The notes below the pieces were generated by a model that ran no database searches, was not told the origin of the DNA, and saw only the letters and a list, made by a program, of their open reading frames with translations. Below, in pieces: positions 1 to 64,000 of a DNA stretch of 64,000 bases; positions within the stretch are counted from its first letter, which is position 1, and each line of letters begins with the position of its first letter. The DNA comes from Dongia sedimenti. Lineage in GTDB: Bacteria; Pseudomonadota; Alphaproteobacteria; Dongiales; Dongiaceae. Both the position numbers and the translations under genes were made by a program. The stretch is from the NCBI GenBank assembly GCA_030715195.1, contig JAUYVI010000003.1:152960-216959 (forward strand), read 5' to 3'.

Positions 1-172
1 ATCTGGGCGCGACCGCCTGGGCCGCTCTCGCGGCTTGTGCCTGGAATCCATTCACAGGCGCACCGGTTCGATAAATTTCCAGTAAAAACAATCAGTTGAG
101 GCGTGAATTTGCGATCCCGGCCTGGGATTCCACACCGCCGAAGTTCACAGTTTCCCAGCGATGATGTATAGA

Positions 173-197
173 GGAACGGTCGGCATCGCGCCGGGTT
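173..197 (+). promoter_or_regulatory. Candidate EcfG/RpoE2-type stress promoter
   Basis: GGAAC at 173-177 is followed after 16 bases by GGTT at 194-197. The alphaproteobacterial general stress sigma factor (EcfG/RpoE2) recognises GGAAC, then 16-17 bases, then a cGTT-like element (equivalently TT 18-19 bases on). The box begins 86 bases before the ATG of the small lipoprotein. The same box with the same spacing occurs before the small membrane gene at 53861. The rest of 1-258 shows no convincing gene. Confidence 0.45.
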
Positions 198-258
198 GGG
201 CCTTGTGGCGTCCGCCCGGATTCGATCAGGGCATTTTGTGAAACACAGGGGATTCCCA

Positions 259-468
259 ATGAAGACTTTGAAGATCGCTGTCGGCCTCTCCTTGCTGGTC
301 GTCGGCCTCTCGGCCTGCGCCGAGAACAACAAGGGTCTGTATGCGAGCGGCGACTATTACAACTCGTTCGGCCGCGGCTACTACCAGCCCTACCAGGACG
401 GCAGCAGCTTCCACTACCACCACTCCTATTACGCCAAGGCGAACACTGTCGCCGAAGTCGGCGAGTAA
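259..468 (+). CDS. Small hypothetical lipoprotein
   Basis: A 69-residue protein of unknown function. Residues 1-20 form a signal peptide ending in a lipobox (VGLSAC), so it should be cleaved before the Cys, lipidated and held at the periplasmic face of a membrane. The mature part is rich in Tyr, Gly and His (several YY and HYHH stretches), suggesting a short, flexible, possibly metal-touching tail, but no family is recognised. The ATG at 259 is chosen because AGGGG sits 8-12 bases upstream; an upstream in-frame ATG at 196 would spoil the signal peptide. It lies behind a GGAAC-type promoter and ends 16 bases before the convergent iron permease family gene. Confidence 0.7.
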   Translation: MKTLKIAVGLSLLVVGLSACAENNKGLYASGDYYNSFGRGYYQPYQDGSSFHYHHSYYAKANTVAEVGE

Positions 469-484
469 TCCCCAGGGTTTTACT

Positions 485-1021
485 CTAGCCGCGTTTCCGG
501 CCGCGCTCGGCCCGCTTCTTGCCGCGGGCCGAGCCGCCGTTCTTCGCGCCCGCCGGCTTCGCCTCGGCCAGCTGCTCGATATGCTCGGCGGCGGCCGCCA
601 GATCCTCATCCTCGAGCGCATCCTGCGCCTTCGCAGCCAGCGCCTTGTAGCGGTTCTGGATCGCCTGCAGATCCTTGTCTTCAAGGTCTTCGAGATTCAT
701 CAGCGTATTGTGCGCCCCATCGAGCGCGCGGATGATCTCGTCCAGCTTCAAATGCATGGCCGTCGAATCGCGGTTCTGGGTGTTCTGGATCAGGAACACC
801 ATCAGGAAGGTCACGATCGTCGTGCTGGTGTTGATGATCAGCTGCCAGGTGTCGCTGAAGGCGAACACCGGACCGCAGGCCGCCCAGCCGACGATCACCA
901 GGACCGCAGCGACGAAGGTCAGCGGATGGCCCGAGGCCCTGGCGGTATGGCTGGCAAAGCAAGTGAACAGCGAAGGTCCGTGCTGCTTTTTCTGTTCGGA
1001 CGGCTTTTGTCGGTTGCTCAC
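485..1021 (-). CDS. Low affinity iron permease family protein
   Basis: About 178 residues. The core has two hydrophobic segments (roughly residues 27-50 and 57-75) and the family signature FSDTWQLIINTSTTIVTFLM followed by LIQNTQNRD, which is the small bacterial Fe_permease (low affinity iron permease) domain. The bacterial members are far smaller than the fungal Fet4 and their transport role is unproven. A charged C-terminal tail (residues about 100-178) is rich in Asp/Glu, Ala and finally Lys/Arg, with a probable coiled coil. GTG at 1021 is chosen because the homologous region begins shortly after it; an ATG further upstream reads into low-quality sequence, so the start is uncertain. It converges with the lipoprotein gene. 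Confidence 0.7.
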   Translation of the reverse strand: MSNRQKPSEQKKQHGPSLFTCFASHTARASGHPLTFVAAVLVIVGWAACGPVFAFSDTWQLIINTSTTIVTFLMVFLIQNTQNRDSTAMHLKLDEIIRALDGAHNTLMNLEDLEDKDLQAIQNRYKALAAKAQDALEDEDLAAAAEHIEQLAEAKPAGAKNGGSARGKKRAERGRKRG

Positions 1022-1113
1022 GTTATGCCTGCAAGGTTGATGACGGAGCGGGCAATCCGCATTCCGCAAGCGAACAACCCCCATGTCATCCCGGGGTTTC
1101 GTCCCGCGCGAAG

Positions 1114-1599
1114 TCAGCGGACGGCGTTGCGGCCTGGGGAGGCGACTTCCTTGGTGTCTTCCATGGTGAGGATCTGGGCGACCGCGGTGCCATCGACGGA
1201 GAGCGGCAGCATCGCGAACTCGGCGACGCCGCTGCGGCCGTCGGAATAGGCCCAGTGATCGAGCCCGAAGACGGGTGCGGCGCCCTTCAGGACCTCGCGA
1301 TAGCAGGCGAGATAGAAATCCCGGTTGGCGAAGTTCTGCGCGTCCAGAAAGCAGCCGGTGAAATCGCCGCCCGCGTTGGCCGCGACCTCGGTTCCCACCA
1401 GGCGGTAACGGAAGCGGCCTTCGATCACCTCGACGATCATCAGGCAGGGGAGGAGGTCGACCAACTCGGTGGGATCGATCGAGGCGCGCAGCGGGATCCG
1501 CCCGCCGGACGCCTTGCCGCACCAATAGTCGAAGATGCGCCGCACCCGCCCTGACTGGACTTCATCCGCCGAGGCGTAGCGCTTGGGATCGAATCTCAT
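1114..1599 (-). CDS. PAS_5-family sensory protein
   Basis: A 161-residue single-domain protein of the PAS_5 family, common in Rhodospirillales and usually stand-alone. Visible family features are the N-terminal helix ending in a FDYWCGK segment, the PLRASIDPTEL segment, FRYRLVGTEV and a closing PLSVDG strand. These domains are thought to sense small ligands or redox state; no output domain is present. Its ATG overlaps the stop of the upstream histidine kinase by four bases (ATGA at 1596-1599), so the two are co-transcribed and probably translationally coupled, suggesting a shared signalling role. A second family member lies at 46120-46611. Ligand unknown. Confidence 0.75.
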   Translation of the reverse strand: MRFDPKRYASADEVQSGRVRRIFDYWCGKASGGRIPLRASIDPTELVDLLPCLMIVEVIEGRFRYRLVGTEVAANAGGDFTGCFLDAQNFANRDFYLACYREVLKGAAPVFGLDHWAYSDGRSGVAEFAMLPLSVDGTAVAQILTMEDTKEVASPGRNAVR

Positions 1600-3098
1600 G
1601 CGGTCTGCTTCTCCGCGACCGGCTGTTGCCGGATGGGATTGGCGGGCGACTGGGGCGCCGCCGACAACAGAACCCGGGCGATCGTGCCGTTCGGCTGGTT
1701 GCGTTCCAAGGTGAGGGCGCCGCCCATCAGCCTTGCATAGCGCGCGGCGATCGACAGGCCCAGCCCGACGCCTTGCTTCGCGCCGCCGCGCGACAGCACG
1801 TGCTCGCTGATGTTGAACAGATCGCCGACCGTGCGCAGGAACTTGTCGGAGAGGCCGGGACCCGAATCCACGATGCGCAGCATCAGCTCGCCGTCATCGC
1901 CGGTGAGCAGCACCCGGATCGGCGTTCCCTGCGGCGCGGCCATGATCGCATTGCGCAGCAATTCGTCCACGATGGCGCGAAACGCCCGCTCGTCGCCGCA
2001 CCAGACCTCCGGGCCGCGATCGATGTCCGAGCCGACGGTGACGCCCCGGCGCGTGGCGAGCTCGTTGAGGGCTTCGATCACCCGGCAGACCGACGGCTTC
2101 GGCTGGAAACACTGGTTCTCGATCGGGCGCTCCCCGGAATCGAGCGCAACGAAGGTGAGGATCCGATCGACGTTGCGCAGCATGGTGCGCCCGGCATCGT
2201 GCGCATAGCCGGAATATTCGGTGACCTTGTCATAGCCGTGGCCGGCCGCCTCGGCCTGGATCAGTTCGGTAAAGCCGAGCACCGCATTGAGCGGGGTCCG
2301 GAACTCGTGGTTCATGTTGGCGATGAAGCTGTCCTTGGCGCGGTTGGCCTGCTCGGCGCGCTGCAGGGCCGCGGCATAGTCGCCGCCCAGCCGTTCCAGG
2401 CGAATGGCTTGCTCCTCGAGCTGGCGATTGGTTTCCTGCAGCTCCGCTTCATGGGCCACCAGCGCCGCATTGCTCTCACGCAGCTTTCGCTTCGAGGCGA
2501 CCAGCAATTCCCGCGAATGGCACAGCGATCCCGCCAGCAACGTGGCGCCGACGATGAAGTTGAGGGTGAACGAGCCGACCGAGTAATGGATCAGGAACGG
2601 CGTTCCGACGAACATCGGCCGCGCCACCGCCATCGCCGCCCGCACGGCGAAGATCCCGAAGGCGAATGCGCCGATCATCGGCAACCGCCGTAGCACCCAG
2701 CCGGTCCAGAAATAGAGCCCGGCCGTCACCGCGCCGATGAAGGCGTAGCCGTGATTCGAATCCTGCAAGCGGATGGCCAGGCTGACGGCAGTCGCGACCG
2801 CCGCCGCGGCCGAGATCGCGATCCACGGGACGCGGCGGCCGGCGAAGGACAGGTTGCCCATGGTCATGAGCGCGACGAAGGTCCAGAACAACACCGTCGC
2901 CGCATAACCGGCGACCGCGGCACCCGAGCCGATCTTGAGCGTGATACTGGCGATGCCGAGGGCGTAGGACAGCATGGCGCCGGTCCAGGCGAGATCGAAG
3001 AACCGCCTTCCGTCCAGCACCCACTTGAAGGCGAAGACCAGCGCGATCGCACCGGTGCTGATCGCGCCAAACGAGAAGACCAGGAGGTCGGGACTCAT
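1596..3098 (-). CDS. Membrane sensor histidine kinase
   Basis: A 500-residue kinase. Residues 1-195 hold about seven hydrophobic helices with short loops, so the sensor is the membrane domain itself. Residues 200-255 form a Glu/Gln-rich coiled coil. The HisKA domain carries the phospho-acceptor His264 in MNHEFRTPLNAVLGF; the HATPase_c domain has an N box (DELLRNAI) and G boxes (DSGPGL, GVGLGLSI). No receiver domain is fused and no response regulator gene is adjacent, so the partner is elsewhere. The gene is the first of a two-gene unit with the PAS_5 protein. It is divergent from the efflux pump at 3400, separated by 301 bases that hold an inverted repeat. Signal unknown. Confidence 0.88.
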   Translation of the reverse strand: MSPDLLVFSFGAISTGAIALVFAFKWVLDGRRFFDLAWTGAMLSYALGIASITLKIGSGAAVAGYAATVLFWTFVALMTMGNLSFAGRRVPWIAISAAAAVATAVSLAIRLQDSNHGYAFIGAVTAGLYFWTGWVLRRLPMIGAFAFGIFAVRAAMAVARPMFVGTPFLIHYSVGSFTLNFIVGATLLAGSLCHSRELLVASKRKLRESNAALVAHEAELQETNRQLEEQAIRLERLGGDYAAALQRAEQANRAKDSFIANMNHEFRTPLNAVLGFTELIQAEAAGHGYDKVTEYSGYAHDAGRTMLRNVDRILTFVALDSGERPIENQCFQPKPSVCRVIEALNELATRRGVTVGSDIDRGPEVWCGDERAFRAIVDELLRNAIMAAPQGTPIRVLLTGDDGELMLRIVDSGPGLSDKFLRTVGDLFNISEHVLSRGGAKQGVGLGLSIAARYARLMGGALTLERNQPNGTIARVLLSAAPQSPANPIRQQPVAEKQTA

Positions 3099-3194
3099 GA
3101 CGGGCCGCCGGGCGGGCGACGGTGAGCGTGACGATGGCAGGCGACGTTCAAAGCAAGCACCTCTGGACCCAGTCCTTGCAGGCTAGTGGGCACT

Positions 3195-3213
3195 CGTTAA
3201 GTGGGACTTAACG
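3195..3213. promoter_or_regulatory. Perfect inverted repeat, candidate operator
   Basis: CGTTAAGTGGGACTTAACG is a perfect 8-base inverted repeat with a 3-base centre. The half-site sequence CTTAACGCC recurs at 3244-3252. It lies in the 301-base divergent gap between the histidine kinase (start 3098) and the DHA2 efflux pump (start 3400). The symmetry and size suit a TetR- or MarR-type dimer, but no regulator gene is adjacent. The remainder of 3099-3399 shows no gene. Confidence 0.4.
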
Positions 3214-3399
3214 CCTATGGCGTATTTGAAGCCCTGGATCAGTGGCTTAACGCCGGGAAGGCTGGTGCTCGAAGCCATCGCGGCGGCGCAAAACATCCAT
3301 GCAGGGATTCCGCAGATGGCGCGCGGCGGCATGCTCTAAATAAGAACCCGACGGTTTCAAAAATCCCGCCGCTTCGCGCCCAACGCCCCAGGTAACCCT

Positions 3400-4902
3400 T
3401 TGAACGCCACCAATTTCTACCCGCGTCCGGCCGGCATGACCCCGCGCGAAGTCCGCCAGATCCTGTTCGGCGTGCTGCTGACCATGTTTCTGGCGGCCCT
3501 GGACCAGACCATCGTCGCCCCGGCTTTGCCCACCATCGCCCGCGACCTGCACGGCTTCGACTCGGTCTCCTGGGTGGTCACCGCCTATCTGCTCTCCGCC
3601 ACCGCCACCACGCCGATCCTGGGCAAGCTCAGCGACCTCTACGGCCGGAAGAACGTGATGGTGATCAGCGTGGCGGTGTTCCTGGCAGGTTCGATCGCCT
3701 GCGCACTCGCGCCCAGCATGTTCCTGCTGATTTGCGCCCGGGCGCTGCAAGGTGCCGGCGGCGGTGCGCTGCTGGCGCTGGCCAACACGATCGTGGCCGA
3801 TGTGGTCTCGCCGCGAGAGCGCGGGCGGTATCAAGGCTATTTCGCCAGCGTGTTCGCGATCGCCGGCATCCTGGGGCCGATCCTCGGCGGCTTCTTCTCG
3901 GAATACATCAGCTGGACCGTGATCTTCTGGATCAACCTGCCGATCGGCCTGCTGGCGATCTGGATCGCCCGCCGCGCGCTGGCGCACTTGCCGGTGAAGG
4001 GGATCGCGCATCACATCGACTATCTCGGTTCCGCGCTGATGGCGACCGCGACGGTCAGCCTGCTGCTGGCTCTGACCTGGGGCGGCCATCGCTTTGCCTG
4101 GCTCTCGGCACCGACCCTCGGGCTGGTGCTGCTTTCGGCGGTGCTCTACGCGCTGTTTCTGCGGCAGCAGAGCGTCGCCCGCGAACCGGTCCTGCCCTTG
4201 AGCCTGTTCGCCAATCCGGTCATCCGCATGACCTCGCTGCTCGGCTTCACCGTGATGGTCATCAATATCGGCGCCACGGTCTACGTGCCGCTCTACCTCG
4301 AGTTCGTGCGCGGCATGAACGCCTATGATTCCGGGCTGGTGCTGATCGGCCTGATGGTCGGCGTGGTCGGCGGCGCGCTCATCACCGGCCAGTACATGCG
4401 CTTCCTCGGCCGCTACAAGGCGCCGCCGATCATCGGCGTCACGGCGGCGGCGATCGGACTCTTCTATCTCGCCTACGGGTCGGCGGCGCGGACCAATGCC
4501 GAGATCGTGACCGTGCTGACCGTGACCGGCCTTGGCCTTGGCACCGCCTTCCCCGCGATGATGGTCTCGACCCAGAACGCCGCCCATGGCGGCAATCTCG
4601 GCATCGCCACCGCCAACCATATGTTCTTCCGCTCGCTGGGCGGCGCCGCCGGCGTCGCCTTCCTGGGGGCGGTCATCTTCGGCGTGCTTGCGTCCCATAT
4701 CGATATCGACCGCGGCGCCGATCTCAACGACATCCTGCAGCCCGGCCCGGTGCTGACCGCGGTCCGACCCTATCTGGGCGACGCCTTCTCGGCGTTTTTC
4801 GCGGCCGCGGGCGCGGTGGCGGTGCTCTCGGCCATCGGCTTCCTGTTCATGAAGGAGGTGCCGCTGCGGCAAAATGCCGGGCAGGAGACACCGGCCGAGT
4901 AG
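3400..4902 (+). CDS. DHA2-family (EmrB/QacA) MFS drug transporter
   Basis: A 500-residue major facilitator of the 14-helix drug:H+ antiporter-2 family, acting in the inner membrane to export toxic compounds with proton antiport. The diagnostic motif LDQTIVAPALPTIARDL lies in helix 1 (residues about 28-44), followed by the loop motif GKLSDLYGRK (residues about 71-80) and the antiporter helix with GPILGGFF. The TTG at 3400 is chosen because AGG at 3390-3392 is well spaced; the next ATG at 3436 has no ribosome binding site and would shorten the cytoplasmic N-terminus. No EmrA-type membrane fusion protein gene is next to it. An inverted repeat at 3195 may be its operator. Substrate cannot be read from sequence. 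Confidence 0.87.
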   Translation: MNATNFYPRPAGMTPREVRQILFGVLLTMFLAALDQTIVAPALPTIARDLHGFDSVSWVVTAYLLSATATTPILGKLSDLYGRKNVMVISVAVFLAGSIACALAPSMFLLICARALQGAGGGALLALANTIVADVVSPRERGRYQGYFASVFAIAGILGPILGGFFSEYISWTVIFWINLPIGLLAIWIARRALAHLPVKGIAHHIDYLGSALMATATVSLLLALTWGGHRFAWLSAPTLGLVLLSAVLYALFLRQQSVAREPVLPLSLFANPVIRMTSLLGFTVMVINIGATVYVPLYLEFVRGMNAYDSGLVLIGLMVGVVGGALITGQYMRFLGRYKAPPIIGVTAAAIGLFYLAYGSAARTNAEIVTVLTVTGLGLGTAFPAMMVSTQNAAHGGNLGIATANHMFFRSLGGAAGVAFLGAVIFGVLASHIDIDRGADLNDILQPGPVLTAVRPYLGDAFSAFFAAAGAVAVLSAIGFLFMKEVPLRQNAGQETPAE

Positions 4903-4977
4903 TCCCGCGACGGGTCTCCCCAAGCGCGCCCGGCATGCTATACACAGCATCCGTCAGGGACCAACCGAGACCAGGAA

Positions 4978-5826
4978 ATGGCCGTCTTTTCATCGCTTGC
5001 CGAAGCCGTCGCCGCCAACATCCGCGACGGCGACACCGTCGCCTTCGAAGGCTTCACCCACCTCATTCCGTTCGCCGCCGTGCACGAGACCATCCGGCAG
5101 AAACGCCGCGACCTGCATCTCGTGCGCATGACGCCGGACCTCATCTACGACCAGCTGATCGGCATGGGCTGCGTGCGGAAGCTCACCTTCTCCTGGGGCG
5201 GCAATCCGGGCGTCGGGTCGCTGCACCGGTTTCGCGACGCGGTCGAGAACGACTGGCCGCGGCCGCTGGAAGTGGACGAGCACAGCCATGCCGCCCTCGC
5301 CAATGCCTACGAGGCCGGCGCGGCCGGACTGCCTTGCGCGATCCTGCGCGGCTATCGCGGCACGCAGCATGGCTCGGTCAATCCCAATATCAAATCCGTG
5401 ACCTGTCCGTTCACCGGCGAAGTGCTGGCTGCGGTCCCGTCGATCCGCGCCGACTGCGCGGTGATCCATGCCCAGAAAGCGGACCGCAAGGGCAATGTCT
5501 TCCTGGAAGGCATTGTCGGGGTCCAGAAGGAGGCGGTGCTCGGCGCCAAGCGCGCGATCGTCACGGTCGAGGAGGTCGTCGACGATCTCGGAGACGTGAG
5601 CCCCAATGCCTGCATCCTGCCGTCCTGGACCGTCAGCGCGGTGGTCGAGGTTCCGGGCGGCGCGCATCCGTCCTATGCCCACGGCTACTACAAGCGGGAC
5701 AACGCCTATTACAAAGCCTGGGAAGACATCGGCCGCGAGCGCGAGGTCTTCCTCAAATGGATGGAAGAGCACGTGATGCGCCAGGGGCCGGATGCGTTCA
5801 AGCGCCATGCAATGAAGGCGGCGTGA
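4978..5826 (+). CDS. pcaI: 3-oxoadipate CoA-transferase subunit A (CatI/PcaI type)
   Basis: The 282-residue alpha subunit of a family I CoA-transferase. With the next gene it should move CoA from succinyl-CoA to 3-oxoadipate in the beta-ketoadipate pathway. Motifs include the early GDTVAFEGFTHLIP region, TFSWGGNPGVGSLHRFRDAVE and the GNVFLEGIVGVQKEA segment. The length matches the longer CatI/GctA-like type rather than the short PcaI of Pseudomonas putida. AGGA at 4971-4974 precedes the ATG. The specific substrate is inferred from the downstream thiolase, which is PcaF-like; glutaconate or another dicarboxylate CoA-transferase cannot be excluded from sequence alone. Confidence 0.85.
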   Translation: MAVFSSLAEAVAANIRDGDTVAFEGFTHLIPFAAVHETIRQKRRDLHLVRMTPDLIYDQLIGMGCVRKLTFSWGGNPGVGSLHRFRDAVENDWPRPLEVDEHSHAALANAYEAGAAGLPCAILRGYRGTQHGSVNPNIKSVTCPFTGEVLAAVPSIRADCAVIHAQKADRKGNVFLEGIVGVQKEAVLGAKRAIVTVEEVVDDLGDVSPNACILPSWTVSAVVEVPGGAHPSYAHGYYKRDNAYYKAWEDIGREREVFLKWMEEHVMRQGPDAFKRHAMKAA

Positions 5827-5828
5827 TC

Positions 5829-6604
5829 ATGGCCGACTTTTCGCCCACTGAGATGATGACCGTCGCCGCCGCGCGGGTCTTGCGGAACGAAGATGTCTGC
5901 TTCGTCGGCATCGGCATGCCGAGCGCGGCTTGCAACCTGGCCCGGCTCAGCCATGCGCCGGATATCACGCTGATCTATGAATCCGGCACCATCGCCACCA
6001 AGCCCGACGTCCTGCCGCTTTCGATCGGCGACGGCGAGCTCTGCGAGACCGCGCTGGCCACCGTGTCGGTGCCGGAGATGTTTCGGTATTGGCTGCAGGG
6101 CGGCCGCATCAACCGCGGCTTTCTCGGCGCGGCGCAGCTCGATCGCTTCGCAAACATCAACACCACGGTGATCGGCCCCTACGGCAAGCCCAAGGTACGG
6201 CTGCCGGGCAGCGGCGGCGCGCCGGAAATCGCGACCTCCTGCGGCGAGATCTTCATCGTGATGGCCCAGTCCAAGCGCAGCTTCGTCGACAAGCTCGATT
6301 TCGTGACGTCGCTCGGCCATGGCAAAGGCGGCGATGACCGGCAGAAGCAGGGCGTCACCACCAAGGGCCCGACCCTGGTGGTGACCGATCTCTGCATCAT
6401 GCAGCCGGATCCGGTGACCAAGGAGCTGACCGTGACCGGCCTGCATCCCGGCGTCACACCGGAGCAAGTGGCCGCCGCCACCGGCTGGGCGCTGAAATTC
6501 GCACCGGAGCTGACCGAGACCCCGCCGCCGAGCGATGCCGAGCTCGCGGTGCTGCGCGCCCTGCATCAACGCACCAACGAAGCGCATCAACCGAAAGCCG
6601 CCGA

Positions 6605-6608
<4 letters not shown>
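5829..6608 (+). CDS. pcaJ: 3-oxoadipate CoA-transferase subunit B (CatJ/PcaJ type)
   Basis: The 259-residue beta subunit of the same CoA-transferase. It carries the active-site Glu in the YESGTI motif (residues about 50-55), which forms the covalent glutamyl-CoA intermediate in this family, followed by the PLSIGDGELCETA segment. The ATG at 5829 starts two bases after the stop of the A subunit and its stop overlaps the ATG of the thiolase (ATGA at 6605-6608), so all three are translated from one message. The upstream open reading frame is a frame extension through the A subunit and is not used. No pcaHGBCD genes are nearby. Confidence 0.85.
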
Positions 6609-7807
<1,199 letters not shown>

Positions 7808-7819
7808 ACCGCTCTCTGT

Positions 7820-7849
7820 GCCCCAAGCGTGGGGCCATCGGACTTTTTT
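7820..7849 (+). terminator. Candidate intrinsic terminator after pcaF
   Basis: GCCCCA and TGGGGC (7820-7825 and 7830-7835) form a six-pair stem with a four-base loop. Six T residues follow at 7844-7849, eight bases after the stem, so this is a weak or atypical terminator. Its place, 13 bases after the pcaF stop, fits. Confidence 0.4.
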
Positions 7850-7860
7850 CGCCTGACACG

Positions 7861-7891
7861 TTGTCAGCAACCATAGCGATAGTGTTATAAT
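7861..7891 (+). promoter_or_regulatory. Near-consensus sigma-70 promoter
   Basis: TTGTCA at 7861-7866 and TATAAT at 7886-7891 with a 19-base spacer; the -10 is extended (TGT just before TATAAT). Such a strong consensus is unusual in this GC-rich sequence and it serves the AT-richer pentapeptide gene, consistent with a transferred gene that brought its promoter. Confidence 0.6.
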
Positions 7892-7959
7892 GTGCTCTTC
7901 GGAACGCTCGTGAGGCGGTTCGAAGCAAAGACGCAGCCGAGCGCTGCTAACGCGCACAG

Positions 7960-9414
7960 ATGGGGCGTTGTATGGCAGCAAAGGTTCCGATGAGCGCTCT
8001 CGAGCGCCAAGAGGCCCAGGCCCGCATCGATAAACTGTATGCGGAAAAGCGCCTGATCATTTCTCAGTTGCAGCGGAAGCGAGAGCCATTTCGTCATCTG
8101 GCGACTTTCGGCAGTTTCTTGACGGCTCTTGTGGCGGTAGGCGGCCTGGTCTTCTCGATCGTGCAAAGCAATACTCAACTGTCGGAAACTCGCAGCGAGA
8201 AAGTTCAGGCGCGCCTCGATACGGCACTGGACCATCTCGGCTCGTCGGTTCCATCGGTCCGTCTTAGCGCTATCGCCAATCTCAAGTCGTTTCTCGATGC
8301 CTCGAGCGATTCAAGTGAGCGAAGTCGCCTGGTGCTGTCAGCGCTGGCTCATAGTCTGGCTGTTGAGGAAAACATCACGGTTCGCAATGCTCTCCAGGAG
8401 ATTGTAAGTCGCGCGGACAAGTGGGTTGCCGACAAGGAGATGCAAAGCGGCATTCTAGGCACGCTTGCCAGCCTTAGTCGCGGCCTCGTCAGAGAAGGGA
8501 AGCTCGTCGAGCCGGTATTTGATGACAACGATCCTCGCTTTGCAATCGAGCAGCGTGCGCGCGCAATTGGCCTTGCGATTTCGGCGCTGGCGCGAAGCGG
8601 TGCTGTTTCAACCGACTTTTCCGGCATTTATTGCAAGGGCTGCGACTTCTCCGGCGCGTCCGGAATAGCGAATGCAAGCTTCGCGAATGCGTTGCTTTCC
8701 GATTCAGTATTCTTCGAAGCGAATCTGGCAGGAGCCTCGTTTGATATGGCGGACCTTGATGCCGCCGACTTCACGCGGGCAAATCTTAGTCACGCAAAGA
8801 TCACGCGCTCCAAGCCGCGACACGGGGATACAGAAATCCTGTACGCCTTCGATCAAATTATCGCGTCACAGACTCACGGGAGAAGTCCGCCCGTCCTGAA
8901 GGACGCCGGATACGTCGATTCAAGTGGATACGTTTTGGACTTTGGTTGGCAGATGCTGTGGCATCAACCAAAGTTCGCCTGTGCAAATTTAACGGCGGCT
9001 GATTTCACTGGATTTCCCATGTTCGTGTTTGTTTCAAACCCGTTGAATTTGGGTATGGACAGGAATCAGCCGGTTATGTCCGGAGCTAACCTCATCGATG
9101 CCGACTTCAGCGGAATGGCGTTCAATTTTATCTCGGATCAGTCCGAATTGAATTACCCACCTCTCGGAAAGGGGGACGAGTCGCAGCAGTTCACTCCGTT
9201 TGGACCGATTGTAATGGGCGAGATGCGAACGAATCCTGCGGCCGGGCGGGAGCCAGTCCGATATGACAAGTCATTCGCGGGAGTAACAGCCGCCTTAGCC
9301 GGGACGACTTGGGAAAGGGCCAAATGGCCGACGGGCTTAAGCGATTGGCTTCGTACCCATCGTCCGACTACCGAAATTAGGCAAGATGTCTGCAATCCTG
9401 GCCGCGAGAACTGA
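7960..9414 (+). CDS. Membrane-anchored pentapeptide-repeat protein
   Basis: About 484 residues, function unknown. Residues 15-45 are charged and helical, residues about 48-72 form one membrane helix, residues 75-190 are alpha-helical and HEAT-like (repeated RLSAIANLKSFL and RNALQEIVSR-like helices), and residues about 215-270 contain classic pentapeptide repeats of the A(D/N)LXX type (for example CDFSG, ANLAG, ADFTR, ANLSH). Further scattered repeats (ANLTAADFTG, ANLIDADFSG) follow to about residue 385. Likely topology is a membrane anchor with a large soluble part. Possible starts are ATG 7960, 7972 and 7990; the last has AAAGG at ideal distance. The gene is visibly less GC-rich than its neighbours (25 of 60 G+C at 9001-9060 by hand count against 44 of 60 at 6961-7020), suggesting horizontal transfer. 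Confidence 0.8.
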   Translation: MGRCMAAKVPMSALERQEAQARIDKLYAEKRLIISQLQRKREPFRHLATFGSFLTALVAVGGLVFSIVQSNTQLSETRSEKVQARLDTALDHLGSSVPSVRLSAIANLKSFLDASSDSSERSRLVLSALAHSLAVEENITVRNALQEIVSRADKWVADKEMQSGILGTLASLSRGLVREGKLVEPVFDDNDPRFAIEQRARAIGLAISALARSGAVSTDFSGIYCKGCDFSGASGIANASFANALLSDSVFFEANLAGASFDMADLDAADFTRANLSHAKITRSKPRHGDTEILYAFDQIIASQTHGRSPPVLKDAGYVDSSGYVLDFGWQMLWHQPKFACANLTAADFTGFPMFVFVSNPLNLGMDRNQPVMSGANLIDADFSGMAFNFISDQSELNYPPLGKGDESQQFTPFGPIVMGEMRTNPAAGREPVRYDKSFAGVTAALAGTTWERAKWPTGLSDWLRTHRPTTEIRQDVCNPGREN

Positions 9415-9456
9415 CTCTACCTGTTTCCGGATCGCGCGTTAGTGAGCCGGGTCGGT

Positions 9457-9609
9457 CTAGACCCGATCCTGGGGATCGTCGAACAGGATGCGCTGCGCGG
9501 CGCCCTCCATGTCGTCGTACTGGCCGGATTTCAGCGCCCAGAGGAAGGCCGCGAGGCCGAGCCCGCCCATGCACAGAGCGATCGGGATCAGGATCAGCAG
9601 GACGGTCAT
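9457..9609 (-). CDS. ccoS: cbb3 oxidase maturation protein CcoS
   Basis: A 50-residue single-helix membrane protein needed for cofactor insertion into cbb3-type cytochrome oxidase. The sequence begins MTVLLILIPIALCMGGLGL and continues into AFLWALKSGQYDDMEGAAQ, where the WALKSGQYDDMEG segment is the CcoS signature. Its ATG overlaps the ccoI stop (ATGA at 9606-9609), making it the last gene of ccoGHIS. Confidence 0.92.
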   Translation of the reverse strand: MTVLLILIPIALCMGGLGLAAFLWALKSGQYDDMEGAAQRILFDDPQDRV

Positions 9610-12008
9610 GATAACCTTGCTTTCCCCAAGCGCAGGGCGTTCAGGATGACGATGATCGAGGAGCTGGACATGGCGATGGCGGCGATCAGCGGGGTCACGA
9701 AGCCGAGGATCGCCAGCGGCACCGCGGCGAGATTGTAGAGCAGGGCGAGACCCAGGTTCTGGCGCACCAACCGGTCGGTGCGCTTGGCCAGATCGAGAGT
9801 CAGGGGAATGGCTTCCAGCCGGTCGCCCTGGAACACGACATCGGCCGCGCTCTGGGTGATCTCGGTGCCGCTGGCCGGCGCCATGGAGACATGGGCGCCG
9901 GCCAAGGCCGCCGCATCGTTGATGCCGTCGCCGACCATCAGCACCTTGTGCCCGGCCTTGGCCAGGGTCTCGAGGCGGCTTGCCTTGTCGATCGGCGAGA
10001 GCTTGGCGGCAAAGACATCGATGCCGAGCTGACGCGCCAGATCCTCGACCGGCGCCGCGCGGTCGCCGGACAGGATCTGCAGCTGCAATCCCAGTGATTT
10101 GAGTTGCGCGACCACCGCTTCGGCGTCGGGCCGCAGCCGGTCGGAGAACTGGAAGCGCTGCTTGCGGCCCTCCTGATGTGGACTGGCCGGTCCCACCAGC
10201 CACAGCACCTGGTCGGTCGCGGCATCTTCCGCCTGGCCGGTATAGGCGCAGCTGCCGAGCTTCCAGCCTTCCCATTCGAGGCCGGCGCCGGGATGTTCCT
10301 TGGCGTCGGTCAGCACGGTCGCGTCGGGCGCGGCGCGCGAGAGCGCGCGGGCGAGAGGATGGCGGCTGTTGGCGGCGATGCCGGCGGCGATTTTCAGCAG
10401 TTCGGGGTCGGCGCCGGGTTGCAGGTCGAGGCGGCCGAGGGTCAAGGTGCCGGTCTTGTCGAAGACCACGGTATCGACATCGGTCAGGCGCTCCAGGGCG
10501 TCGGCGCTCTTCAGCAGAATGCCGGAGCGCATCAGCCGCTGGCTGGCCACCACCTGCACGACCGGCACGGCGAGGGCGAGGGCACAGGGGCAGGTGATGA
10601 TCAGCACCGCGACGGCGATCATCAGCGCCTCGGTCCAGGCGAGATTGCCGAGGAACCACCAGCCGAGGAAGGTGGCCAGCGCCACCACATGCACGACCGG
10701 CGCATAGCGCCGCGCCACGCGGTCGGCGATGCGGACGAAACGGCCCTTGCGGGATTCCGCCGCCTCCATCAGGCGCACCATGTCGGCGAGCAGGGTCGAA
10801 TCCCCAACCGCATTGACCAGCATCTTCAGCGGGCCGGTGAGGTTCAGCGTGCCGGCGAACAGGCGGTCGCCGGGGCTGCAGCGCTGCGGCGCGCTCTCGC
10901 CGGTGATGGCGGAGAGGTCGAGATCGCTGCTGCCGGTCTTGATCGTGCCGTCGGCGGGCGCGCGGCTGCCCGGTGCGATCAGCACCGTCATGCCCGGGCG
11001 GAGCTGCGAGGGCAGCAGGCTGTGCTGGCGTCCGTCCGGCTCGACCACCGTCGCCGCCACGGCATTCAGGGCCAGCAGGCGCGCCGCGGTGGCATGGGCG
11101 CGGCCGCGGGCGCGGCGATCGAGGTAGCGGCCGATCAGCAGGAAGAACAGCAGGGTGACGGCGGAATCGAAATAGGCGTGCTCGCCGGAGCGGAAGGTCT
11201 CGAACAGGGAGATCGACGGCGCCAGGATGATGGCGAGGCTGATCGGCACATCCATGTTGGTGCGGCCGGCCTTCAATGCCGCCAGGGCCGAGTTGAAGAA
11301 CGGTCGGCCGGCATAGGCGATGGCCGGAATCGCGATCAGCGCCGAGATCCAGTGCAGCAGATCGCGCGTGCCGGGATCGGCGCCGGACCAGACCGAGACC
11401 GACATCAGCATGATATTGCCGGCGGCGAAGCCCGCGACCGCCATGGCGGTCATCAGCGCTTTGCTCTCCTTGTCGGCCTCGGAGGCCAGGCGTTCCGGAT
11501 CGCAGGGCACCAGCCGGTAACCCAGCCGGTTGACGAGCTGCACCAGGCCTTCCGGATCGGTCTCGGCATCGTTCCAACGGAGCGTCAGCCGGCGCGTCGA
11601 CAGTGCGACGCGGGCCGCGGTTACGCCGGGCTGCTTCAGCAATGTCTGCTCGATCAGCCAGATGCAGGCGCCGCATTGCAGCCCCTCGACCATCAGGCTC
11701 AGTTCCTTCTCGCCGGAGCCGACGTCGCGGGTCCAGGCGGAGAGGTCGAGTTCGGTCAGAATATCGTCCGGCCGGGTCGGCGGCTGGGCCGGATCGGCTA
11801 CCCGCTGCTCGTAATAGCGTGAGAGACCGAGCGACTGCACCAGCTCATAGGCACCGGCGCAGCCATGGCAGCAGAACGCACCCTCACCCCGGAACGGCGT
11901 GCCGCAATGCTTGCAGAGCCGATCCCCCGCAATCGGACAAGCCCGGTCGGCTGCCGCGAATTGCGGGATGGCGTTCACTTCACGAAGATCCGCTGGACGT
12001 TCTGCCAA
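9606..12008 (-). CDS. ccoI: Copper-transporting P1B-type ATPase CcoI
   Basis: An 800-residue copper ATPase that exports Cu(I) from the cytoplasm for CuB assembly of cbb3 oxidase. An N-terminal Cys-rich region (Cys32, 35, 46, 47, 50) precedes a degenerate heavy-metal-associated domain with LQCGACIWLIE. The core has the CPC membrane metal site in ITCPCALALAVP, the phosphorylation motif DKTGTLTLG and the hinge motif GDGINDAAAL. The start is uncertain: TTG at 12008 gives a 34-base overlap with ccoH and has AAGG upstream, while GTG at 11978 would give a GTGA overlap with the ccoH stop. It lies between ccoH and ccoS in the usual order. Confidence 0.93.
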   Translation of the reverse strand: MAERPADLREVNAIPQFAAADRACPIAGDRLCKHCGTPFRGEGAFCCHGCAGAYELVQSLGLSRYYEQRVADPAQPPTRPDDILTELDLSAWTRDVGSGEKELSLMVEGLQCGACIWLIEQTLLKQPGVTAARVALSTRRLTLRWNDAETDPEGLVQLVNRLGYRLVPCDPERLASEADKESKALMTAMAVAGFAAGNIMLMSVSVWSGADPGTRDLLHWISALIAIPAIAYAGRPFFNSALAALKAGRTNMDVPISLAIILAPSISLFETFRSGEHAYFDSAVTLLFFLLIGRYLDRRARGRAHATAARLLALNAVAATVVEPDGRQHSLLPSQLRPGMTVLIAPGSRAPADGTIKTGSSDLDLSAITGESAPQRCSPGDRLFAGTLNLTGPLKMLVNAVGDSTLLADMVRLMEAAESRKGRFVRIADRVARRYAPVVHVVALATFLGWWFLGNLAWTEALMIAVAVLIITCPCALALAVPVVQVVASQRLMRSGILLKSADALERLTDVDTVVFDKTGTLTLGRLDLQPGADPELLKIAAGIAANSRHPLARALSRAAPDATVLTDAKEHPGAGLEWEGWKLGSCAYTGQAEDAATDQVLWLVGPASPHQEGRKQRFQFSDRLRPDAEAVVAQLKSLGLQLQILSGDRAAPVEDLARQLGIDVFAAKLSPIDKASRLETLAKAGHKVLMVGDGINDAAALAGAHVSMAPASGTEITQSAADVVFQGDRLEAIPLTLDLAKRTDRLVRQNLGLALLYNLAAVPLAILGFVTPLIAAIAMSSSSIIVILNALRLGKARLS

Positions 12009-12502
12009 TCGGTTGCGCCTTCCGCCGCTGACAGGCGAAGCTCCCAGTTTCCAGGCGCCGGCAGGACGACGTCGGCGCCATAGATGCCGGCGCCTTCCGC
12101 CCGCAGCGTCAGGCGCTGATCGAGGGCCGTGCTCACCGGGCGTACGAGATGCGCGTTGAGCGTGAGACCCAGGACGGGCTGGCCGTTCTTGTCGGTGACG
12201 GTCACCGCGAGATGCTGCCCGGCCGTGGACGGCGTGACCGTGGTCTTCGCCGTCCAGCCCAACGCCGCGCTGGCGGCCGCCTCTTTGAGGATCGCGTTGT
12301 ATTCGATGCCTTCCTGATAGGCCTTGTCGTTGTCGAGCCCGCTGAAGGTGCTCTCGGCGAAGAACATCATGGTCCCGTTGACCGCGACCACCAGCAGCAT
12401 CAGGCCGATGAACAGCGCCGGGATCCAGAGCGATTTGCGCTGCGGCTGTGCAAGATCAGTCATCGTCGTCATCGTGTTTCGGTCCGTTGAATATTGCGCC
12501 AT
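11975..12502 (-). CDS. ccoH: cbb3 oxidase assembly protein CcoH (FixH)
   Basis: A 175-residue FixH/CcoH protein that associates with the cbb3 complex and helps its assembly. One N-terminal membrane helix (residues about 25-48) is followed by the motif FSGLDNDKAYQEGIEYN and a periplasmic beta-rich domain with GWELRL-like strands near the C-terminus. ATG at 12502 is chosen because GAGGAG lies seven bases upstream, though this gives a 47-base overlap with ccoG; two more in-frame ATGs (12472, 12463) lack a good site. Its stop overlaps the ccoI start region. Confidence 0.9.
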   Translation of the reverse strand: MAQYSTDRNTMTTMTDLAQPQRKSLWIPALFIGLMLLVVAVNGTMMFFAESTFSGLDNDKAYQEGIEYNAILKEAAASAALGWTAKTTVTPSTAGQHLAVTVTDKNGQPVLGLTLNAHLVRPVSTALDQRLTLRAEGAGIYGADVVLPAPGNWELRLSAAEGATDWQNVQRIFVK

Positions 12503-13901
12503 GGCGGCTCTCCTCGCCGGTCGTGACGTTGACCGCGCTGATCGTGATGTCGGTACGCCGGTGCTTCAGGTTCTCGCGCGGCGCCTTCAGGAGCAGCCGG
12601 AAGGTGCCGACGCTGTCGCCGCCGACCTTCACGGATTGCGGATCGGCGCCGATGATCTTGATCGAAAGCCCGTCGATCCCCTCGACTGCGACCCGGTACT
12701 CCATGGGCAGCGGATTCTTATTGGAGATCTTCAGGGTGAAGCCGTCCTGAATCTCACCATCGCCCAGCTTGACGAAGAGCGGCGAGCGATCGGCCTGGAC
12801 GGTCACGTCCATCGTCGCGCGGGTCGTCAGCGAGAACAGCATTCCGGCCGTCACCAACACCAGACCGATGGCATAGATGATGGTGCGGGTGCGGATGAAC
12901 TTGAATTTCGCCGGCTTGCCGGCGGCGCGGGCCGCGCTGTTGGAGAGCGAATCATAGGTGATCAGTTCGAGCGGCCGGTTGAGCTTGCCCATGATCGAAT
13001 TGCAGGCATCGACGCACAGGCCGCAGCCGATGCAGGCGAGTTGCGGCCCGTTGCGGATGTCGATGCCGGTGGGGCAGACATTGAAGCAGAGATTGCAATC
13101 GACGCAGTCGCCGAGCTTCTCGGTCTCCTTCGCCTTCTTCTTGCCGCGCGGCTCGCCGCGCCACGCCTCGTAGGTCACGATCAGGCTGTGCTCGTCGAGC
13201 ATCGCACCCTGAAAGCGCGGCCATGGGCACATATAGATGCAGACCTGCTCGCGCGCCCAGCCGGCCAGGAGATAGGTGGTGGCGGTGAACAGGCCGATGA
13301 AGCCGACCTGCGCCAGGCTGGCGTCGAAATGCACGAGATCGCGGACCAGGGTGGGCGCGTCGTTGAAATACATGATCCAGGCGCCGCCGGTGAGAGCGGC
13401 GATGGCCAGCCAGGCGCCGTGCTTTGCGGTCTTCAGCCAGGCCTTGCGGAGAGAGAACGGCTCCTGATCGAGCTTCATCCGCGCATTGCGATCGCCCTCG
13501 ATCCAGCGTTCAACCTGCATGAACAGGTCGGTCCAGACCGTTTGCGGGCAGGTGAAGCCGCACCAGACGCGGCCCAGCAGCGAGGTCGCGAGGAACAGGC
13601 CGATCGCGCCGAGGATCAACAGGCCGGCGAGGTAGTAGACTTCCTGCGGCCAGATCTCGATCCAGAAGAAATAACCCCGCCTTCCCGGCATGTCGAGCAG
13701 CAGCGCCTGGTCGGGTCGCCCCGGCCCCCGGTCCCAGCGCAGCCAGGGCGCCAGATAGTAGATGCCGAGCAGCAGCGAGAGCGCGCTCCATTTGATCACG
13801 CGGAACCGGCCCCAGATGCGCTGAGGATAGATCTTGACGTGGTCGGCGTAGAGCGAGGTGCTGCTCACGGTCTGCTCTGGTTTGATCGGTTGAATTTGCA
13901 T
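12456..13901 (-). CDS. ccoG: cbb3 oxidase accessory ferredoxin-like protein CcoG (FixG/RdxA)
   Basis: A 481-residue membrane protein of the CcoG family, reported to reduce copper for cbb3 assembly. It has about five membrane helices, an early GRVWCGFTCPQTVWTD motif and a YMCPWPRFQGAM motif, then two ferredoxin clusters (CVDCNLCFNVCP and CIGCGLCVDACN, residues about 265-310). A last helix precedes an Ig-like C-terminal domain (residues about 360-470). The protein ends in a run of Asp. It is the first gene of ccoGHIS, 69 bases after ccoP, and that gap holds a strong hairpin. Confidence 0.94.
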   Translation of the reverse strand: MQIQPIKPEQTVSSTSLYADHVKIYPQRIWGRFRVIKWSALSLLLGIYYLAPWLRWDRGPGRPDQALLLDMPGRRGYFFWIEIWPQEVYYLAGLLILGAIGLFLATSLLGRVWCGFTCPQTVWTDLFMQVERWIEGDRNARMKLDQEPFSLRKAWLKTAKHGAWLAIAALTGGAWIMYFNDAPTLVRDLVHFDASLAQVGFIGLFTATTYLLAGWAREQVCIYMCPWPRFQGAMLDEHSLIVTYEAWRGEPRGKKKAKETEKLGDCVDCNLCFNVCPTGIDIRNGPQLACIGCGLCVDACNSIMGKLNRPLELITYDSLSNSAARAAGKPAKFKFIRTRTIIYAIGLVLVTAGMLFSLTTRATMDVTVQADRSPLFVKLGDGEIQDGFTLKISNKNPLPMEYRVAVEGIDGLSIKIIGADPQSVKVGGDSVGTFRLLLKAPRENLKHRRTDITISAVNVTTGEESRHGAIFNGPKHDDDDD

Positions 13902-13914
13902 CGGGTCTTCATCT

Positions 13915-13954
13915 CACCCCCTCTTCGCCGCTTGCGGCGGTCGAAGAGGGGGTG
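13915..13954. repeat. Strong inverted repeat between ccoP and ccoG
   Basis: CACCCCCTCTTCG at 13915-13927 pairs perfectly with CGAAGAGGGGGTG at 13942-13954 (13 pairs), with an inner CGCCG/CGGCG hairpin as alternative. No T-run follows in either direction, so rather than a simple terminator it may be a processing or attenuation hairpin separating the structural (ccoNOQP) from the assembly (ccoGHIS) genes. Confidence 0.6.
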
Positions 13955-13970
13955 ATCTTCATGGTTCAGG

Positions 13971-14858
13971 TTACTGTCCGCCGCCCAGCGCGTGGACGTA
14001 GACGGCCAGCATCTTGATCTGCGCGTCGGTCAGACGGCCCTCCCAGGCCGGCATCACGCCGTGGCGCGGCTTGGTGATCTGGGCGGTGATGGTCTTGGCG
14101 TCGCCGCCGTAGAGCCAGATCGAGTCCGTGAGGTTCGGCGCGCCGAGCTCGAGATTGCCCTTGCCCTGTTCGCCGTGGCAGGCGACGCAATTGTCGGCGA
14201 AGACCTGCTTGCCCCGCTCTATGGATTCAGGAGTGGCCGCGGCAGCCGGGTCGCTCTTCTCCCCGCTCAGCGACATGACGAACGCGGCGACGTCGGCGAT
14301 CTGCTCCGGAGTGAGCACGCCGTCGGTGCCGAAGTTCGGCATGATGTTCATGCGGGTCGCGTCGTCCGTGGTCGCGCGGACGCCGTGGCGGATGGTCTGC
14401 TCGATCTGCGCCAGGTCGCCGCCCCAGATCCAGTCGTCGTCGGCCAGGACCGGGAAGGCCGGCCGGCCGGCGCCGCCCGGCGCGTGGCAGGCGGCGCAGT
14501 TCTCGTTGAAGATCGCCTTGCCGCCGCTCATGGCGAAGTTCAGCAGCTCGGCATCGCCGTTGATCTGCTCGGTGGTCGAGGCACTGATCTTGTCGATCCA
14601 GACCTTCTGTGCCTCGGCTGCGGCAGCCGCTTGCTCGGAATACACCTTGCGCTGATCGTAGCCGAGCACGCCCTTGGTGTACCCGGAAATGCCCGGAATC
14701 GCCGGATACAGCACCCACCACAGCACCGAGAAGGCGATGCAGGCATAGAGCACCGTCAGCCACCATTTCGGCAGCGGATTGTTCAGTTCCTGAATGCCGT
14801 CCCAGACATGGCCGGTGGTCGGCTTGCCGGTCAGTTCGTCTTTGTTGATGTCGCTCAT
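13971..14858 (-). CDS. ccoP: cbb3 oxidase diheme subunit CcoP
   Basis: The 295-residue diheme c-type cytochrome subunit III that relays electrons to CcoO/CcoN. The N-terminus carries the family segment HVWDGIQELNNPLPKWW before a membrane helix (residues about 32-55). Two heme c sites follow: CAACH at residues 121-125 and CVACH at 224-228, with axial Met candidates in NIMPNFG and GVMPAW. The protein lies in the periplasm apart from its anchor. Its ATG overlaps the ccoQ stop (ATGA). Confidence 0.95.
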   Translation of the reverse strand: MSDINKDELTGKPTTGHVWDGIQELNNPLPKWWLTVLYACIAFSVLWWVLYPAIPGISGYTKGVLGYDQRKVYSEQAAAAAEAQKVWIDKISASTTEQINGDAELLNFAMSGGKAIFNENCAACHAPGGAGRPAFPVLADDDWIWGGDLAQIEQTIRHGVRATTDDATRMNIMPNFGTDGVLTPEQIADVAAFVMSLSGEKSDPAAAATPESIERGKQVFADNCVACHGEQGKGNLELGAPNLTDSIWLYGGDAKTITAQITKPRHGVMPAWEGRLTDAQIKMLAVYVHALGGGQ

Positions 14859-15019
14859 TTCGAATCATCCCGATCGGTCGTGAAGGGAATCTTCGCGCAT
14901 TCGCGGAAGTATTCCCGGTTCTTCGGGCGGAAGGCATAGAAGGCGATCCCCAGGAAGATCAGCATCAGCCAAGCCACCCAGAATTGGCGCGCGATCTGTG
15001 CAACTTCGATCCAGCTCAT
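14855..15019 (-). CDS. ccoQ: cbb3 oxidase small subunit CcoQ
   Basis: A 54-residue single-helix subunit that stabilises the cbb3 complex. It starts [20 protein letters not shown]; the helix runs to about residue 28 and is followed by [17 protein letters not shown], the typical charged tail with the RPKN motif. The ATG overlaps the stop of ccoO (ATGA at 15016-15019) and its stop overlaps the ATG of ccoP in the same way, so translation is tightly coupled. Confidence 0.93.
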
Positions 15020-15753
15020 TGCGCGTCTCCTTTGGCGTAGTCGGGACGATAGGTCGTGAAATCGACCATGCGGCCGAGCACCTGGAGATAGGCCACCAGG
15101 GCATCCATCTCGGTCAGCTTCGCCGGATCGCCGTCGAAGTCGCCGGTCGCCGCCTTCGGATAGCGGGCGAGCAGGCCGTCGGTATCGGCATCGGGCGTTG
15201 CCTGGGCGGCGAGGTCGGCCGCCGCGTTGTCGATCTCCTCCTGGGTATAGGGGACGCCGACGATCTTCAGGGTCTTCAGATGCTCCGCGATGTCCGTGGG
15301 GTCGAGCTGATGCTCCATCAAATGCGCGTAGGGCGGCATGATGGACTCCGGCACCACCGAGCGGGGATCGATCAGATGCGCGACGTGCCAGTCGTTCGAA
15401 TACTTGCCGCCGACCCGGGCGAGATCGGGACCGGTGCGCTTAGAGCCCCATTGGAACGGGTGGTCGAACATGCTCTCCGCCGCCAGGCTGTAATGGCCAT
15501 AGCGCTCGACCTCGTCGCGGAACGGACGGATCTGCTGGCTGTGGCAGAGGTAGCAGCCTTCGCGGATGTAGATGTTGCGGCCCACGAGCTCCAGCGGGGA
15601 GTAGGGACGCACACCTTCGACCTTCTCGATGGTCTCGCCGATCGTGAAGAGCGGCACGATCTCGACCAGGCCGCCGATCGCGACGGTCACGATGATCCCA
15701 AGCAGCAGCAGGATCGAGTTGGTTTCGAACTTCTCTTGTCTGATGAATGCCAT
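15016..15753 (-). CDS. ccoO: cbb3 oxidase monoheme subunit CcoO
   Basis: The 245-residue monoheme cytochrome c subunit II. One N-terminal membrane helix (residues about 13-33) with the ALGGLVEI-like sequence [12 protein letters not shown] precedes a periplasmic domain. The heme c site is CYLCH at residues 67-71 in [17 protein letters not shown], and the axial Met candidate is in IMPPYAHL. The ATG at 15753 is chosen by homology; the open frame extends 28 codons upstream into ccoN. It follows ccoN after 14 bases. Confidence 0.95.
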
Positions 15754-15767
15754 TGCCGTTGCTCCGA

Positions 15768-17222
15768 TCACGCGGTGGCGGTGACGGCGGCACCGAGCTT
15801 GGTCTCGGTGCGGACGTCGCCGCGGGCCGTGCGCCACATGTTGTAGACCATGACGATCGCGCCGCTGAGGAACAGGACTCCGGCCAGCGCGCGGACGACG
15901 TAGTAGGGATGCATCGCTGCGACCGTCTCGACGAACGAGAACTGCAGGAAGCCGAGATCGTCATAGGCCCGCCACATCAGGCCCTGCATGATCCCGCTGA
16001 TCCACATCGGCGTGATGTAGAGAACGATGCCGATGGTGGCCAGCCAGAAGTGCCATTCGATCAGGCGGATCGAGTACACCCGCGCGACGTTCCACAGCTT
16101 GGGCACCAGGTAGTAGATGGCGCCGAAGCTGACGAAGGCGACCCAGCCCAGAGCCCCGGAATGCACGTGGCCGATGGTCCAGTCGGTGTAGTGGCTGAGG
16201 GAGTTGACCGACCGGATCGACATGACCGGGCCTTCGAAGGTGGACATGCCGTAGAAGCCGACCGAGGTCACCAGGAAGCGCAGCACCGGATCGGTGCGGA
16301 GCTTGTCCCAGGCGCCGGAGAGCGTCATCAGGCCGTTGATCATGCCGCCCCAGGACGGCATCCAGAGCATCACCGAGAAGGTCATGCCGAGGGTCTGCGT
16401 CCAGTCGGGCAGAGCGGTGTAGTGCAGATGGTGCGGACCGGCCCAGATGTAGAGGAAGATCAGCGACCAGAAATGCACCACCGAGAGGCGATAGGAATAG
16501 ACCGGCCGGTTCGCCTGCTTCGGCACGAAGTAGTACATGATGCCGAGGAAGCCGGCGGTCAGGAAGAAGCCGACCGCATTGTGGCCGTACCACCATTGCA
16601 GCATCGCGTCCTGCACGCCGGAGAACACCGAGTAGCTCTTGGTGCCGAGCAGGGAGACCGGAACCGAGAGGTTGTTGCCGATGTGCAGCACGGCGACGGT
16701 GACGATGAAGGCCAGGTAGAACCAGTTGGCGACGTAGATGTGCGGCTCTTTCCGCTTCATCAGCGTGCCGAGGAAGACCAGCAGGTAGACCACCCAGACG
16801 ACGGTCAGCCAGAGATCGACATACCATTCCGGCTCGGCGTATTCGCGGCCCTCGGTGATGCCGAGGACGTAGCCGCTGGCGGCCAGCACGATGAAGAGCT
16901 GGTAGCCCCAGAAGAGGAACTCGGCGAGGCCATCGCCGCCGAACAGGCGCGCCCGGCAGGTGCGCTGCACGACATAGAGGCTGGTCGCGAACAACGCGTT
17001 GCCGCCGAAGGCGAAGATCGCCGCGGAGGTATGGACCGGGCGCAGCCGGCCGAAGGTCGTCCATTCCAGGCCGAAATTGAAGATCGGGAAGGCGAGCTGG
17101 CTCGCGATGACCACGCCGACCAGGAAGGCGACGATGCCCCAGAACAGGGTCGCGATGGTGAATTGCCGGACGACCCGTTCGTTATACGGGCTGACGGCGG
17201 CGGTGAGTGTCGTGTCGGACAT
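15768..17222 (-). CDS. ccoN: cbb3 oxidase catalytic subunit CcoN
   Basis: The 484-residue catalytic subunit I of the high-affinity, proton-pumping cbb3 oxidase. Twelve membrane helices are expected. Visible ligands are His64 (RPVHTSA, low-spin heme b), His214 (YGHNAVGF) with His264/His265 (GPHHLHY) for CuB, His352/His354 (GHVHSG) for the two hemes, and Tyr258 in LYIWAGPHH, the cross-linked Tyr of this family. All key residues are present, so the enzyme should be functional. Its ATG shares one base with the stop of the upstream 60-residue membrane protein (TGATG). Confidence 0.97.
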
Positions 17223-17404
17223 CAGTGTCCCCCCTTGGGCGCGGTCGCAAGCGTGATGAATCGGAATACGACCAGAATGGCGAAGACGAACAGCAGCAGC
17301 CCGAACAGCGAGAACGCCGCATCATGGGTGCGGGCGCTGACGCCGAGGCCGATGAGTCCGAGGACGGCGAGCAGGCCGCCCCCGATGAATTTCCCGATAT
17401 TCAT
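17222..17404 (-). CDS. Small two-helix membrane protein upstream of ccoN
   Basis: A 60-residue protein not recognised by name. Two hydrophobic segments (residues about 5-22 and 31-53) are joined by a short loop with ARTHD, so a helical hairpin in the inner membrane is likely; the C-terminus is TAPKGGH. It is wedged between the DUF2189 gene (ATGA overlap at 17401-17404) and ccoN (TGATG), so it must be made with the oxidase. A role as an accessory subunit or assembly factor, comparable to but not homologous by eye with the single-helix CcoM, is an inference from position only. Confidence 0.75.
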
Positions 17405-18201
17405 GTTCCTTCTCCAACGAGGTCGCGATAAGCATGCCAGCTGGCATGGCCGATGAGCGGCATGGTGACGATGAGGCCGAGGCAGCCGGTGATGAGACCG
17501 GCGCCGGTGAAGAGCACGATGAGCGCCCCCCAACCGGCGAGCACGCGCCAGTTGGCGACGCTGGCGGCGATCGAGGTGGCGATGGCCTGCGCCGTGCCGA
17601 CGTCGCGGTCGAGCAGCAGCGGGAAGGAGACGAGCCCGATCGCGAAACAGACCGCGGCGAGCACGCCGCCGACCGCGGTTCCCACCAGCAGGAAGATCAG
17701 CCCGTCGGTGGTGGTCACGATCGTCAGGACGAAGTTCGCCCATTCGACCGGTTGCGGTCCGAAGAACAGGGCGTAGATCAGCGTCGCGATGCGCATCCAG
17801 GCGACCTGGAACAGCATCATGATCAAGCCGAGGGTGAAGATCCGGCCCGGCCGCTTGGCCCAGGCGACGGCGATATCGCGGAAATGGATCGGCGCGCCCA
17901 TCTCGAGGCGTCGGCTGATCTCGTAGAAGGCGATGCCGAGCAGCGGCGCCACGAACATGAAGCCCGACGCCAGCGGGAAGGAATAGGCCAGGAAATCCTG
18001 CTGCCAGAGGCCGTACAGGATCACGACGCTGATCGCGGCGATGAACAGGCCGAAGGTGAGGCTGACTTGCGGCACGCGCGCCATGTCCTGCCAGCCCCGG
18101 CGCAGCCAGCCCCAGGGCATCTCGACATCGACGCGGTTGATCGGCAGAACCAGTCCCGCATACTCCGCATCGAGCGCCGGACCGATCAGCTTTTCGCCCA
18201 T
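17401..18201 (-). CDS. DUF2189 domain integral membrane protein
   Basis: A 266-residue protein with about six membrane helices, matching the DUF2189 family of predicted inner-membrane proteins, of unknown function. The N-terminal 45 residues are cytoplasmic and include INRVDVEMPWGWLRRGWQD, followed by alternating helices; the FPLLLDRDVG motif before the last helices is typical. ATG at 18201 is preferred over GTG at 18213 because AGGG lies five bases before it. It is the first gene of the transcript that continues into the small membrane protein and ccoNOQP, and an FNR/FixK-like box sits about 70 bases upstream, which suggests oxygen control. Confidence 0.8.
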   Translation of the reverse strand: MGEKLIGPALDAEYAGLVLPINRVDVEMPWGWLRRGWQDMARVPQVSLTFGLFIAAISVVILYGLWQQDFLAYSFPLASGFMFVAPLLGIAFYEISRRLEMGAPIHFRDIAVAWAKRPGRIFTLGLIMMLFQVAWMRIATLIYALFFGPQPVEWANFVLTIVTTTDGLIFLLVGTAVGGVLAAVCFAIGLVSFPLLLDRDVGTAQAIATSIAASVANWRVLAGWGALIVLFTGAGLITGCLGLIVTMPLIGHASWHAYRDLVGEGT

Positions 18202-18265
18202 AGTCTCCCTCACACGCGAAAGCTCGAATCGCCTGTGAGGTTAAGGATCAGGTCCCGGCCGGGCA

Positions 18266-18279
18266 TTGACCTGAATCAA
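18266..18279. promoter_or_regulatory. FNR/FixK-type box
   Basis: TTGACCTGAATCAA matches the FNR/FixK consensus TTGAT-N4-ATCAA at nine of ten positions. It lies in the 125-base divergent region between the DUF2189-ccoNOQP transcript (start 18201) and the DsbD_2/SafE-like gene (start 18327), so it could serve one or both. FixK/FNR control of cbb3 genes is established in alphaproteobacteria. Confidence 0.75.
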
Positions 18280-18326
18280 CATGCTGCAATGCGGGATGCG
18301 GCAGCATCGTTTGCAGAGAGGGACAT

Positions 18327-19028
18327 TTGGACGCACTCACCATCCTCGCCGCGCATTGCCAGACGGCGGTCCAGCAGAACGCGCCTCTGATTCTGGCTCT
18401 GTTCATGGCCGGCGTCGTCGGCAGCGCCGGACATTGCGCCGGCATGTGCGGACCCTTCGTCCTGGCGCAGGTCGGTGCGCGCACCCAGCTCGGCCGCCTC
18501 GCCGGAGCCGCCTTGCTGCCGTACCACCTGGGCCGTGGCACCACCTACATCGTCTTCGGCGCATTGCTGGCCGCGCCGATCGGCCTGCTCAGCCGCCTCG
18601 AGCAATTGCGCTGGATTCCCGCCGCGATGCTGGTCGCGGCGGCGGCCTTGTTCCTGTTCCAGGCGCTGCGCGGCTGGAACGTGATCGGCGGGCGCGCACC
18701 GCGCTTCCTGCATCTGGCCCGCGGCCTGTTTGCCCGGCCGTTCGGCGCCCGTGGCTACGCGCTTGGCGTTGCGCTCGGATTCCTGCCCTGCGGCTTGCTG
18801 TATTCGGCGCTCGGCGCCGCCGCGGCGACGGCCGATCCGGTCGCGGCCGCTGCGGGGATGCTGGGATTCGTGCTCGGCACCATGCCGATGCTGGTCGCGA
18901 TCGGCTTGCTCGGCCATGGCGCGGCCACGCATTGGCGCGATCTGGCCCGCAGGGCCATGCCGGTGATCGCCGCAGTGAATGCTGTGGTTCTGCTCGCCAT
19001 GGCCTGGCGGATCGCCGGAATCGCCTGA
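18327..19028 (+). CDS. DsbD_2/SafE-type membrane protein linked to cbb3 genes
   Basis: A 233-residue inner-membrane protein with about six helices. The motif GSAGHCAGMCGPFVL (residues about 32-46) and GFLPCGLLYSA (residues about 154-164) with their conserved Cys are typical of the cytochrome-biogenesis-like DsbD_2 family, often labelled sulfite exporter TauE/SafE. Members occur beside cbb3 assembly genes and may handle copper or thiol redox, but the role is not proven. The start is TTG at 18327, supported by GAGAGGG just upstream. It is divergent from the cbb3 transcript across the FNR/FixK box. Confidence 0.8.
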   Translation: MDALTILAAHCQTAVQQNAPLILALFMAGVVGSAGHCAGMCGPFVLAQVGARTQLGRLAGAALLPYHLGRGTTYIVFGALLAAPIGLLSRLEQLRWIPAAMLVAAAALFLFQALRGWNVIGGRAPRFLHLARGLFARPFGARGYALGVALGFLPCGLLYSALGAAAATADPVAAAAGMLGFVLGTMPMLVAIGLLGHGAATHWRDLARRAMPVIAAVNAVVLLAMAWRIAGIA

Positions 19029-19125
19029 TTTATCAAGCGTTCACAACAGGTTGAGGGGCATTGCAATAGCCCGGGGTTTCGCGCATTGTGCGCCCAATTT
19101 CGCGAATCCTTAACAAAACTTAAGC

Positions 19126-21093
19126 ATGAACGCCGACCTTGCCACCGACCCAGGGGCGCTCACGAGCGCAAGCCTGGTCGCCAATCTGGAGAAGTCGATC
19201 GGCCGCGCCACGGACGCGCTGCTGGCGCGCCAGCACGAGGACGGCCACTGGGCATTTGAGCTCGAGGCCGACGCGACGATTCCCGCCGAATACGTGCTGC
19301 TGAAGCACTTTCTCGCCAAGTCCGTCTCCGAGATCGACACCGCGGTCGAGCGCAAGATCGTCCGCTATCTGAAATCGATTCAGGGCGCGCATGGCGGCTG
19401 GCCGCTGTATCACGGCGGCGCGTTCAACATCTCGGCCAGCGTGAAGGCGTATTACTGCCTGAAGATTTGCGGCGAGGACATCGAGCAGGATTACATGCGC
19501 CGCGCCCGCGAGGCGATCCTCTCCCATGGCGGCGCCAAGACCTCGAACATCTTCACCCTGATCCAACTGGCGCTCTACGGCCAGGTGCCGTGGCGCGCCG
19601 TGCCGGTGATGCCGATCGAGCTCATCAACATGCCCAAGTGGTTCCCAGTCCACCTGGACAAGGTGAGCTATTGGTCGCGCACGGTGATCGTGCCGCTGCT
19701 GGTACTGATGACCAAGAAGCCGCAGGCGCGCAATCCGAAGCAGGTGCAGATCCAGGAACTCTTCACCGTGCCGCCGGAGCAGGTGACCAACTGGTACAAC
19801 ATGAACCGCACCGGCGCTTGGGCCAGCTTCTTCCGCGGCATCGACCGCGTGCTGCGACGGGTCGAATGGATGTTCCCGAGATCCGGGCGCGAGAAGGCGC
19901 TGAAGAAAGCGGTCGCCTGGGTGACCGAGCGCCTCAACGGCGAGGATGGCCTCGGCGCGATCTATCCGGCCATGGCGAACAGCGTGATGATGTTCGACAC
20001 GCTCGGCTATGCCAAGGACCATCCCGACCGCGCGATCGCCGAGCAATCGATCGAGAAGCTGATGGTGATCGAGGAGGACCGCGCCTATTGCCAGCCCTGC
20101 CTATCACCGGTCTGGGATACCGGTCTCGCGGCGCATGCCCTGCTCGAGGTCGGTGGTGCTGCGGCCGAGCGGCTGCGGCCGGCCATGGACTGGCTGCGCC
20201 GGAACCAGATCAAGGACGTGGTCGGCGACTGGGCTTCGGCGCGGCCGGACGTGCGGCCCGGCGGCTGGGCCTTCCAATACGCCAACCCGCATTATCCCGA
20301 TGTCGATGATACCGCCGTCGTGGTGATGGCGCTCGACCGCTTCGATCATGCGGAGAGCAAGGAGGCGATCGACCGCGGCGCCGAATGGGTGCTCGGCCTG
20401 CAGAGCAAGAACGGCGGCTGGGGCGCGTTCGACGCCGACAACGAATACTATTATCTGAACCACATTCCGTTCGCCGATCACGGCGCGTTGCTGGATCCGC
20501 CGACCGCCGACGTCTCGGCGCGTTGCGTCGGCATGCTGGCGCAGCTGGGCTACAGAATGGACGATCCGCGGGTGAAGGCTGCGGTCGACTATCTGATCCG
20601 CGATCAGCAGCCGGACGGAAGCTGGTTCGGACGCTGGGGCACCAACTACGTCTACGGCACCTGGTCGGTGCTCTGCGCGCTGAATGCGATCGGCCTTCCG
20701 CATGACCATCCGACGATGCGCAAGGCGGTGCAGTGGCTGAAGAGCAAGCAGCGTCCCGACGGCGGCTGGGGCGAGAGCGGCGACAGCTATTGGGACGACA
20801 AGCCGCGCGGCGAAGGCCCGGTCTCGACCGCATCGCAGACGGCGTGGGCGGTGCTCGGCCTGATGGCCGCGGGCGAGGTCGATTCCGAAGCCACCCAGCG
20901 CGGGATCCAGTTCATTGCCTCAACCCAGGCCGATCACGGCCTGTGGGACGAGGACGAGTACACCGCGGTCGGCTTCCCGCGCGTCTTCTATCTGCGCTAT
21001 CACGGCTACCGCGCGTTCTTTCCGCTCTGGGCCCTGGCGCGGTATCGGAACCTGAAGCAGGGCAACTCGAGCCACGTGCTGCACGGGATCTGA
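19126..21093 (+). CDS. shc: Squalene-hopene cyclase
   Basis: A 655-residue class II triterpene cyclase (HpnF) that converts squalene to hopene/diplopterol at the cytoplasmic face of the inner membrane. The proton-donor motif DVDDTA is at residues 392-397. Several QW repeats are visible (for example QHEDGHWAFEL, QSKNGGWGAFD, QQPDGSWFGRWG, QRPDGGWGESGDSY). The GTGFPRVFYLRYHGYRAFFPLWAL-like C-terminus is complete (here with VGFPRVFYLRYH). It is the first gene of shc-GNAT-hpnG. Squalene synthesis genes hpnCDE are not in the window. Confidence 0.96.
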   Translation: MNADLATDPGALTSASLVANLEKSIGRATDALLARQHEDGHWAFELEADATIPAEYVLLKHFLAKSVSEIDTAVERKIVRYLKSIQGAHGGWPLYHGGAFNISASVKAYYCLKICGEDIEQDYMRRAREAILSHGGAKTSNIFTLIQLALYGQVPWRAVPVMPIELINMPKWFPVHLDKVSYWSRTVIVPLLVLMTKKPQARNPKQVQIQELFTVPPEQVTNWYNMNRTGAWASFFRGIDRVLRRVEWMFPRSGREKALKKAVAWVTERLNGEDGLGAIYPAMANSVMMFDTLGYAKDHPDRAIAEQSIEKLMVIEEDRAYCQPCLSPVWDTGLAAHALLEVGGAAAERLRPAMDWLRRNQIKDVVGDWASARPDVRPGGWAFQYANPHYPDVDDTAVVVMALDRFDHAESKEAIDRGAEWVLGLQSKNGGWGAFDADNEYYYLNHIPFADHGALLDPPTADVSARCVGMLAQLGYRMDDPRVKAAVDYLIRDQQPDGSWFGRWGTNYVYGTWSVLCALNAIGLPHDHPTMRKAVQWLKSKQRPDGGWGESGDSYWDDKPRGEGPVSTASQTAWAVLGLMAAGEVDSEATQRGIQFIASTQADHGLWDEDEYTAVGFPRVFYLRYHGYRAFFPLWALARYRNLKQGNSSHVLHGI

Positions 21094-21097
21094 TGCC

Positions 21098-21595
21098 ATG
21101 CTGATCCGCCCGGAACAGAGCGGTGACGAGCAAGCGATCCACGATCTCACCCAGACGGCATTCGCCACAATGCCGTTCAGCGACGGCACCGAAGGTCCGA
21201 TCATCGACGCCTTGCGCAAGGATGGCGATCTGACCCTGTCCCTCGTCGCGGTCGAGGGCGATCGCATCGTCGGACACATCGCCTTCTCGCCGGTGACGAT
21301 CGACGGCCGTCATGACGGTTGGTTCGGCCTCGGCCCGATCTCGGTCGCGCCGGAATTGCAGCGGCGGGGCATCGGCAAGGCGCTGATCGCCGCCGGACTC
21401 GACACGCTCCGTGAACGCGGCGCCGCGGGCTGTGCGCTGATCGGCGATCCGGGCTATTACAGCCGCGTCGGTTTCGTCAGCAACGGAGCGCTGCAATATG
21501 GCGATCTGGACAGGAGCCTCGTGCAGTACATTGTTTTCCATGGCGCGGAGCCGCGCGGACGCTTGAAGTTCGCGCCCGGCTTCGGCCCGCAATAG
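21098..21595 (+). CDS. GNAT family N-acetyltransferase
   Basis: A 165-residue single-domain acetyltransferase. The acetyl-CoA site is seen as ISVAPELQRRGIGKALI (motif A, Q/RxxGxG/A), and the preceding strand VGHIAFSPV is typical. Its C-terminal GDPGYYSRVGF segment places it in the YhbS-like subgroup. It starts four bases after the shc stop and ends 14 bases before hpnG, so it is co-transcribed with hopanoid genes. Substrate unknown; a link to side-chain modification of hopanoids is only positional. Confidence 0.8.
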   Translation: MLIRPEQSGDEQAIHDLTQTAFATMPFSDGTEGPIIDALRKDGDLTLSLVAVEGDRIVGHIAFSPVTIDGRHDGWFGLGPISVAPELQRRGIGKALIAAGLDTLRERGAAGCALIGDPGYYSRVGFVSNGALQYGDLDRSLVQYIVFHGAEPRGRLKFAPGFGPQ

Positions 21596-21609
21596 ACACG
21601 CGAACCAGC

Positions 21610-22254
21610 ATGCCCATCGGCATCGTCACCGGCATGGCCAGCGAGGCGCGGATCTTCGGTGCAGGAACGCTGACGATCTCGACTGGGGGCGATCCTCACG
21701 CGACGCGCGACGGCATCGCCAATCTGATCGCCCGCGGCGCCGATCGCCTGGTCAGCTTCGGTATCGCCGGCGCACTCGACCCCAGCCTGAAGCCGGGCGA
21801 CCTGATCATCGGCGCCGCCGTGCGCACCAGCGACGGCGAGCGCGTGCCGGTCGACCAGAAATGGCTGGCGCATCTGACCACGCATCTCGGCGCGGCGCGC
21901 GTCGCCGATGTGGTCGGCAGCACCACCATCGCGGCGACGGCAGAGCAGAAGGCCATGCTTCATCGCGATACCGGCGCCGCCTGCGTCGATCAGGAGAGTC
22001 ACTGGGTGGCGGACGCGGCCCATGCCGACCGCCTGCCGTTCATCGTCGTGCGCGCGATTGCGGACCGGGCAGGGGACAACCTGCCGCCCGCCGTGCTGGT
22101 CGGTCTGGACAAAAGCGGGAATCCGCGCACCGGCGCCGTCATCGGCGCGCTGCTGCGCGATCCTCTGCAACTGCCGGGGTTGATCCGCGTCGCCTTCCAG
22201 ACCCGGAAAGCGCTGCGGCGTCTACTCGGCTGCCGAGCGGCGCTGCTTGTCTAG
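21610..22254 (+). CDS. hpnG: Hopanoid nucleosidase/phosphorylase HpnG
   Basis: A 214-residue PNP/UDP-phosphorylase superfamily protein. HpnG removes adenine from adenosylhopane, the second step of bacteriohopanepolyol side-chain formation. The opening IVTGMASEARIF and the VSFGIAGALDPSLKPGDLI segment fit the nucleoside-binding fold, and AACVDQESHWVA corresponds to the purine-binding region (an ME to QE change compared with MTA nucleosidases). Its 3-prime end overlaps the convergent hpnH by 33 bases, so both stop codons lie within the other's coding sequence. Confidence 0.85.
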   Translation: MPIGIVTGMASEARIFGAGTLTISTGGDPHATRDGIANLIARGADRLVSFGIAGALDPSLKPGDLIIGAAVRTSDGERVPVDQKWLAHLTTHLGAARVADVVGSTTIAATAEQKAMLHRDTGAACVDQESHWVADAAHADRLPFIVVRAIADRAGDNLPPAVLVGLDKSGNPRTGAVIGALLRDPLQLPGLIRVAFQTRKALRRLLGCRAALLV

Positions 22255-23376
22255 CGCTTCCTTCTGGGCGTGGATGTCCTCGATCGCCTTCTCGACATGG
22301 CGCGAGAAAACGTATTCCGCCTTGCGCTGCTTATCGAGCGGGATATCCGGCGCCATCGCGCCGGTGACGGCGACACCCTGGCGCGAGACCCGCAAGGCCT
22401 TCAGCGGGTGCTTGATCGCATCGGCGACGGCGGTGCCCTCGAAGCCCGAATGGACCATGCAGTCGGCGCACTTCTCGTAATTGCCGACGCCGTAGTCGTC
22501 CCACTTAGTGTCTTCCATCAGCTCCTTGAAGGTCTTGGCATAGCCTTCGCCGAGCAGGTAGCAGGGCCGCTGCCAGCCGAACACGTTGCGCGTCGGGTTC
22601 GCCCAGGGCGTGCAGTGATAGGTCTGGTTTCCGGCCAGGAAGTCGAGGAACAGCGAGGACTGGCTGAACTCCCACTTCTTGCCGCCGTTGCCGCGGCCGA
22701 GGATGTCGCGGAACAGCTGCTTGGTCTTGCCGCGGTTCAGGAAATGCTGCTGGTCGGGCGCGCGCTCATAGGAATAGCCCGGCGAGACGGTGATGCCGTC
22801 CACGCCCATCGCCATCACGTCGTCGAAGAAGCTGGCGGCGCGCTCCGGATCGGTGCCGTCGAAGAAGGTGCAGTTGATGTTGCAGCGGAAGCCGGCGGCC
22901 TTCGCCGCCTTGATCGCCTCGACCGCCTTCTCGTAGACGCCGGTCTGGCAGACCGACTTGTCATGCTCGTCCTTCGAGCCGTCGAGATGCACCGACCAGG
23001 TGAAATAGGGGCTCGGCTTGTAGAGATGCATCTTCTTCTCAAGGAGAAGCGCATTGGTGCAGAGATAGATGAAGCGCTTCTGCTTGATCAGGCCTTCGAC
23101 GATCTGCGGCAGTTCCTTGTGCAGCAGCGGCTCGCCGCCGGCGATCGAAACCACCGGCGCGCCGCATTCCTCGGCGGCGTGCAGGGCGTCGGCCACCGAG
23201 ATCCGCTGGTTCAGGATCTCGTCCGGATAGTCGATCTTGCCGCAGCCCGCGCAGGCCAGGTTGCAGCGGAACAACGGCTCCAGCATCAGCACCAGCGGGT
23301 AGCGTTTCCGCCCCATCAGGTGCTGCTTCACGACATACGAGCCAACGCGAACGGCCTGCTGCAAGGGAACTGCCAA
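22222..23376 (-). CDS. hpnH: Hopanoid biosynthesis radical SAM protein HpnH
   Basis: A 384-residue radical SAM enzyme that joins the 5-prime-deoxyadenosyl group to hopene, giving adenosylhopane. The 4Fe-4S motif is CNLACAGCGKIDYP (CX3CX2C, residues about 38-45) and the SAM-binding GGEPLLH motif follows. A Cys pair in NYEKCADCMVHSGFEG may hold an extra cluster or zinc. TTG at 23376 is chosen because AGGAG lies eight bases upstream and the protein then begins AVPLQQAVRVGSYV, as in the family. Its 3-prime end overlaps hpnG. ispH lies 59 bases upstream in the same direction. Confidence 0.93.
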   Translation of the reverse strand: MAVPLQQAVRVGSYVVKQHLMGRKRYPLVLMLEPLFRCNLACAGCGKIDYPDEILNQRISVADALHAAEECGAPVVSIAGGEPLLHKELPQIVEGLIKQKRFIYLCTNALLLEKKMHLYKPSPYFTWSVHLDGSKDEHDKSVCQTGVYEKAVEAIKAAKAAGFRCNINCTFFDGTDPERAASFFDDVMAMGVDGITVSPGYSYERAPDQQHFLNRGKTKQLFRDILGRGNGGKKWEFSQSSLFLDFLAGNQTYHCTPWANPTRNVFGWQRPCYLLGEGYAKTFKELMEDTKWDDYGVGNYEKCADCMVHSGFEGTAVADAIKHPLKALRVSRQGVAVTGAMAPDIPLDKQRKAEYVFSRHVEKAIEDIHAQKEALDKQRRSAAE

Positions 23377-23435
23377 AGTACTCTCTCCTAGCTCAATCCA
23401 ATTTCGTGCACATGCCGGGCATAATCTCTGAAGCC

Positions 23436-24395
23436 CTACTGGGCCGCCTCGGCCTGCCGTTCTTCCTCGTCCGTCGTCAATTCCGGCGGTAGCCGGAACC
23501 GCACGTTCTCCGCGACGCCGTTCATCATCTCGAGCTCGACGCCGTGCAGCTGGCGCAAGCGCTCTACCACGTCCTGCACCAGGACGTCCGGCGCCGAAGC
23601 CCCGGCTGTGACGCCGATCGCTTTCGCGGCGGTCAGCCATTCCGGTTTCAGCTGATCGGCATTCTCGATCAGGTAGCTCGGGACACCGAGTTCCTCGGCA
23701 ATCTCCTTGAGGCGATTGGAATTCGAGGAGTTGGGCGCGCCGATCACCAGGATCAAGTCCACTTCCTGCGCCAGTTCCCTGACAGCTTTCTGACGATTCT
23801 GGGTGGCGTAGCAAATATCCTTGGTGTCGGGGCCGACGATCTTCGGATAGCGGGCGCGCAGCGCGTCGATCACGTCCTTGGTGTCGTCCACGCTCAAGGT
23901 CGTCTGGGTGACGAAGGCGAGCTGCTCGGGGTTCTTGACCTGGAGATCGGCCACGTCCTCCGGCTTCGAGATCAGATGCACGCCACCCGGTACCTGGCCC
24001 ATCGTGCCTTCGACCTCGGGATGGCCGGCATGGCCGATCAGGACCACTTCGCGACCCTGGTTGGCGTAGCGGCGCCCTTCGGTATGCACCTTGGAGACGA
24101 GCGGGCAGGTCGCATCGACCACCATCAGCCCACGCTCGCGCGCGGCGCCTTCGACCGCCTTGGAGACGCCGTGGGCGCTGAAGATCGCGATCTTGCCCTC
24201 GGGAATCTCGTCGAGCTCCTCGACGAAGATGGCGCCCTTGGCGCGCAGGCTCTCGACCACGTGCCGGTTGTGCACGATCTCGTGCCGCACGTAGACGGGG
24301 GGACCGAACTTCTCGATCGCCCGCTCGACGATCTCGATCGCCCGTTCGACGCCTGCGCAGAAGCCGCGCGGCTGAGCCAACACCACTCGCATCAT
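23436..24395 (-). CDS. ispH: 4-hydroxy-3-methylbut-2-enyl diphosphate reductase
   Basis: A 319-residue IspH (LytB), the last enzyme of the MEP pathway, making IPP and DMAPP through an iron-sulfur cluster. The three cluster Cys are in RGFCAGV (Cys13), VDATCPLV (about 97) and [11 protein letters not shown] (about 197), with the conserved SSNSNRL and TAGASAP segments. It precedes hpnH on the minus strand, linking isoprenoid supply to hopanoids. An unusual direct repeat of CCTTAAGG lies 26-50 bases before its start. Confidence 0.96.
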
Positions 24396-24879
24396 TCAAT
24401 CCGTCCGATCCGCCCGGTCGATCCTTAAGGGTGTTATCCTTAAGGGAGTCGATCCTAGGGGGTCTATTCACAACGGGGCGGCGCTCCCCCAGTGTGTCCG
24501 GGGATTTCCCCTAGCGCCGTAGTCAACGAAACCAAAGAACCTGTCTCGAATCTTGCACACCAGCCTAGAGGCAAAATCGCAACGGTCGTCCTGGCCGGGG
24601 GAACCCGCAGCCACTTGTGTAGGTTCCTGGACAAGCTGTCGTCTTACACAAAATCGACATGACTGCCTATCCCGAATCACCTACCGTTGCTGCATTGCAA
24701 CAGATCGGCTGAATCCGGCGTCAATTACGCCACTAAATCAGTCAACTATTCGTGAGAGCTAACGGATAACGACAAGTTGCCGGCTGGCGTTTATCCTGCC
24801 GTTCACATATAAGCCCGCGATTCTTCGGGGAAACGGCAAACCCCAGAAGGCCTGCGAATCGGAAAAAGGAAGCCGCAGC
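24396..24879. other. 484-base divergent gap between ispH and dxs
   Basis: No convincing gene is seen; open frames of about 70 codons on both strands lack ribosome binding sites and family likeness. Two structures stand out. ATCCTTAAGGG occurs at 24421-24431 and 24436-24446 with a degenerate third copy at 24452, each containing the palindrome CCTTAAGG. A nested hairpin spans 24615-24651: TTGTGTA pairs with TACACAA and an inner GACA pairs with TGTC. The region is less GC-rich than coding DNA, as expected for promoters of both MEP-pathway genes, but no clear sigma-70 promoter could be fixed. Confidence 0.5.
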
Positions 24880-26799
24880 GTGACCGCACCCAGCAAGACA
24901 CCGCTCCTAGACCGCGTCACCACCCCGGCCCAGCTCCGCCAGCTCGATCCCTCCGATCTTCGGCAATTGGCGGATGAGCTGCGGCGCGAGACCGTGGACG
25001 CGGTCTCGGTCACCGGCGGCCATCTCGGCGCCGGCCTCGGCGTGGTCGAACTCACGACGGCGATCCACTACGTGTTCGACACCCCCTATGACCGGCTGAT
25101 CTGGGATGTCGGCCACCAGGCCTATCCGCACAAGATCCTGACCGGCCGGCGCGACCGGATCCGGACCATCCGCCAGGGCGGGGGCTTGAGCGGCTTCACC
25201 AAGCGCTCGGAATCCGAATACGACCCGTTCGGCGCCGCCCACAGCTCGACCTCGATCTCGGCCGGCCTCGGCATGGCCGTCGCCAGCGACCTGATGGGCC
25301 GCAAGCGCAACGTGATCTCGGTCATCGGCGACGGCGCGCTGACCGGCGGCATGGCCTACGAGGCGATGAACAATGCCGGCTCCATGAAGAACCGGCTGAT
25401 CGTCATTCTCAACGACAACGACATGTCGATCGCGCCGCCGGTCGGCGCCTTGAGCGCCTATCTCTCGCGCTCGCTGACCTCGACACCGTTCCGCTCGCTG
25501 CGCCACATCGCCAAGGACATGTCCAAGGTCCTGCCGCCGCGCCTGCAGGAAGTGGCGGCGCGGGCCGAGGAATATGCCCGCGGCATCATCTCGGGCGGCG
25601 GCACGCTGTTCGAAGAACTCGGCTTCTATTACGTCGGGCCGATCGACGGCCATAACCTCGACCATCTGCTCCCGGTGCTGCAGAACCTGCGCAATTCCGA
25701 GGAGCCTGGCCCGGTCCTGGTCCATGTCGTCACCCAGAAGGGCAAGGGCTACGCGCCGGCCGAGAAATCGGCCGACAAATACCACGGCGTGGTGAAGTTC
25801 GACGTCGCGACCGGCGCCCAGGCGAAGTCCACGCCCAAGGCCGCGAGCTACACCTCGGTCTTCGCCAAGGCGCTGATCGCCGAAGCCAAGGTCGATGACC
25901 GCATCGTCGCGATCAACGCCGCGATGCCGTCCGGCACCGGCTGCGACGCCTTCGGCAAGGAATTCCCGAAGCGCTGCTTCGACGTCGCGATCGCCGAGCA
26001 GCACGGCGTCACCTTCTGTGCCGGCATGGCGACCGAGGGCATGAAGCCCTTCGCGGTGATCTATTCGACCTTCCTGCAGCGCGCCTATGACCAGATCGTG
26101 CATGACGTCGCGATCCAGTCGCTGCCGGTGCGCTTCGCCATGGACCGGGCCGGCCTGGTCGGCGCCGATGGTGCCACCCATGCCGGCAGCTTCGACATCG
26201 CCTACCTCGGCTGCCTGCCGAATTTCGTGCTGATGGCGCCGTCGGATGAGCTTGAATTGATGCACATGGTGGCGACCGCGGCGACGATCGACGATCGCCC
26301 GTCCGCGTTCCGCTATCCGCGCGGCGAGGGCATCGGCCTCGACCTGCCGGCGCGCGGCGAGGTGCTGCCGCTCGGCAAGGGCCGCATCATCCGCGAGGGC
26401 ACCAAGGTGGCGTTGCTGAGCTACGGCACGCGCATGGTCGAGGTGCTGAAAGCGGCCGACGAGCTCGGCGCCAAGGGGCTCTCGACCACGGTCGCCGATG
26501 CGCGTTTCTGCAAGCCGCTGGACTCCGATCTGGTGCGCCGTCTCGCCCGCGAGCACGAAGTGTTGATCACTATCGAGGAAGGCTCGATCGGCGGTTTCGC
26601 GACCCATGTGATGCACGATCTCGCCCATGCGGGCCTGCTCGAATCAGGCCTGAAGTTCCGCCCGATGACGTTCCCGGATTTCTTCATCGATCACGACGCG
26701 CCGCAGAAGCAGTACGACGTGGCCGGCCTCAACGCCCGTCACATCGTCTCCCAGGCGCTGGTAGCGCTGGGCGTTTCCGAAGCGGTCGCCAGGGCTTGA
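24880..26799 (+). CDS. dxs: 1-deoxy-D-xylulose-5-phosphate synthase
   Basis: A 639-residue thiamine diphosphate enzyme that condenses pyruvate and glyceraldehyde 3-phosphate in the first MEP-pathway step. The TPP/Mg motif is [16 protein letters not shown] (residues about 149-164), the active-site His is in [14 protein letters not shown], and the transketolase C-terminal domains with [13 protein letters not shown] and [15 protein letters not shown] are intact. GTG at 24880 has AAGGA upstream. hpnM follows after 14 bases, so this copy is tied to hopanoid synthesis; the family often sits in hpn clusters. Confidence 0.97.
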
Positions 26800-26813
26800 G
26801 CTGAGGTCAGGGG

Positions 26814-27434
26814 ATGATGATTTCTCGCCGCCAGTTCGGCGCCGTGGCGCTGAGCGCCGCTTCGGCCGTGACCATCGGCACGGCGCGGGCCGATGCCACC
26901 GAGCCCGCCGCCGCGATCCAGTCGCTCTACGACGCGCTGCTCGATGCGATGAAGCAGGGCGAGCAGCTCGGCTTCGAAGGGCGCTATCAGAAGCTCGAGC
27001 CGGTCATCCACAAAGTCTTTGACGTCGCGACCATGTGCAAGATCGCCGTGGGTGGCTATTGGACCACCTTGCCGACCGATAAGAAGAACGCCGTGCTGGT
27101 CGCCTTCGACAAGTACACGGTCAGCACCTACGCCTCGCGCTTCAAGGCCTTCAACAATCAGAAATTCGTGGTCGGTGCCACCAAGCCGGTGCCGAACGAG
27201 CGGGTGCTGGTGGAATCGAAGCTCGTGAAATCCGACGGCGAGCCGATCGAGCTCAACTACCTGTTCCGCAAGAATGCCGAAGGTTGGCGGGTTATTGACG
27301 TCTATCTGGCCGGCGCCATCTCGCAATTGACGCAAATGCGCTCGGAATTCTCGGAACCGCTTCAGAAGGGCGGCGTTGATGCCCTGATCCAGCAGCTTGA
27401 TGACAAGGTCAAGCAATTGCGGGAAGCGGCATAG
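26814..27434 (+). CDS. hpnM: HpnM-family (MlaC-like) periplasmic protein, Tat-type signal
   Basis: A 206-residue protein of the MlaC/Ttg2 lipid-binding family in its hopanoid-associated form (HpnM), expected to bind or shuttle lipids in the periplasm. The N-terminus has SRRQFGAVAL, a twin-arginine motif, and a cleavage site near TARADA, so folded export by Tat is possible. The mature domain includes FEGRYQKLEPVIHKVFDVATM and the closing ISQLTQMRSEFSEPLQKGG segment. Two adjacent ATGs (26814, 26817) are possible starts. It follows dxs in one operon and is followed after 187 bases (no gene or clear signal seen) by a paralogue. Confidence 0.85.
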   Translation: MMISRRQFGAVALSAASAVTIGTARADATEPAAAIQSLYDALLDAMKQGEQLGFEGRYQKLEPVIHKVFDVATMCKIAVGGYWTTLPTDKKNAVLVAFDKYTVSTYASRFKAFNNQKFVVGATKPVPNERVLVESKLVKSDGEPIELNYLFRKNAEGWRVIDVYLAGAISQLTQMRSEFSEPLQKGGVDALIQQLDDKVKQLREAA

Positions 27435-27621
27435 CCGCATAGGCATCCGGACCCAGGACGGGCTGCGGCGTATTGACGCCCGCAGCCGGAATTCACGGGA
27501 TCTTGAGACTGGATGTGCAGGTTGCCATCTAGCTTTCACGTATCAGTGCATGCGCGCGGCAAATAGCGGTTTCTTCGGAATCGCGCGCCGTGCGGACCCA
27601 AGACAAGGATTGGAGCATCCA

Positions 27622-28275
27622 ATGCGTATCGTTCGTCGTGGCCTTTTGCTGGCCGGCATCGCGGCCTCGGTTCTGGCCATGCCCACGATTCTGACCGTGC
27701 CCTCGACGGTCGCCCTGGCGGCCAGCGCCTCGCAGGCCGCCGCGCCGGTCGGTCCGGTGCAGCGCCTCGACAATGCGCTGATCGAGACGATGCAGAACGC
27801 GGAGCAGCTCAAGTTCCAGGGACGCTACGACAAGCTCGCGCCGGTCCTCAATGCGGTGTTCGACGTTCCGGAGATGACCCGCATCGCTGTCGGCCCAATG
27901 TGGAACGACGCGAGCGAGGCGGACAAGGCCGAGATGACCGAGGTGTTCGGGCGCTACATGGCGACCATGTATGCGGCGCGCTTCAATGGCTACAAGGGCG
28001 AGACCTTTGAAATCGCCGACTCCAAGCCGCGCGACGGCGGCCGCGTCCTGGTCATCACCAAGCTCGTCCGCAAGGACCAGGAGCCGGTCGAGCTGAGCTA
28101 TCTGATGAAGGGCGAGGGCGACAACTGGCACGTGACCGACGTCTACTACAACGGCTCGATCTCCCAGCTCGCCCAGCTCCGCTCCGAGTTCAGTGCGCCC
28201 TTGCGCGACGGCGGCGTGAAGAACCTGAAGTCGGTGCTCGAGACCAAGATCAAGCAGCTGCAAGGCGGCGCGTAG
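27622..28275 (+). CDS. hpnM: HpnM-family (MlaC-like) periplasmic protein, second copy
   Basis: A 217-residue paralogue of the preceding protein with the same mature domain (FQGRYDKLAPVLNAVFDVPEM and ISQLAQLRSEFSAPLRDGG), so the pair arose by tandem duplication. Its signal differs: a long hydrophobic Sec-type signal (residues about 8-36, ending LAASA) instead of a twin-arginine motif. ATG at 27622 has GGAG six bases upstream. A strong bidirectional terminator follows. The relationship to convergent hpnN suggests roles in hopanoid or phospholipid transfer to the outer membrane. Confidence 0.85.
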   Translation: MRIVRRGLLLAGIAASVLAMPTILTVPSTVALAASASQAAAPVGPVQRLDNALIETMQNAEQLKFQGRYDKLAPVLNAVFDVPEMTRIAVGPMWNDASEADKAEMTEVFGRYMATMYAARFNGYKGETFEIADSKPRDGGRVLVITKLVRKDQEPVELSYLMKGEGDNWHVTDVYYNGSISQLAQLRSEFSAPLRDGGVKNLKSVLETKIKQLQGGA

Positions 28276-28307
28276 ACTTCAGCACCGGGCAATTGCTGAC
28301 CTTCCCG

Positions 28308-28336
28308 AAAACCGCCCCATCCTGGGGCGGTTTTTT
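28308..28336. terminator. Bidirectional intrinsic terminator
   Basis: AAAACCGCCCC at 28308-28318 pairs with GGGGCGGTTTT at 28324-28334, a stem of at least 11 pairs, flanked by A and T runs on both sides. It lies between the convergent hpnM (+) and hpnN (-) genes and should stop transcription from both. Confidence 0.92.
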
Positions 28337-28343
28337 CGTGCCG

Positions 28344-30935
28344 CTACGCGCCGGTGCCGTTGTCCTTGGAAGAGCGCGGCGGCGGGCCCATCAGTGAGGG
28401 CATCAGCGTGAAGATCGTCGCCAGGACGACGGCGAGGCCCAGCAGCAGCAGCTGTCCGATGCTGGCGGTGCCCGGGTGGTTGGAGACCGCCAAGCCGCCG
28501 AAGGAAGATCCGGTCGCCAGCGCGCTGAACAGAACCGCGCGCGCGGTCGCGGTCGAGAGCGGATGCTTCACCCCGCGCCGCCAATTCACCGCGAAATAGA
28601 TATCGAAGGCGATGCCGATCCCCAGGAGGAGCGGCAGCGCGATCACGTTCGCGAAATTGAGCGGCATCCCGAAGCCGACCATGATCAGGATCACCGAGCC
28701 GCCTGCGGCCAGCAACGGCGCCAGGGCATAGAGCACGTCGCGCACCCGCCGCAGCACGGCGAACAGCAGCAGGGTCACCGCCACCAGCGCCGTCAGCGTT
28801 GCCGTGCGGAAGGCGTCGGAAACCGCGCGGCCGGATTCGTAGATCTGGACCGCGGGCCCGGTCACGTTCGGCGCGACGCCGCGCAGGGCGGTGACGAACT
28901 TCGCCAGGTTCTCGCTGTTGTTGTCGTCGCCGCTGGGGAAGATGGCGATCCGGGCCGAGCCATCGGCGGCGATCCAGTCGCGCTTGATTTCGGGCGGCAG
29001 GGTGTCGAGCGTGACCTGGCCCGCGGTCATCGCGGATTTCAGGGCGGCGAGCCGCGGCATCAGCCCGTCGATCAGCATGCGTTTCAGCTGCGGATAGACG
29101 GCGGGGTCGGCTTCGGCTGCCTGGTCCAGCAGCCGCGCCAGGCCCATGGCGATGTCGGACGATGCCATCGCCTGCCGCAACCGCTCGGCGCAACGGCGCA
29201 TGGCGGCCCGCACCTCGTCGTCGCTCGGCGCCGGGGCGACCGAGACCGGCTCCAGGCTGAGCGACATCAGGTCGTTGAGGTCCTGAAGGATCGCGAGCTT
29301 GTCCTTCTGGTCCTGGGGCACCAGGGATTGCGCGGTGATCACCGCATAGACTTCCGGCAACTGCTTCAGCTTGGCCGCAAGTTCGGTCGCGGTCTGGATG
29401 TCGGGCGCCAGCAGCTCGGATTCGTAGGGCGTGCGCAAGGGATCGCGCATCAGGTCGAGCATGGTGGCCATGGACTCGACGTTCGGATCCTTGAGATGCA
29501 GCGGATTGAAGTCGAAGCCGAGGCGGGGACTCAAGGCCAGGCCGGCCACGGTGACGAGCGCCCAGATGCCGACCACCGGCCAGCGGCGCTTGAGCAGGAA
29601 GGAATCCACCGCCGCCGCCCAGGGAAAGCCCATCTCGCGCGGCGCGCTGCGCGGCTTCATCAGCGTGAGCAAGGCCGGCAGCAGAGTGAAATTCAGGACC
29701 AGCGTGATCGCCATGCCGGCGAGCGCAATCAGGCCGAGCTCCGACACGCCGCGATAGGCGGTCGGAATGAACGCGGCGAAGCCCAGCGCGATCGCCGCGG
29801 CGGCAAGCGCCAGCGGCCGCGCCATTGCGCTGCCGGTCCGCGCCAGCGCGCCGGCCTCGCCCTGCTCGAAACGTTCCTGGCCATAGCGCACGCCGAACTG
29901 GATGCCGAAGTCGATCGAGAGGCCGATGAACATCACCGCGAAGCCGACCGAGATCAGGTTGAGCGAGCCGATGGTGAGAAAGGCGAAGGCGAAGGTCAGC
30001 AGCAATCCGACGATCAGCGTGGCGAAGGTCGCGGCGATCAGCTTCACCGAACGCAAGGCGGCGAACAGGAAGATCAGCACCAGCGCGACCGAGACGACCA
30101 AAGCCAGTCCCATCCCTTCGGCGACCGTTCCGAATTCCTCGTCATTGAGGGCGACCGGACCGGTCAGCCGCACCCTGACGCCGACGTCGCTCTCCAGGCC
30201 CAAGGCCGTGACCTCGTCGCGGATGAACTGGCTCGCGGCGGCGCCGGGCTTCAGCGCGGTGAAGTCGCGTTTGGGCTGCGCCAGAATGAGATGGCGCAGG
30301 GTGTTCTGGTCGGCCGGCCGATCGACCAGCAGGGTCTGCCAGGACAGCGGCTGCTTGCCGCCTGCCAGGCCGTCGGACAGCGTGCGTGAGATCGCGGCCA
30401 AGGGCTTCTCGAGCCGGCTGATCGGCACCTGACCCGCCTCGACACCCTGCACGAAGGTGGACAGCGTGTTGAACAAGCCGCGCAGGCTGGGATCCGCGGT
30501 GAGGCTGCCGATGAACGGCTGTGCCGCGATCACGGAATCCGCGATCTTCTGCACCTGGTCCTTCGGCAGATAGAGCATGCCGTGCTGCTCGAAATACGGA
30601 CCGCCGTCCGGCCGTCGCGCGGACACGAACAGGTCGGTGCGCGCTTGTATCTTTTTGAACAGCGCCGCCGTGGCATCCTCGGTAGCATCCGGAGTCTTGC
30701 CGTCCACCACGATGACCAGGAGCCCGGTATTCTGCGGGAACAGCTCGTTGAAATGGGCCGCCTGCTGTCGCCAGGGCAGGGTCGGCGAGATCATGTTGGC
30801 GGTGTCGGTGTCCATGCGGAAGGCGTGGGACACGTAGACGGCGGCCAGGATGGCGGCGACCAGCAGTCCGGCAATCACGGCGACGGCGTGACGCTCGCAC
30901 CAGGTGACCGTGCGAAAGACGACGGATTCCAGCAT
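28344..30935 (-). CDS. hpnN: RND/MMPL-type hopanoid transporter HpnN
   Basis: An 863-residue inner-membrane transporter of the MMPL/RND superfamily, HpnN branch, which moves hopanoids toward the outer membrane. It has twelve expected helices in two halves, each preceded by a large periplasmic domain (residues about 35-265 and 470-700). The helix bundle motifs MFIGLSIDFGIQFGVRYGQE and LPLLLGIGIAFDIYFAVNWR are the D/GxxxDY-like relay segments. It is downstream of an MlaC-like gene on the same strand (87-base gap) and convergent with hpnM. Confidence 0.92.
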   Translation of the reverse strand: MLESVVFRTVTWCERHAVAVIAGLLVAAILAAVYVSHAFRMDTDTANMISPTLPWRQQAAHFNELFPQNTGLLVIVVDGKTPDATEDATAALFKKIQARTDLFVSARRPDGGPYFEQHGMLYLPKDQVQKIADSVIAAQPFIGSLTADPSLRGLFNTLSTFVQGVEAGQVPISRLEKPLAAISRTLSDGLAGGKQPLSWQTLLVDRPADQNTLRHLILAQPKRDFTALKPGAAASQFIRDEVTALGLESDVGVRVRLTGPVALNDEEFGTVAEGMGLALVVSVALVLIFLFAALRSVKLIAATFATLIVGLLLTFAFAFLTIGSLNLISVGFAVMFIGLSIDFGIQFGVRYGQERFEQGEAGALARTGSAMARPLALAAAAIALGFAAFIPTAYRGVSELGLIALAGMAITLVLNFTLLPALLTLMKPRSAPREMGFPWAAAVDSFLLKRRWPVVGIWALVTVAGLALSPRLGFDFNPLHLKDPNVESMATMLDLMRDPLRTPYESELLAPDIQTATELAAKLKQLPEVYAVITAQSLVPQDQKDKLAILQDLNDLMSLSLEPVSVAPAPSDDEVRAAMRRCAERLRQAMASSDIAMGLARLLDQAAEADPAVYPQLKRMLIDGLMPRLAALKSAMTAGQVTLDTLPPEIKRDWIAADGSARIAIFPSGDDNNSENLAKFVTALRGVAPNVTGPAVQIYESGRAVSDAFRTATLTALVAVTLLLFAVLRRVRDVLYALAPLLAAGGSVILIMVGFGMPLNFANVIALPLLLGIGIAFDIYFAVNWRRGVKHPLSTATARAVLFSALATGSSFGGLAVSNHPGTASIGQLLLLGLAVVLATIFTLMPSLMGPPPRSSKDNGTGA

Positions 30936-31022
30936 TCAGGCGGATTTCGGCAAGATTGGTCCTGACAAAGCGACGAGAGGGATATGCAGGTGGATTCCTG
31001 TTCGACCCGCTCTAGCAGACCC

Positions 31023-31712
31023 TCACGGGCTTGTCACCGTGGGGCGTTGCGCACTGCCGCCGGCGGGGCGGACGAGGGTGGCACGCCATTGCGGGATCAG
31101 GCCGTCGATGTCGGTCTCGGCCAAACTGGTCTCGGCCATCGTGCGCAGCATGATCGCAGCGTCGATGCCGGCCACCATGATATCGATGATTTGGAAGGTT
31201 CCAGTCCCGGCATTTTGCGCCACCCGCCAGTCGACCGGCAGCGCCGTCCCCGATGGCAACGAGAGCATGCTCGATACCAGGGTCGTGCCGTCGGGCCGCA
31301 AGCGACTGCCCTTCACGTCCAGCGCGAGGTTGGGCTGGCTGCGCAAGCCTTGCGTGACGACTTCGGCCACGAGATTTTGAAACTGCTCCTGGAACCGGCG
31401 CCCGGCTTCCTTGTTGTCGGTTGGCCAAGCGCGGCCGAGCATGAAGCGGGCGGTTTCATCCAGTTGGATTTCGCGCAGCAGCAGCACTTTGACTGCATTT
31501 GTCGCGTGTTCATCGGATTGCGGGGCGACGGCGGTTTCAACCGTTGCCCGGAAGAATCCCGCAATATAGCTTTCAGCAAGATCGGATTTGGCGGACGAAT
31601 CGGCCAGGGCCGGTAAGATGGAGGCCGATAACACGACCTGAAGCAGTCCGGCGGCCAGAATGAAGGCCACTGGGATAAAAACCCTCAGCATGCTCGTTCG
31701 GTGACGGTGCAT
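31023..31712 (-). CDS. MlaC/Ttg2-like periplasmic lipid-binding protein
   Basis: About 229 residues with a Sec signal peptide (hydrophobic residues about 8-36) and an MlaC/ABC-transporter-auxiliary fold, a third and more divergent relative of the two HpnM proteins in this region. Family features include ETARFMLGRAWPTDNKEAGRRFQEQFQNLV and the closing AIMLRTMAETSLAE. Start may be ATG 31712 or 31691; neither has a strong ribosome binding site. Being directly upstream of hpnN, it could hand hopanoids or phospholipids to or from that transporter, by analogy with Mla systems. Confidence 0.78.
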   Translation of the reverse strand: MHRHRTSMLRVFIPVAFILAAGLLQVVLSASILPALADSSAKSDLAESYIAGFFRATVETAVAPQSDEHATNAVKVLLLREIQLDETARFMLGRAWPTDNKEAGRRFQEQFQNLVAEVVTQGLRSQPNLALDVKGSRLRPDGTTLVSSMLSLPSGTALPVDWRVAQNAGTGTFQIIDIMVAGIDAAIMLRTMAETSLAETDIDGLIPQWRATLVRPAGGSAQRPTVTSP

Positions 31713-31752
31713 GGGTGCAGAATAGGACAATCGCGGGATGAGAGGAAGCGGA

Positions 31753-32772
31753 GTGGGGACGGCTCTGGTGACCGGTGGCTGCGGCTTCATCGGGCGTCAT
31801 CTGACGACTCTGCTGGTCCAGCGCGGCTATGACGTTCGCGTGCTCGACCTGCAGGACTGGCCGGGCGCGCCGGCCGGGGTCGATATCCGCAAGGGTTCGA
31901 TCCTCGACCGCGACACCATGGCCAGCGCAGTCGAGGGCGTGCAGCTGGTGTTCCATCTCGCCGCCAATCCCAACCTCTGGGCGCCGGACCCGCGCACCTT
32001 CCACCAAGTGAATTACGAGGGCACCTGCCGTGTGCTCGAAGCTGCGGCGAAGGCCGGCGTCGAGCGCATCGTCTACACGTCGACCGAATCGATCCTGAAG
32101 AACATCAATGCCCGCAACGGCGAGGCGGCCGCGCTGATCGACGAGAGCGTCGAACTCGCGATCGGCGATGTCTGGGGAGCCTATTGCCGTTCCAAATATC
32201 TGGCGGAACGCGAGGCGCTGGCGGCGGCCAAGACCGGGCTGCCGGTCGTCATCGTCAATCCGACCATGCCGGTCGGTCCCGGTGACGGATTGATCACCCC
32301 GCCGACCCGGATGCTGATCGGCTTCCTGAACGGCGCGACGCCGGCCTATCTCGATTGCGAGTTCAACCTGGTCGATGCCCGCGACGCAGCCAACGGCCAT
32401 CTGCTGGCGGCCGAGCGCGGCCGGATCGGCGAACGCTATATTCTCGGCGGCGAGAACCTGGCGCTCGGCCATGTGCTGGACCTCCTGCGCGAGATGACCG
32501 GCCTGCCGATCGCCCGCACGCGCGTGCCCTATGCGCTGGCCTATGTCGCCGGCTGGATCAGCGAGAGCCTCTCGCGCCTCACCAAGCGCCCGCCGATCGC
32601 GCCGCTGACCGGAGTTATGCTCGCGCGCTCCTCCATGGCGTTCGACAGCCGCAAGGCGCGGCGCGAGTTGGGCTGGCACACCCGCCCGCTGCGGCAGTCG
32701 CTGCAGGATGCGGTGCTCGACCTGCAGAGCCGCGGCCTGCTGCACCGGAGCCTGCGGCCTCAATTGGCGTAA
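31753..32772 (+). CDS. hpnA: HpnA-like NAD-dependent sugar epimerase/dehydratase
   Basis: About 339 residues, an extended short-chain dehydrogenase (Rossmann) related to the hopanoid-associated sugar epimerase HpnA. The nucleotide-binding motif is TGGCGFIG near the N-terminus; the active site is seen as Tyr-x-x-x-Lys in YCRSKYLAE (the Ser/Thr partner in YTSTES). GTG at 31753 is chosen because AGAGGAAG at 31741-31748 is ideally placed; ATG at 31738 is the alternative. It is divergent from the MlaC-like gene and convergent with the CHAP gene (5-base gap). Function as hopanoid head-group enzyme rests on family and context. Confidence 0.82.
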   Translation: MGTALVTGGCGFIGRHLTTLLVQRGYDVRVLDLQDWPGAPAGVDIRKGSILDRDTMASAVEGVQLVFHLAANPNLWAPDPRTFHQVNYEGTCRVLEAAAKAGVERIVYTSTESILKNINARNGEAAALIDESVELAIGDVWGAYCRSKYLAEREALAAAKTGLPVVIVNPTMPVGPGDGLITPPTRMLIGFLNGATPAYLDCEFNLVDARDAANGHLLAAERGRIGERYILGGENLALGHVLDLLREMTGLPIARTRVPYALAYVAGWISESLSRLTKRPPIAPLTGVMLARSSMAFDSRKARRELGWHTRPLRQSLQDAVLDLQSRGLLHRSLRPQLA

Positions 32773-32777
32773 AGCGG

Positions 32778-33302
32778 CTAGCCTGAGGTCGGCACCAGCG
32801 GCGGCATCTGGTAGATAAAGCCGTCCGCCGGATAGATCGACCCGAACACCCCGTATTGCGGATTGAAGAACCGGAGCTGGGTCCAGTCGTTGTCCGGCGA
32901 GACGTCCTGCACCTGCATGCCGGTGATGATCCGCCCCGGGACCCAGTTCGAGTGATCGACCAGGATGTCGCGCTGGTCGATCACCTGGCGCACCACCGCG
33001 AGATGCCCGCGGCGCAGCCGTTCGGTCTGCGGCAGGACCAGCACCGCACCCGCTTCCGGCATATTGCCGCGCAGGTACCGTCCCGCCGCCAGATCCCACC
33101 AGCTGAACGCGTCGCCCCGGATGTCGATTCCGGAGGCCGCCCGCGCATAGAGCACGCAGGAGCCGCCCACTTCGGTGTCCGCCACGCCGGGGACCGGCCC
33201 GACCGCCTTGGGCGCGGCGGAATGGGTGCCGCAACCCGCCAGCATCAGCGCCAGCAGGGCGTTCCTCCCAAAGAAGTACGGGCGACGTCGACTCGGAGAC
33301 AT
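32778..33302 (-). CDS. CHAP-domain lipoprotein (putative peptidoglycan amidase/peptidase)
   Basis: A 174-residue protein with a lipoprotein signal (lipobox LMLAGC, Cys24) and one CHAP domain. The catalytic Cys49 is in GGSCVLYARAASGID, the His100 in RRGHLAVVRQVID, followed by HSNW with a candidate third residue. CHAP enzymes cut peptidoglycan amide or peptide bonds; a lipoprotein form would act in the periplasm, perhaps in cell-wall remodelling. Alphaproteobacterial relatives of this size are common and mostly uncharacterised. It is convergent with hpnA and divergent from the PEP carboxylase-like gene. Confidence 0.82.
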   Translation of the reverse strand: MSPSRRRPYFFGRNALLALMLAGCGTHSAAPKAVGPVPGVADTEVGGSCVLYARAASGIDIRGDAFSWWDLAAGRYLRGNMPEAGAVLVLPQTERLRRGHLAVVRQVIDQRDILVDHSNWVPGRIITGMQVQDVSPDNDWTQLRFFNPQYGVFGSIYPADGFIYQMPPLVPTSG

Positions 33303-33431
33303 GTGGATAAGTGTAACCTCTGCCGCCGAAAACGCCTAGTTTCAGCCGCTTGCAGCGGAAAGCTGCGCCGCCGGCTCACCCGTCCGTGTCGCGGCCAGAC
33401 CATCGCCGCGCTCTGAAAAAGGAGCAGTATT

Positions 33432-33465
33432 CCGCATCGCAGCGATCTAGATTGCTGCGATGCGG
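33432..33465. promoter_or_regulatory. 34-base near-perfect palindrome in ppc leader
   Basis: CCGCATCGCAGC at 33432-33443 is the exact inverse of GCTGCGATGCGG at 33454-33465, and the centre (ATCTAGAT flanked by one mismatched pair) is also symmetric. It ends 45 bases before the ppc start. It could be a large operator or an mRNA hairpin; no T-run follows, so it is not a standard terminator. The rest of the 208-base gap shows no gene. Confidence 0.55.
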
Positions 33466-33510
33466 TGACGCAGGGGAACCGGCCGGGCGAACCCGGCTTG
33501 GGAGGGTGTA

Positions 33511-36500
33511 ATGGCAAAGCAGAAGCGGGCAACGGACATGGCGCTGCGAAGTGCGGCCGCGCCGCGCAAATCGACCGGCCCCGCGGTGAAGCTCGACCCG
33601 GGCCTGACCCCGCTGCACCGCGTCTTTGCCCCGACCAAGGCGTTCGACGCCGCGCATGCCGAAAGCGGGCTGCGCGGCCAGATGGCCGAACTCTCGAAGC
33701 TGCGCGAGCGCAATCCGTTCGGCAACACGATCAAACTGCTGGCGCTGGAGCTCGGCAAGAAGCTCGACAACGAGACCTTGGAGCTCGGCGCGATCGAGGA
33801 CCTGATCCAGCACATCTCGGCCGAAGCCTACGCGCACCGCGCCGGGCGCCTCTCGCACTATCTCGGCGAGCATGACGCCAAGAAGAACGAGGAACGCCTG
33901 CGCGCGGTCTTTCGTCAGGTCGCCGGCATCCCCGATAAGTCCAATGGGGGTAAGTCCAAGAAGCCCGCGAAGAGCTTCGCCCAGTTCCAGGCCCTGCTGG
34001 AGCGGGAGCTGTTCGGCATCGTCATCACCGCGCATCCGACATTCAGCCAGGCGAAGCCGATGATGCAGGCTCTGGCCGAGCTCGCGATCGACCGCGACGC
34101 CGAAGGCAAGAAGCTCCCGGCCCGCGAGCGCAGCCGGCTGCTGGCCCAGGCCCGCGCCGTCGAGCACCGCCCGGCCGAGAATCTCGACCTGACTTACGAG
34201 CACGAACTATCACTGCTCGCGATCGAGAATATTCACCGGGCCCTGCGCCGCGCCTATGAGATCGCTTTCGAGGTCGCGGCCGAGCTCTATCCCGACGATT
34301 GGCAGAAGCTCTCGCCGCGGCTGCTCACCATCGCCTCCTGGGTCGGCTACGACCTCGACGGCCGCTCCGACATCCGCTGGTCGGACACGCTGCTGAAGCG
34401 GCTCAAGGTGCAGGTGCTGCAGCTCGAGCGCTACCGCGCCACGATCGAGGAGCTGCGTGCCATCTACCGCCGCGACCGCGGCAGCGTCGATCTGATCCAC
34501 CTCATGGACCTGATCGAGAGCCGCCTCGCCATGGCGATCAACGAGGCACGGGACGAGATGGATGTGTTCCGCGGCGGCGGCAAGGATGCGGAATCCTGGG
34601 TCGACGAGGTGAAGCGCATCGCCAAGCGCATGCACAGCGGCCGTGACCTCCGCCTGATCGAATCCGCCCAGCTGCTGGAGCTGGTCGATCGCGCGATCGC
34701 CATGACCGAAAGCGCCGCGGCCCAGCGCAAGCTGTTGATCCTCCGCGCCGAGCTCGCCAATCACGGCCTCGGCCTCGCGCATACCCATGTGCGCCTCAAC
34801 TCCGTCCAGATCCACAACGCGATCCGCAACCTGATCGGCATGGAAGCGGCGCCCGACGATCCGGCGCATAAGCGCTCCTACATGGCCTCGGTCACCAAAT
34901 TGGCGGCGGAAGTGAAACCGGTGAAGATCAACTTCGCCTCGATCCTGGCCGAGCGCACGTCGGCCAAGCGTCTGTTCATGCTGGTCGCGCAGATGCTGAA
35001 ATACATCGACGCGACCACGCCGGTGCGCTTCCTGATCGCCGAATGCGAGACCTCGCTGACCCTGATGGCGGCGCTCTATTTCGCCAAGCTGTTTGGGGTC
35101 GACCACAAGGTCGATATCTCGCCGCTGTTCGAGACCACCAAGGCCTTCGAGCGCGGCATCCGCGTGATCGACGAATGCCTGCAGAACCCGACCTTCGCGG
35201 CCTATGTCCGCAAGCGGGGCAGGCTCTGCATCCAGACCGGCTTTTCCGACGCGGGCCGGCATCTCGGGCAGACGGTGGCGGCGATCTCGGTCGAATGGCT
35301 GCGCCTGAAGCTGGGCGAGCTGATGAAGGACCGCGGCTTCGGCGATGTCGAGCTGGTGGTGTTCGACACCCACGGCGAATCGATCGGCCGCGGCGGCCAT
35401 CCGGAGGATTTCCGTGCCCGTCTGGAATACGTGGCTTCGCCGGTCAGCCGGCATCAGTTCGCGGTGAACGGCATCCGCTGCAAGGAGGAGGCAAGCTTCC
35501 AGGGCGGCGACGGCTACATGTATTTCATCAGTCCGGACATGGCGCTCGCCTCGGTGACCCGCATCCTCGAATACATGCTGGAGCTGCCGTCCAGCACCAC
35601 GGAATCCGACGTCGCCTACAAGACCGAGGAAGACTACATCAAGGAAACCTTCATCACCGTCCGCCGCTTCAACGAGCGGGTGATGGAGGATCCGGCCTAT
35701 GCGACCCTGCTGGACACCTTCGGCGGCAATCTCTTGTTCGTCAGCGGCTCGCGCCCGATCCGCCGCCAGCAGGACGGGGTCGAGCAGCGCCTGAACCTGA
35801 CGCACCCGTCGCAGATGCGCGCCATTCCGCATAACGGCATCCTCCAGCAGATGGGCCTGCTGGCGAACACCGTCGGCGGCATGGGCGAGGCGATCACCCG
35901 GGATCCCGAGCGCTTCCAGCGCGTCTACAAGGCTTCGCCCCGGCTGCGCCGGCTCCTCGGCATGGTGGAATGGGCGCTCGAATTCACCGATCTCGAAGCG
36001 CTGAAGTCGTATATCGACCTCTACGATCCCGGCCAATGGCTGAGCCGCGCGGCGCAGGTCAAGGACCAGGACGAAGCGCACGGCTTGCGCGCGGTCGCCG
36101 AGCATCTTGAGCATGAAAACGTCTACAACCGGCTCGCCAAGATCTACCGCGTGTTCCAGCGCGACATGATGGACCTGCGCGACGGCCTGGCGCTGGTCGG
36201 CCTGCCGAAGCCGAAGATCCCCGCCGAGGTGCGCGCCAATCTGCGCGTGCTGCATGCCATCCGCATCGCCTTGATCATGCGGATCTTCAGCCTGGCGATC
36301 CACGTGCCGGATTTCTCGCAGCAGCACAACATCACCCGCGAGCAGCTGCTTACCAAGATCTTCCACCTCGAGATCGACGACGCGATGCGCAAGCTCGCCA
36401 CCATCTTTCCGAAGGTCGAGGAGACCAAATTCGAGGGCGATTTCGGCGAGGTCGCCACCTATGTCGGCGACTGGACCCAGACCTACGAACGCGAGCACGC

Positions 36501-36588
36501 TAAGATCTTCCACCCGATCGCCGGCCTCTACACCCTGATCCTGCGGGTGAGCTCCGGCGTGACGCACACGATCGGTGCGATGGGGTAG
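33511..36588 (+). CDS. ppc: Divergent phosphoenolpyruvate carboxylase
   Basis: A 1025-residue protein of the PEP carboxylase family, longer than the usual ~900. PEPC makes oxaloacetate from PEP and bicarbonate to refill the TCA cycle. The first active-site motif is present as VITAHPT (His175). The second differs: where typical enzymes read FHGRGGSIGRGG, this one reads FDTHGESIGRGG (residues 618-629), so the positions of E. coli His579 and Arg581 are Asp and His, while the Arg587 equivalent (Arg627) is kept. GFSDAGRHLG replaces the usual GYSDSxKDxG, and the C-terminal RNTG is replaced by TIGAMG. An N-terminal extension of about 50 residues is Lys/Arg/Ala-rich. Activity is therefore uncertain. 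Confidence 0.78.
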   Translation: MAKQKRATDMALRSAAAPRKSTGPAVKLDPGLTPLHRVFAPTKAFDAAHAESGLRGQMAELSKLRERNPFGNTIKLLALELGKKLDNETLELGAIEDLIQHISAEAYAHRAGRLSHYLGEHDAKKNEERLRAVFRQVAGIPDKSNGGKSKKPAKSFAQFQALLERELFGIVITAHPTFSQAKPMMQALAELAIDRDAEGKKLPARERSRLLAQARAVEHRPAENLDLTYEHELSLLAIENIHRALRRAYEIAFEVAAELYPDDWQKLSPRLLTIASWVGYDLDGRSDIRWSDTLLKRLKVQVLQLERYRATIEELRAIYRRDRGSVDLIHLMDLIESRLAMAINEARDEMDVFRGGGKDAESWVDEVKRIAKRMHSGRDLRLIESAQLLELVDRAIAMTESAAAQRKLLILRAELANHGLGLAHTHVRLNSVQIHNAIRNLIGMEAAPDDPAHKRSYMASVTKLAAEVKPVKINFASILAERTSAKRLFMLVAQMLKYIDATTPVRFLIAECETSLTLMAALYFAKLFGVDHKVDISPLFETTKAFERGIRVIDECLQNPTFAAYVRKRGRLCIQTGFSDAGRHLGQTVAAISVEWLRLKLGELMKDRGFGDVELVVFDTHGESIGRGGHPEDFRARLEYVASPVSRHQFAVNGIRCKEEASFQGGDGYMYFISPDMALASVTRILEYMLELPSSTTESDVAYKTEEDYIKETFITVRRFNERVMEDPAYATLLDTFGGNLLFVSGSRPIRRQQDGVEQRLNLTHPSQMRAIPHNGILQQMGLLANTVGGMGEAITRDPERFQRVYKASPRLRRLLGMVEWALEFTDLEALKSYIDLYDPGQWLSRAAQVKDQDEAHGLRAVAEHLEHENVYNRLAKIYRVFQRDMMDLRDGLALVGLPKPKIPAEVRANLRVLHAIRIALIMRIFSLAIHVPDFSQQHNITREQLLTKIFHLEIDDAMRKLATIFPKVEETKFEGDFGEVATYVGDWTQTYEREHAKIFHPIAGLYTLILRVSSGVTHTIGAMG

Positions 36589-36617
36589 CGTCTGCTTCGG
36601 CTCAGTGCAGCTGAACC

Positions 36618-36747
36618 GTCAACCCCCACTCCAACTCGCCCCCATCTTGGGGGCGAGGGGTCTTTGAAGGCGCTGCTGCACAAGAACGCGAAGGCTGTAT
36701 CAGTCTTCCCGCCCCCAAGATGGGGGCGGGTAAGGGTGGGGGTTGAC
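36618..36747. repeat. Nested palindromic intergenic element, copy 1
   Basis: A 130-base element with imperfect terminal inverted repeats of about 40 bases, from GTCAACCCCCAC to GTGGGGGTTGAC. Each arm is itself a hairpin (CGCCCCCATCTTGGGGGCG and CGCCCCCAAGATGGGGGCG). It fills half of the gap between ppc and the leucyl aminopeptidase gene. It lacks the outer GCTGGATC arms seen in the other three copies. No coding capacity is evident. Confidence 0.8.
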
Positions 36748-36848
36748 GCCAGCCACAGTCTCACTCCCGCGCCCCTATCTTTTTTACCCAATCGCCATCC
36801 GTGCCGCGATTTGCGATAACCCCGAATCAAGCGAATCAGGGGAGTCCC

Positions 36849-38342
36849 ATGCAGGTCACCTATCAGCCTAAGCCTTCAGCGGCCGCCGTCATCGCCGTCC
36901 TGGTCCCGGAAGGCGGCAAGCTCGGCGCGCGCGCCCTGGCGCTCGACGCACAGCTCGACGGCGCCATCGCGCGCGCCGTCACCGCGCCGGCCTTCAAGGC
37001 CAAGCGCGAACAGATCATCGAGCTGATCGCCCCGGCGAAGGATGGGCCGCGCCGCGTGCTGATCGCCGGCGCCGGCGCGCCGAAGGAGCTCAATGCCCGC
37101 AACACCCGCAGCCTCGGCGGTGCCGTTGCCGCACATCTGATGGCGGCGCACGAGCCGGAGCTGGAGCTGCTGGTCGATACCCCCAAGGGCGCGCCGCTCG
37201 GCGAAGGCGAGTTCGCCGCCAACCTCGCCATGGGCCTGCGCCTCCGCAATTACCGCTTCGGCAAGTACCAGACCAAGGCCAAGCCGGATAAGCCGAAGCT
37301 GCTTGCGGCGGCAACGCTGGTCACCGCCAGGACCGCCGAGGCGAAGCGCCTCGACGAGCGCCTCGCCGCTGTTGCCGACGGCGTGCATTTCGCCCGCGAC
37401 CTCGTCAACGAGCCGCCGAATGCGCTCTACCCGGAAGAGTTCGGCGCCCGCATGAAGGCGCTGGCCAAGCTCGGCGTGAAGGTCGAGGTGCTCGACGTCG
37501 CCGCCATGAAGAAGCTCGGCATGGGTGCCATCCTCGCGGTCGGCGGCGGCTCCGTGCGCCCGCCGCGGCTCCTGGTCCTGCACTACAACGGTGCTAAGAA
37601 GAAGGGTGATGGCCCGATTGCCTTCGTCGGCAAGGGCGTCTGCTTCGATGCCGGCGGCCTTTGCCTGAAAAAGCCCTCCGGCATGATGACCATGAAGGGC
37701 GACATGGCCGGGGGTGCCGCGGTGGTGGGTGCCATCCACGCGCTCGCCGCGCGCAAGGCCAAGGTCGATGCCGTTGGCGTCGTCGGCTTGGTCGAGAACC
37801 TGCCTTCGGGCAGCGCCTACAAGCCCGGCGACATCGTGACCACCATGTCCGGCCGCACCATCGAGGTGTTCGACACCGATGCCGAGGGCCGCATGGTCCT
37901 GGTCGATGCGCTCTATTACACCGCGACGCGCTTCAAGCCGCGCTGCATCGTGGACCTCGCGACCCTGACTTATGCGGTGATGGCGGCGGTCGGTGGCGCC
38001 TATTCCGGTATCTTCAGCAACGACGACAAGCTCAACAAGCAGCTCACCGCCGCCGGCGAAGCCACCGGCGAGCGTCTCTGGCGCCTGCCGATCGACGGCT
38101 ATTACGACGCCAACCTGGAATCCGGCATCGCCGATTTCCGCCACCATTCGCCGGACGATGAATCCGCCGACGCGGCGCATGCCGCGGCCTTGCTGAAGAA
38201 CTTCGTCGAGGACCGCCCCTGGGCCCATCTCGACATCGCCAACAAGGAGTTCACCGGCAAGGACCGCCCGCTGGTCCCGACCGGCGCCACCGGCTACGCG
38301 GTGGCCTTGCTGGAAGAGTTCGCGGCGGGGCTGGAAGGGTAG
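36849..38342 (+). CDS. pepA: Leucyl aminopeptidase (M17)
   Basis: A 497-residue cytosolic M17 aminopeptidase that removes N-terminal residues from peptides using two metal ions. Metal and catalytic residues are all visible: GKGVCFDAGGLCLKKPSGM (Lys and Asp ligands plus catalytic Lys), MKGDMAGGAA (Asp) and DTDAEGRMVL (Asp, Glu and catalytic Arg). The last motif reads DTDAEGR rather than the usual NTDAEGR. ATG at 36849 has GGGGAG upstream; the frame extends further but without a site. Gene stands alone between two palindromic elements. Confidence 0.92.
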   Translation: MQVTYQPKPSAAAVIAVLVPEGGKLGARALALDAQLDGAIARAVTAPAFKAKREQIIELIAPAKDGPRRVLIAGAGAPKELNARNTRSLGGAVAAHLMAAHEPELELLVDTPKGAPLGEGEFAANLAMGLRLRNYRFGKYQTKAKPDKPKLLAAATLVTARTAEAKRLDERLAAVADGVHFARDLVNEPPNALYPEEFGARMKALAKLGVKVEVLDVAAMKKLGMGAILAVGGGSVRPPRLLVLHYNGAKKKGDGPIAFVGKGVCFDAGGLCLKKPSGMMTMKGDMAGGAAVVGAIHALAARKAKVDAVGVVGLVENLPSGSAYKPGDIVTTMSGRTIEVFDTDAEGRMVLVDALYYTATRFKPRCIVDLATLTYAVMAAVGGAYSGIFSNDDKLNKQLTAAGEATGERLWRLPIDGYYDANLESGIADFRHHSPDDESADAAHAAALLKNFVEDRPWAHLDIANKEFTGKDRPLVPTGATGYAVALLEEFAAGLEG

Positions 38343-38347
38343 GGAGC

Positions 38348-38563
38348 GCGCTGGATCTTCCTTCAGCGCGCAGTCGAGAGGGACTCAGGCTGCAGAGCCC
38401 CCCTCCAACCTCCCCCCTGAAGAGGGGGAGGCTTCATTCAATACGCCAGTGTCGATCATCGAGGTCGCGCTATGGCTCGTCTTCTCCCCCCTTTAGGGGG
38501 AGTGAGCGGGGGCATCTGCAGCCGTGAGGCTGGAGGGTTCGCGTTTGCTGGGCAATCCAGCGC
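38348..38563. repeat. Nested palindromic intergenic element, copy 2
   Basis: About 216 bases bounded by GCGCTGGATC (38348-38357) and ATCCAGCGC (38555-38563). Inside are GGCTGCA / TGCAGCC half-arms and two hairpins, CTCCCCCCTGAAGAGGGGGAG-like at 38412-38432 and CTCCCCCCTTTAGGGGGAG at 38486-38504. It occupies most of the 351-base gap between pepA and the Na/Pi cotransporter gene. The remaining part holds the PhoB-like box. Confidence 0.75.
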
Positions 38564-38637
38564 TGCCCGCCGAATAAACAGTCCCAACCTCACGGATTCT
38601 TGTCGTTTTCCCGCGCGCCCGACTCGCGCCCGAGTGC

Positions 38638-38655
38638 GTTACAGTTTTATGACAC
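38638..38655 (-). promoter_or_regulatory. PhoB-box-like sequence
   Basis: Read on the minus strand, 38655-38638 is GTGTCATAAAACTGTAAC, close to the PhoB box (CTGTCAT, four A/T-rich bases, CTGTCAC), with both TGTCAT and CTGTAAC repeat units. It lies 39 bases before the ATG of the Na/Pi cotransporter gene. Its orientation is opposite to the gene, which is unusual for activation, so function is uncertain. Confidence 0.45.
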
Positions 38656-38693
38656 AGAGTGAGCCGCCGGCCAGCGTCGGCGTTTGAATTAGC

Positions 38694-40343
38694 ATGGAAT
38701 TCCTTCTCCACCTGTTCGGTGCCGTTGCGCTGCTGCTCTGGTCGCTCCGCATGGTGCGGACCGGCGTGATGCGCGCCTATGGCAGCCAGTTGCGCCATTG
38801 GGTGGGCCTCGCGATGACCAACCGCTTCCGCGCGGTCGGCGCCGGCATCGTCACCAGCCTGCTGCTGCAGTCGTCCAGCGCGACGGGCCTGCTGACCTCG
38901 TCCTTCGTGGCGCGCGGCATGGTCGGCGCCGCCTCGGCGCTGGCGATCATGCTCGGCGCCGATCTCGGCACCAGCCTGGTGACGCAGGCCTATTCGCTGC
39001 CGGTCTACATCCTCTCGCCGGTGCTGATCCTCGTCGGCTACATCATGTTCAACCGACTGGAGAGCACGCGGCTGCGCGATCTCGGCCGGGCCGGGATAGG
39101 GCTCGGCTTGGCGTTGCTGGCACTCCGGCTGATCACCGAGGCGGCGGAGCCGATCCGCGACGCACCGCTGCTGCCGCAGATCCTGAACCTGATGTCCAAC
39201 TCGCCGGTCTTCGGGGTGATCGCCGGCGGCATCCTGACCGTGCTCTGCGCTTCCAGCGTCGCCGTCGTGCTGCTGATAGCGACCCTGGTGAAGGCGAGCC
39301 TGCTGCCGGTGCCTCTCGCACTCGCCTTCGTGCTCGGCGCCAATCTCTGCGCCGATGTGATGGCGATGCTGACTTCGATGGGCGACCCGCCGGAGGCGCG
39401 CCGGGTCCAGCTCGGCAACATGATCTTCCGCGGGATCGGTGTGATCGCCGTGCTGCCCTTCCTGCCGCTGATCGTGCCGCTGCTGCCCATGCTGCCGGAT
39501 TTCGGCGGCGGCGCGATGCGCCAGATCCTCGACTTCCATGTCGGCTTCAACCTGGCGCTGATCGTGGTCTTCATCGGCCTGATCGGCCCGGTCTCGCGCC
39601 TGACCCGCAAGCTGCTGCCCGACAGCGTCAAGGCCGACGATCCGTCACGCCCGCGCTATCTCTCGGCCAATGCCGTGGACTCGCCCTCGGTCGCGCTGGC
39701 CAACGCCTCGCGCGAGGCGCTGCGGATGGGCGATGCGGTGGGGGAGATCCTGCGCCTCTCGCTGCAGGCCTTCCGCTCCGACGACCGCAAGGTGATCAAG
39801 CTCGCCAGCGATCTCGACTCCCAGGTCGATCGCCTGAACGAAGCGATCAAGCTCTATCTCACCAAAGTTAGCCGCGAGAGCATGAATCCGGAGGACCAGC
39901 GCCGGGTCATCGACCTCATCACCTTCACCACCAATCTCGAGCATATCGGCGACATCGTCGACAAGAACCTGATGGAGCTCGTCTCGAAGAAGGTGAAGTA
40001 CAAGCTGAAATTCTCGCCCGAAGGCGCCGAGGAGATCGAGGTGATCCACGATCGCCTCAACGGCAACCTGCAGCTGGCGATGAACGTCTTCATGACCGGC
40101 GACATCACGCTCGCCCGCAAGCTGTTCGATGAGAAGCGGGCCTTCCGCGAATTGGAGCGCCAGGCCGCGGAAAGCCATCTCGACCGGCTGCGCTCCGGCC
40201 GGATCGAGAGCATCCAGACCAGCAGCCTGCATCTCGACATCCTGCGCGACCTGAAACGCATCAACTCCCATCTCGCTTTGGTCGCCCAGCCGATCCTGGA
40301 AGCGGCCGGCGAGCTCAGTCCCTCGCGGCTGAAAGAAGCCTGA
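38694..40343 (+). CDS. Na/Pi cotransporter family protein with PhoU-like domain
   Basis: A 549-residue protein. Residues 1-310 form about eight to nine membrane helices with the two inverted Na/Pi-cotransporter repeats, including the hallmark LLQSSSATGLLTSS and VLCASSVAVVLLIATLV (QSSSA-type) motifs. Residues 340-530 form a helical PhoU-like domain (for example TTNLEHIGDIVDKNLMEL). The family moves phosphate with sodium, and the direction in bacteria may be export. Its place next to a PhoB-like box and upstream of phosphonate uptake and breakdown genes suggests it balances phosphate released from phosphonates. A repeat element separates it from pepA. Confidence 0.88.
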   Translation: MEFLLHLFGAVALLLWSLRMVRTGVMRAYGSQLRHWVGLAMTNRFRAVGAGIVTSLLLQSSSATGLLTSSFVARGMVGAASALAIMLGADLGTSLVTQAYSLPVYILSPVLILVGYIMFNRLESTRLRDLGRAGIGLGLALLALRLITEAAEPIRDAPLLPQILNLMSNSPVFGVIAGGILTVLCASSVAVVLLIATLVKASLLPVPLALAFVLGANLCADVMAMLTSMGDPPEARRVQLGNMIFRGIGVIAVLPFLPLIVPLLPMLPDFGGGAMRQILDFHVGFNLALIVVFIGLIGPVSRLTRKLLPDSVKADDPSRPRYLSANAVDSPSVALANASREALRMGDAVGEILRLSLQAFRSDDRKVIKLASDLDSQVDRLNEAIKLYLTKVSRESMNPEDQRRVIDLITFTTNLEHIGDIVDKNLMELVSKKVKYKLKFSPEGAEEIEVIHDRLNGNLQLAMNVFMTGDITLARKLFDEKRAFRELERQAAESHLDRLRSGRIESIQTSSLHLDILRDLKRINSHLALVAQPILEAAGELSPSRLKEA

Positions 40344-40474
40344 TCTCCGAATCTGGATTTCTTGATGCACCTCAAAGAAATCCGGGCCGCTTCATGCGAG
40401 GCTCTCCTCGATCGCACGATGCCCCATGCACAGGCATGGCCCACGCGCGGGCACCTTGCGAAGGAGTGGCGGAC

Positions 40475-40600
40475 ATGACCGTCCTCATGATCACGTTCTG
40501 GCTGGCCTTGCAGCTTCCTGCTGGCATCCTGGTCGGCCGCCGGCTTCAGCACGGCCCACTTCTGCTTCCCGCCAGGACCCGTCGGCGGTCCCGCCGCTGA
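40475..40600 (+). CDS. Putative 41-residue membrane peptide
   Basis: A short frame starting ATG at 40475 with AAGGAG eight bases upstream. It encodes one hydrophobic segment (residues about 2-21, MTVLMITFWLALQLPAGILV) followed by a very basic tail (RTRRRSRR). It lies in the 404-base gap between the Na/Pi cotransporter and the first AEP-binding protein; the rest of that gap has only a TATAAT at 40652-40657 with no matching -35. It is real only if conserved; no family is recognised. Confidence 0.4.
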   Translation: MTVLMITFWLALQLPAGILVGRRLQHGPLLLPARTRRRSRR

Positions 40601-40651
40601 CCGCGCGATCCGCCGGTATCCGTCTGGATTTCCCGCTTTATTTGACTTCGG

Positions 40652-40657
40652 TATAAT
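40652..40657 (+). promoter_or_regulatory. Candidate -10 element for phosphonate transporter operon
   Basis: TATAAT at 40652-40657, 91 bases before the first binding-protein gene, in a short AT-rich patch of an otherwise GC-rich gap. No good -35 is found at 17 +/- 1 bases, which suits an activator-dependent promoter (PhoB or the local LysR protein are candidates by context). Confidence 0.4.
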
Positions 40658-40747
40658 GTCCCAGCTAAGGAAAGCCGCGCCGGGCGGGGGAAGCCGCGCC
40701 GGCCGCGAACGGGGAAACCGGATTTCAGGACTGGGAAGGCGCACGGA

Positions 40748-41803
40748 ATGAATTCGATCAAGTGGACCGCACGGAACTTGCTGGGCGGCGCAGCCTCCGT
40801 TGCCGCTCTCGTCCTCGGTTCTGGCGCCATGGCCGCCGGCCCGCAGAAGATCACGGTCTACACCGCGCTCCAGGCCGAGCAGCTCCCGGTCTACGAAGCG
40901 GCCTTCGAAGCGAAGTACCCGAAGTTCGATATCGAATGGGTGCGTGGCACCCCGGCCGAGATCACCGCGAAACTGCTGGCCGAGAAGGGCGATCCCCAGG
41001 CCGACGCCGTCTGGGGCCTCGGTGCCAGCTACCTGATGGAGGCCGACAAGAACGGCCAGCTCGAGCATTACCGCCCGGCCGGCTTCGATCAGATCAAGGA
41101 CGCATTCAAGGACCGCCGCACCGGCTGGCCGGTCTGGGTCGGCATGGATGCCTGGGCCAACGCGATCTGCTTCAACACCAAGCTCGCGGCCGAGCAGAAG
41201 ATCCCCCGGCCCGGTGCCTGGAAGGATCTGGTCGAGCCGGTCTACAAGAATCACATCGTGATGCCGAACCCGACCTCATCGGATACCGGCTTCCTCTCGG
41301 TCGCCGGCTGGATCCAGACCTTCGGCGAGACCGGCGGCTGGGACTTCATGGACCTGCTGCACGAGAACGTCTCGTCCTATCTCCATTCCGGCGCCAAGAC
41401 CTGCGCCGCGGTCGCCACCGGCGACGCGGTGGTCGGCATCTCGTTCGGCTACGCGGGGGTGAAGCTGGCGAACAACGGCTCGCCGGTCGAGGTGATCTTC
41501 CCGAAGGAGGGGCTCGGCTGGGAAATGGAAGCAACCGCCGTGGTGAAAGGCGCGAAGCACCTGCAGGGGGCGCAAGCCGTCGCCGACTTCTCCGCCAGTG
41601 CCGAGGCCAATGGGCTCTACAACAGCTACTACCAGATCCTCGCCCGCAAGGACGTCGCGGTGACCCTGCCGGACAACTATCCCGGCGGCGAGGAAGAGGC
41701 CCTGATCTCGCCCAACGACTTCCCCGCGGTCGCCGCGCGGCGCCAGGCGATCCTCGACGAATGGGAAAAGCGCTACAGCGGCAAGAACGCCCCGAAGAGC
41801 TGA
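40748..41803 (+). CDS. phnS2: 2-Aminoethylphosphonate-type ABC transporter binding protein, copy 1
   Basis: A 351-residue periplasmic solute-binding protein (extracellular family 1, FbpA/PhnS2-like). Signal peptide residues about 1-29 end at AMAA. The mature part begins with the family phrase ITVYTALQAEQLPVYEAAFEAK and includes WVRGTPAEITAKLLAEKGDPQADAVWGL, VGMDAWANAICFNT and MPNPTSSDTGFLSVA. These match the PhnS2-type proteins linked to AEP use. GGAAGG precedes the ATG. It heads the transport operon and is followed after 172 bases by a close paralogue. Exact ligand (AEP, its N-methyl forms or another aminophosphonate) is not certain. Confidence 0.85.
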   Translation: MNSIKWTARNLLGGAASVAALVLGSGAMAAGPQKITVYTALQAEQLPVYEAAFEAKYPKFDIEWVRGTPAEITAKLLAEKGDPQADAVWGLGASYLMEADKNGQLEHYRPAGFDQIKDAFKDRRTGWPVWVGMDAWANAICFNTKLAAEQKIPRPGAWKDLVEPVYKNHIVMPNPTSSDTGFLSVAGWIQTFGETGGWDFMDLLHENVSSYLHSGAKTCAAVATGDAVVGISFGYAGVKLANNGSPVEVIFPKEGLGWEMEATAVVKGAKHLQGAQAVADFSASAEANGLYNSYYQILARKDVAVTLPDNYPGGEEEALISPNDFPAVAARRQAILDEWEKRYSGKNAPKS

Positions 41804-41893
41804 GCCGCGACTGACCCAGCCTGCCCGCCGAAGCGCGGAGCGCCGAAGGGGAGCTGAATACAGCTGCCTCCACAACGTAACCCTGTTGTTATC

Positions 41894-41908
41894 AAACCGT
41901 CACGGTTT
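41894..41908. promoter_or_regulatory. Perfect inverted repeat between the two binding-protein genes
   Basis: AAACCGTCACGGTTT is a perfect 6-3-6 inverted repeat in the 172-base gap between the two binding-protein genes, 68 bases before the second start. It may be an operator for a second promoter, allowing the copies to be expressed differently. No T-run follows, so it is not a typical terminator. Confidence 0.4.
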
Positions 41909-41975
41909 CCGGCGAGTTTGCCCTCGCGCGATCCGCAGAGATCGCCATGCAATATTTGAGATGAGGGACAGACAG

Positions 41976-43025
41976 ATGTTCGGAACCATATCGCGCCCCC
42001 GGGGCGTAACGCTGGCCGGCCTGACGCTGGCGGCGCTGGTCGGCTTTGCCGCCACCGCTTCCGCCAAGGACAAGCTCACCGTCTACACCGCGCTCGAGGA
42101 AGAGCAGCTGCCGGTCTACAAGCAGGCCTTCGAGGCCGCGAACCCGAACTACGAGATCGAATGGGTCCGCGATTCGACCGGCGTGGTCACCGCGCGCCTG
42201 CTGGCCGAGAAGGCCAACCCGCAGGCCGACGCGATCTGGGGCCTCGCCGCGACCAGCCTGATGGTGCTGGACAAGGAAGGCATGCTCGACTCCTACAAGC
42301 CCGCCGGCTATGCGGACATCAAGGATGACTTCAAGGACAAGCGCGAGAACCCGACCTGGGTCGGCATGGATGCCTGGGCCTCGGCGATCTGCTTCAACAC
42401 CGTCGAAGCCGAGAAGCTCGGCCTGCCGAAGCCGGAGACCTGGAAGGATCTGCTGAAGCCGGTCTATCAGGGTCACATCGTCATGCCGAATCCGAACTCC
42501 TCGGGCACCGGCTTCCTCGATGTCGCCGCCTGGCTGCAGATCTTCGGCGAGAAGGACGGCTGGGCCTACATGGACGGCCTGCACAAGAACATCAACACCT
42601 ACCTGCATTCGGGCTCCAAGCCCTGCAAGGCCGCGGGCGCCGGCGAGTACCCGATCGGCATCTCCTTCTCCTATCCCGGCGTCGTCCTGAAGAACAAGGG
42701 CGCGCCGCTCGAGATCATCCTGCCGAAGGACGGAATCGGCTGGGAGATGGAAGCGACCGCGATTGTGAAGGGCACCAAGCACGCCGACGGCGCCAAGGCC
42801 CTGGCTGACTTCGCTGCCACCGCCGACGCCAACAAGATGTACAACGGGTACTATCAAGTGCTCGCCCGCAAGGACGTGCAGGCCAAGCTGCCGGAGAACT
42901 ATCCGGCGGACGAAGAAAAGCTGATGATCTCGCCGAACGACTTCACGGCGATGGCCGCGAAACGCGCGGCGATCCTCGAAGAGTGGCAGAAGCGCTACGG
43001 CTCCAAGGACGCCCCGAAGAGCTGA
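41976..43025 (+). CDS. phnS2: 2-Aminoethylphosphonate-type ABC transporter binding protein, copy 2
   Basis: A 349-residue paralogue of the preceding binding protein, alike over its whole length (LTVYTALEEEQLPVYKQAFEA, VGMDAWASAICFNT, MPNPNSSGTGFLDVAAWLQ). Signal peptide ends at TASA. Differences near the ligand pocket region include DSTGVVTARLL in place of GTPAEITAKLL and NPNSSGTG in place of NPTSSDTG, so the two may bind different substrates. ATG 41976 is chosen because GAGGGACA precedes it and the signal peptide then starts properly. A 180-base palindromic element separates it from the ATPase gene. Confidence 0.87.
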   Translation: MFGTISRPRGVTLAGLTLAALVGFAATASAKDKLTVYTALEEEQLPVYKQAFEAANPNYEIEWVRDSTGVVTARLLAEKANPQADAIWGLAATSLMVLDKEGMLDSYKPAGYADIKDDFKDKRENPTWVGMDAWASAICFNTVEAEKLGLPKPETWKDLLKPVYQGHIVMPNPNSSGTGFLDVAAWLQIFGEKDGWAYMDGLHKNINTYLHSGSKPCKAAGAGEYPIGISFSYPGVVLKNKGAPLEIILPKDGIGWEMEATAIVKGTKHADGAKALADFAATADANKMYNGYYQVLARKDVQAKLPENYPADEEKLMISPNDFTAMAAKRAAILEEWQKRYGSKDAPKS

Positions 43026-43046
43026 TCTGTCTGCTGCGCTGAACCC

Positions 43047-43226
43047 GGCGCTGGATCTTGGGCATCACGGCTGCATCAACCCCCACCCCAACCCGCCCCC
43101 ATCTTGGGGGCGGGGGAAGGGAAAGACCGTCACTCTCAACAATGTCTTCATGAGAGTTCCTCCCCCCAAGATGGGGGGAGGCTAGGTAGGGGGTTGATGC
43201 AGCCTGAGCGCATGAGATCCAGCGCC
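43047..43226. repeat. Nested palindromic intergenic element, copy 3
   Basis: The best-preserved copy: 180 bases with outer arms GGCGCTGGATCTTGGGCATC (43047-43066) and GAGATCCAGCGCC (43214-43226), then GGCTGCATCAACCCCC and GGGGGTTGATGCAGCC, then two inner hairpins of CCCCCATCTTGGGGG type. It lies directly after the second binding-protein gene and before the ATPase gene, a position where REP-like hairpins in other ABC operons stabilise the upstream mRNA. Confidence 0.85.
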
Positions 43227-43253
43227 AAGTCTCATCAAGCAAAGACAACCCAA

Positions 43254-44327
43254 ATGCCCTACCTCCAGATCTCCAACGTCAGCAAATCCTTTGGCACCTT
43301 CCAGGCGCTGAAGGACGTCTCGCTCGAGATCGAGGAAGGCAAGTTCGTCTGCTTCCTCGGCCCCTCCGGCTGCGGCAAGACCACGCTGCTGCGTGCGATC
43401 GCCGGGCTCGACATCCAGACTTCCGGCCGCATCTTGCAGGGCGGCCGCGACATCTCCGCGCTTCCGTCGTCGCAGCGCGATTTCGGCATCGTCTTCCAGT
43501 CCTACGCACTGTTTCCGAACCTCAGCATCGCCGACAACATCGGCTACGGGCTGAAGAACTCCGGCAAGTCTCGCAAGGAAGTCGCCGCGCGCGTCGCCGA
43601 GCTGACCGAGCTGGTCGGCCTCAAGGGTCAGGAGCGCAAATATCCGAGCCAGCTTTCCGGCGGCCAGCAACAGCGGGTCGCACTGGCGCGGGCGATCGCC
43701 ATGGCGCCCGGCCTGCTGCTGCTCGATGAGCCCTTGTCCGCGCTCGATGCCCGCGTCCGCCTGCATCTCCGCAGCGAGTTGAAGTCGCTGCAGCGCCGGA
43801 TCGGCGTCACCACGATCATGGTGACCCATGACCAGGCCGAAGCCCTGGCGATCGCCGACCAGCTGGTGGTGATGAATCAGGGCGTGATCGAGCAGGTCGG
43901 CACGCCGCAGGAAGTCTACCGCAACCCGAAGACCGCCTTCGTCGCCGATTTCGTCGGCCACATGAACTTCCTCCGCGCCGAGGTGGTGGGCGAGGGGAAT
44001 GTGCAGGTCGGCGGCTTGATTCTCGCCGCCGAGACCGGTGGTCTTCCGGCGGGCGAAATCGTCTCGCTCTGCTTCCGCCCCGAGGACATCCAAGTCCGCG
44101 GCATTGCCGCCGGGAACAAGAACACGATCGAGGTTCGCATCGAGGAGATGGAATTCCTCGGCACCTTCTACCGCGCCGATCTCGCGCTGAACGGCCCGAC
44201 CTCGCCGCGCGTCATGGCCGATTTCTCGATGAACGCCGCCCGCGACCTGGCGCTGGAGCCGGGCAAGATCATCCCGATCGCCATGCCCGCGGACCGGCTG
44301 CGGCTGTTCGGTGAGAAGCGCGGCTGA
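43254..44327 (+). CDS. phnT2: 2-Aminoethylphosphonate-type ABC transporter ATPase
   Basis: A 357-residue ATPase of the importer type. Walker A GPSGCGKTT is at residues 36-44, the signature LSGGQQQRVALARA and Walker B LLLLDEP follow, with the switch His in VTHDQ. A C-terminal TOBE domain (residues about 275-350) is present. It starts QISNVSKSFGTFQALKDVSL, like PhnT2/PotA-type proteins. ATG at 43254 is inferred from homology; the frame extends upstream through the palindromic element and no strong ribosome binding site is seen. Its stop overlaps the permease start (TGATG). Confidence 0.88.
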   Translation: MPYLQISNVSKSFGTFQALKDVSLEIEEGKFVCFLGPSGCGKTTLLRAIAGLDIQTSGRILQGGRDISALPSSQRDFGIVFQSYALFPNLSIADNIGYGLKNSGKSRKEVAARVAELTELVGLKGQERKYPSQLSGGQQQRVALARAIAMAPGLLLLDEPLSALDARVRLHLRSELKSLQRRIGVTTIMVTHDQAEALAIADQLVVMNQGVIEQVGTPQEVYRNPKTAFVADFVGHMNFLRAEVVGEGNVQVGGLILAAETGGLPAGEIVSLCFRPEDIQVRGIAAGNKNTIEVRIEEMEFLGTFYRADLALNGPTSPRVMADFSMNAARDLALEPGKIIPIAMPADRLRLFGEKRG

Positions 44328-46057
44328 TGGCCGACACCTTCGCCTTCGACCTCGCACCGCCGCAAGCCAAAGAGCCGGCGAAGATCCGCCCGATCGTCAG
44401 CCGCGAGGAATGGGGCATGCGCGCCGGCCTCGGCCTGCTGGCGCTGTACCTCGCCGTCACCATCGCCATCCCGCTCTTCATGTTGCTGCGGAAATCGGTC
44501 GAGGACGCGGACGGCAGCTTCATCGGCCTTGCCAACTTCCACCGCTATTTTGCCGACCCGGCGCTCTCGCTCTCCTTCCAGAACAGCTTCTTCATTTCGA
44601 TCCTCGGCACCGCGATCACGTTGTGGCTGGCCTTCTGGTATGCCTATGCCATCACCCGCAGCTGCATGCCGGCCCGTGGACTCTTCAAGGCGCTGGCGTT
44701 GATCCCGCTGCTCGCCCCGTCGCTGCTGCCGGGCCTCGCCTTGGTTTATCTCTTCGGCAACCAGGGCATCTTCAAGAGCGTGCTGATGGGCCAGTCGATC
44801 TACGGCCCGATCGGCATCATCACCGGCGAGGTCTTCTTCGCCTTCCCGCATGCGGTCATGATCATCACCACCGCGCTGGCCATGGCCGACCAGCGGCTCT
44901 ATGAGGCGGCGGACGCGCTACGGGCCGGCCCGGTCCGCACCTTCTTCACCGTGACGCTGCCCGGCTGCCGTTACGGTGTGATGAGCGCGGGCTTCGTGAT
45001 CTTCACCCTGATCTTCACCGATTTCGGCGTGCCGAAGGTGATCGGCGGTTCCTATGACGTGCTGGCGACCGACATCTATCAGCAGGTGATCGGCCAGTTC
45101 AATTTCCAGATGGGCGCCGTCATCGGCCTGCTGCTGCTGGCACCGACGGTCCTCTCCTTCGCCGCCGACCGCATCACCACGCGCCGCCAGCAATCCATGG
45201 TCTCCGCCCGCGCCGTGCCGCTCGAGCCGAAGCCGCGCCGGGCGGTCGATCGCGCCTGCTTCGCCTTCTGCCTGGTGATCGCCGTCTTCCTGCTGGGCGT
45301 GATGGGCATGGCGGCGTTCGGCAGTGTCGTGAAGTTCTGGCCCTACAATCTCTCGCTGACCTTGATGCATTACGACTTCGGCAAGCTCGGTACCGATGGC
45401 TGGAACCCGTTCTGGAACAGCCTGAAGCTCTCGGCCTTCACCGCCGTCTTCGGCACCGCCATCGTCTTCGCCGGCGCCTATCTGGTCGAGAAGATTCGCG
45501 GCTTCGGCATCGCGCGTTCGGCGGTGCATCTCCTTGCCATGCTGCCGCTGGCGACGCCCGGCCTGGTGCTCGGGCTTTCCTACATCTTCTTCTTCAACAG
45601 CCCGGACAATCCGCTGAACTTCCTCTATGCGACGCTGACGATCCTGGTCATCTGCACGATCACCCACTTCTACACCGTCTGCCATCTGACCGCGGTCACC
45701 GCGCTGAAGCAGCTGGACGCGGAGTTCGAGGCCGTTTCGGCCTCCTTGAAAGTTCCGGTCTGGCGAACCTTCCTGCGCGTCACGGTACCGGTCTGCCTGC
45801 CGGCCATCCTCGACATCGCGATCTATTACTTCGTGAACGCAATGACCACGGTCTCCGCGGTGATCTTCATCTACACCGGCTCGACCAAGCTGATGGCGAT
45901 CAATGCCCTCAACACCGACGATGCCGGCAACAGCGCCGCCGCCTGCGCCATGGGCATGACCATCGTCGTCACCTGCGCCCTGGTGCGCGGCCTGCACGCC
46001 CTGGCCGGCCGCACCTTCCTGGCCCGGCACCAGGCTTGGCGGCGCCGTTCGGCATGA
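44327..46057 (+). CDS. phnU2: 2-Aminoethylphosphonate-type ABC transporter permease (fused)
   Basis: A 576-residue inner-membrane permease with two binding-protein-dependent transport domains fused in one chain (residues about 60-290 and 340-570, about six helices each), like FbpB and PhnU2. Each half has the EAA loop: EAADALRAGPVRTFFTVTLPG and FEAVSASLKVPVWRTFLRVTVP. One gene therefore supplies both transmembrane halves. It is translationally coupled to the ATPase gene. With the two binding proteins it forms a complete importer for an aminophosphonate. Confidence 0.88.
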   Translation: MADTFAFDLAPPQAKEPAKIRPIVSREEWGMRAGLGLLALYLAVTIAIPLFMLLRKSVEDADGSFIGLANFHRYFADPALSLSFQNSFFISILGTAITLWLAFWYAYAITRSCMPARGLFKALALIPLLAPSLLPGLALVYLFGNQGIFKSVLMGQSIYGPIGIITGEVFFAFPHAVMIITTALAMADQRLYEAADALRAGPVRTFFTVTLPGCRYGVMSAGFVIFTLIFTDFGVPKVIGGSYDVLATDIYQQVIGQFNFQMGAVIGLLLLAPTVLSFAADRITTRRQQSMVSARAVPLEPKPRRAVDRACFAFCLVIAVFLLGVMGMAAFGSVVKFWPYNLSLTLMHYDFGKLGTDGWNPFWNSLKLSAFTAVFGTAIVFAGAYLVEKIRGFGIARSAVHLLAMLPLATPGLVLGLSYIFFFNSPDNPLNFLYATLTILVICTITHFYTVCHLTAVTALKQLDAEFEAVSASLKVPVWRTFLRVTVPVCLPAILDIAIYYFVNAMTTVSAVIFIYTGSTKLMAINALNTDDAGNSAAACAMGMTIVVTCALVRGLHALAGRTFLARHQAWRRRSA

Positions 46058-46119
46058 GCTGGCGGCGGGGAGTCGCATTGCTCTAGGAACTGGGTCAAGA
46101 TGCACCCTCGACCCTGGGG

Positions 46120-46611
46120 GTGCGCTTGCCGACCTGGACCGACCCGGAACTGGCCAAATCCACGCTGGTCAGGACGCTCTACGAGTGGTGGAGCGCCAAC
46201 GCCGGTCCTGCCGGCATTCCGGACCGCAGCGCCTTCGATCTCATCGAGCACCGTCTGCTGATGCCGAACGTCATGATCTCGGACGTCGAACCGGAGCCGT
46301 TCCGGATCCGCTATCGTCTGGTCGGCACCCGGGTCGTGAACAATCTCGGTGTCGATTTCACCGGCCGCTACCTGGACGAGCTGCTCGGCCCGAACTTCCA
46401 GATCCCCTGGATGGACTATTACCGCCAAGCCTATGCCGCCCGCCGGCCGCTGATGGGTGCGCTGACCGAGCCGACCCAATCCGGTAGCACCTTCGCCTAC
46501 GAGTTCGGTCTGTTTCCGATCGCCCGCGGCGGCGCCGAGGTGAAGCAGTTCATCGCGGTGGAGGATTATTTCGACTTCACGCTGACCTCGGGCGCGCTGG
46601 CCGGCCTCTGA
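46120..46611 (+). CDS. PAS_5-family sensory protein, second
   Basis: A 163-residue stand-alone PAS_5 protein, related to that at 1114-1599: LYEWWSANAGPAGIPDRSAF corresponds to the opening helix, and FRIRYRLVGTRVVNNLGVDFTGRYLDEL to the central strand. No output domain. The start (GTG 46120) has only a poor ribosome binding site. It follows the transporter operon after 62 bases on the same strand and converges with the secreted protein gene at 46628. Any tie to phosphonate sensing is by position only. Confidence 0.72.
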   Translation: MRLPTWTDPELAKSTLVRTLYEWWSANAGPAGIPDRSAFDLIEHRLLMPNVMISDVEPEPFRIRYRLVGTRVVNNLGVDFTGRYLDELLGPNFQIPWMDYYRQAYAARRPLMGALTEPTQSGSTFAYEFGLFPIARGGAEVKQFIAVEDYFDFTLTSGALAGL

Positions 46612-46627
46612 TCGATGCCGGCGATTC

Positions 46628-47083
46628 TCAACAACCCGCGATCATCGGCTTCAGCGCCTCGGCGGCCCCCTCCGCGGTGAACTGGCCCTTCCAGCCGAAG
46701 GGCGACATGGCGACCGCGAAGCTCTTGCTGGCGGCGATATCCTCCATCAGCCGCTGCAGGGCCACCTGGGCGTTGAGGTCCGAGGCATCGAAGATCAGCT
46801 CCGCATCCTTGGCGACCGCCGTCACCTCGCTGCGCCCGCGATCGGTGACGAAGGTGAGGGTGTAGCGGTGGTCGTCCGGCACCGAGACCCGGAACTGCGC
46901 CGACCGCACGATCAGCTGCGGCGCACCGGTGACCGGGCAAACGAAGATGACCGCGTTCTGCCGCTCGTCCTTCGTGCCGGCATACCGCGCGCCCTTGTTT
47001 TCCAGACTGTTCCAAGGTTCCGACTGTGCGTAAGCCGCGGTGCCGATGAGGATCAAAGCAAAGGCGAGGAAGACATGTTTCAT
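46628..47083 (-). CDS. Secreted hypothetical protein co-transcribed with LysR regulator
   Basis: A 151-residue protein with a Sec signal peptide (residues 1-19, AYA cleavage site). The mature part includes NAVIFVCPVTGAPQL, a beta-rich middle and a C-terminal MIAGC; the two Cys may form a disulfide. No family recognised. Its ATG overlaps the stop of the LysR gene (ATGA at 47080-47083), so it is made with the regulator. It could be a periplasmic factor of the phosphonate system, but nothing in the sequence proves this. Confidence 0.72.
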   Translation of the reverse strand: MKHVFLAFALILIGTAAYAQSEPWNSLENKGARYAGTKDERQNAVIFVCPVTGAPQLIVRSAQFRVSVPDDHRYTLTFVTDRGRSEVTAVAKDAELIFDASDLNAQVALQRLMEDIAASKSFAVAMSPFGWKGQFTAEGAAEALKPMIAGC

Positions 47084-47967
47084 CGCTTGCGCTCCTGCGC
47101 CACCGTCTCCTGCACGATATCCAGGAACGCCTTCACCAGCGGCGTCGCCTTGCGATCCGCGAGGCAGGCCACATATTCCGTCGAAGCCATCACCGGTCCC
47201 TCGAACTCCAAGGCCTTGAGTCGCATATCGTCGCCGAACTCCGCCCGGGCGACGATGCCGATGCCCAGGCCCGTCGCCACCGCCTCGCGGATGGCTTCGC
47301 GGCTGCCGATCTCCAGCACCTCGCCGGTCTTGATCCCCGCGGCACTCATGGCGCCGTCGAAGCACTGCCGCGTGGTGGAGGAGGGCTCGCGCAGCACCAG
47401 GCGCTTGCCCGCCAGTTCCGCGATCTTGATCCGTCTGCGCTTGGCCCAGGGATGCGCCCGATCGACGAAGCAGATCAGCTGGTCCTGCCGGAACGGGATG
47501 GCGTGGATGCGCGCATCCGGGGTCACATTGGCGGCGATGGCGACATCGCAGCTCTGGTCCAGCAGATCGGATTGCAGCTTGCTGGAATTGCCGATCGACA
47601 TCGAGAGCCGCAGGTTCGGATAGCGCCGATTGAACACCGCCAGGAACGGGATCGAGTGATAGGGCGCGTCGGCGCCGATCCTGAGGTGCCCGCGCTTCAA
47701 CCCCTTGGCCGAGGTCAGCACCTGTTCGGCCTCGATCTCCAGGCTGAACAGCCGCCAGGTGATCTCCAGCAGCTGGCGCCCGATATCGGTCAGCTCGATC
47801 TTCCGCCGGCGCCGGTCGAACAGATGGACGCTATAACGCTCCTCGAGCGCCCGGACCTGGCCCGAGAGGGTCGGCTGGGTCACATGCAAGCTGTTGGCGG
47901 CCTTGGTGAAACTGCCTTCGGTCGCGACCGCGTGGAAGGCCCGGAGCTGGCTCTGGCTGATGCTCAT
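47080..47967 (-). CDS. LysR-type regulator of aminoethylphosphonate catabolism
   Basis: A 295-residue LysR protein. The N-terminal winged helix (residues 4-62) reads LRAFHAVATEGSFTKAANSLHVTQPTLSGQVRALEERY; the C-terminal substrate-binding domain follows from about residue 90. It matches the LysR subgroup found next to phnWAY-type clusters. It is transcribed divergently from phnW with a 98-base gap that holds AT-rich dyads (around 47980-48010) typical of LysR sites. Likely an activator responding to AEP or a breakdown product, by analogy with such divergent pairs. Confidence 0.88.
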   Translation of the reverse strand: MSISQSQLRAFHAVATEGSFTKAANSLHVTQPTLSGQVRALEERYSVHLFDRRRRKIELTDIGRQLLEITWRLFSLEIEAEQVLTSAKGLKRGHLRIGADAPYHSIPFLAVFNRRYPNLRLSMSIGNSSKLQSDLLDQSCDVAIAANVTPDARIHAIPFRQDQLICFVDRAHPWAKRRRIKIAELAGKRLVLREPSSTTRQCFDGAMSAAGIKTGEVLEIGSREAIREAVATGLGIGIVARAEFGDDMRLKALEFEGPVMASTEYVACLADRKATPLVKAFLDIVQETVAQERKR

Positions 47968-48065
47968 GACAGAATAGGGTAGGCCTATAGGTCACATAAC
48001 TGTTAACGATTGGATTTATAGTACGGGCCGCGACCATAATCCAGCCATCCCCATTGGAGACGCAC

Positions 48066-49199
48066 ATGGCGCAGCACGACCCCTGGCTTCTGACCCCCGG
48101 ACCCCTGACCACCTCGATGACCGTGAAGCAGGCGATGCTGCACGACTGGGGCTCGCGCGATGCCGGCTTCGTCGCCATCAACACCCACATGCGCAAGCGC
48201 CTGGTCGATCTGATCGGCGGCGGCAAGGATTTCACCACCGTGCCGATGCAGGGCAGCGGCACCTTCGCGGTCGAGGCGATGCTCGGCGGCTTCGTCGGCC
48301 CCAAGGACAAGCTGCTGATCCTGATCAACGGCGCCTATGGCAAGCGCATGGCGAAGATCTGCGAATACTACAAGCGCGCCACCGCCGTGCTGGAATGGCC
48401 GGAAGACCAGCCGGTCGACCCTGCCAAGGTCCGCGAGGCGCTCGCCGCCGACCAGGCGATCACCCATGTCGCCGTGGTCCATTGCGAGACCACCTCGGGC
48501 ATCCTCAACCCGATCGCCGAAATCTCGAAGGTCGTCGCCGAGGCCGGCCGCAAGCTGCTGATCGATTCCATGAGCGCCTTCGGAGCGCTGCCGATCGACG
48601 TTAACAGCGTCACCTTTGACGCCGTTGCCGCGTCCTCGAACAAATGCATCGAAGGCGTGCCGGGCCTGGGCTTCGTGCTCTGCCGCATCTCTGCGCTGGA
48701 GAAGACCAAGGGCAACGCGATGTCGCTCACCCTCGATCTGTTCGAGCAGTGGCAGAACCTGGAAAAGACCAGCCAGTACCGCTTCACCCCGCCGATCCAC
48801 TGCATCGTCGCCTTCGACCAGGCGCTGACCGAGCATGAGCAGGAAGGCGGCGTCGCCGGCCGCGGCGGCCGCTATCGCAACAACCATAAGATCCTGGTCG
48901 ATGGCATGCGGGCGCTGGGCTTCGAGACCCTGCTGCCGGATCGCCTGCAGGCGCCGATCATCGTCACCTTCCACATGCCGGCCGATCCGAAGTTCGTGTT
49001 CGAGCAGTTCTATGACGGCTTGAAGGACCGCGGCTTCGTGATCTATCCGGGTAAGCTCACGGTCGCCGACAGCTTCCGCATCGGTTGCATCGGCCGCATC
49101 GGCGAAACTGAAATGAAAGCCTTCCTCGCCGCCGCCAAGGACGTTCTGAACGGGCTCGGCGTCGCGTCGGGCCGCCCCCACAACAAGGCCGCGGAGTAG
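48066..49199 (+). CDS. phnW: 2-Aminoethylphosphonate-pyruvate transaminase
   Basis: A 377-residue PLP enzyme (class V fold) that converts AEP and pyruvate to phosphonoacetaldehyde and alanine. The start region PWLLTPGPLTTSMTVKQAM is the PhnW signature. The PLP Lys is Lys193 in SSNKCIEGVPG and Asp168 in LIDSMS contacts the ring nitrogen. ATG 48066 is chosen because GGAG lies six bases upstream; a TTG at 48054 is in frame but is not needed. It is the first gene of phnW-phnA-phnY, divergent from the LysR gene. Confidence 0.96.
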   Translation: MAQHDPWLLTPGPLTTSMTVKQAMLHDWGSRDAGFVAINTHMRKRLVDLIGGGKDFTTVPMQGSGTFAVEAMLGGFVGPKDKLLILINGAYGKRMAKICEYYKRATAVLEWPEDQPVDPAKVREALAADQAITHVAVVHCETTSGILNPIAEISKVVAEAGRKLLIDSMSAFGALPIDVNSVTFDAVAASSNKCIEGVPGLGFVLCRISALEKTKGNAMSLTLDLFEQWQNLEKTSQYRFTPPIHCIVAFDQALTEHEQEGGVAGRGGRYRNNHKILVDGMRALGFETLLPDRLQAPIIVTFHMPADPKFVFEQFYDGLKDRGFVIYPGKLTVADSFRIGCIGRIGETEMKAFLAAAKDVLNGLGVASGRPHNKAAE

Positions 49200-49202
49200 G
49201 GC

Positions 49203-50459
49203 ATGCAAAAGAACATCAGCGTCACCGTCAACGGCAAGACCTACGCTTGGCCGAAGCAGCCGCTCGTCGTGGTCTGCGTCGATGGCTGCGAGCCGGATTA
49301 TCTCACCAAGGCGATTGCCGCCGGCGCCATGCCCTGGCTGGCGAAGACGGTGAAGAGTGGCGCGAATCTCATCGGCGAATGCGTGGTGCCGAGCTTCACC
49401 AACCCGAACAACCTCTCGATCGTCACCGGCGCGCCGCCTTCCGTGCACGGCATCTGCGGCAACTATCTCTATGACCGCGAGAGCGGCCAGGAGGTGATGA
49501 TGAACGATCCGAAGTTCCTGCGGGCGCCGACCATCCTCGCAGCCTTCTCGGATGCGGGCGCCAAGCTCGCCGTGGTCACCGCCAAGGACAAGCTCCGGCT
49601 GCTGCTCGGCAAGGGCATGAAGGGCATCTGCTTCTCGGCCGAGAAGGCGGACCAGGCGAACGAGAAGGACCACGGCATCGGCGACGTGCTGAACTTCGTC
49701 GGCAAGCCGCTGCCTTCGGTCTACAGCGCGGATCTCTCGGAATTCGTCTTCGCCGCCGGCGCCAAGCTGCTGAAGGCCAAGCGCCCCGATATCATGTATC
49801 TCTCGACCACCGACTATATTCAGCACAAATACGCGCCGGGCGACGCGATCGCCAATGACTTCTACCGGATGATGGACTCCTATCTGGCCGAGATGGATGC
49901 GATGGGCGCGGAGATCGTGCTGACCGCCGATCACGGCATGAACGACAAGCACGGCGACGACCTGCAGCCTCAAGTCGTCTATCTGCAGGACGTGCTGGAC
50001 GGCTGGCTCGGCGCCGCCAAGGCCCGCGTGATCCTGCCGATCACCGACCCCTATGTGGTGCATCACGGCGCGCTCGGCTCCTTCGCCACGGTCTATCTGC
50101 CGGAGGGTGCTGACCAGGCTGCCATCATCGCGAAGATCGCCAAGCTGCCGGGCATCGAACTGGCCGTCGATCGCGCCACCGGCTGCAAGAAGTTCGAGCT
50201 GCCCGAGGATCGGGTCGGCGACGTGATCGTCGTCTCGGAAAAACTCTACGCCATCGGCACCAGCGTCTCGAAGCACGACCTCTCGGGGCTCACCCGGCCG
50301 CTGCGCTCGCATGGCGGCATGACCGAGCAGAAGGTGCCGGTCATCGTGAACCGGAAGCTGAAAGCGCTGCCGCAGGGCTATCGCCTGCGCAATTTCAGCG
50401 CCTTCGATCTCGGCCTGAATTACGCTGTAGAAGAAACCCAACTCGACAAGGCTGTCTGA
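49203..50459 (+). CDS. phnA: Phosphonoacetate hydrolase
   Basis: A 418-residue metalloenzyme of the alkaline phosphatase superfamily that splits phosphonoacetate to acetate and phosphate. Catalytic and zinc residues line up with the Sinorhizobium enzyme: Asp27 (VCVDGCE), nucleophile Thr66 (PSFTNPNN), Asp204 and His208 (TTDYIQH), Asp243 and His244 (TADHGMN) and His370 (RSHGGMT). All are present, so activity is expected. It starts three bases after phnW and is followed three bases later by phnY. It is not the unrelated zinc-ribbon protein also called PhnA in E. coli. Confidence 0.95.
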   Translation: MQKNISVTVNGKTYAWPKQPLVVVCVDGCEPDYLTKAIAAGAMPWLAKTVKSGANLIGECVVPSFTNPNNLSIVTGAPPSVHGICGNYLYDRESGQEVMMNDPKFLRAPTILAAFSDAGAKLAVVTAKDKLRLLLGKGMKGICFSAEKADQANEKDHGIGDVLNFVGKPLPSVYSADLSEFVFAAGAKLLKAKRPDIMYLSTTDYIQHKYAPGDAIANDFYRMMDSYLAEMDAMGAEIVLTADHGMNDKHGDDLQPQVVYLQDVLDGWLGAAKARVILPITDPYVVHHGALGSFATVYLPEGADQAAIIAKIAKLPGIELAVDRATGCKKFELPEDRVGDVIVVSEKLYAIGTSVSKHDLSGLTRPLRSHGGMTEQKVPVIVNRKLKALPQGYRLRNFSAFDLGLNYAVEETQLDKAV

Positions 50460-50462
50460 CCC

Positions 50463-51890
50463 ATGGGTGTCATCCGCAAAGAGACGATGCGCGTTGCCGG
50501 CAAGTTCGGCGTCAGCGACCGCAGTTTCGAGGTCTTCAACCCCTATGACAACCAGGTGGTCGGCACCTGCCCGAGGGCCACGGTGGACGACATCCGCCAG
50601 GCCTTCGCCGTCGCCAAGGCCTATAAGCCCACGCTGAGCCGCGCCGATCGCAGCGCCATTCTGCGCAAGACCGCGGAGATCCTGGTCTCGCGTCGGCAGC
50701 AGATCGCCGAGCTGATCACATCGGAATCGGGCTTGAGCCTCAAGGACACGCTCTACGAGGTCGGCCGCGCCTATGACGTGTTCCATCTGGCGTCGGGCAT
50801 CGTGATCAAGGATGACGGCGAGATCTTCTCCTGCGACATCACCCCGCACGGCAAGAAGCGCCGCATCTACACCCAGCGCGATCCGCTGCTCGGTGTCATC
50901 TCGGCGATCACGCCCTTCAATCACCCGCTGAACCAGGTGGCGCACAAGGTGGCGCCGTCGATCGCCACCAACAACCGCATGGTGCTGAAACCCTCGGAGA
51001 AGACGCCGCTCTCGGCGCTGATGCTGGCCGACGTGCTCTACGAGGCCGGCCTGCCGCGGGAGATGTTCCAGGTCGTCACCGGCGACCCCAAGGAGATCGC
51101 CGACACGCTGCTGACCGACCCGAATGTCGATCTCATCACCTTCACCGGCGGCGTCTCGGTCGGCAAGTACATCGCCAAGAACATGGGCTATCGCCGCGCC
51201 GTGCTGGAATTGGGCGGCAACGATCCGCTGATCGTCATGGAAGATGCCGATATCGAGGAGGCGGCCACGCTCGCCGCCGCCGGCTCCTATAAGAACTCCG
51301 GCCAGCGCTGCACCGCGGTGAAGCGCATGATCGTCCATGAGGCGGTCGCCGACCGTTTCGTTGAGCTGCTGCTGGAGAAGACCAAGGCGGTGAAATACGG
51401 CGACCCGGCCGATCCCGACACCGACATGGGCACCGTCATCGACGAGGCCTCCGCGATCTACTGCGAGGCGGCGGTCAACGATGCGGTGAAGGCGGGGGCC
51501 AAGCTGCTCCACGGCAACATCCGCAAGGGTGCCTTGTATTCGCCGACCGTGGTCGATCACGTGCCGTATGACTGCCGCCTAGTCCATATCGAGACCTTCG
51601 GCCCGGTCTCGCCGGTCATCCGCGTGAAGAACATCGACGAGGCGATCAAGGTCTCGAACTCGACCGACTATGGCCTCTCTTCCGGCATCTGCACCAACCG
51701 CCTGGACTACATCACCCGCTTCGTCCGCGAGCTGGAAGTGGGCACGGTGAACGTGCGCGAAGTGCCTGGCTACCGCATCGAGATGTCGCCCTTCGGCGGC
51801 ATCAAGGATTCCGGCCTGGGCTACAAGGAAGGCGTGATCGAGGCGATGAAATGTTTTACAAACGTGAAGACGTATTCACTGCCCTGGTGA
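50463..51890 (+). CDS. phnY: Phosphonoacetaldehyde dehydrogenase
   Basis: A 475-residue aldehyde dehydrogenase that oxidises phosphonoacetaldehyde to phosphonoacetate with NAD+. The catalytic Cys is in NSGQRCTAVKRM and the general base Glu in LELGGNDPLIV; the NAD site includes TFTGGVSVGKYIAK. With PhnW and PhnA it completes the AEP-to-acetate route. The same symbol is used elsewhere for an unrelated 2OG oxygenase. It ends the three-gene run; a palindromic element then separates it from the oxidative pair. Confidence 0.95.
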   Translation: MGVIRKETMRVAGKFGVSDRSFEVFNPYDNQVVGTCPRATVDDIRQAFAVAKAYKPTLSRADRSAILRKTAEILVSRRQQIAELITSESGLSLKDTLYEVGRAYDVFHLASGIVIKDDGEIFSCDITPHGKKRRIYTQRDPLLGVISAITPFNHPLNQVAHKVAPSIATNNRMVLKPSEKTPLSALMLADVLYEAGLPREMFQVVTGDPKEIADTLLTDPNVDLITFTGGVSVGKYIAKNMGYRRAVLELGGNDPLIVMEDADIEEAATLAAAGSYKNSGQRCTAVKRMIVHEAVADRFVELLLEKTKAVKYGDPADPDTDMGTVIDEASAIYCEAAVNDAVKAGAKLLHGNIRKGALYSPTVVDHVPYDCRLVHIETFGPVSPVIRVKNIDEAIKVSNSTDYGLSSGICTNRLDYITRFVRELEVGTVNVREVPGYRIEMSPFGGIKDSGLGYKEGVIEAMKCFTNVKTYSLPW

Positions 51891-51928
51891 GAGCGACTTG
51901 AAACTGGGCGTGGTGCAGCGACAAACTC

Positions 51929-52015
51929 CGTCATCCCCGAACTTGGTTCGGGGATCCACGCCTTCTTTCTTCGCACCCCAAGGCGTGGATCCCCGCGCCT
52001 AGCGCGGGGATGACG
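51929..52015. repeat. Nested palindromic element of second type
   Basis: An 87-base element with perfect 11-base ends (CGTCATCCCCG and CGGGGATGACG), inner arms GGGGATCCACGCCTT and AAGGCGTGGATCCCC, and a hairpin in each half. It can fold into a cruciform. This GTCATCCCCG type is common between genes in alphaproteobacteria. It separates phnY from the tmpA-like gene and may mark a transcript processing point. Confidence 0.85.
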
Positions 52016-52042
52016 ACCGAGAAATAGCCGCCGAGGAGCCCA

Positions 52043-53200
52043 ATGTCCGATCCCAACCGCCGTCCCGCCGTGGTCGAGGTGCATGAGGGCGGGCTTACGG
52101 TCCGGTGGAGCGACAAGTCGCCGATGCACCTGCCGAACTACTGGCTGCGCGACAACTGCCGCTGCCCGAAATGCCGGCATCCCGGCAACGGCCAGAAGCT
52201 CTACGAGATCGTCGACTTGCCCGCCGATCTCGCCGCGATCGAGGCGATGGTGGCACCCGACGCCAGCGTGAAGGTGCTCTGGTCCGACGGGCATCGCTCG
52301 GAATACGCAGCCGACTGGCTGAACGCCCACGATCTCATTCCCTCGGCCCGCGATGCGCGGCGGCCGCAGGTCGAACTCTGGGGCAAGACGATCGAAAGCG
52401 CTCTTCCGGTCGGCGAATGGCCGCAGATGCTGCAGGATCCGGCGAAGGAACTGGCTTGGCTCGATCGCTACACCGCGCTCGGCTTCGGCCTGCTCAGGAA
52501 CGTGCCGACCCTGTCCGGCATGGTGGCGGAGGTCGGCGATCACCTGGGCTTCGTGCGGGTGACCAATTACGGCCGGCTGTTCGACGTGATCTCGGTGCCG
52601 AACCCGAACAACCTCGCCAACACTTCGCTCGGCCTCGGCGTGCATTCGGACAATCCCTATCGGCATCCCTCGCCGGGCGTGCAGCTGCTGCATTGCCTGG
52701 AGGCGGGTGCGCCGGGGGGAGACACCCTGCTGGTCGACGGCTTCCACGCGGCGGAGATCCTGCGCAAGGAAAATCCGGGCGCCTTCGCGCTGCTCTCGAC
52801 CGTACCGATGACCTTCCGCTTCGCCGACGACAAGGCGGAACTCGAGGCGCGCCAGACCTTGATCACCGCCGACATGGACGGCGTGGTCACCGCGGTGCAT
52901 TTCAACAACCGCTCGGCGGATTGGCTGGACGCGCCGATCGATCTCGCCGGCCGCTGGTACGCCGCCTATCGGGTCTTCGCCCAGATCCTGAAACGGCCCG
53001 AGCTGGAACTCGTTTTCAAGCTCGGTCCCGGCGATCTCGTGGTCATGCAGAACGACCGCGCGCTGCACGGCCGCACTGCCTTCGATCCCAACCTCGGCCG
53101 TCGCCACCTGCAAGGCTGCTACATCGACCGCGACGGCATCGAGAGCCGCCGCCGCGTGCTGAAGCGCCGAACCACCAACCGCACGGATGCCGCCGCATGA
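52043..53200 (+). CDS. tmpA: Fe(II)/2-oxoglutarate oxygenase, TmpA-like
   Basis: A 385-residue oxygenase with the two-domain layout of gamma-butyrobetaine hydroxylase. The N-terminal domain binds zinc through Cys39, Cys41, Cys44 and His84 (CRCPKC, DGHRSEY). The C-terminal TauD-type domain has the iron site His201-x-Asp203 (GVHSDN) and His342 (RALHGRT). TmpA hydroxylates 2-(trimethylammonio)ethylphosphonate before cleavage by TmpB. The HD partner encoded next (ATGA overlap) makes this call much stronger than gamma-butyrobetaine hydroxylase; the PhnY* type that hydroxylates plain AEP remains possible. Confidence 0.8.
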   Translation: MSDPNRRPAVVEVHEGGLTVRWSDKSPMHLPNYWLRDNCRCPKCRHPGNGQKLYEIVDLPADLAAIEAMVAPDASVKVLWSDGHRSEYAADWLNAHDLIPSARDARRPQVELWGKTIESALPVGEWPQMLQDPAKELAWLDRYTALGFGLLRNVPTLSGMVAEVGDHLGFVRVTNYGRLFDVISVPNPNNLANTSLGLGVHSDNPYRHPSPGVQLLHCLEAGAPGGDTLLVDGFHAAEILRKENPGAFALLSTVPMTFRFADDKAELEARQTLITADMDGVVTAVHFNNRSADWLDAPIDLAGRWYAAYRVFAQILKRPELELVFKLGPGDLVVMQNDRALHGRTAFDPNLGRRHLQGCYIDRDGIESRRRVLKRRTTNRTDAAA

Positions 53201-53754
53201 GCACGCCCGCTGAAAATACACTGGACGACATCCGCGCCGCCTTTGCGAAGCGCGGCCATGAAGGCTATGGCGAAGGCGTCAGCCAGCTCGATCACGCGCT
53301 GCAATGCGCCGTGTTCGCCGAGCGGGATGGTGCGTCGGAGCCACTGATCGTGGCGACCCTGCTGCACGATATCGGCCATATGCTGCACGATCTGCCGGAG
53401 AACATCGCGGATAGCGGCATCGACACCCAGCACGAGTCGCTGGGTTCGGCTTGGTTGTCGCAGCACTTCGGCCCGGAGGTCAGCGAGCCGGTGCGTCTGC
53501 ATGTGGCGGCGAAGCGCTATCTCTCGGCCAGCGAGGCCGGCTATTTCGACGTCTTGTCCGATGCCTCGAAACTGTCGCTGAAGCTGCAGGGCGGACCGAT
53601 GAACCCGGAAGAGCAGGCGAAATTCGGAGCCGAGCGCTTCTTCGCAGAGGCCGTCGCGCTGCGCCGCTGGGACGACGAGGGCAAGATCCTCGGCATGAAG
53701 ACGCCGGATTTGGCGCATTTCGAGCCGATGATCGCGCGCAGCCTCCGGCGCTGA
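53197..53754 (+). CDS. tmpB: HD-domain mixed-valent diiron phosphonate oxygenase, TmpB/PhnZ-like
   Basis: A 185-residue HD protein that cuts the carbon-phosphorus bond of an alpha-hydroxyphosphonate with oxygen, releasing phosphate and a carboxylic acid (glycine betaine for TmpB, glycine for PhnZ). Iron ligands seen are His33, His57-Asp58 (LLHDIGH), His79 (TQHES), His102 and Asp159/Asp160. The substrate-lid Tyr24 and Glu26 match the Tyr/Glu pair of PhnZ (YGEGVSQLDHALQ). Its start overlaps the stop of the tmpA-like gene. Substrate follows from the partner and is not fixed by sequence alone. Confidence 0.82.
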   Translation: MSTPAENTLDDIRAAFAKRGHEGYGEGVSQLDHALQCAVFAERDGASEPLIVATLLHDIGHMLHDLPENIADSGIDTQHESLGSAWLSQHFGPEVSEPVRLHVAAKRYLSASEAGYFDVLSDASKLSLKLQGGPMNPEEQAKFGAERFFAEAVALRRWDDEGKILGMKTPDLAHFEPMIARSLRR

Positions 53755-53775
53755 CCGCATATTCCCATATTGGCG

Positions 53776-53800
53776 GGAACCTGACCGCGCGGGATCGGTT
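53776..53800 (+). promoter_or_regulatory. Candidate EcfG/RpoE2-type stress promoter
   Basis: GGAAC at 53776-53780, 16 bases, then GGTT at 53797-53800. The box begins 85 bases before the ATG of the 65-residue membrane protein, the same arrangement as at 173-197 (86 bases). This supports general stress control of the small gene. Confidence 0.5.
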
Positions 53801-53860
53801 TTTCTCTTAACGTGGCGTCATTGCACCGATCGGCGTCACCCTTTTGAGGAGGGCTGCGCT

Positions 53861-54058
53861 ATGGCGACCTATCACGCGGATACCGAGATTCGACCCGACC
53901 ACGAGATCGGCAACACCGAAGGCCACCAGACCATGCCGGTGCAAGAAGCCCGTTCGGCTGAGACCACCGGACATGTGCGCATCATCCTGGCGGTCTCGTT
54001 CGCCCTCGCGGTGATCTGCCTCGGCATCGTGATGCTGAGCTTCGCCGGCGGGATCTGA
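53861..54058 (+). CDS. Small single-helix membrane protein
   Basis: A 65-residue protein with a polar N-terminal half (His, Glu, Thr-rich) and one C-terminal membrane helix (residues about 41-62) ending FAGGI, so it should be tail-anchored with the N-terminus in the cytoplasm. GAGGAGGG lies before the ATG. No family recognised. A GGAAC-type promoter upstream suggests that it is part of the general stress response. It stands apart from the phosphonate genes behind and the membrane protein gene ahead. Confidence 0.7.
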   Translation: MATYHADTEIRPDHEIGNTEGHQTMPVQEARSAETTGHVRIILAVSFALAVICLGIVMLSFAGGI

Positions 54059-54136
54059 TTCCGGCAACCTCAAGCAGTGCATTGATCGCCGTCGCGCATC
54101 CCGTTCGACAGCGATCTTTCTGTATCAGAGGCTGAC

Positions 54137-54766
54137 TTATCGATTCTCCAAGCTGAGATCGATGCGGTCTGGATTGAGAACGTGGCCGCCCGCGACGATC
54201 ACATAAATCGATGACAGTGTGATCATGACGCTCAGGCCGGTCGCAAGATCGCCGGCCGGGCCAGACAGAGGCCCGGCCAATGCCTGCGCGACCGCCATCG
54301 ATCCAAAGAAGCCGGCGAAAATTGCCAGCGCCGCCAAGACACGAACTAACGACACGTACTTCAGTTGTGCGAGTTGCGATCCCCGCGTGAGAACGAAATC
54401 ATGCTCATTGGTCGGAAGTGTCGTGCAGGCTTCCATCGCGACATCGACGCCGCGTTGGCACATGAAGAACGCCACCAGCAGTGGCGCCAGTATGGGCAGG
54501 CTCCAAGCCAAGTGCACTTCGCCGAGGCGGATCACCGCTATCGTTGCATATCCGGCCAGGAAGAGGAGCAGCATCTGTGCGCTTGCATGGCATTTCTCCT
54601 GCATCACGCGATCAAGCGAGGCGGCATCGGGCAGGCGGTGCATGCATTTTGGACGCTTGTTCCAGCGTTCCGTATCGATGAGGTAGATGCTGCCCGCGTC
54701 GTCGCGATAGAGCCGGCTGGCGAGGCCCATCAGCAAGACCGTCCGCCATATCTCGCGCAGCATCAT
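54137..54766 (-). CDS. Hypothetical membrane protein downstream of zur
   Basis: A 209-residue protein with about four membrane helices (residues about 62-78, 85-105, 135-155 and 168-190). The N-terminal part contains RDDAGSIYLIDTERWNKRPKCMHRL. No family is recognised. Its first ATG is two bases after the zur stop, so it is almost certainly co-transcribed with the zinc regulator, and a second ATG follows directly. It is somewhat less GC-rich than its neighbours. Zinc-related function is only positional. Confidence 0.68.
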   Translation of the reverse strand: MMLREIWRTVLLMGLASRLYRDDAGSIYLIDTERWNKRPKCMHRLPDAASLDRVMQEKCHASAQMLLLFLAGYATIAVIRLGEVHLAWSLPILAPLLVAFFMCQRGVDVAMEACTTLPTNEHDFVLTRGSQLAQLKYVSLVRVLAALAIFAGFFGSMAVAQALAGPLSGPAGDLATGLSVMITLSSIYVIVAGGHVLNPDRIDLSLENR

Positions 54767-54768
54767 AG

Positions 54769-55254
54769 CTAAGCCGCCTGCGCACAGGCGGGGCAGGTGC
54801 CCTGGAGCTCCACGGTGAAGCGGTTCACCGTGAAGCCGGCATCGGCGGCGCTCTTCTTCACGGCATTGGCGATGCCGCGATCGTCGATCTCGACGGCCGC
54901 GCCGCAATTCGCGCAGATCAGGAACTGGCTGACATGCCGGTCTTCCGGGTGATCGCAGCCGACGAAGGCGTTCAGGCTCTCGATCCGGTGAATGAGGCCT
55001 TGTTCCATGAGGAAGTCGAGCGCGCGGTACACCGTCGGCGGCGCCGCCGCCTTATCGCCTTCGCGCAGATCGTCCAGGATCGCATAGGCCCCGACCGGCC
55101 GGTGACTGTTCCAGACCAGTTCCAGGACCCGGCGGCGCAGCGGGGTCAATCTGGCCCCACGCTTGGCGCAAACCGTTTCGGCCAGACCCAGCGCATCTGC
55201 AATGCAGCGGGTGTGGTCATGGGGGGCGGTGGGCTGGGTGGCGTGCGCGTCCAA
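54769..55254 (-). CDS. zur: Fur-family zinc uptake regulator
   Basis: A 161-residue Fur-family repressor, Zur branch. The winged helix is at residues about 36-95 (LTPLRRRVLELVW, PPTVYRALDFL). The metal-binding half has HRIESLNAFVGCDHPEDRHVSQFLIC, and the structural zinc Cys pairs are CANC and CPAC. The start is TTG at 55254, the only plausible codon. Unlike usual Zur genes it is not next to znuABC. It heads the two-gene unit with the membrane protein and is divergent from the sulfite reductase operon. Confidence 0.85.
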   Translation of the reverse strand: MDAHATQPTAPHDHTRCIADALGLAETVCAKRGARLTPLRRRVLELVWNSHRPVGAYAILDDLREGDKAAAPPTVYRALDFLMEQGLIHRIESLNAFVGCDHPEDRHVSQFLICANCGAAVEIDDRGIANAVKKSAADAGFTVNRFTVELQGTCPACAQAA

Positions 55255-55365
55255 GAGGCGGTCTTTCAGTCTGAGTTGGGGTCAAACCGTTGCAAACATT
55301 GCGATCATACCTATACGCCAGATGGGGCGCGATGGACTTCCGCGCAATCGGGCCCTAGCTTTATT

Positions 55366-55389
55366 TATTTCACACAGAAGTGTGAAATA
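55366..55389. promoter_or_regulatory. Strong inverted repeat, candidate operator of cys operon
   Basis: Arms TATTTCACAC (55366-55375) and GTGTGAAATA (55380-55389) are perfect 10-base inverses around AGAA. The right half recurs as TGTGAAATA at 55488-55496, just before the first gene of the sulfur operon, and a sigma-70-like TTGACT (55412-55417) with TATCTG at 55436 lies between. The layout fits a repressor that binds on both sides of the promoter. The 250-base gap is AT-rich and has no gene. Confidence 0.6.
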
Positions 55390-55504
55390 CAGGGATTTGT
55401 GGGCAATGATCTTGACTTGAGCAGGGTGGAGTACGTATCTGAGAGAACAGGAAAACTTCTCGCTCCAGCTTATTATCAGTTATTCTGTGTGAAATAGAAC
55501 GGCA

Positions 55505-56326
55505 ATGCAGTCCTTCCCGATTTTCATGCGGCTCTCGGGCCGCCGCGTCCTGGTGGTCGGCAGCGGACAAGCCGCCGCGGCGAAGCAGCGATTGCTCGAG
55601 GCGGCGGGTGCGCGAGTCGATCTCGTCGCGCAGGTTGGTCCGCTCCACGGCTACGCGCTGGTCTTCGGCACGAGCGGTGACGACGCATGCGATCGCACCG
55701 TCTCCGAGGCCGCGCGCGCGGCGGGCATTCCGGTGAACGTCGTCGACCGACCTGAGCTTTCCGATTTCATCATGCCGGCGGTGGTCGATCGCGGCGAAGT
55801 GGTGATCGGCATCTCGACCGGAGGCGGTTCGCCGATCCTGGCGCAGCGGATCCGCGCGCTGATCGAGGACGCCTTGCCGAACGGGATCGATCGCCTGGCC
55901 GCCTTCGCGCGCCGCTTCCGTTCCGCAGTGCAGACGCGGGTCGCCGACAACGCCACGCGCCGCCGCTTCTGGGAGCGCTTCTTCGACGGCGAAGGCGCGG
56001 ATCTGGTCATGGCCGGCGAAGATTATCGCGCCGCCCGCAAGATCATCCGCGATCTCAACGCCGCCGACGCGACGCGGAGCGGTGAAGGCTCGCTGACCGT
56101 GATCGAGCTCGTCTCCAACAACAGCGATGATCTGACGCTCGGCGCATTGCGCGCGCTGCGCAAGGCCGACGTGATCGCTCATGACGCGGACGTCGCTGCC
56201 GAGATCCTGGATTATGCCCGCCGGGATGCGCGCCGCGTTGATCTTGATGCGATGCTGCCGCAGGGCGCGCGGGTCGTCGTGCTGCGTTCCATGTTCACCG
56301 CCAAGCGTGCCGGAGCTGCCCAATGA
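55505..56326 (+). CDS. Siroheme synthase N-terminal domain (Met8/CysG-B-like)
   Basis: A 273-residue protein with the NAD-dependent precorrin-2 dehydrogenase/sirohydrochlorin ferrochelatase domain of CysG: FPIFMRLSGRRVLVVGSGQAA at the start, NVVDRPELSDFIMPA and STGGGSPILAQRIR. It makes siroheme for the sulfite reductase encoded downstream. The C-terminal methyltransferase domain is reduced to a short remnant (residues about 195-265), so the methylase must be elsewhere. Its stop overlaps the DUF2849 gene start. Confidence 0.87.
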   Translation: MQSFPIFMRLSGRRVLVVGSGQAAAAKQRLLEAAGARVDLVAQVGPLHGYALVFGTSGDDACDRTVSEAARAAGIPVNVVDRPELSDFIMPAVVDRGEVVIGISTGGGSPILAQRIRALIEDALPNGIDRLAAFARRFRSAVQTRVADNATRRRFWERFFDGEGADLVMAGEDYRAARKIIRDLNAADATRSGEGSLTVIELVSNNSDDLTLGALRALRKADVIAHDADVAAEILDYARRDARRVDLDAMLPQGARVVVLRSMFTAKRAGAAQ

Positions 56327-56631
56327 CCGTCCAAGTCGTCACCGCCAACCGCCTGCGGGACGGTGTGATCGTTTGGCTGACCGCCGACCTCGGCTGGTCG
56401 GAAGAGTTCACCGAGAGCAGGCCGCTGCGCGACGAGGCGGAAGCCAAGGCCGCGCTCGAAGCCGCCGGCGTCGCTGTGAAGGCACGCCTGGTGGTCGGCC
56501 CCTATCTCGCCGAGGTCGATGAGACGCCGGAGGGGCTGAAGCCCAACAGTGCCCGCGAGCGCATCCGCGCCAGCCGCTTGCCCACCATCACCCCGGACCA
56601 GGGTTCCTGGACGGGCCGGATCGAAGGTTGA
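56323..56631 (+). CDS. DUF2849 domain protein
   Basis: A 102-residue protein of the DUF2849 family, always found in alphaproteobacterial sulfite reductase operons. It begins VTANRLRDGVIVWLT, matching the family start, and has PYLAEV in its middle. Function unknown. The ATG overlaps the siroheme synthase stop (ATGA), and cysI follows after eight bases. Confidence 0.85.
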   Translation: MTVQVVTANRLRDGVIVWLTADLGWSEEFTESRPLRDEAEAKAALEAAGVAVKARLVVGPYLAEVDETPEGLKPNSARERIRASRLPTITPDQGSWTGRIEG

Positions 56632-56639
56632 GTTGATCG

Positions 56640-58322
56640 ATGTACCGTTACGACGAATTTGACGCCACCTTCGTTGCCGAGCGCGTGAAGCAGTTCCGCG
56701 GTCAGGTCGAGCGTCGCCTGGCCGGCGAGCTGGGCGAGGACGAGTTCCGGCCGCTGCGCCTGCAGAACGGCCTCTACCTTCAGCTCCACGCCTACATGCT
56801 GCGGATCGCGGTGCCCTATGGCGTGCTGTCCTCCAAGCAGCTCCGCAAGCTGGCCTTCATCGCACGGCGCTATGACAAGGGCTTCGGCCATTTCACCACG
56901 CGCCAGAACATCCAGTTCAACTGGCCGGAGCTGGTCGACGTGCCGGACATTCTCGACCATCTGGCGTCGGTCGAGATGCACGCCATCCAGACCAGCGGCA
57001 ATTGCATCCGCAACGTGACCGCCGATCATTTCGCCGGCGTCGCGCCGGACGAGATCGAGGACCCGCGGGTCTGGGCCGAGATCATCCGCCAGTGGTCGAC
57101 CCTGCATCCGGAGTTCGCCTTCCTGCCGCGCAAATTCAAGATCGCGGTGACCGGCGCCAGCCACGACCGTGCCGCTGTCAAGTTCCACGACATCGGCCTG
57201 AAGATGGTGAAGAACGAGGCCGGCGAGATCGGCTTCGAGGTCATCGTCGGCGGCGGCATGGGCCGCACGCCCGCGATCGGCCCGACCATCCGCGGCTTCC
57301 TGCCGAAACAGCACCTGCTCAGCTATCTGGAAGCGGTGCTGCGGGTCTACAATCTGCTCGGCCGTCGCGACAATCTCTACAAGGCGCGCATCAAGATCCT
57401 GGTCGCCGCGACCGGCACCCAGGAGTTCGCACGCCTGGTCGAGGAGGAATGGGCGCGGATCAAGGACGGCGCCCTGACGCTCCCGGCCGAGGAAGTCGCC
57501 CGCATTGAGCGCTACTTCCAGCCGCCGGCCTACGAGAAGCTGCCCGCGATTTCGACCGAGCTCGAAACGGCCAAGCGCGGCGATGCCACTTTCGCGCGGT
57601 GGCTGAAGGCCAACACCCACGCGCACAAGGTCGACGGCTACAGCATCGTCACCATCTCGCTGAAACCCGAAGGCGGCGCGCCGGGCGATGCTTCGGCCGA
57701 TCAGATGGACCTGATCGCCGATCTCGCCGACGAATACAGCTTCAAGGAACTGCGGGTCACGCATCACCAGAACCTGGTGCTGCCGAACGTGCGCAAGCAG
57801 GACCTCTATGCCCTGTGGCAGCGTCTCGCGGCGGTGCGGCTGGCCAATCCGAACGTGGGTTTCCTGACCGACATCATCGCCTGCCCGGGCCTCGACTATT
57901 GCAACCTCGCCAATGCGCGGTCGATCCCGATCGCCCAGCGGCTGTCGCGGCGCTTCAACGACTTCCAGCGGCTGGAGGAGATCGGCGAGCTGCGCCTCAA
58001 CATCTCCGGCTGTATCAACGCCTGCGGGCATCACCACGCGGGCAATATCGGCATCCTCGGCGTCGATAAGCAGGGCGAGGAGTTCTACCAGATCACCCTC
58101 GGCGGATCGTCGAAGGACGATTCCTCGATCGGCAAGATCATCGGACCCGCCTTCGCCATCGACCAGGTGGCGGATGCCGTCGAGAACATCGTGAACGTCT
58201 ATTTGGAGAAGCGGACGGGCCAGGACGAAAGGTTTCTCGAAACCTTCCGTCGCGTCGGCATCGATCCGTTCAAGGAGAAGGTCTATGGCAATTCTCAAGC
58301 ACGGCGCCCTGCAGCCGAATGA
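56640..58322 (+). CDS. cysI: Assimilatory sulfite (or nitrite) reductase hemoprotein
   Basis: A 560-residue siroheme/4Fe-4S reductase that makes sulfide from sulfite (six electrons). The cluster ligands are Cys415 and Cys421 (CPGLDYC) and Cys458 and Cys462 (CINAC), the standard CX5C and CX3C pairs. FGHFTTRQNIQFNW is the siroheme-phosphate binding segment near the N-terminus. A nitrite reductase of the same family cannot be fully excluded, but the cys context (siroheme, DUF2849, DUF934) favours sulfite. Start ATG 56640. The next gene overlaps by 38 bases. Confidence 0.92.
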   Translation: MYRYDEFDATFVAERVKQFRGQVERRLAGELGEDEFRPLRLQNGLYLQLHAYMLRIAVPYGVLSSKQLRKLAFIARRYDKGFGHFTTRQNIQFNWPELVDVPDILDHLASVEMHAIQTSGNCIRNVTADHFAGVAPDEIEDPRVWAEIIRQWSTLHPEFAFLPRKFKIAVTGASHDRAAVKFHDIGLKMVKNEAGEIGFEVIVGGGMGRTPAIGPTIRGFLPKQHLLSYLEAVLRVYNLLGRRDNLYKARIKILVAATGTQEFARLVEEEWARIKDGALTLPAEEVARIERYFQPPAYEKLPAISTELETAKRGDATFARWLKANTHAHKVDGYSIVTISLKPEGGAPGDASADQMDLIADLADEYSFKELRVTHHQNLVLPNVRKQDLYALWQRLAAVRLANPNVGFLTDIIACPGLDYCNLANARSIPIAQRLSRRFNDFQRLEEIGELRLNISGCINACGHHHAGNIGILGVDKQGEEFYQITLGGSSKDDSSIGKIIGPAFAIDQVADAVENIVNVYLEKRTGQDERFLETFRRVGIDPFKEKVYGNSQARRPAAE

Positions 58323-58839
58323 TTGGCTGACCGTCGCGGACGACGCGGCTCTGCCGGAAGGCAAGCCCGCGGTGGTCTCGCTCGACCGTTGGCTGAAGGA
58401 GCGCGACACGCTGATCGGGCGCAACACCCCGATCGGCGTCAAGCTGAAGAGCGACCAGTCGCCGGTCGCGCTCAAGGAGGATCTCGAGCGCCTCGCCTTG
58501 ATCGTGCTCGAGTTCCCGAAATTCACCGACGGGCGCGGCTATTCCCATGCCCGCACCCTGCGCCAGCGGCTCGGCTACAAGGGCGAGCTGCGCGCTTCGG
58601 GTCAGGTGCTGCGCGACCAGTACCTGTTCATGGATCGCTGCGGGATCGATTCCATCGAGATCGCCGACGAAGCCAAAGTCGACGGCTATCTGGAGTCGCT
58701 AGGAGAATTTTCCATCTGGTATCAGCCGGCCGCCGACCGGCGGCCGACGGTGCGTGCGCTTCGCGCGGCCAAGCGCACGGAACCAAGCGGCGGCAGCGCC
58801 GTTGTTCGTGAGAGTGTGGCCGCAAGCTGGGCCTACTGA
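58285..58839 (+). CDS. DUF934 family protein of sulfite reductase operon
   Basis: A 184-residue DUF934 protein, possibly an electron-transfer or structural partner of sulfite reductase. Recognisable segments are LVSLDRWLKE-like SLDRWLKERDTLIG and FTDGRGYSHARTLRQRLGYKGELRASGQVLRDQYLFMDRCGID, the family core. AAGGAG lies before the ATG, within cysI. It ends the operon; cysH, often found next, is absent. A strong hairpin terminator follows. Confidence 0.87.
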   Translation: MAILKHGALQPNDWLTVADDAALPEGKPAVVSLDRWLKERDTLIGRNTPIGVKLKSDQSPVALKEDLERLALIVLEFPKFTDGRGYSHARTLRQRLGYKGELRASGQVLRDQYLFMDRCGIDSIEIADEAKVDGYLESLGEFSIWYQPAADRRPTVRALRAAKRTEPSGGSAVVRESVAASWAY

Positions 58840-58866
58840 GTCTTCTCGAGCGTTCCCTCTAGACTG

Positions 58867-58897
58867 GCGGCGGCCCCCGGGCCGCCGCTCTTGTTTT
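58867..58897 (+). terminator. Intrinsic terminator of sulfur operon
   Basis: GCGGCGGCC (58867-58875) and GGCCGCCGC (58880-58888) form a very stable stem of nine pairs, followed by a T-rich TCTTGTTTT. It lies 28 bases after the DUF934 stop, at the convergent end of the photolyase gene. Confidence 0.75.
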
Positions 58898-60288
58898 CAA
58901 CGGATCTTTTCATAGGCCGCGAGGGCCCGCTGCCGCGCCTCGTCATGCGCGAGGATCGGCTGCGGATAATTCTTCCCCAGCACGATGCCGGCGGCGTCCA
59001 GATCAAGCGGTGCCGCTTCCCAAGGCGCATGGATCGCCTTCGTATCCAGCATCGCCAGCTCCGGCACCCAGCGGCGGATATAGGCGCCCTCGGGGTCGAA
59101 CTTCCGGCTCTGGGTGACCGGATTGAAGATGCGGAAATAGGGCGCTGCGTCGGCGCCGCTGCCGGCGACCCACTGCCAGTTGCCGGCATTCTGCGCCCGA
59201 TCGGCATCGACCAGCGTGTCCCAGAACCAGGCCTCGCCGCGACGCCAGTCGATCAGCTGGTCCTTGACCAGGAACGAGGCCGCGATCATGCGCACTCGGT
59301 TGTGCATCCAGCCGGTCGCCCAGAGCTGCCGCATGCCGGCATCGACGATCGGATAGCCGGTGAGGCCGCGCTGCCAGGCCTGCAGGCCCTTGCCATGCGG
59401 CAGGAAGGGGAAGCCGCGGAATTTCGCCGCCCAGGCTTCCTTGGGCAGTTTCGGAAAATGGTAGAGCAGATGGCTGTTGAAGTCGCGCCAGCCCAGCTGC
59501 CGCAGGAAGGGCAGGGCCGCTTCGCCGTGACGCTCGCCGAGCCGGCGCCAGATGTCATGCACGCTGATTTCGCCCCAGGCGAGATGGGGGCTGAGCCGTG
59601 AGGTGCCCTCCCAATCCGGCCGGTCCCGGGTCTCGCTGTATTGCGGGACAATGTCGAGGAGATGCGTGAGGCGCGCCGCGGCGCCGGCCTCGCCCGGCTT
59701 CCATTCAGCGGCGAAGCCGGTGCTCCAGGACGCCGTCACCTGCCATTTCTCGATCGCCTCGCTCTCCGGCCACGCGTCCGGTGCCCGCAGCTTGCGTGGC
59801 GTCGGCAGCGCGGCGGGGGGCCGATAGCTCTCGGCGAGACGCCGCCAGAACGGCGTGAACACCTTGAACGATCCGCCGGTGCCGGTCTTGAGCCGCCAGG
59901 GCTCGTGCAACCGGTTGGCCGGGTGATCGACGGCGATCGCACCATGCTTCGGCATGGACGACAGCAGGGCGATGTCGGTCTTGGTCGCTTCCGGCTCGAG
60001 CGTGCGGTTGAAATGCACCTCGACGGCACTGGTTTCCGCGGCCAGTCCCGTCAGGATCGAAAGCGGTTCGCCGGTTCGCAGCACGACATCGCTGCCGAGC
60101 TTGCGCAGGCTGGTCCGCAGCGCCCTCAGGCTGCGTCCGCGCCACCAGGCGGACGCACCGCCGATATCATCCGGCGCCGGACGAATCACGACCGGGATGA
60201 CCGGACGGCCGGTCTTGGCCGCCGCCGCGAGGGCGGGGTTGTCGCCGACACGAAGGTCGCGGCGCAGCCACAGCAGGACCGGTTCCAT
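58897..60288 (-). CDS. phr: Deoxyribodipyrimidine photolyase
   Basis: A 463-residue cryptochrome/photolyase family enzyme that repairs UV-made pyrimidine dimers with light, using FAD and an antenna pigment. The start LLWLRRDLRVGDNPAL is typical. The FAD domain motifs are TGYPIVDAGMRQLWATGWMHNRVRM, WGWVAGSGADAAPYFR-like WQWVAGSGADAAPYFRIFNP and FDPEGAYIRRWVPEL. ATG 60288 has AGG six bases upstream; the frame extends further but without a site. It is divergent from the nucleosidase gene. Confidence 0.94.
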   Translation of the reverse strand: MEPVLLWLRRDLRVGDNPALAAAAKTGRPVIPVVIRPAPDDIGGASAWWRGRSLRALRTSLRKLGSDVVLRTGEPLSILTGLAAETSAVEVHFNRTLEPEATKTDIALLSSMPKHGAIAVDHPANRLHEPWRLKTGTGGSFKVFTPFWRRLAESYRPPAALPTPRKLRAPDAWPESEAIEKWQVTASWSTGFAAEWKPGEAGAAARLTHLLDIVPQYSETRDRPDWEGTSRLSPHLAWGEISVHDIWRRLGERHGEAALPFLRQLGWRDFNSHLLYHFPKLPKEAWAAKFRGFPFLPHGKGLQAWQRGLTGYPIVDAGMRQLWATGWMHNRVRMIAASFLVKDQLIDWRRGEAWFWDTLVDADRAQNAGNWQWVAGSGADAAPYFRIFNPVTQSRKFDPEGAYIRRWVPELAMLDTKAIHAPWEAAPLDLDAAGIVLGKNYPQPILAHDEARQRALAAYEKIR

Positions 60289-60351
60289 GTTACGCCTGTC
60301 GTCTTCATCATATGGACAGAGTCGGGCTCCGTCTTTAGGGTCGAGCCTATC

Positions 60352-61125
60352 ATGCTGAAAGAACGAATCCCCCTCGGCATCATCTGCGCCATGCCGGAAG
60401 AAATCGCGGCGCTGCTCGGCGATATGACCGGGATCGAACGGCGCGAGCTGGCCGGACGCGAGGTCCTGACCGGCCAGCTGTTCGGCCGGCCGGTCGCCAT
60501 GATCGAAAGCGGCATCGGCAAGGTCGCCGCGGCCATGACCGCGACCCTGCTGCTCGACGGCCTGCGGTGCCGCGCCATCGTCATGTCCGGCGTCGCCGGC
60601 GGAATCGATCCCGCGCTGGCGATCGGCGACCTGGTGGTGGCGCAGCGCCTGATCCAGCACGATTACGGCCGGCTGCAGGCGGGCGGCTTCACGCCGTTCC
60701 GGCCGGCGGTGCCGCCGTTCGGTCCGGGCCGCAACGATTATGCCTTCGAGCTACCGGATGGCATGTTGACGCGCATCCACGCGGCGCTGGACGGTTTCAC
60801 ATTGCCGAGTTTGCCGACCGATCTGGTGGGTGTTGACGCACGGGCGCCGGTGATCAAGGTCGGCACCATCGTCAGCGGCGATCAGTTCATCAATGACGAG
60901 GACGTGCGCGGCCGTCTGCAGCGCGAGTTCGGCGCGCATGCTTGCGAGATGGAGGGGGCCGCCGTCGCGCAGGTGGCCGAGGCCTTCGGCGTGCCGGCGA
61001 TCGTGATCCGCTCCTTGAGCGACCTCGCCGGGTCGGACAGCCATCTCGATTTCGGCAAGTTCGTCACCGCCGTGGCGCCGACCGCAGCCAAAGTCGTCGA
61101 ACGCCTGGTGCCGGTTCTGGACTGA
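60352..61125 (+). CDS. mtn: 5-Methylthioadenosine/S-adenosylhomocysteine nucleosidase family
   Basis: A 257-residue PNP-superfamily nucleosidase. The start LGIICAMPEEIAALL and the GIGKVAAAMTATLLLDGL segment fit MTAN; the purine site Glu is in CEMEGAAVAQVAE and the catalytic Asp in SLSDLAGSDS. It would recycle MTA and SAH, including products of radical SAM reactions. ATG 60352 follows a short leader; the frame extends 237 codons upstream antisense to phr and is not used. The next small gene overlaps (TGATG). Confidence 0.88.
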   Translation: MLKERIPLGIICAMPEEIAALLGDMTGIERRELAGREVLTGQLFGRPVAMIESGIGKVAAAMTATLLLDGLRCRAIVMSGVAGGIDPALAIGDLVVAQRLIQHDYGRLQAGGFTPFRPAVPPFGPGRNDYAFELPDGMLTRIHAALDGFTLPSLPTDLVGVDARAPVIKVGTIVSGDQFINDEDVRGRLQREFGAHACEMEGAAVAQVAEAFGVPAIVIRSLSDLAGSDSHLDFGKFVTAVAPTAAKVVERLVPVLD

Positions 61126-61343
61126 TGGAGGCGCCGGGATTGGAGCTGACGCTGGCCGTGTTGGTCATCGGGCTGGCGCTCGGCGGGTTGGCGAACTGGC
61201 AGCTGCGCCGGCCGCTCGATCTGCGCTGGCCGGTCGTGCCTTGGCTCGCCGTGCAATTCGTCGCGCTGGCCGTTCTGCTGATCTTCGGCGCGCATCTGAT
61301 CAGCCTGCTCACCGGCCATCCGTTCGGGCGGAACGTGAATTAG
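61125..61343 (+). CDS. Small two-helix membrane protein
   Basis: A 72-residue protein with two membrane helices (residues about 8-26 and 43-64). It starts in the nucleosidase stop codon (TGATG at 61123-61127), so it is translated from that message. The last codons overlap the convergent HIT gene by four bases. No family recognised; the linker LRRPLDLRWPVV is basic and Pro-rich. Confidence 0.65.
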   Translation: MEAPGLELTLAVLVIGLALGGLANWQLRRPLDLRWPVVPWLAVQFVALAVLLIFGAHLISLLTGHPFGRNVN

Positions 61344-61750
61344 GCCAGCCGCTCGCGCCACTGGATGACTTCGACCTCGGCCTCGTCGCTGTCGAAGGGT
61401 TGCGGCGCCTGGACGCCCCAGATCGGCCGGGGCCAGGCGGGGTCGTCGGCGAAGCGTCCGACCACATGGACATGGAGCTGCGCCACCACGTTGCCGAGGG
61501 CCGCCACGTTCAGCTTCTCCGGCTTCAGGGCCGTCTTGATCGCCCGGCTGGCCCGGCCGATCTCCTCCAGAAGCAGGCCCTGGTCGGCGGTGGAAAGGTC
61601 GATGATCTCCCGCTTTCCCGTGCGGCGCGGCACCAGGATCAGCCAGGGGTAGGCCCTGTCGTTCATGCGCAGGACCCGGCAGAGCGGCCAATCCGTCAGG
61701 AACAGGCTGTCATTGTCCAGCCGCGGGTCGAGCTCGAAGTCGTAGGCCAT
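61340..61750 (-). CDS. HIT family protein
   Basis: A 136-residue histidine-triad protein, a nucleotide hydrolase/transferase fold. The triad is QLHVHVVGR (His-x-His in the HxHx(h) motif), near residues 93-101; LILVPRRTGKREIIDLS is the second strand-helix element. ATG 61750 has GAGGGGAAGC upstream. Substrate not identifiable; similar to alphaproteobacterial diadenosine-polyphosphate hydrolase-like HIT proteins. Confidence 0.87.
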   Translation of the reverse strand: MAYDFELDPRLDNDSLFLTDWPLCRVLRMNDRAYPWLILVPRRTGKREIIDLSTADQGLLLEEIGRASRAIKTALKPEKLNVAALGNVVAQLHVHVVGRFADDPAWPRPIWGVQAPQPFDSDEAEVEVIQWRERLA

Positions 61751-61807
61751 GCTTCCCCTCAGCGTATTCCCTGGAAAGTGTCGCAATGGTACCAATGCGC
61801 GGCGCCC

Positions 61808-61832
61808 GGAACCGGGACTCCGCCGGAACGTT
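61808..61832 (+). promoter_or_regulatory. Consensus EcfG/RpoE2-type stress promoter
   Basis: GGAAC at 61808-61812, 16 bases, then CGTT at 61829-61832, an exact match to the alphaproteobacterial general-stress consensus. It begins 96 bases before the MFS transporter gene and points toward it. Confidence 0.55.
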
Positions 61833-61903
61833 AGCGGATGATCGGCCGGTTCCGCCATGATCTTTGAACCGACCGAACCGATGCTGCGTCCAGAAAGCTA
61901 TCC

Positions 61904-63178
61904 ATGATCCAGATCCTGGCCAGCGTTTTCTCGCTTCTGCTCGGCGCCGCCATCCTGGTGGTCGGCAACTCCCTGCTCGGCATCGTCCTGCCGGTGCGTC
62001 TCGGTATCGAGCACGTGCCGGAGTTCCAGTCCGGCCTGGTGATGTCGGCGTATTACCTCGGCTTCGTGATCGGCAGCGCGTGGATCCAGACTCTGATCCG
62101 CCGGGCCGGGCACATCCGCGCCTTCGCCGCGGTGGCGGCGATCCTGACGGCGGCGGCGATGATGCATGCGCTGATCTTCGACGTCTGGGTCTGGGCCGGC
62201 TTGCGGGTGGTCGCCGGATTCTGCATGGCCGGCCTCTACGCGATCATCGAGAGCTGGCTCAATGTGAAGAGCAGCAACGACAATCGCGGCCAGGTGCTGT
62301 CGATCTATGTCGTGACCATCTACGCCGCCTCGTTCGGCGGGCAGTTCCTGGTCAACATCGGCACGGTGCAGGGCACCGAGCTCTATTGCGTCGTGGGTCT
62401 CGCGGTGGTGCTGTCCCTCGTTCCCGTCGTGCTGACCCGGGTCGCCGGGCCGGAGATCGACAAGATCAGGGCGATGAGCCTGCTCTCGCTCTACCGCGCC
62501 TCGCCGCTGGGGACGGTCGTCACCTGCGGCGCGGGCCTGCTTTCCGGCGCGTTCTACGCCTTGGGCGCGCTCTACGCGAATGCATTGGGGCTCTCGGTGT
62601 TCGAGGTCTCGCTGTTCATGGGCGCGCCGATCTTCGGCGGCCTCGCGCTGCAATATCCGATCGGCTGGCTCTCGGACCGCTACGACCGGCGCACGGTGTT
62701 GCTTGGGGTGCTCGCCGGGACGCTGATCTCCAGCCTGACCGTCATTCTGATCGCGGTGAAGCAGGGGCCCTTCGCCGGCACGCTCGGCGCGGTCTTCGTG
62801 TTCGGCGGTTGTCTGGCCGCGATCTATCCGATCGCGGTGTCGCAGGTCTACGACTACATCGACCGGGCGGAGATGGTGGGAGCCTCGGGCGGCCTGCTGC
62901 TGATCTGGTCGATCGGCGCCGTGGCCGGACCGCTGATCGCATCGGCCCTGATGGGCCAGTTCGGATCGGCGGCGTTCTTCGTCTACCTGACGGCGATCGC
63001 GCTGCTGCTGCTGGTCTTCACCCGCTATCGGATGGTGCGCCGCGTGGCGCGCCCGGCCGACCAGCAGACCGGCTTCGTCGCGATGCAGACCACCTCCGCG
63101 ATCGCCAATGCGCTGGACCCGCGCACCGACCCGCTGCCGGAATTCTATTACGAGGACGTCGATCCCGGCGATCGGTGA
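61904..63178 (+). CDS. MFS transporter, YcaD-like
   Basis: A 424-residue major facilitator with 12 helices, nearest to the YcaD/UMF-type group of unknown substrate. Features are VGNSLLGIVLPVRLG in helix 1, RVVAGFCMAGLYAIIESWLNVKS in helices 4-5 and GWLSDRYDRRTVLLG as the repeated loop motif. It follows a perfect GGAAC-type stress promoter. The C-terminal tail (about 30 residues) is acidic and cytoplasmic. A palindromic element follows. Confidence 0.85.
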   Translation: MIQILASVFSLLLGAAILVVGNSLLGIVLPVRLGIEHVPEFQSGLVMSAYYLGFVIGSAWIQTLIRRAGHIRAFAAVAAILTAAAMMHALIFDVWVWAGLRVVAGFCMAGLYAIIESWLNVKSSNDNRGQVLSIYVVTIYAASFGGQFLVNIGTVQGTELYCVVGLAVVLSLVPVVLTRVAGPEIDKIRAMSLLSLYRASPLGTVVTCGAGLLSGAFYALGALYANALGLSVFEVSLFMGAPIFGGLALQYPIGWLSDRYDRRTVLLGVLAGTLISSLTVILIAVKQGPFAGTLGAVFVFGGCLAAIYPIAVSQVYDYIDRAEMVGASGGLLLIWSIGAVAGPLIASALMGQFGSAAFFVYLTAIALLLLVFTRYRMVRRVARPADQQTGFVAMQTTSAIANALDPRTDPLPEFYYEDVDPGDR

Positions 63179-63195
63179 GCGGTCGGGCGGCCGTG

Positions 63196-63353
63196 TGCTG
63201 GATCCAAGGCGCCCAGGCTGCATGCCCCCACCCAACCCTCCCCCTAAAGGAGGGAGGGCTTCAGAGGAGCCGCTGCACCACCGGACTCCTTCCCTTCTTC
63301 AGGGGGAAGGTCGGGATGGGGGCATTGCAGCCGTGATGCTGAAGATCCAGCGC
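63196..63353. repeat. Nested palindromic intergenic element, copy 4
   Basis: About 158 bases bounded by TGCTGGATC (63196-63204) and GATCCAGCGC (63344-63353), with GGCTGCAT / TTGCAGCC arms and two inner hairpins (CCTCCCCCTAAAGGAGGGAGG and CCTTCCCTTCTTCAGGGGGAAGG-like). It separates the MFS gene from the convergent TauD-type dioxygenase gene. Confidence 0.75.
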
Positions 63354-63366
63354 GACGCACTCTCCT

Positions 63367-64000
63367 TCACACCGGCCGATCGCCCAGGATCGTCGCCCGG
63401 TGCATGCGGCGGCGCTGCGGGAAGTAGTCGGCGACCACCATGTGCTGGGTGATGCGGTTGTCCCAAAAGAGGACGTCGCCGGTCCGCCAGCGGTGGCGAT
63501 AGCCGAATTGCGGCTGTTCGGCATGGCGCCACAGCAACTCAAGCAGCGCGTCGCTCTCATGCCGCTGCAGGCCTTCGATCGTATCGGTGAAGGCGCGGTT
63601 GACGAACAGGCCTTTCTCGCCGGTCTCGGGGTGCGTGCGCACCACCGGATGGCTGACCGGCGGATTGTTCCTGCGCGCCTTGGCGAATTTCTCCGGATCG
63701 CTGCCGTCGCCGTAATACGGGCTGGTGCGGAAGCTGCGCTCGAAATCGTGCCGGGCGGTGAGGCCCTCCAAGGCGCGCTTCAAGGGTTCCGACAAAGCCG
63801 CATAGGCCGCGCCGAGATCGGCGAACAGGGTGTCGCCACCATGCTCCGGGATCTCCACGCCATAGAGGATCGAGCCCAAAGGCGGCGTCGCGATGAAGGT
63901 CACGTCGGTGTGGAACTCGTCCCGCTCCGGCGGGCGGTCCGGGCCGTAATCGAGGAGGATGATCTCCGGATTGTCGTTGCCTTCGTCATTGTTCAGCAGG
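63367..64000 (-). CDS. TauD/TfdA-family 2-oxoglutarate dioxygenase (partial)
   Basis: The C-terminal 210 residues of a Fe(II)/2OG oxygenase, cut by the window's right end. The iron site His-x-Asp is in DEFHTDVTF, and the distal His is in NRITQHMVVADYF, followed by the Arg that binds 2-oxoglutarate (RRRMHRATI). TauD-type enzymes release sulfite from taurine or degrade alkyl sulfates and related compounds. The 3-prime end lies 13 bases from a palindromic element. Without the N-terminus and upstream context the substrate cannot be set. Confidence 0.88.
   Translation of the reverse strand, partial: LLNNDEGNDNPEIILLDYGPDRPPERDEFHTDVTFIATPPLGSILYGVEIPEHGGDTLFADLGAAYAALSEPLKRALEGLTARHDFERSFRTSPYYGDGSDPEKFAKARRNNPPVSHPVVRTHPETGEKGLFVNRAFTDTIEGLQRHESDALLELLWRHAEQPQFGYRHRWRTGDVLFWDNRITQHMVVADYFPQRRRMHRATILGDRPV

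Follow-up and report, generated by a model that had tools for sequence, protein, structure and literature searches.

An aminophosphonate gene block in Dongia sedimenti with a probable second C-P cleavage branch, encoded by a distinct TmpA/TmpB-like oxygenase-HD pair

In Leisingera caerulea, TmpA/TmpB break trimethyl-AEP down into phosphate and glycine betaine. Sinorhizobium meliloti has a PhnWAY operon which, as far as the available portion of its description goes (PMC10574752), combines PhnW, PhnA and PhnY with a divergent LysR regulator and an ABC importer. In Achromobacter, an HD-domain protein, PhnHD (TIGR03276), is found in phosphonatase clusters, beside an AEP-degradation operon with LysR; the available text of that source (PMC11203657) leaves its function open and reports no TmpA-type partner. 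AEP operons can also be widened to N-methyl-AEP by genes for the ancillary FAD enzymes PbfB, PbfC and PbfD, which according to the accessible excerpts yield phosphonoacetaldehyde and methylamine (PMC10590968, PMC12366243). The gene block of Dongia sedimenti described here (GTDB: Bacteria; Pseudomonadota; Alphaproteobacteria; Dongiales; Dongiaceae) has the S. meliloti components, but in it an oxygenase-HD pair follows them. Its HD protein passes the Phn-HD model beside an AEP operon with LysR, as in Achromobacter, but has an in-line oxygenase partner; and like the Pbf genes the pair would widen an AEP operon to N-methylated substrate, but by a predicted direct oxidative C-P cleavage. A literature search, which did not extend to the original TmpA/TmpB paper, found no work on this in-line combination of phnWAY with an oxygenase-HD pair; we do not claim that it is absent from print.

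The window, by which we mean the whole stretch of 64,000 nt that was analysed, covers positions 152,960-216,959 (forward strand) of contig JAUYVI010000003.1 in assembly GCA_030715195.1, and all positions below are relative to it, with genes on the + strand unless stated otherwise. By NCBIfam and Pfam profile scores the block occupies 38694-53754, in the order Na/Pi cotransporter, AEP importer, LysR regulator, PhnW-PhnA-PhnY, 2-oxoglutarate oxygenase, HD protein. Every gene named in an earlier sequence-only reading of this DNA is present and in the order given there. That reading had passed over a PAS_5 (MopJ-like) gene between the importer and the LysR gene (46120-46611; PF07310, 29.0 against 22 bits) and a dispersed, REP-like inverted repeat in the gap between the PhnY and oxygenase genes (51929-52015; 36-nt arms, 86% complementary), the core pattern of which has 41 exact matches genome-wide, against none for a control pattern. 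Gene content, family-wide conserved linkage, clade structure and ligand residues are directly established; building on these, we think it reasonably probable that these genes form an operon for aminophosphonate use in which C-P bonds are cleaved along two branches, the second of them for N-methylated AEP.

The block begins with a Na/Pi cotransporter carrying a PhoU domain (38694-40343; Pfam Na_Pi_cotrans and PhoU; NF037997, 126.6 against 50 bits). The PhoB-like box previously reported upstream of it does exist (38638-38654, - strand, one mismatch to TGTCAYNNNNNTGTCAY), but such sites are expected by chance at a mean of 0.36 and at least one turns up in 32 of 100 shuffled versions of the window; the box is thus at chance level, and we do not use it as evidence of Pho control. 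The 2-AEP importer consists of two substrate-binding proteins, 60% identical to each other, an ABC ATPase and a fused permease. Binding protein 1 (40748-41803) falls 0.85 bits under the TIGR03261 phnS2 cut-off (391.9 against 392.75), and the other three components exceed theirs: binding protein 2 (41886-43025 as listed, probably starting at an internal ATG; 483.7 against 392.75 bits), PhnT2 (43104-44327 as listed, probably starting near 43254; TIGR03265, 522.9 against 457.7) and PhnU2 (44327-46057; TIGR03262, 792.1 against 593.25). Because only 2 of 17 genomes of the host's family have tandem binding proteins, these do not track the oxygenase-HD pair, and we no longer read them as a sign of two substrates; a single importer common to AEP and its N-methylated forms is plausible, this co-transport being our own deduction.

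Divergent from phnW lies a LysR regulator of the AEP-catabolism type (47080-47967, - strand), just under its model cut-off (TIGR03339 phn_lysR, 332.4 against 341.1 bits). PhnW, the AEP:pyruvate transaminase (48054-49199; NF010006, 528.8 against 296 bits), PhnA, phosphonoacetate hydrolase (49203-50459; TIGR02335, 579.6 against 407.55), and PhnY, phosphonoacetaldehyde dehydrogenase (50463-51890; TIGR03250, 838.0 against 635.65), are contiguous and each over its cut-off, so that the PhnW-PhnA-PhnY route named in the sequence-only reading is intact. AEP taken up by the importer would be converted by PhnW to phosphonoacetaldehyde, which PhnY would oxidise to phosphonoacetate and PhnA would hydrolyse to acetate and phosphate, a predicted branch that is well supported by the protein families.

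The pair itself comprises a TmpA-like 2-oxoglutarate/Fe(II) oxygenase of 385 aa with N-terminal zinc-site residues (52043-53200) and a Phn-HD (TmpB/PhnZ-like) HD-domain oxygenase with a short YxE loop, 185 aa from the ATG at 53197 (53197-53754). We infer, for substrate and product alike, that N-methylated AEP is most likely what the pair cleaves, with phosphate and an N-methylglycine as products: the oxygenase would hydroxylate C1, and the di-iron HD oxygenase would split the C-P bond to release phosphate and, depending on methylation state, sarcosine, dimethylglycine or glycine betaine. The genome has genes for demethylating dehydrogenases at other places, and these enzymes could use up this product. 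The competing explanation that survives best, and has a real if lesser chance of being correct, is that the pair is a plain TmpA/TmpB, converting only trimethyl-AEP to glycine betaine and phosphate, with its separate clade a matter of sequence drift.

Much of the evidence from the oxygenase agrees with the favoured reading and with a plain TmpA alike. The gene order is that of Leisingera, the TmpA model is passed (NF049936, 430.7 against 400 bits), and the iron ligands H201, D203 and H342 are kept in all 17 rows of the oxygenase clade, as are the aromatic positions Y176, F180 and Y360. The TmpA phosphonate-binding residues, given as N187, N287 and R288 in the accessible part of PMC9296572, align to N190, N289 and R290, which are likewise kept in 17/17 tree-clade rows and, once 8 more members of the family are included, in 24 of 25, the exception being L138 with Glu at 289. 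The best tree joins the clade to TmpA, albeit weakly (52/95). However, the oxygenase is 41% identical to Leisingera TmpA and belongs to its own 17-row clade (support 100/100), outside the 24-row TmpA clade (6NPB; 98/98). In its deep branching order the best tree is provisional, since AU tests do not reject alternatives to it (p 0.21-0.30). A firm grouping with carnitine enzymes, which the sequence-only reading had named as a refuting outcome, is not seen, but the AU test tolerates a grouping with the human enzyme (p 0.21).

Several residues proved less telling than they first appear. Zinc ligands C39, C41, C44 and H84 lie exactly where the sequence-only reading had placed them, and its iron and HD ligands are also present; the zinc ligands, a feature of the whole clade, however, occur in none of 19 canonical TmpA rows (Leisingera TmpA among them) and do occur in human gamma-butyrobetaine dioxygenase (BBOX), and they were dropped as evidence for TmpA. 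Arg290 is Ala in human BBOX and Arg in a single row of the 14 that make up the remaining BBOX-like group, but a third, uncharacterised oxygenase group has it in 10 of 11 rows with both Asn positions mostly changed, which weakens Arg290 alone as a phosphonate mark. We regard N190, N289 and R290, rather than the zinc ligands, as the informative residues. At position 193, 22 of 25 clade members still carry the Tyr or Phe that a quaternary amine substrate would call for, a point against the favoured reading, whereas the window genome and two relatives have Asn, a point against a plain TmpA; a clade-wide change to Asn was discarded, the window being alone in it among the 17 tree rows.

The oxygenase tree used ORFs of at least 330 aa, a limit that removed the truncated ORFs at L015, L017 and L088; three ORFs longer than 480 aa (L085, L087, L118) were left out, and a fetched subset represents the many matches under the TmpA cut-off. 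The 8 added family members (L137-L140, L143, L146-L148) were assigned by identity, zinc residues and loop instead of by tree, and among the 25 the contigs of G392 (L012, also L145) and G387 (L014, also L144) count once each. The HD tree omits the rows of seven loci (L068, L088, L112-L116), which were duplicate genes. The AF2 model of the oxygenase was set aside (mean pLDDT 62.4).

The HD protein fits a plain TmpB less well. It passes the Phn-HD model (TIGR03276, 218.3 against 214.6 bits), fails the TmpB model (NF049941, 181 against 300) and falls in its own clade, apart from characterised TmpB. Its substrate loop reads YGE, as in 17/17 HD proteins of the clade, whereas the 17 canonical partners aligned (for 18 loci, G184 having no HD gene beside TmpA) all read YLGE; the YxE loop is thus one residue shorter than the YxxE of TmpB. 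Five Phn-HD proteins outside the 19-row clade share this loop (L048, L062, L071, L075, L076), which weakens it as a feature unique to the clade. The HD gene of L048 adjoins a truncated TmpA-like gene. Because both proteins lie outside the characterised clades and the HD protein scores under the TmpB cut-off, trimethyl-AEP is not established as the substrate: the TmpA/TmpB-like pair of the sequence-only reading holds as an oxygenase-HD pair of that kind, but neither protein is inside the characterised clade.

HD mixed-valent di-iron oxygenases have an H...HD...H...H...D ligand motif, according to the available part of PMC8177086. In the HD protein an alignment of 13 sequences shows no variation at H33, H57, D58, H79, H102 and D159, and from the motif and the ligand positions of PhnZ we take these to be probable metal ligands. 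The AF2 model (pLDDT 89.2) has TmpB 6NPA as its best structural match, together with PhnZ (Foldseek TM 0.84-0.87 over the query), and shows the TmpB/PhnZ fold; with the motif, this makes the protein a putative oxygenase of the class. Its closeness to PhnZ (121 bits in sequence; TM about 0.85), its place in the tree closer to Phn-HD proteins, most of which have no TmpA partner, than to TmpB, and an Asn193 that would weaken the aromatic cage are all compatible with a pair that uses AEP or another unmethylated aminophosphonate in the manner of PhnY*/PhnZ, giving glycine and an oxygen-dependent bypass of PhnWAY. We consider this unlikely, as it would be redundant with PhnW of the same operon, the oxygenase is of the TmpA/BBOX group and not of PhnY* type, and the three aromatic positions are conserved throughout the clade. 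That the oxygenase is a gamma-butyrobetaine/carnitine-type hydroxylase and a chance neighbour of the HD gene is very improbable, for although it resembles human BBOX in fold family, aromatic positions and zinc ligands and the AU test tolerates that grouping, it is 32% identical to the human enzyme, falls under the TIGR02409 cut-off (355.9 against 414.75 bits), matches TmpA at Asn289 and Arg290, and within the host's family is paired with an HD gene and linked to the AEP operon.

Linkage, too, speaks for the cleavage of N-methylated AEP that we favour. In a class-wide search, an HD gene directly follows the TmpA-model gene in 27 of 28 loci over the cut-off. In the host's family the pair and an AEP operon stand in line in all 15 genomes that have the pair; the operon includes PhnA and PhnY in 13 of them and PhnW and PhnX in the other 2; PhnW is seen in 12 of the 13, and the G387 contig ends before its position. 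Because this linkage is conserved across the family, a joint function of pair and operon is likely. It is a trait of the host's family, absent from most betaproteobacterial-type relatives: among 12 such loci, part of them on short contigs, the stretches retrieved show PhnA and PhnY at L009 alone and importer genes at L011 and L013. A canonical TmpA locus (L105 of G342) is linked to phnWAY as well, a point in favour of a plain TmpA/TmpB.

Three of the 15 family genomes have a gene resembling dimethylglycine/sarcosine dehydrogenases upstream of the oxygenase gene and in its orientation, directly adjoining at L137 and L140 and with an IS110 gene intervening at L139. In two of the 12 betaproteobacterial-type loci (L004, L009) such a gene, here in the opposite orientation, either adjoins the HD gene or is separated from it by one gene; with an identity of only about 48%, the two kinds were probably recruited separately. 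L105 has such a neighbour too and is the sole phnWAY-linked canonical locus, which weakens this gene as a feature separating the clade from TmpA; in the window genome all its relatives are unlinked. Its substrate could alternatively be methylated AEP, feeding PhnW. Five of the 12 betaproteobacterial-type loci have a formaldehyde-glutathione dehydrogenase gene next after the HD gene; these five belong to a single subclade. Genes for alanine dehydrogenase, methylmalonate-semialdehyde dehydrogenase and AptA at four betaproteobacterial-type loci (L005, L007, L011, L013) we judge to be probable chromosomal neighbours; AptA at L013 was not called as a separate ORF.

The substrate that the pair prefers may carry fewer methyl groups than trimethyl-AEP. 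A more specific proposal, which we hold only tentatively, is a separate pathway for di- or monomethyl-AEP, excluding trimethyl, to dimethylglycine or sarcosine and phosphate, evolved as a fixed in-line partner of AEP operons in one alphaproteobacterial family and accompanied by formaldehyde-handling genes in Rhodoferax relatives.

Taken together, the comparisons of sequence place the pair in a distinct clade beside known TmpA/TmpB that probably frees phosphate from methylated AEP. The curated TmpA model labels these oxygenases trimethyl-AEP dioxygenases by score alone, a label to be used with caution. What is known of the fate of N-methylated AEP rests on few characterised enzymes, TmpA/TmpB and PbfB-D, going by the available parts of PMC10574752, PMC10590968 and PMC12366243. 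The clade described here gives some Phn-HD (TIGR03276) proteins a partner, and hence a likely substrate class, and its association with phnWAY or phnWX in one family offers a concrete gene set for bacterial use of the methylation states of AEP.

Family scans (profile scores against Pfam and NCBIfam) confirmed every gene named in the sequence-only reading of the operon, which occupies 38694-53754 of the window on contig C20 of a 6.13-Mb genome. It comprises a Na/Pi cotransporter with a PhoU domain, two tandem 2-aminoethylphosphonate (AEP)-type binding proteins (60% identity to each other), an ATPase, a fused permease, a PAS_5 protein, a divergent phn-type LysR, PhnW, PhnA, PhnY, a TmpA-model oxygenase and an HD protein. 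Binding protein 1 scores 0.85 bits and the LysR 8.7 bits below their curated cut-offs, and the minus-strand frame between the PAS_5 gene and the LysR (46628-47095) has no NCBIfam or Pfam match. For PhnW, PhnY and PhnA, action on AEP is unremarkable and well supported. The core of a REP-like inverted repeat (51929-52015) recurs as 41 exact matches across the genome, several of them arranged as facing pairs about 60 bases apart. The oxygenase (385 aa, 52043-53200, plus strand) and the HD protein (185 aa, 53197-53754, plus strand) overlap by 4 bases if the HD start is the ATG at 53197.

The TmpA-like call made from the sequence alone stands at the level of the family model, yet not at the level of the clade. 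The oxygenase passes the TmpA model (430.7 bits against a cut-off of 400) and fails the gamma-butyrobetaine model (355.9 against 414.75), and TmpA 6NPB is its closest solved structure by sequence, at 41% identity. In a tree of 67 oxygenases, however, it falls within a 17-row clade (support 100/100), with TmpA 6NPB in a separate 24-row clade (98/98). Human gamma-butyrobetaine dioxygenase (BBOX), of the enzyme type that the sequence-only reading had proposed among its comparisons, likewise lies apart from the window's clade, but the AU test leaves a grouping with this long-branched sequence unrejected. Two alternatives with a third oxygenase group were also not rejected (p of 0.21-0.30 for all alternatives), and the window's clade and TmpA are joined at 52/95 only in the best tree, so that the deeper order is unsettled.

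The HD protein, earlier described as TmpB-like, passes the Phn-HD model (218.3 against 214.6 bits) and fails those of TmpB (181 against 300) and PhnZ1 (150 against 300). Its AF2 model (pLDDT 89.2) finds TmpB and PhnZ as best structural matches, the next match having an E of 0.16. The tree of 74 HD proteins places it in a 19-row clade (100/97) that lies closer to Phn-HD proteins, most of which have no TmpA partner, than to the separate 18-row TmpB clade (100/90). The loci of this clade match those of the oxygenase clade, with two additions, L015 and L017, whose oxygenase reading frames are cut by the contig start; from this correspondence between the two trees, the pair appears to have been inherited as a unit. 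An excerpt of PMC8177086 describes the YxxE loop of TmpB and PhnZ as mobile, its Tyr guarding the iron and its Glu meeting the amine. The loop is Y-L-G-E in 17/17 canonical partners and Y-G-E, one residue shorter, in the 17 clade HD proteins with a full oxygenase partner, as well as in 10 further HD proteins (2 of them duplicates of earlier contigs). Five Phn-HD proteins outside the window's clade also carry the short loop.

Within the oxygenase clade, the iron ligands H201, D203 and H342 are kept in 17/17 rows. So are N190, N289 and R290, the counterparts of the TmpA residues N187, N287 and R288 that the consulted portion of PMC9296572 identifies as phosphonate-binding; with the set widened to 25 distinct members, L138 is the one exception, with Glu at 289. 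Arg occupies position 290 in 1/14 rows of the remaining BBOX-like group and in 10/11 rows of the third oxygenase group, where both Asn positions are mostly changed. Cys39, Cys41, Cys44 and His84 occur in 24/25 members (in L013, truncated ahead of the cysteines, the His is present) and in 0/19 canonical TmpA rows. These zinc ligands had been read as a pointer to TmpA; given their absence from all canonical rows, they are instead a mark of the window's clade and BBOX. Tyr194 of human BBOX, a cage residue, is the counterpart of position 193, where 19 members have Tyr, 3 have Phe and 3 have Asn (the window, G391 and G389).

From ligand conservation and by the precedents of TmpA/TmpB and PhnY*/PhnZ, we infer that the oxygenase would hydroxylate C1 of its substrate and that the HD protein would then cleave the C-P bond by di-iron chemistry. 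The relationship to TmpA, the inability of PhnW to process N-methyl-AEP (as given in an excerpt of PMC12366243) and the neighboring genes together suggest that the substrate is probably an N-methylated AEP, of whatever methylation degree. Restriction to trimethyl-AEP, the substrate of the canonical enzymes, is a sub-case that we regard as possible, if tentative. A dedicated di- or monomethyl-AEP pathway, another sub-case, is about as tentative. In L009, a betaproteobacterial-type locus (a clade member outside the window's family), a flavoprotein resembling dimethylglycine/sarcosine dehydrogenases (a scan gives DAO, FAO_M and GCV_T domains) is encoded one gene beyond the HD gene on the opposite strand. 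In G385, G394 and G393 full-length relatives (48-49% identity) precede the oxygenase on its own strand, separated from it by an IS110 gene in G393; a further member of the subfamily adjoins the HD gene of L004 on the opposite strand. In 5/12 betaproteobacterial-type loci, all of one subclade, the gene after the HD gene encodes a formaldehyde-glutathione dehydrogenase (scanned in L009), and an EamA-type transporter gene precedes the oxygenase in 9/14 loci, with one intervening ORF in two of the 9. These neighbors fit an N-methylglycine product that loses its methyl groups as C1 units, and also a dehydrogenase that demethylates methylated AEP to feed PhnW. Because the canonical locus L105, with phnWAY, also has such a dehydrogenase, its presence is no proof of a different substrate. 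Five relatives of the dehydrogenase score above 400 bits in the window genome, the closest with 67-68% identity to the in-operon form, and none is near the operon on C20.

Besides C-P lyase (PhnJ on C26), another oxidative C-P route may exist in the window genome, since a gene resembling PhnY*-type methylphosphonate hydroxylases (NF052437, 234.9 bits against a cut-off of 500) is followed by a second Phn-HD gene (contig C24:142278-142805; L093:8440-9800). Third-group BBOX-like oxygenases directly followed by HD proteins of 192-212 aa were found in L117, L119, L120, L125 and L150:9461-11220; these HD proteins are weakly Phn-HD-like (~38-45 bits where scored), and such pairs occur in two genus mates, G396, G105, and in 1.4-1.5 Mb genomes.

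Each part of the operon belongs to a known family, and excerpts of PMC10574752, PMC10590968 and PMC12366243 present ancillary genes that widen AEP operons as a known theme. Our literature search turned up no account of phnWAY or phnWX followed in line by an oxygenase-HD pair, nor of the window's oxygenase-HD clade; the original TmpA/TmpB paper, outside the search, may show such contexts.

The class search, over 385 genomes, gave 28 loci scoring above the TmpA cut-off; judged by coordinates, an HD gene comes directly afterwards in 27 (the exception is G184). Among 17 genomes searched in the window's family, 16 have a TmpA-model match over the cut-off, 14 have PhnA, and 15 have the window-type pair, in line with an AEP operon in 15/15. 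PhnA and PhnY stand in line with the pair in 13 of these (in G387 PhnW is beyond the contig end), and PhnW with the phosphonatase PhnX replaces PhnA/PhnY in G385 and G395. As for the other two family genomes, the TmpA-model matches of G396 are unlinked to PhnA, with the zinc residues missing from its HD-paired match (C34), and G390, 68% complete, has a partial match only. Five genus mates (G037, G165, G263, G340 and G386) carry an opposite-strand LysR between PhnY and the oxygenase, GcvA-like in the one scanned (280.2 against 288 bits). In five genus mates an APH phosphotransferase domain-class III aminotransferase fusion adjoins the phn LysR (L080:1071-3446, with matches in L078, L079, L081 and L148 and none in the window's stretch, L077). 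The operons of G393 (L139) and G394 (L140) hold or adjoin transposase genes of the IS110, IS481 (L139) and IS4 (L140) families. In G342 (L105) a canonical TmpA-HD pair is joined to a LysR, PhnWAY, an importer and a dimethylglycine-dehydrogenase-like gene; this is the single canonical locus of 18 with PhnW in the extracted stretch. Of the 12 betaproteobacterial-type loci in the window's clade, some on short contigs, only L009 shows PhnA and PhnY. The linkage of the pair to the AEP operon is thus a trait of the window's family and not of the whole clade.
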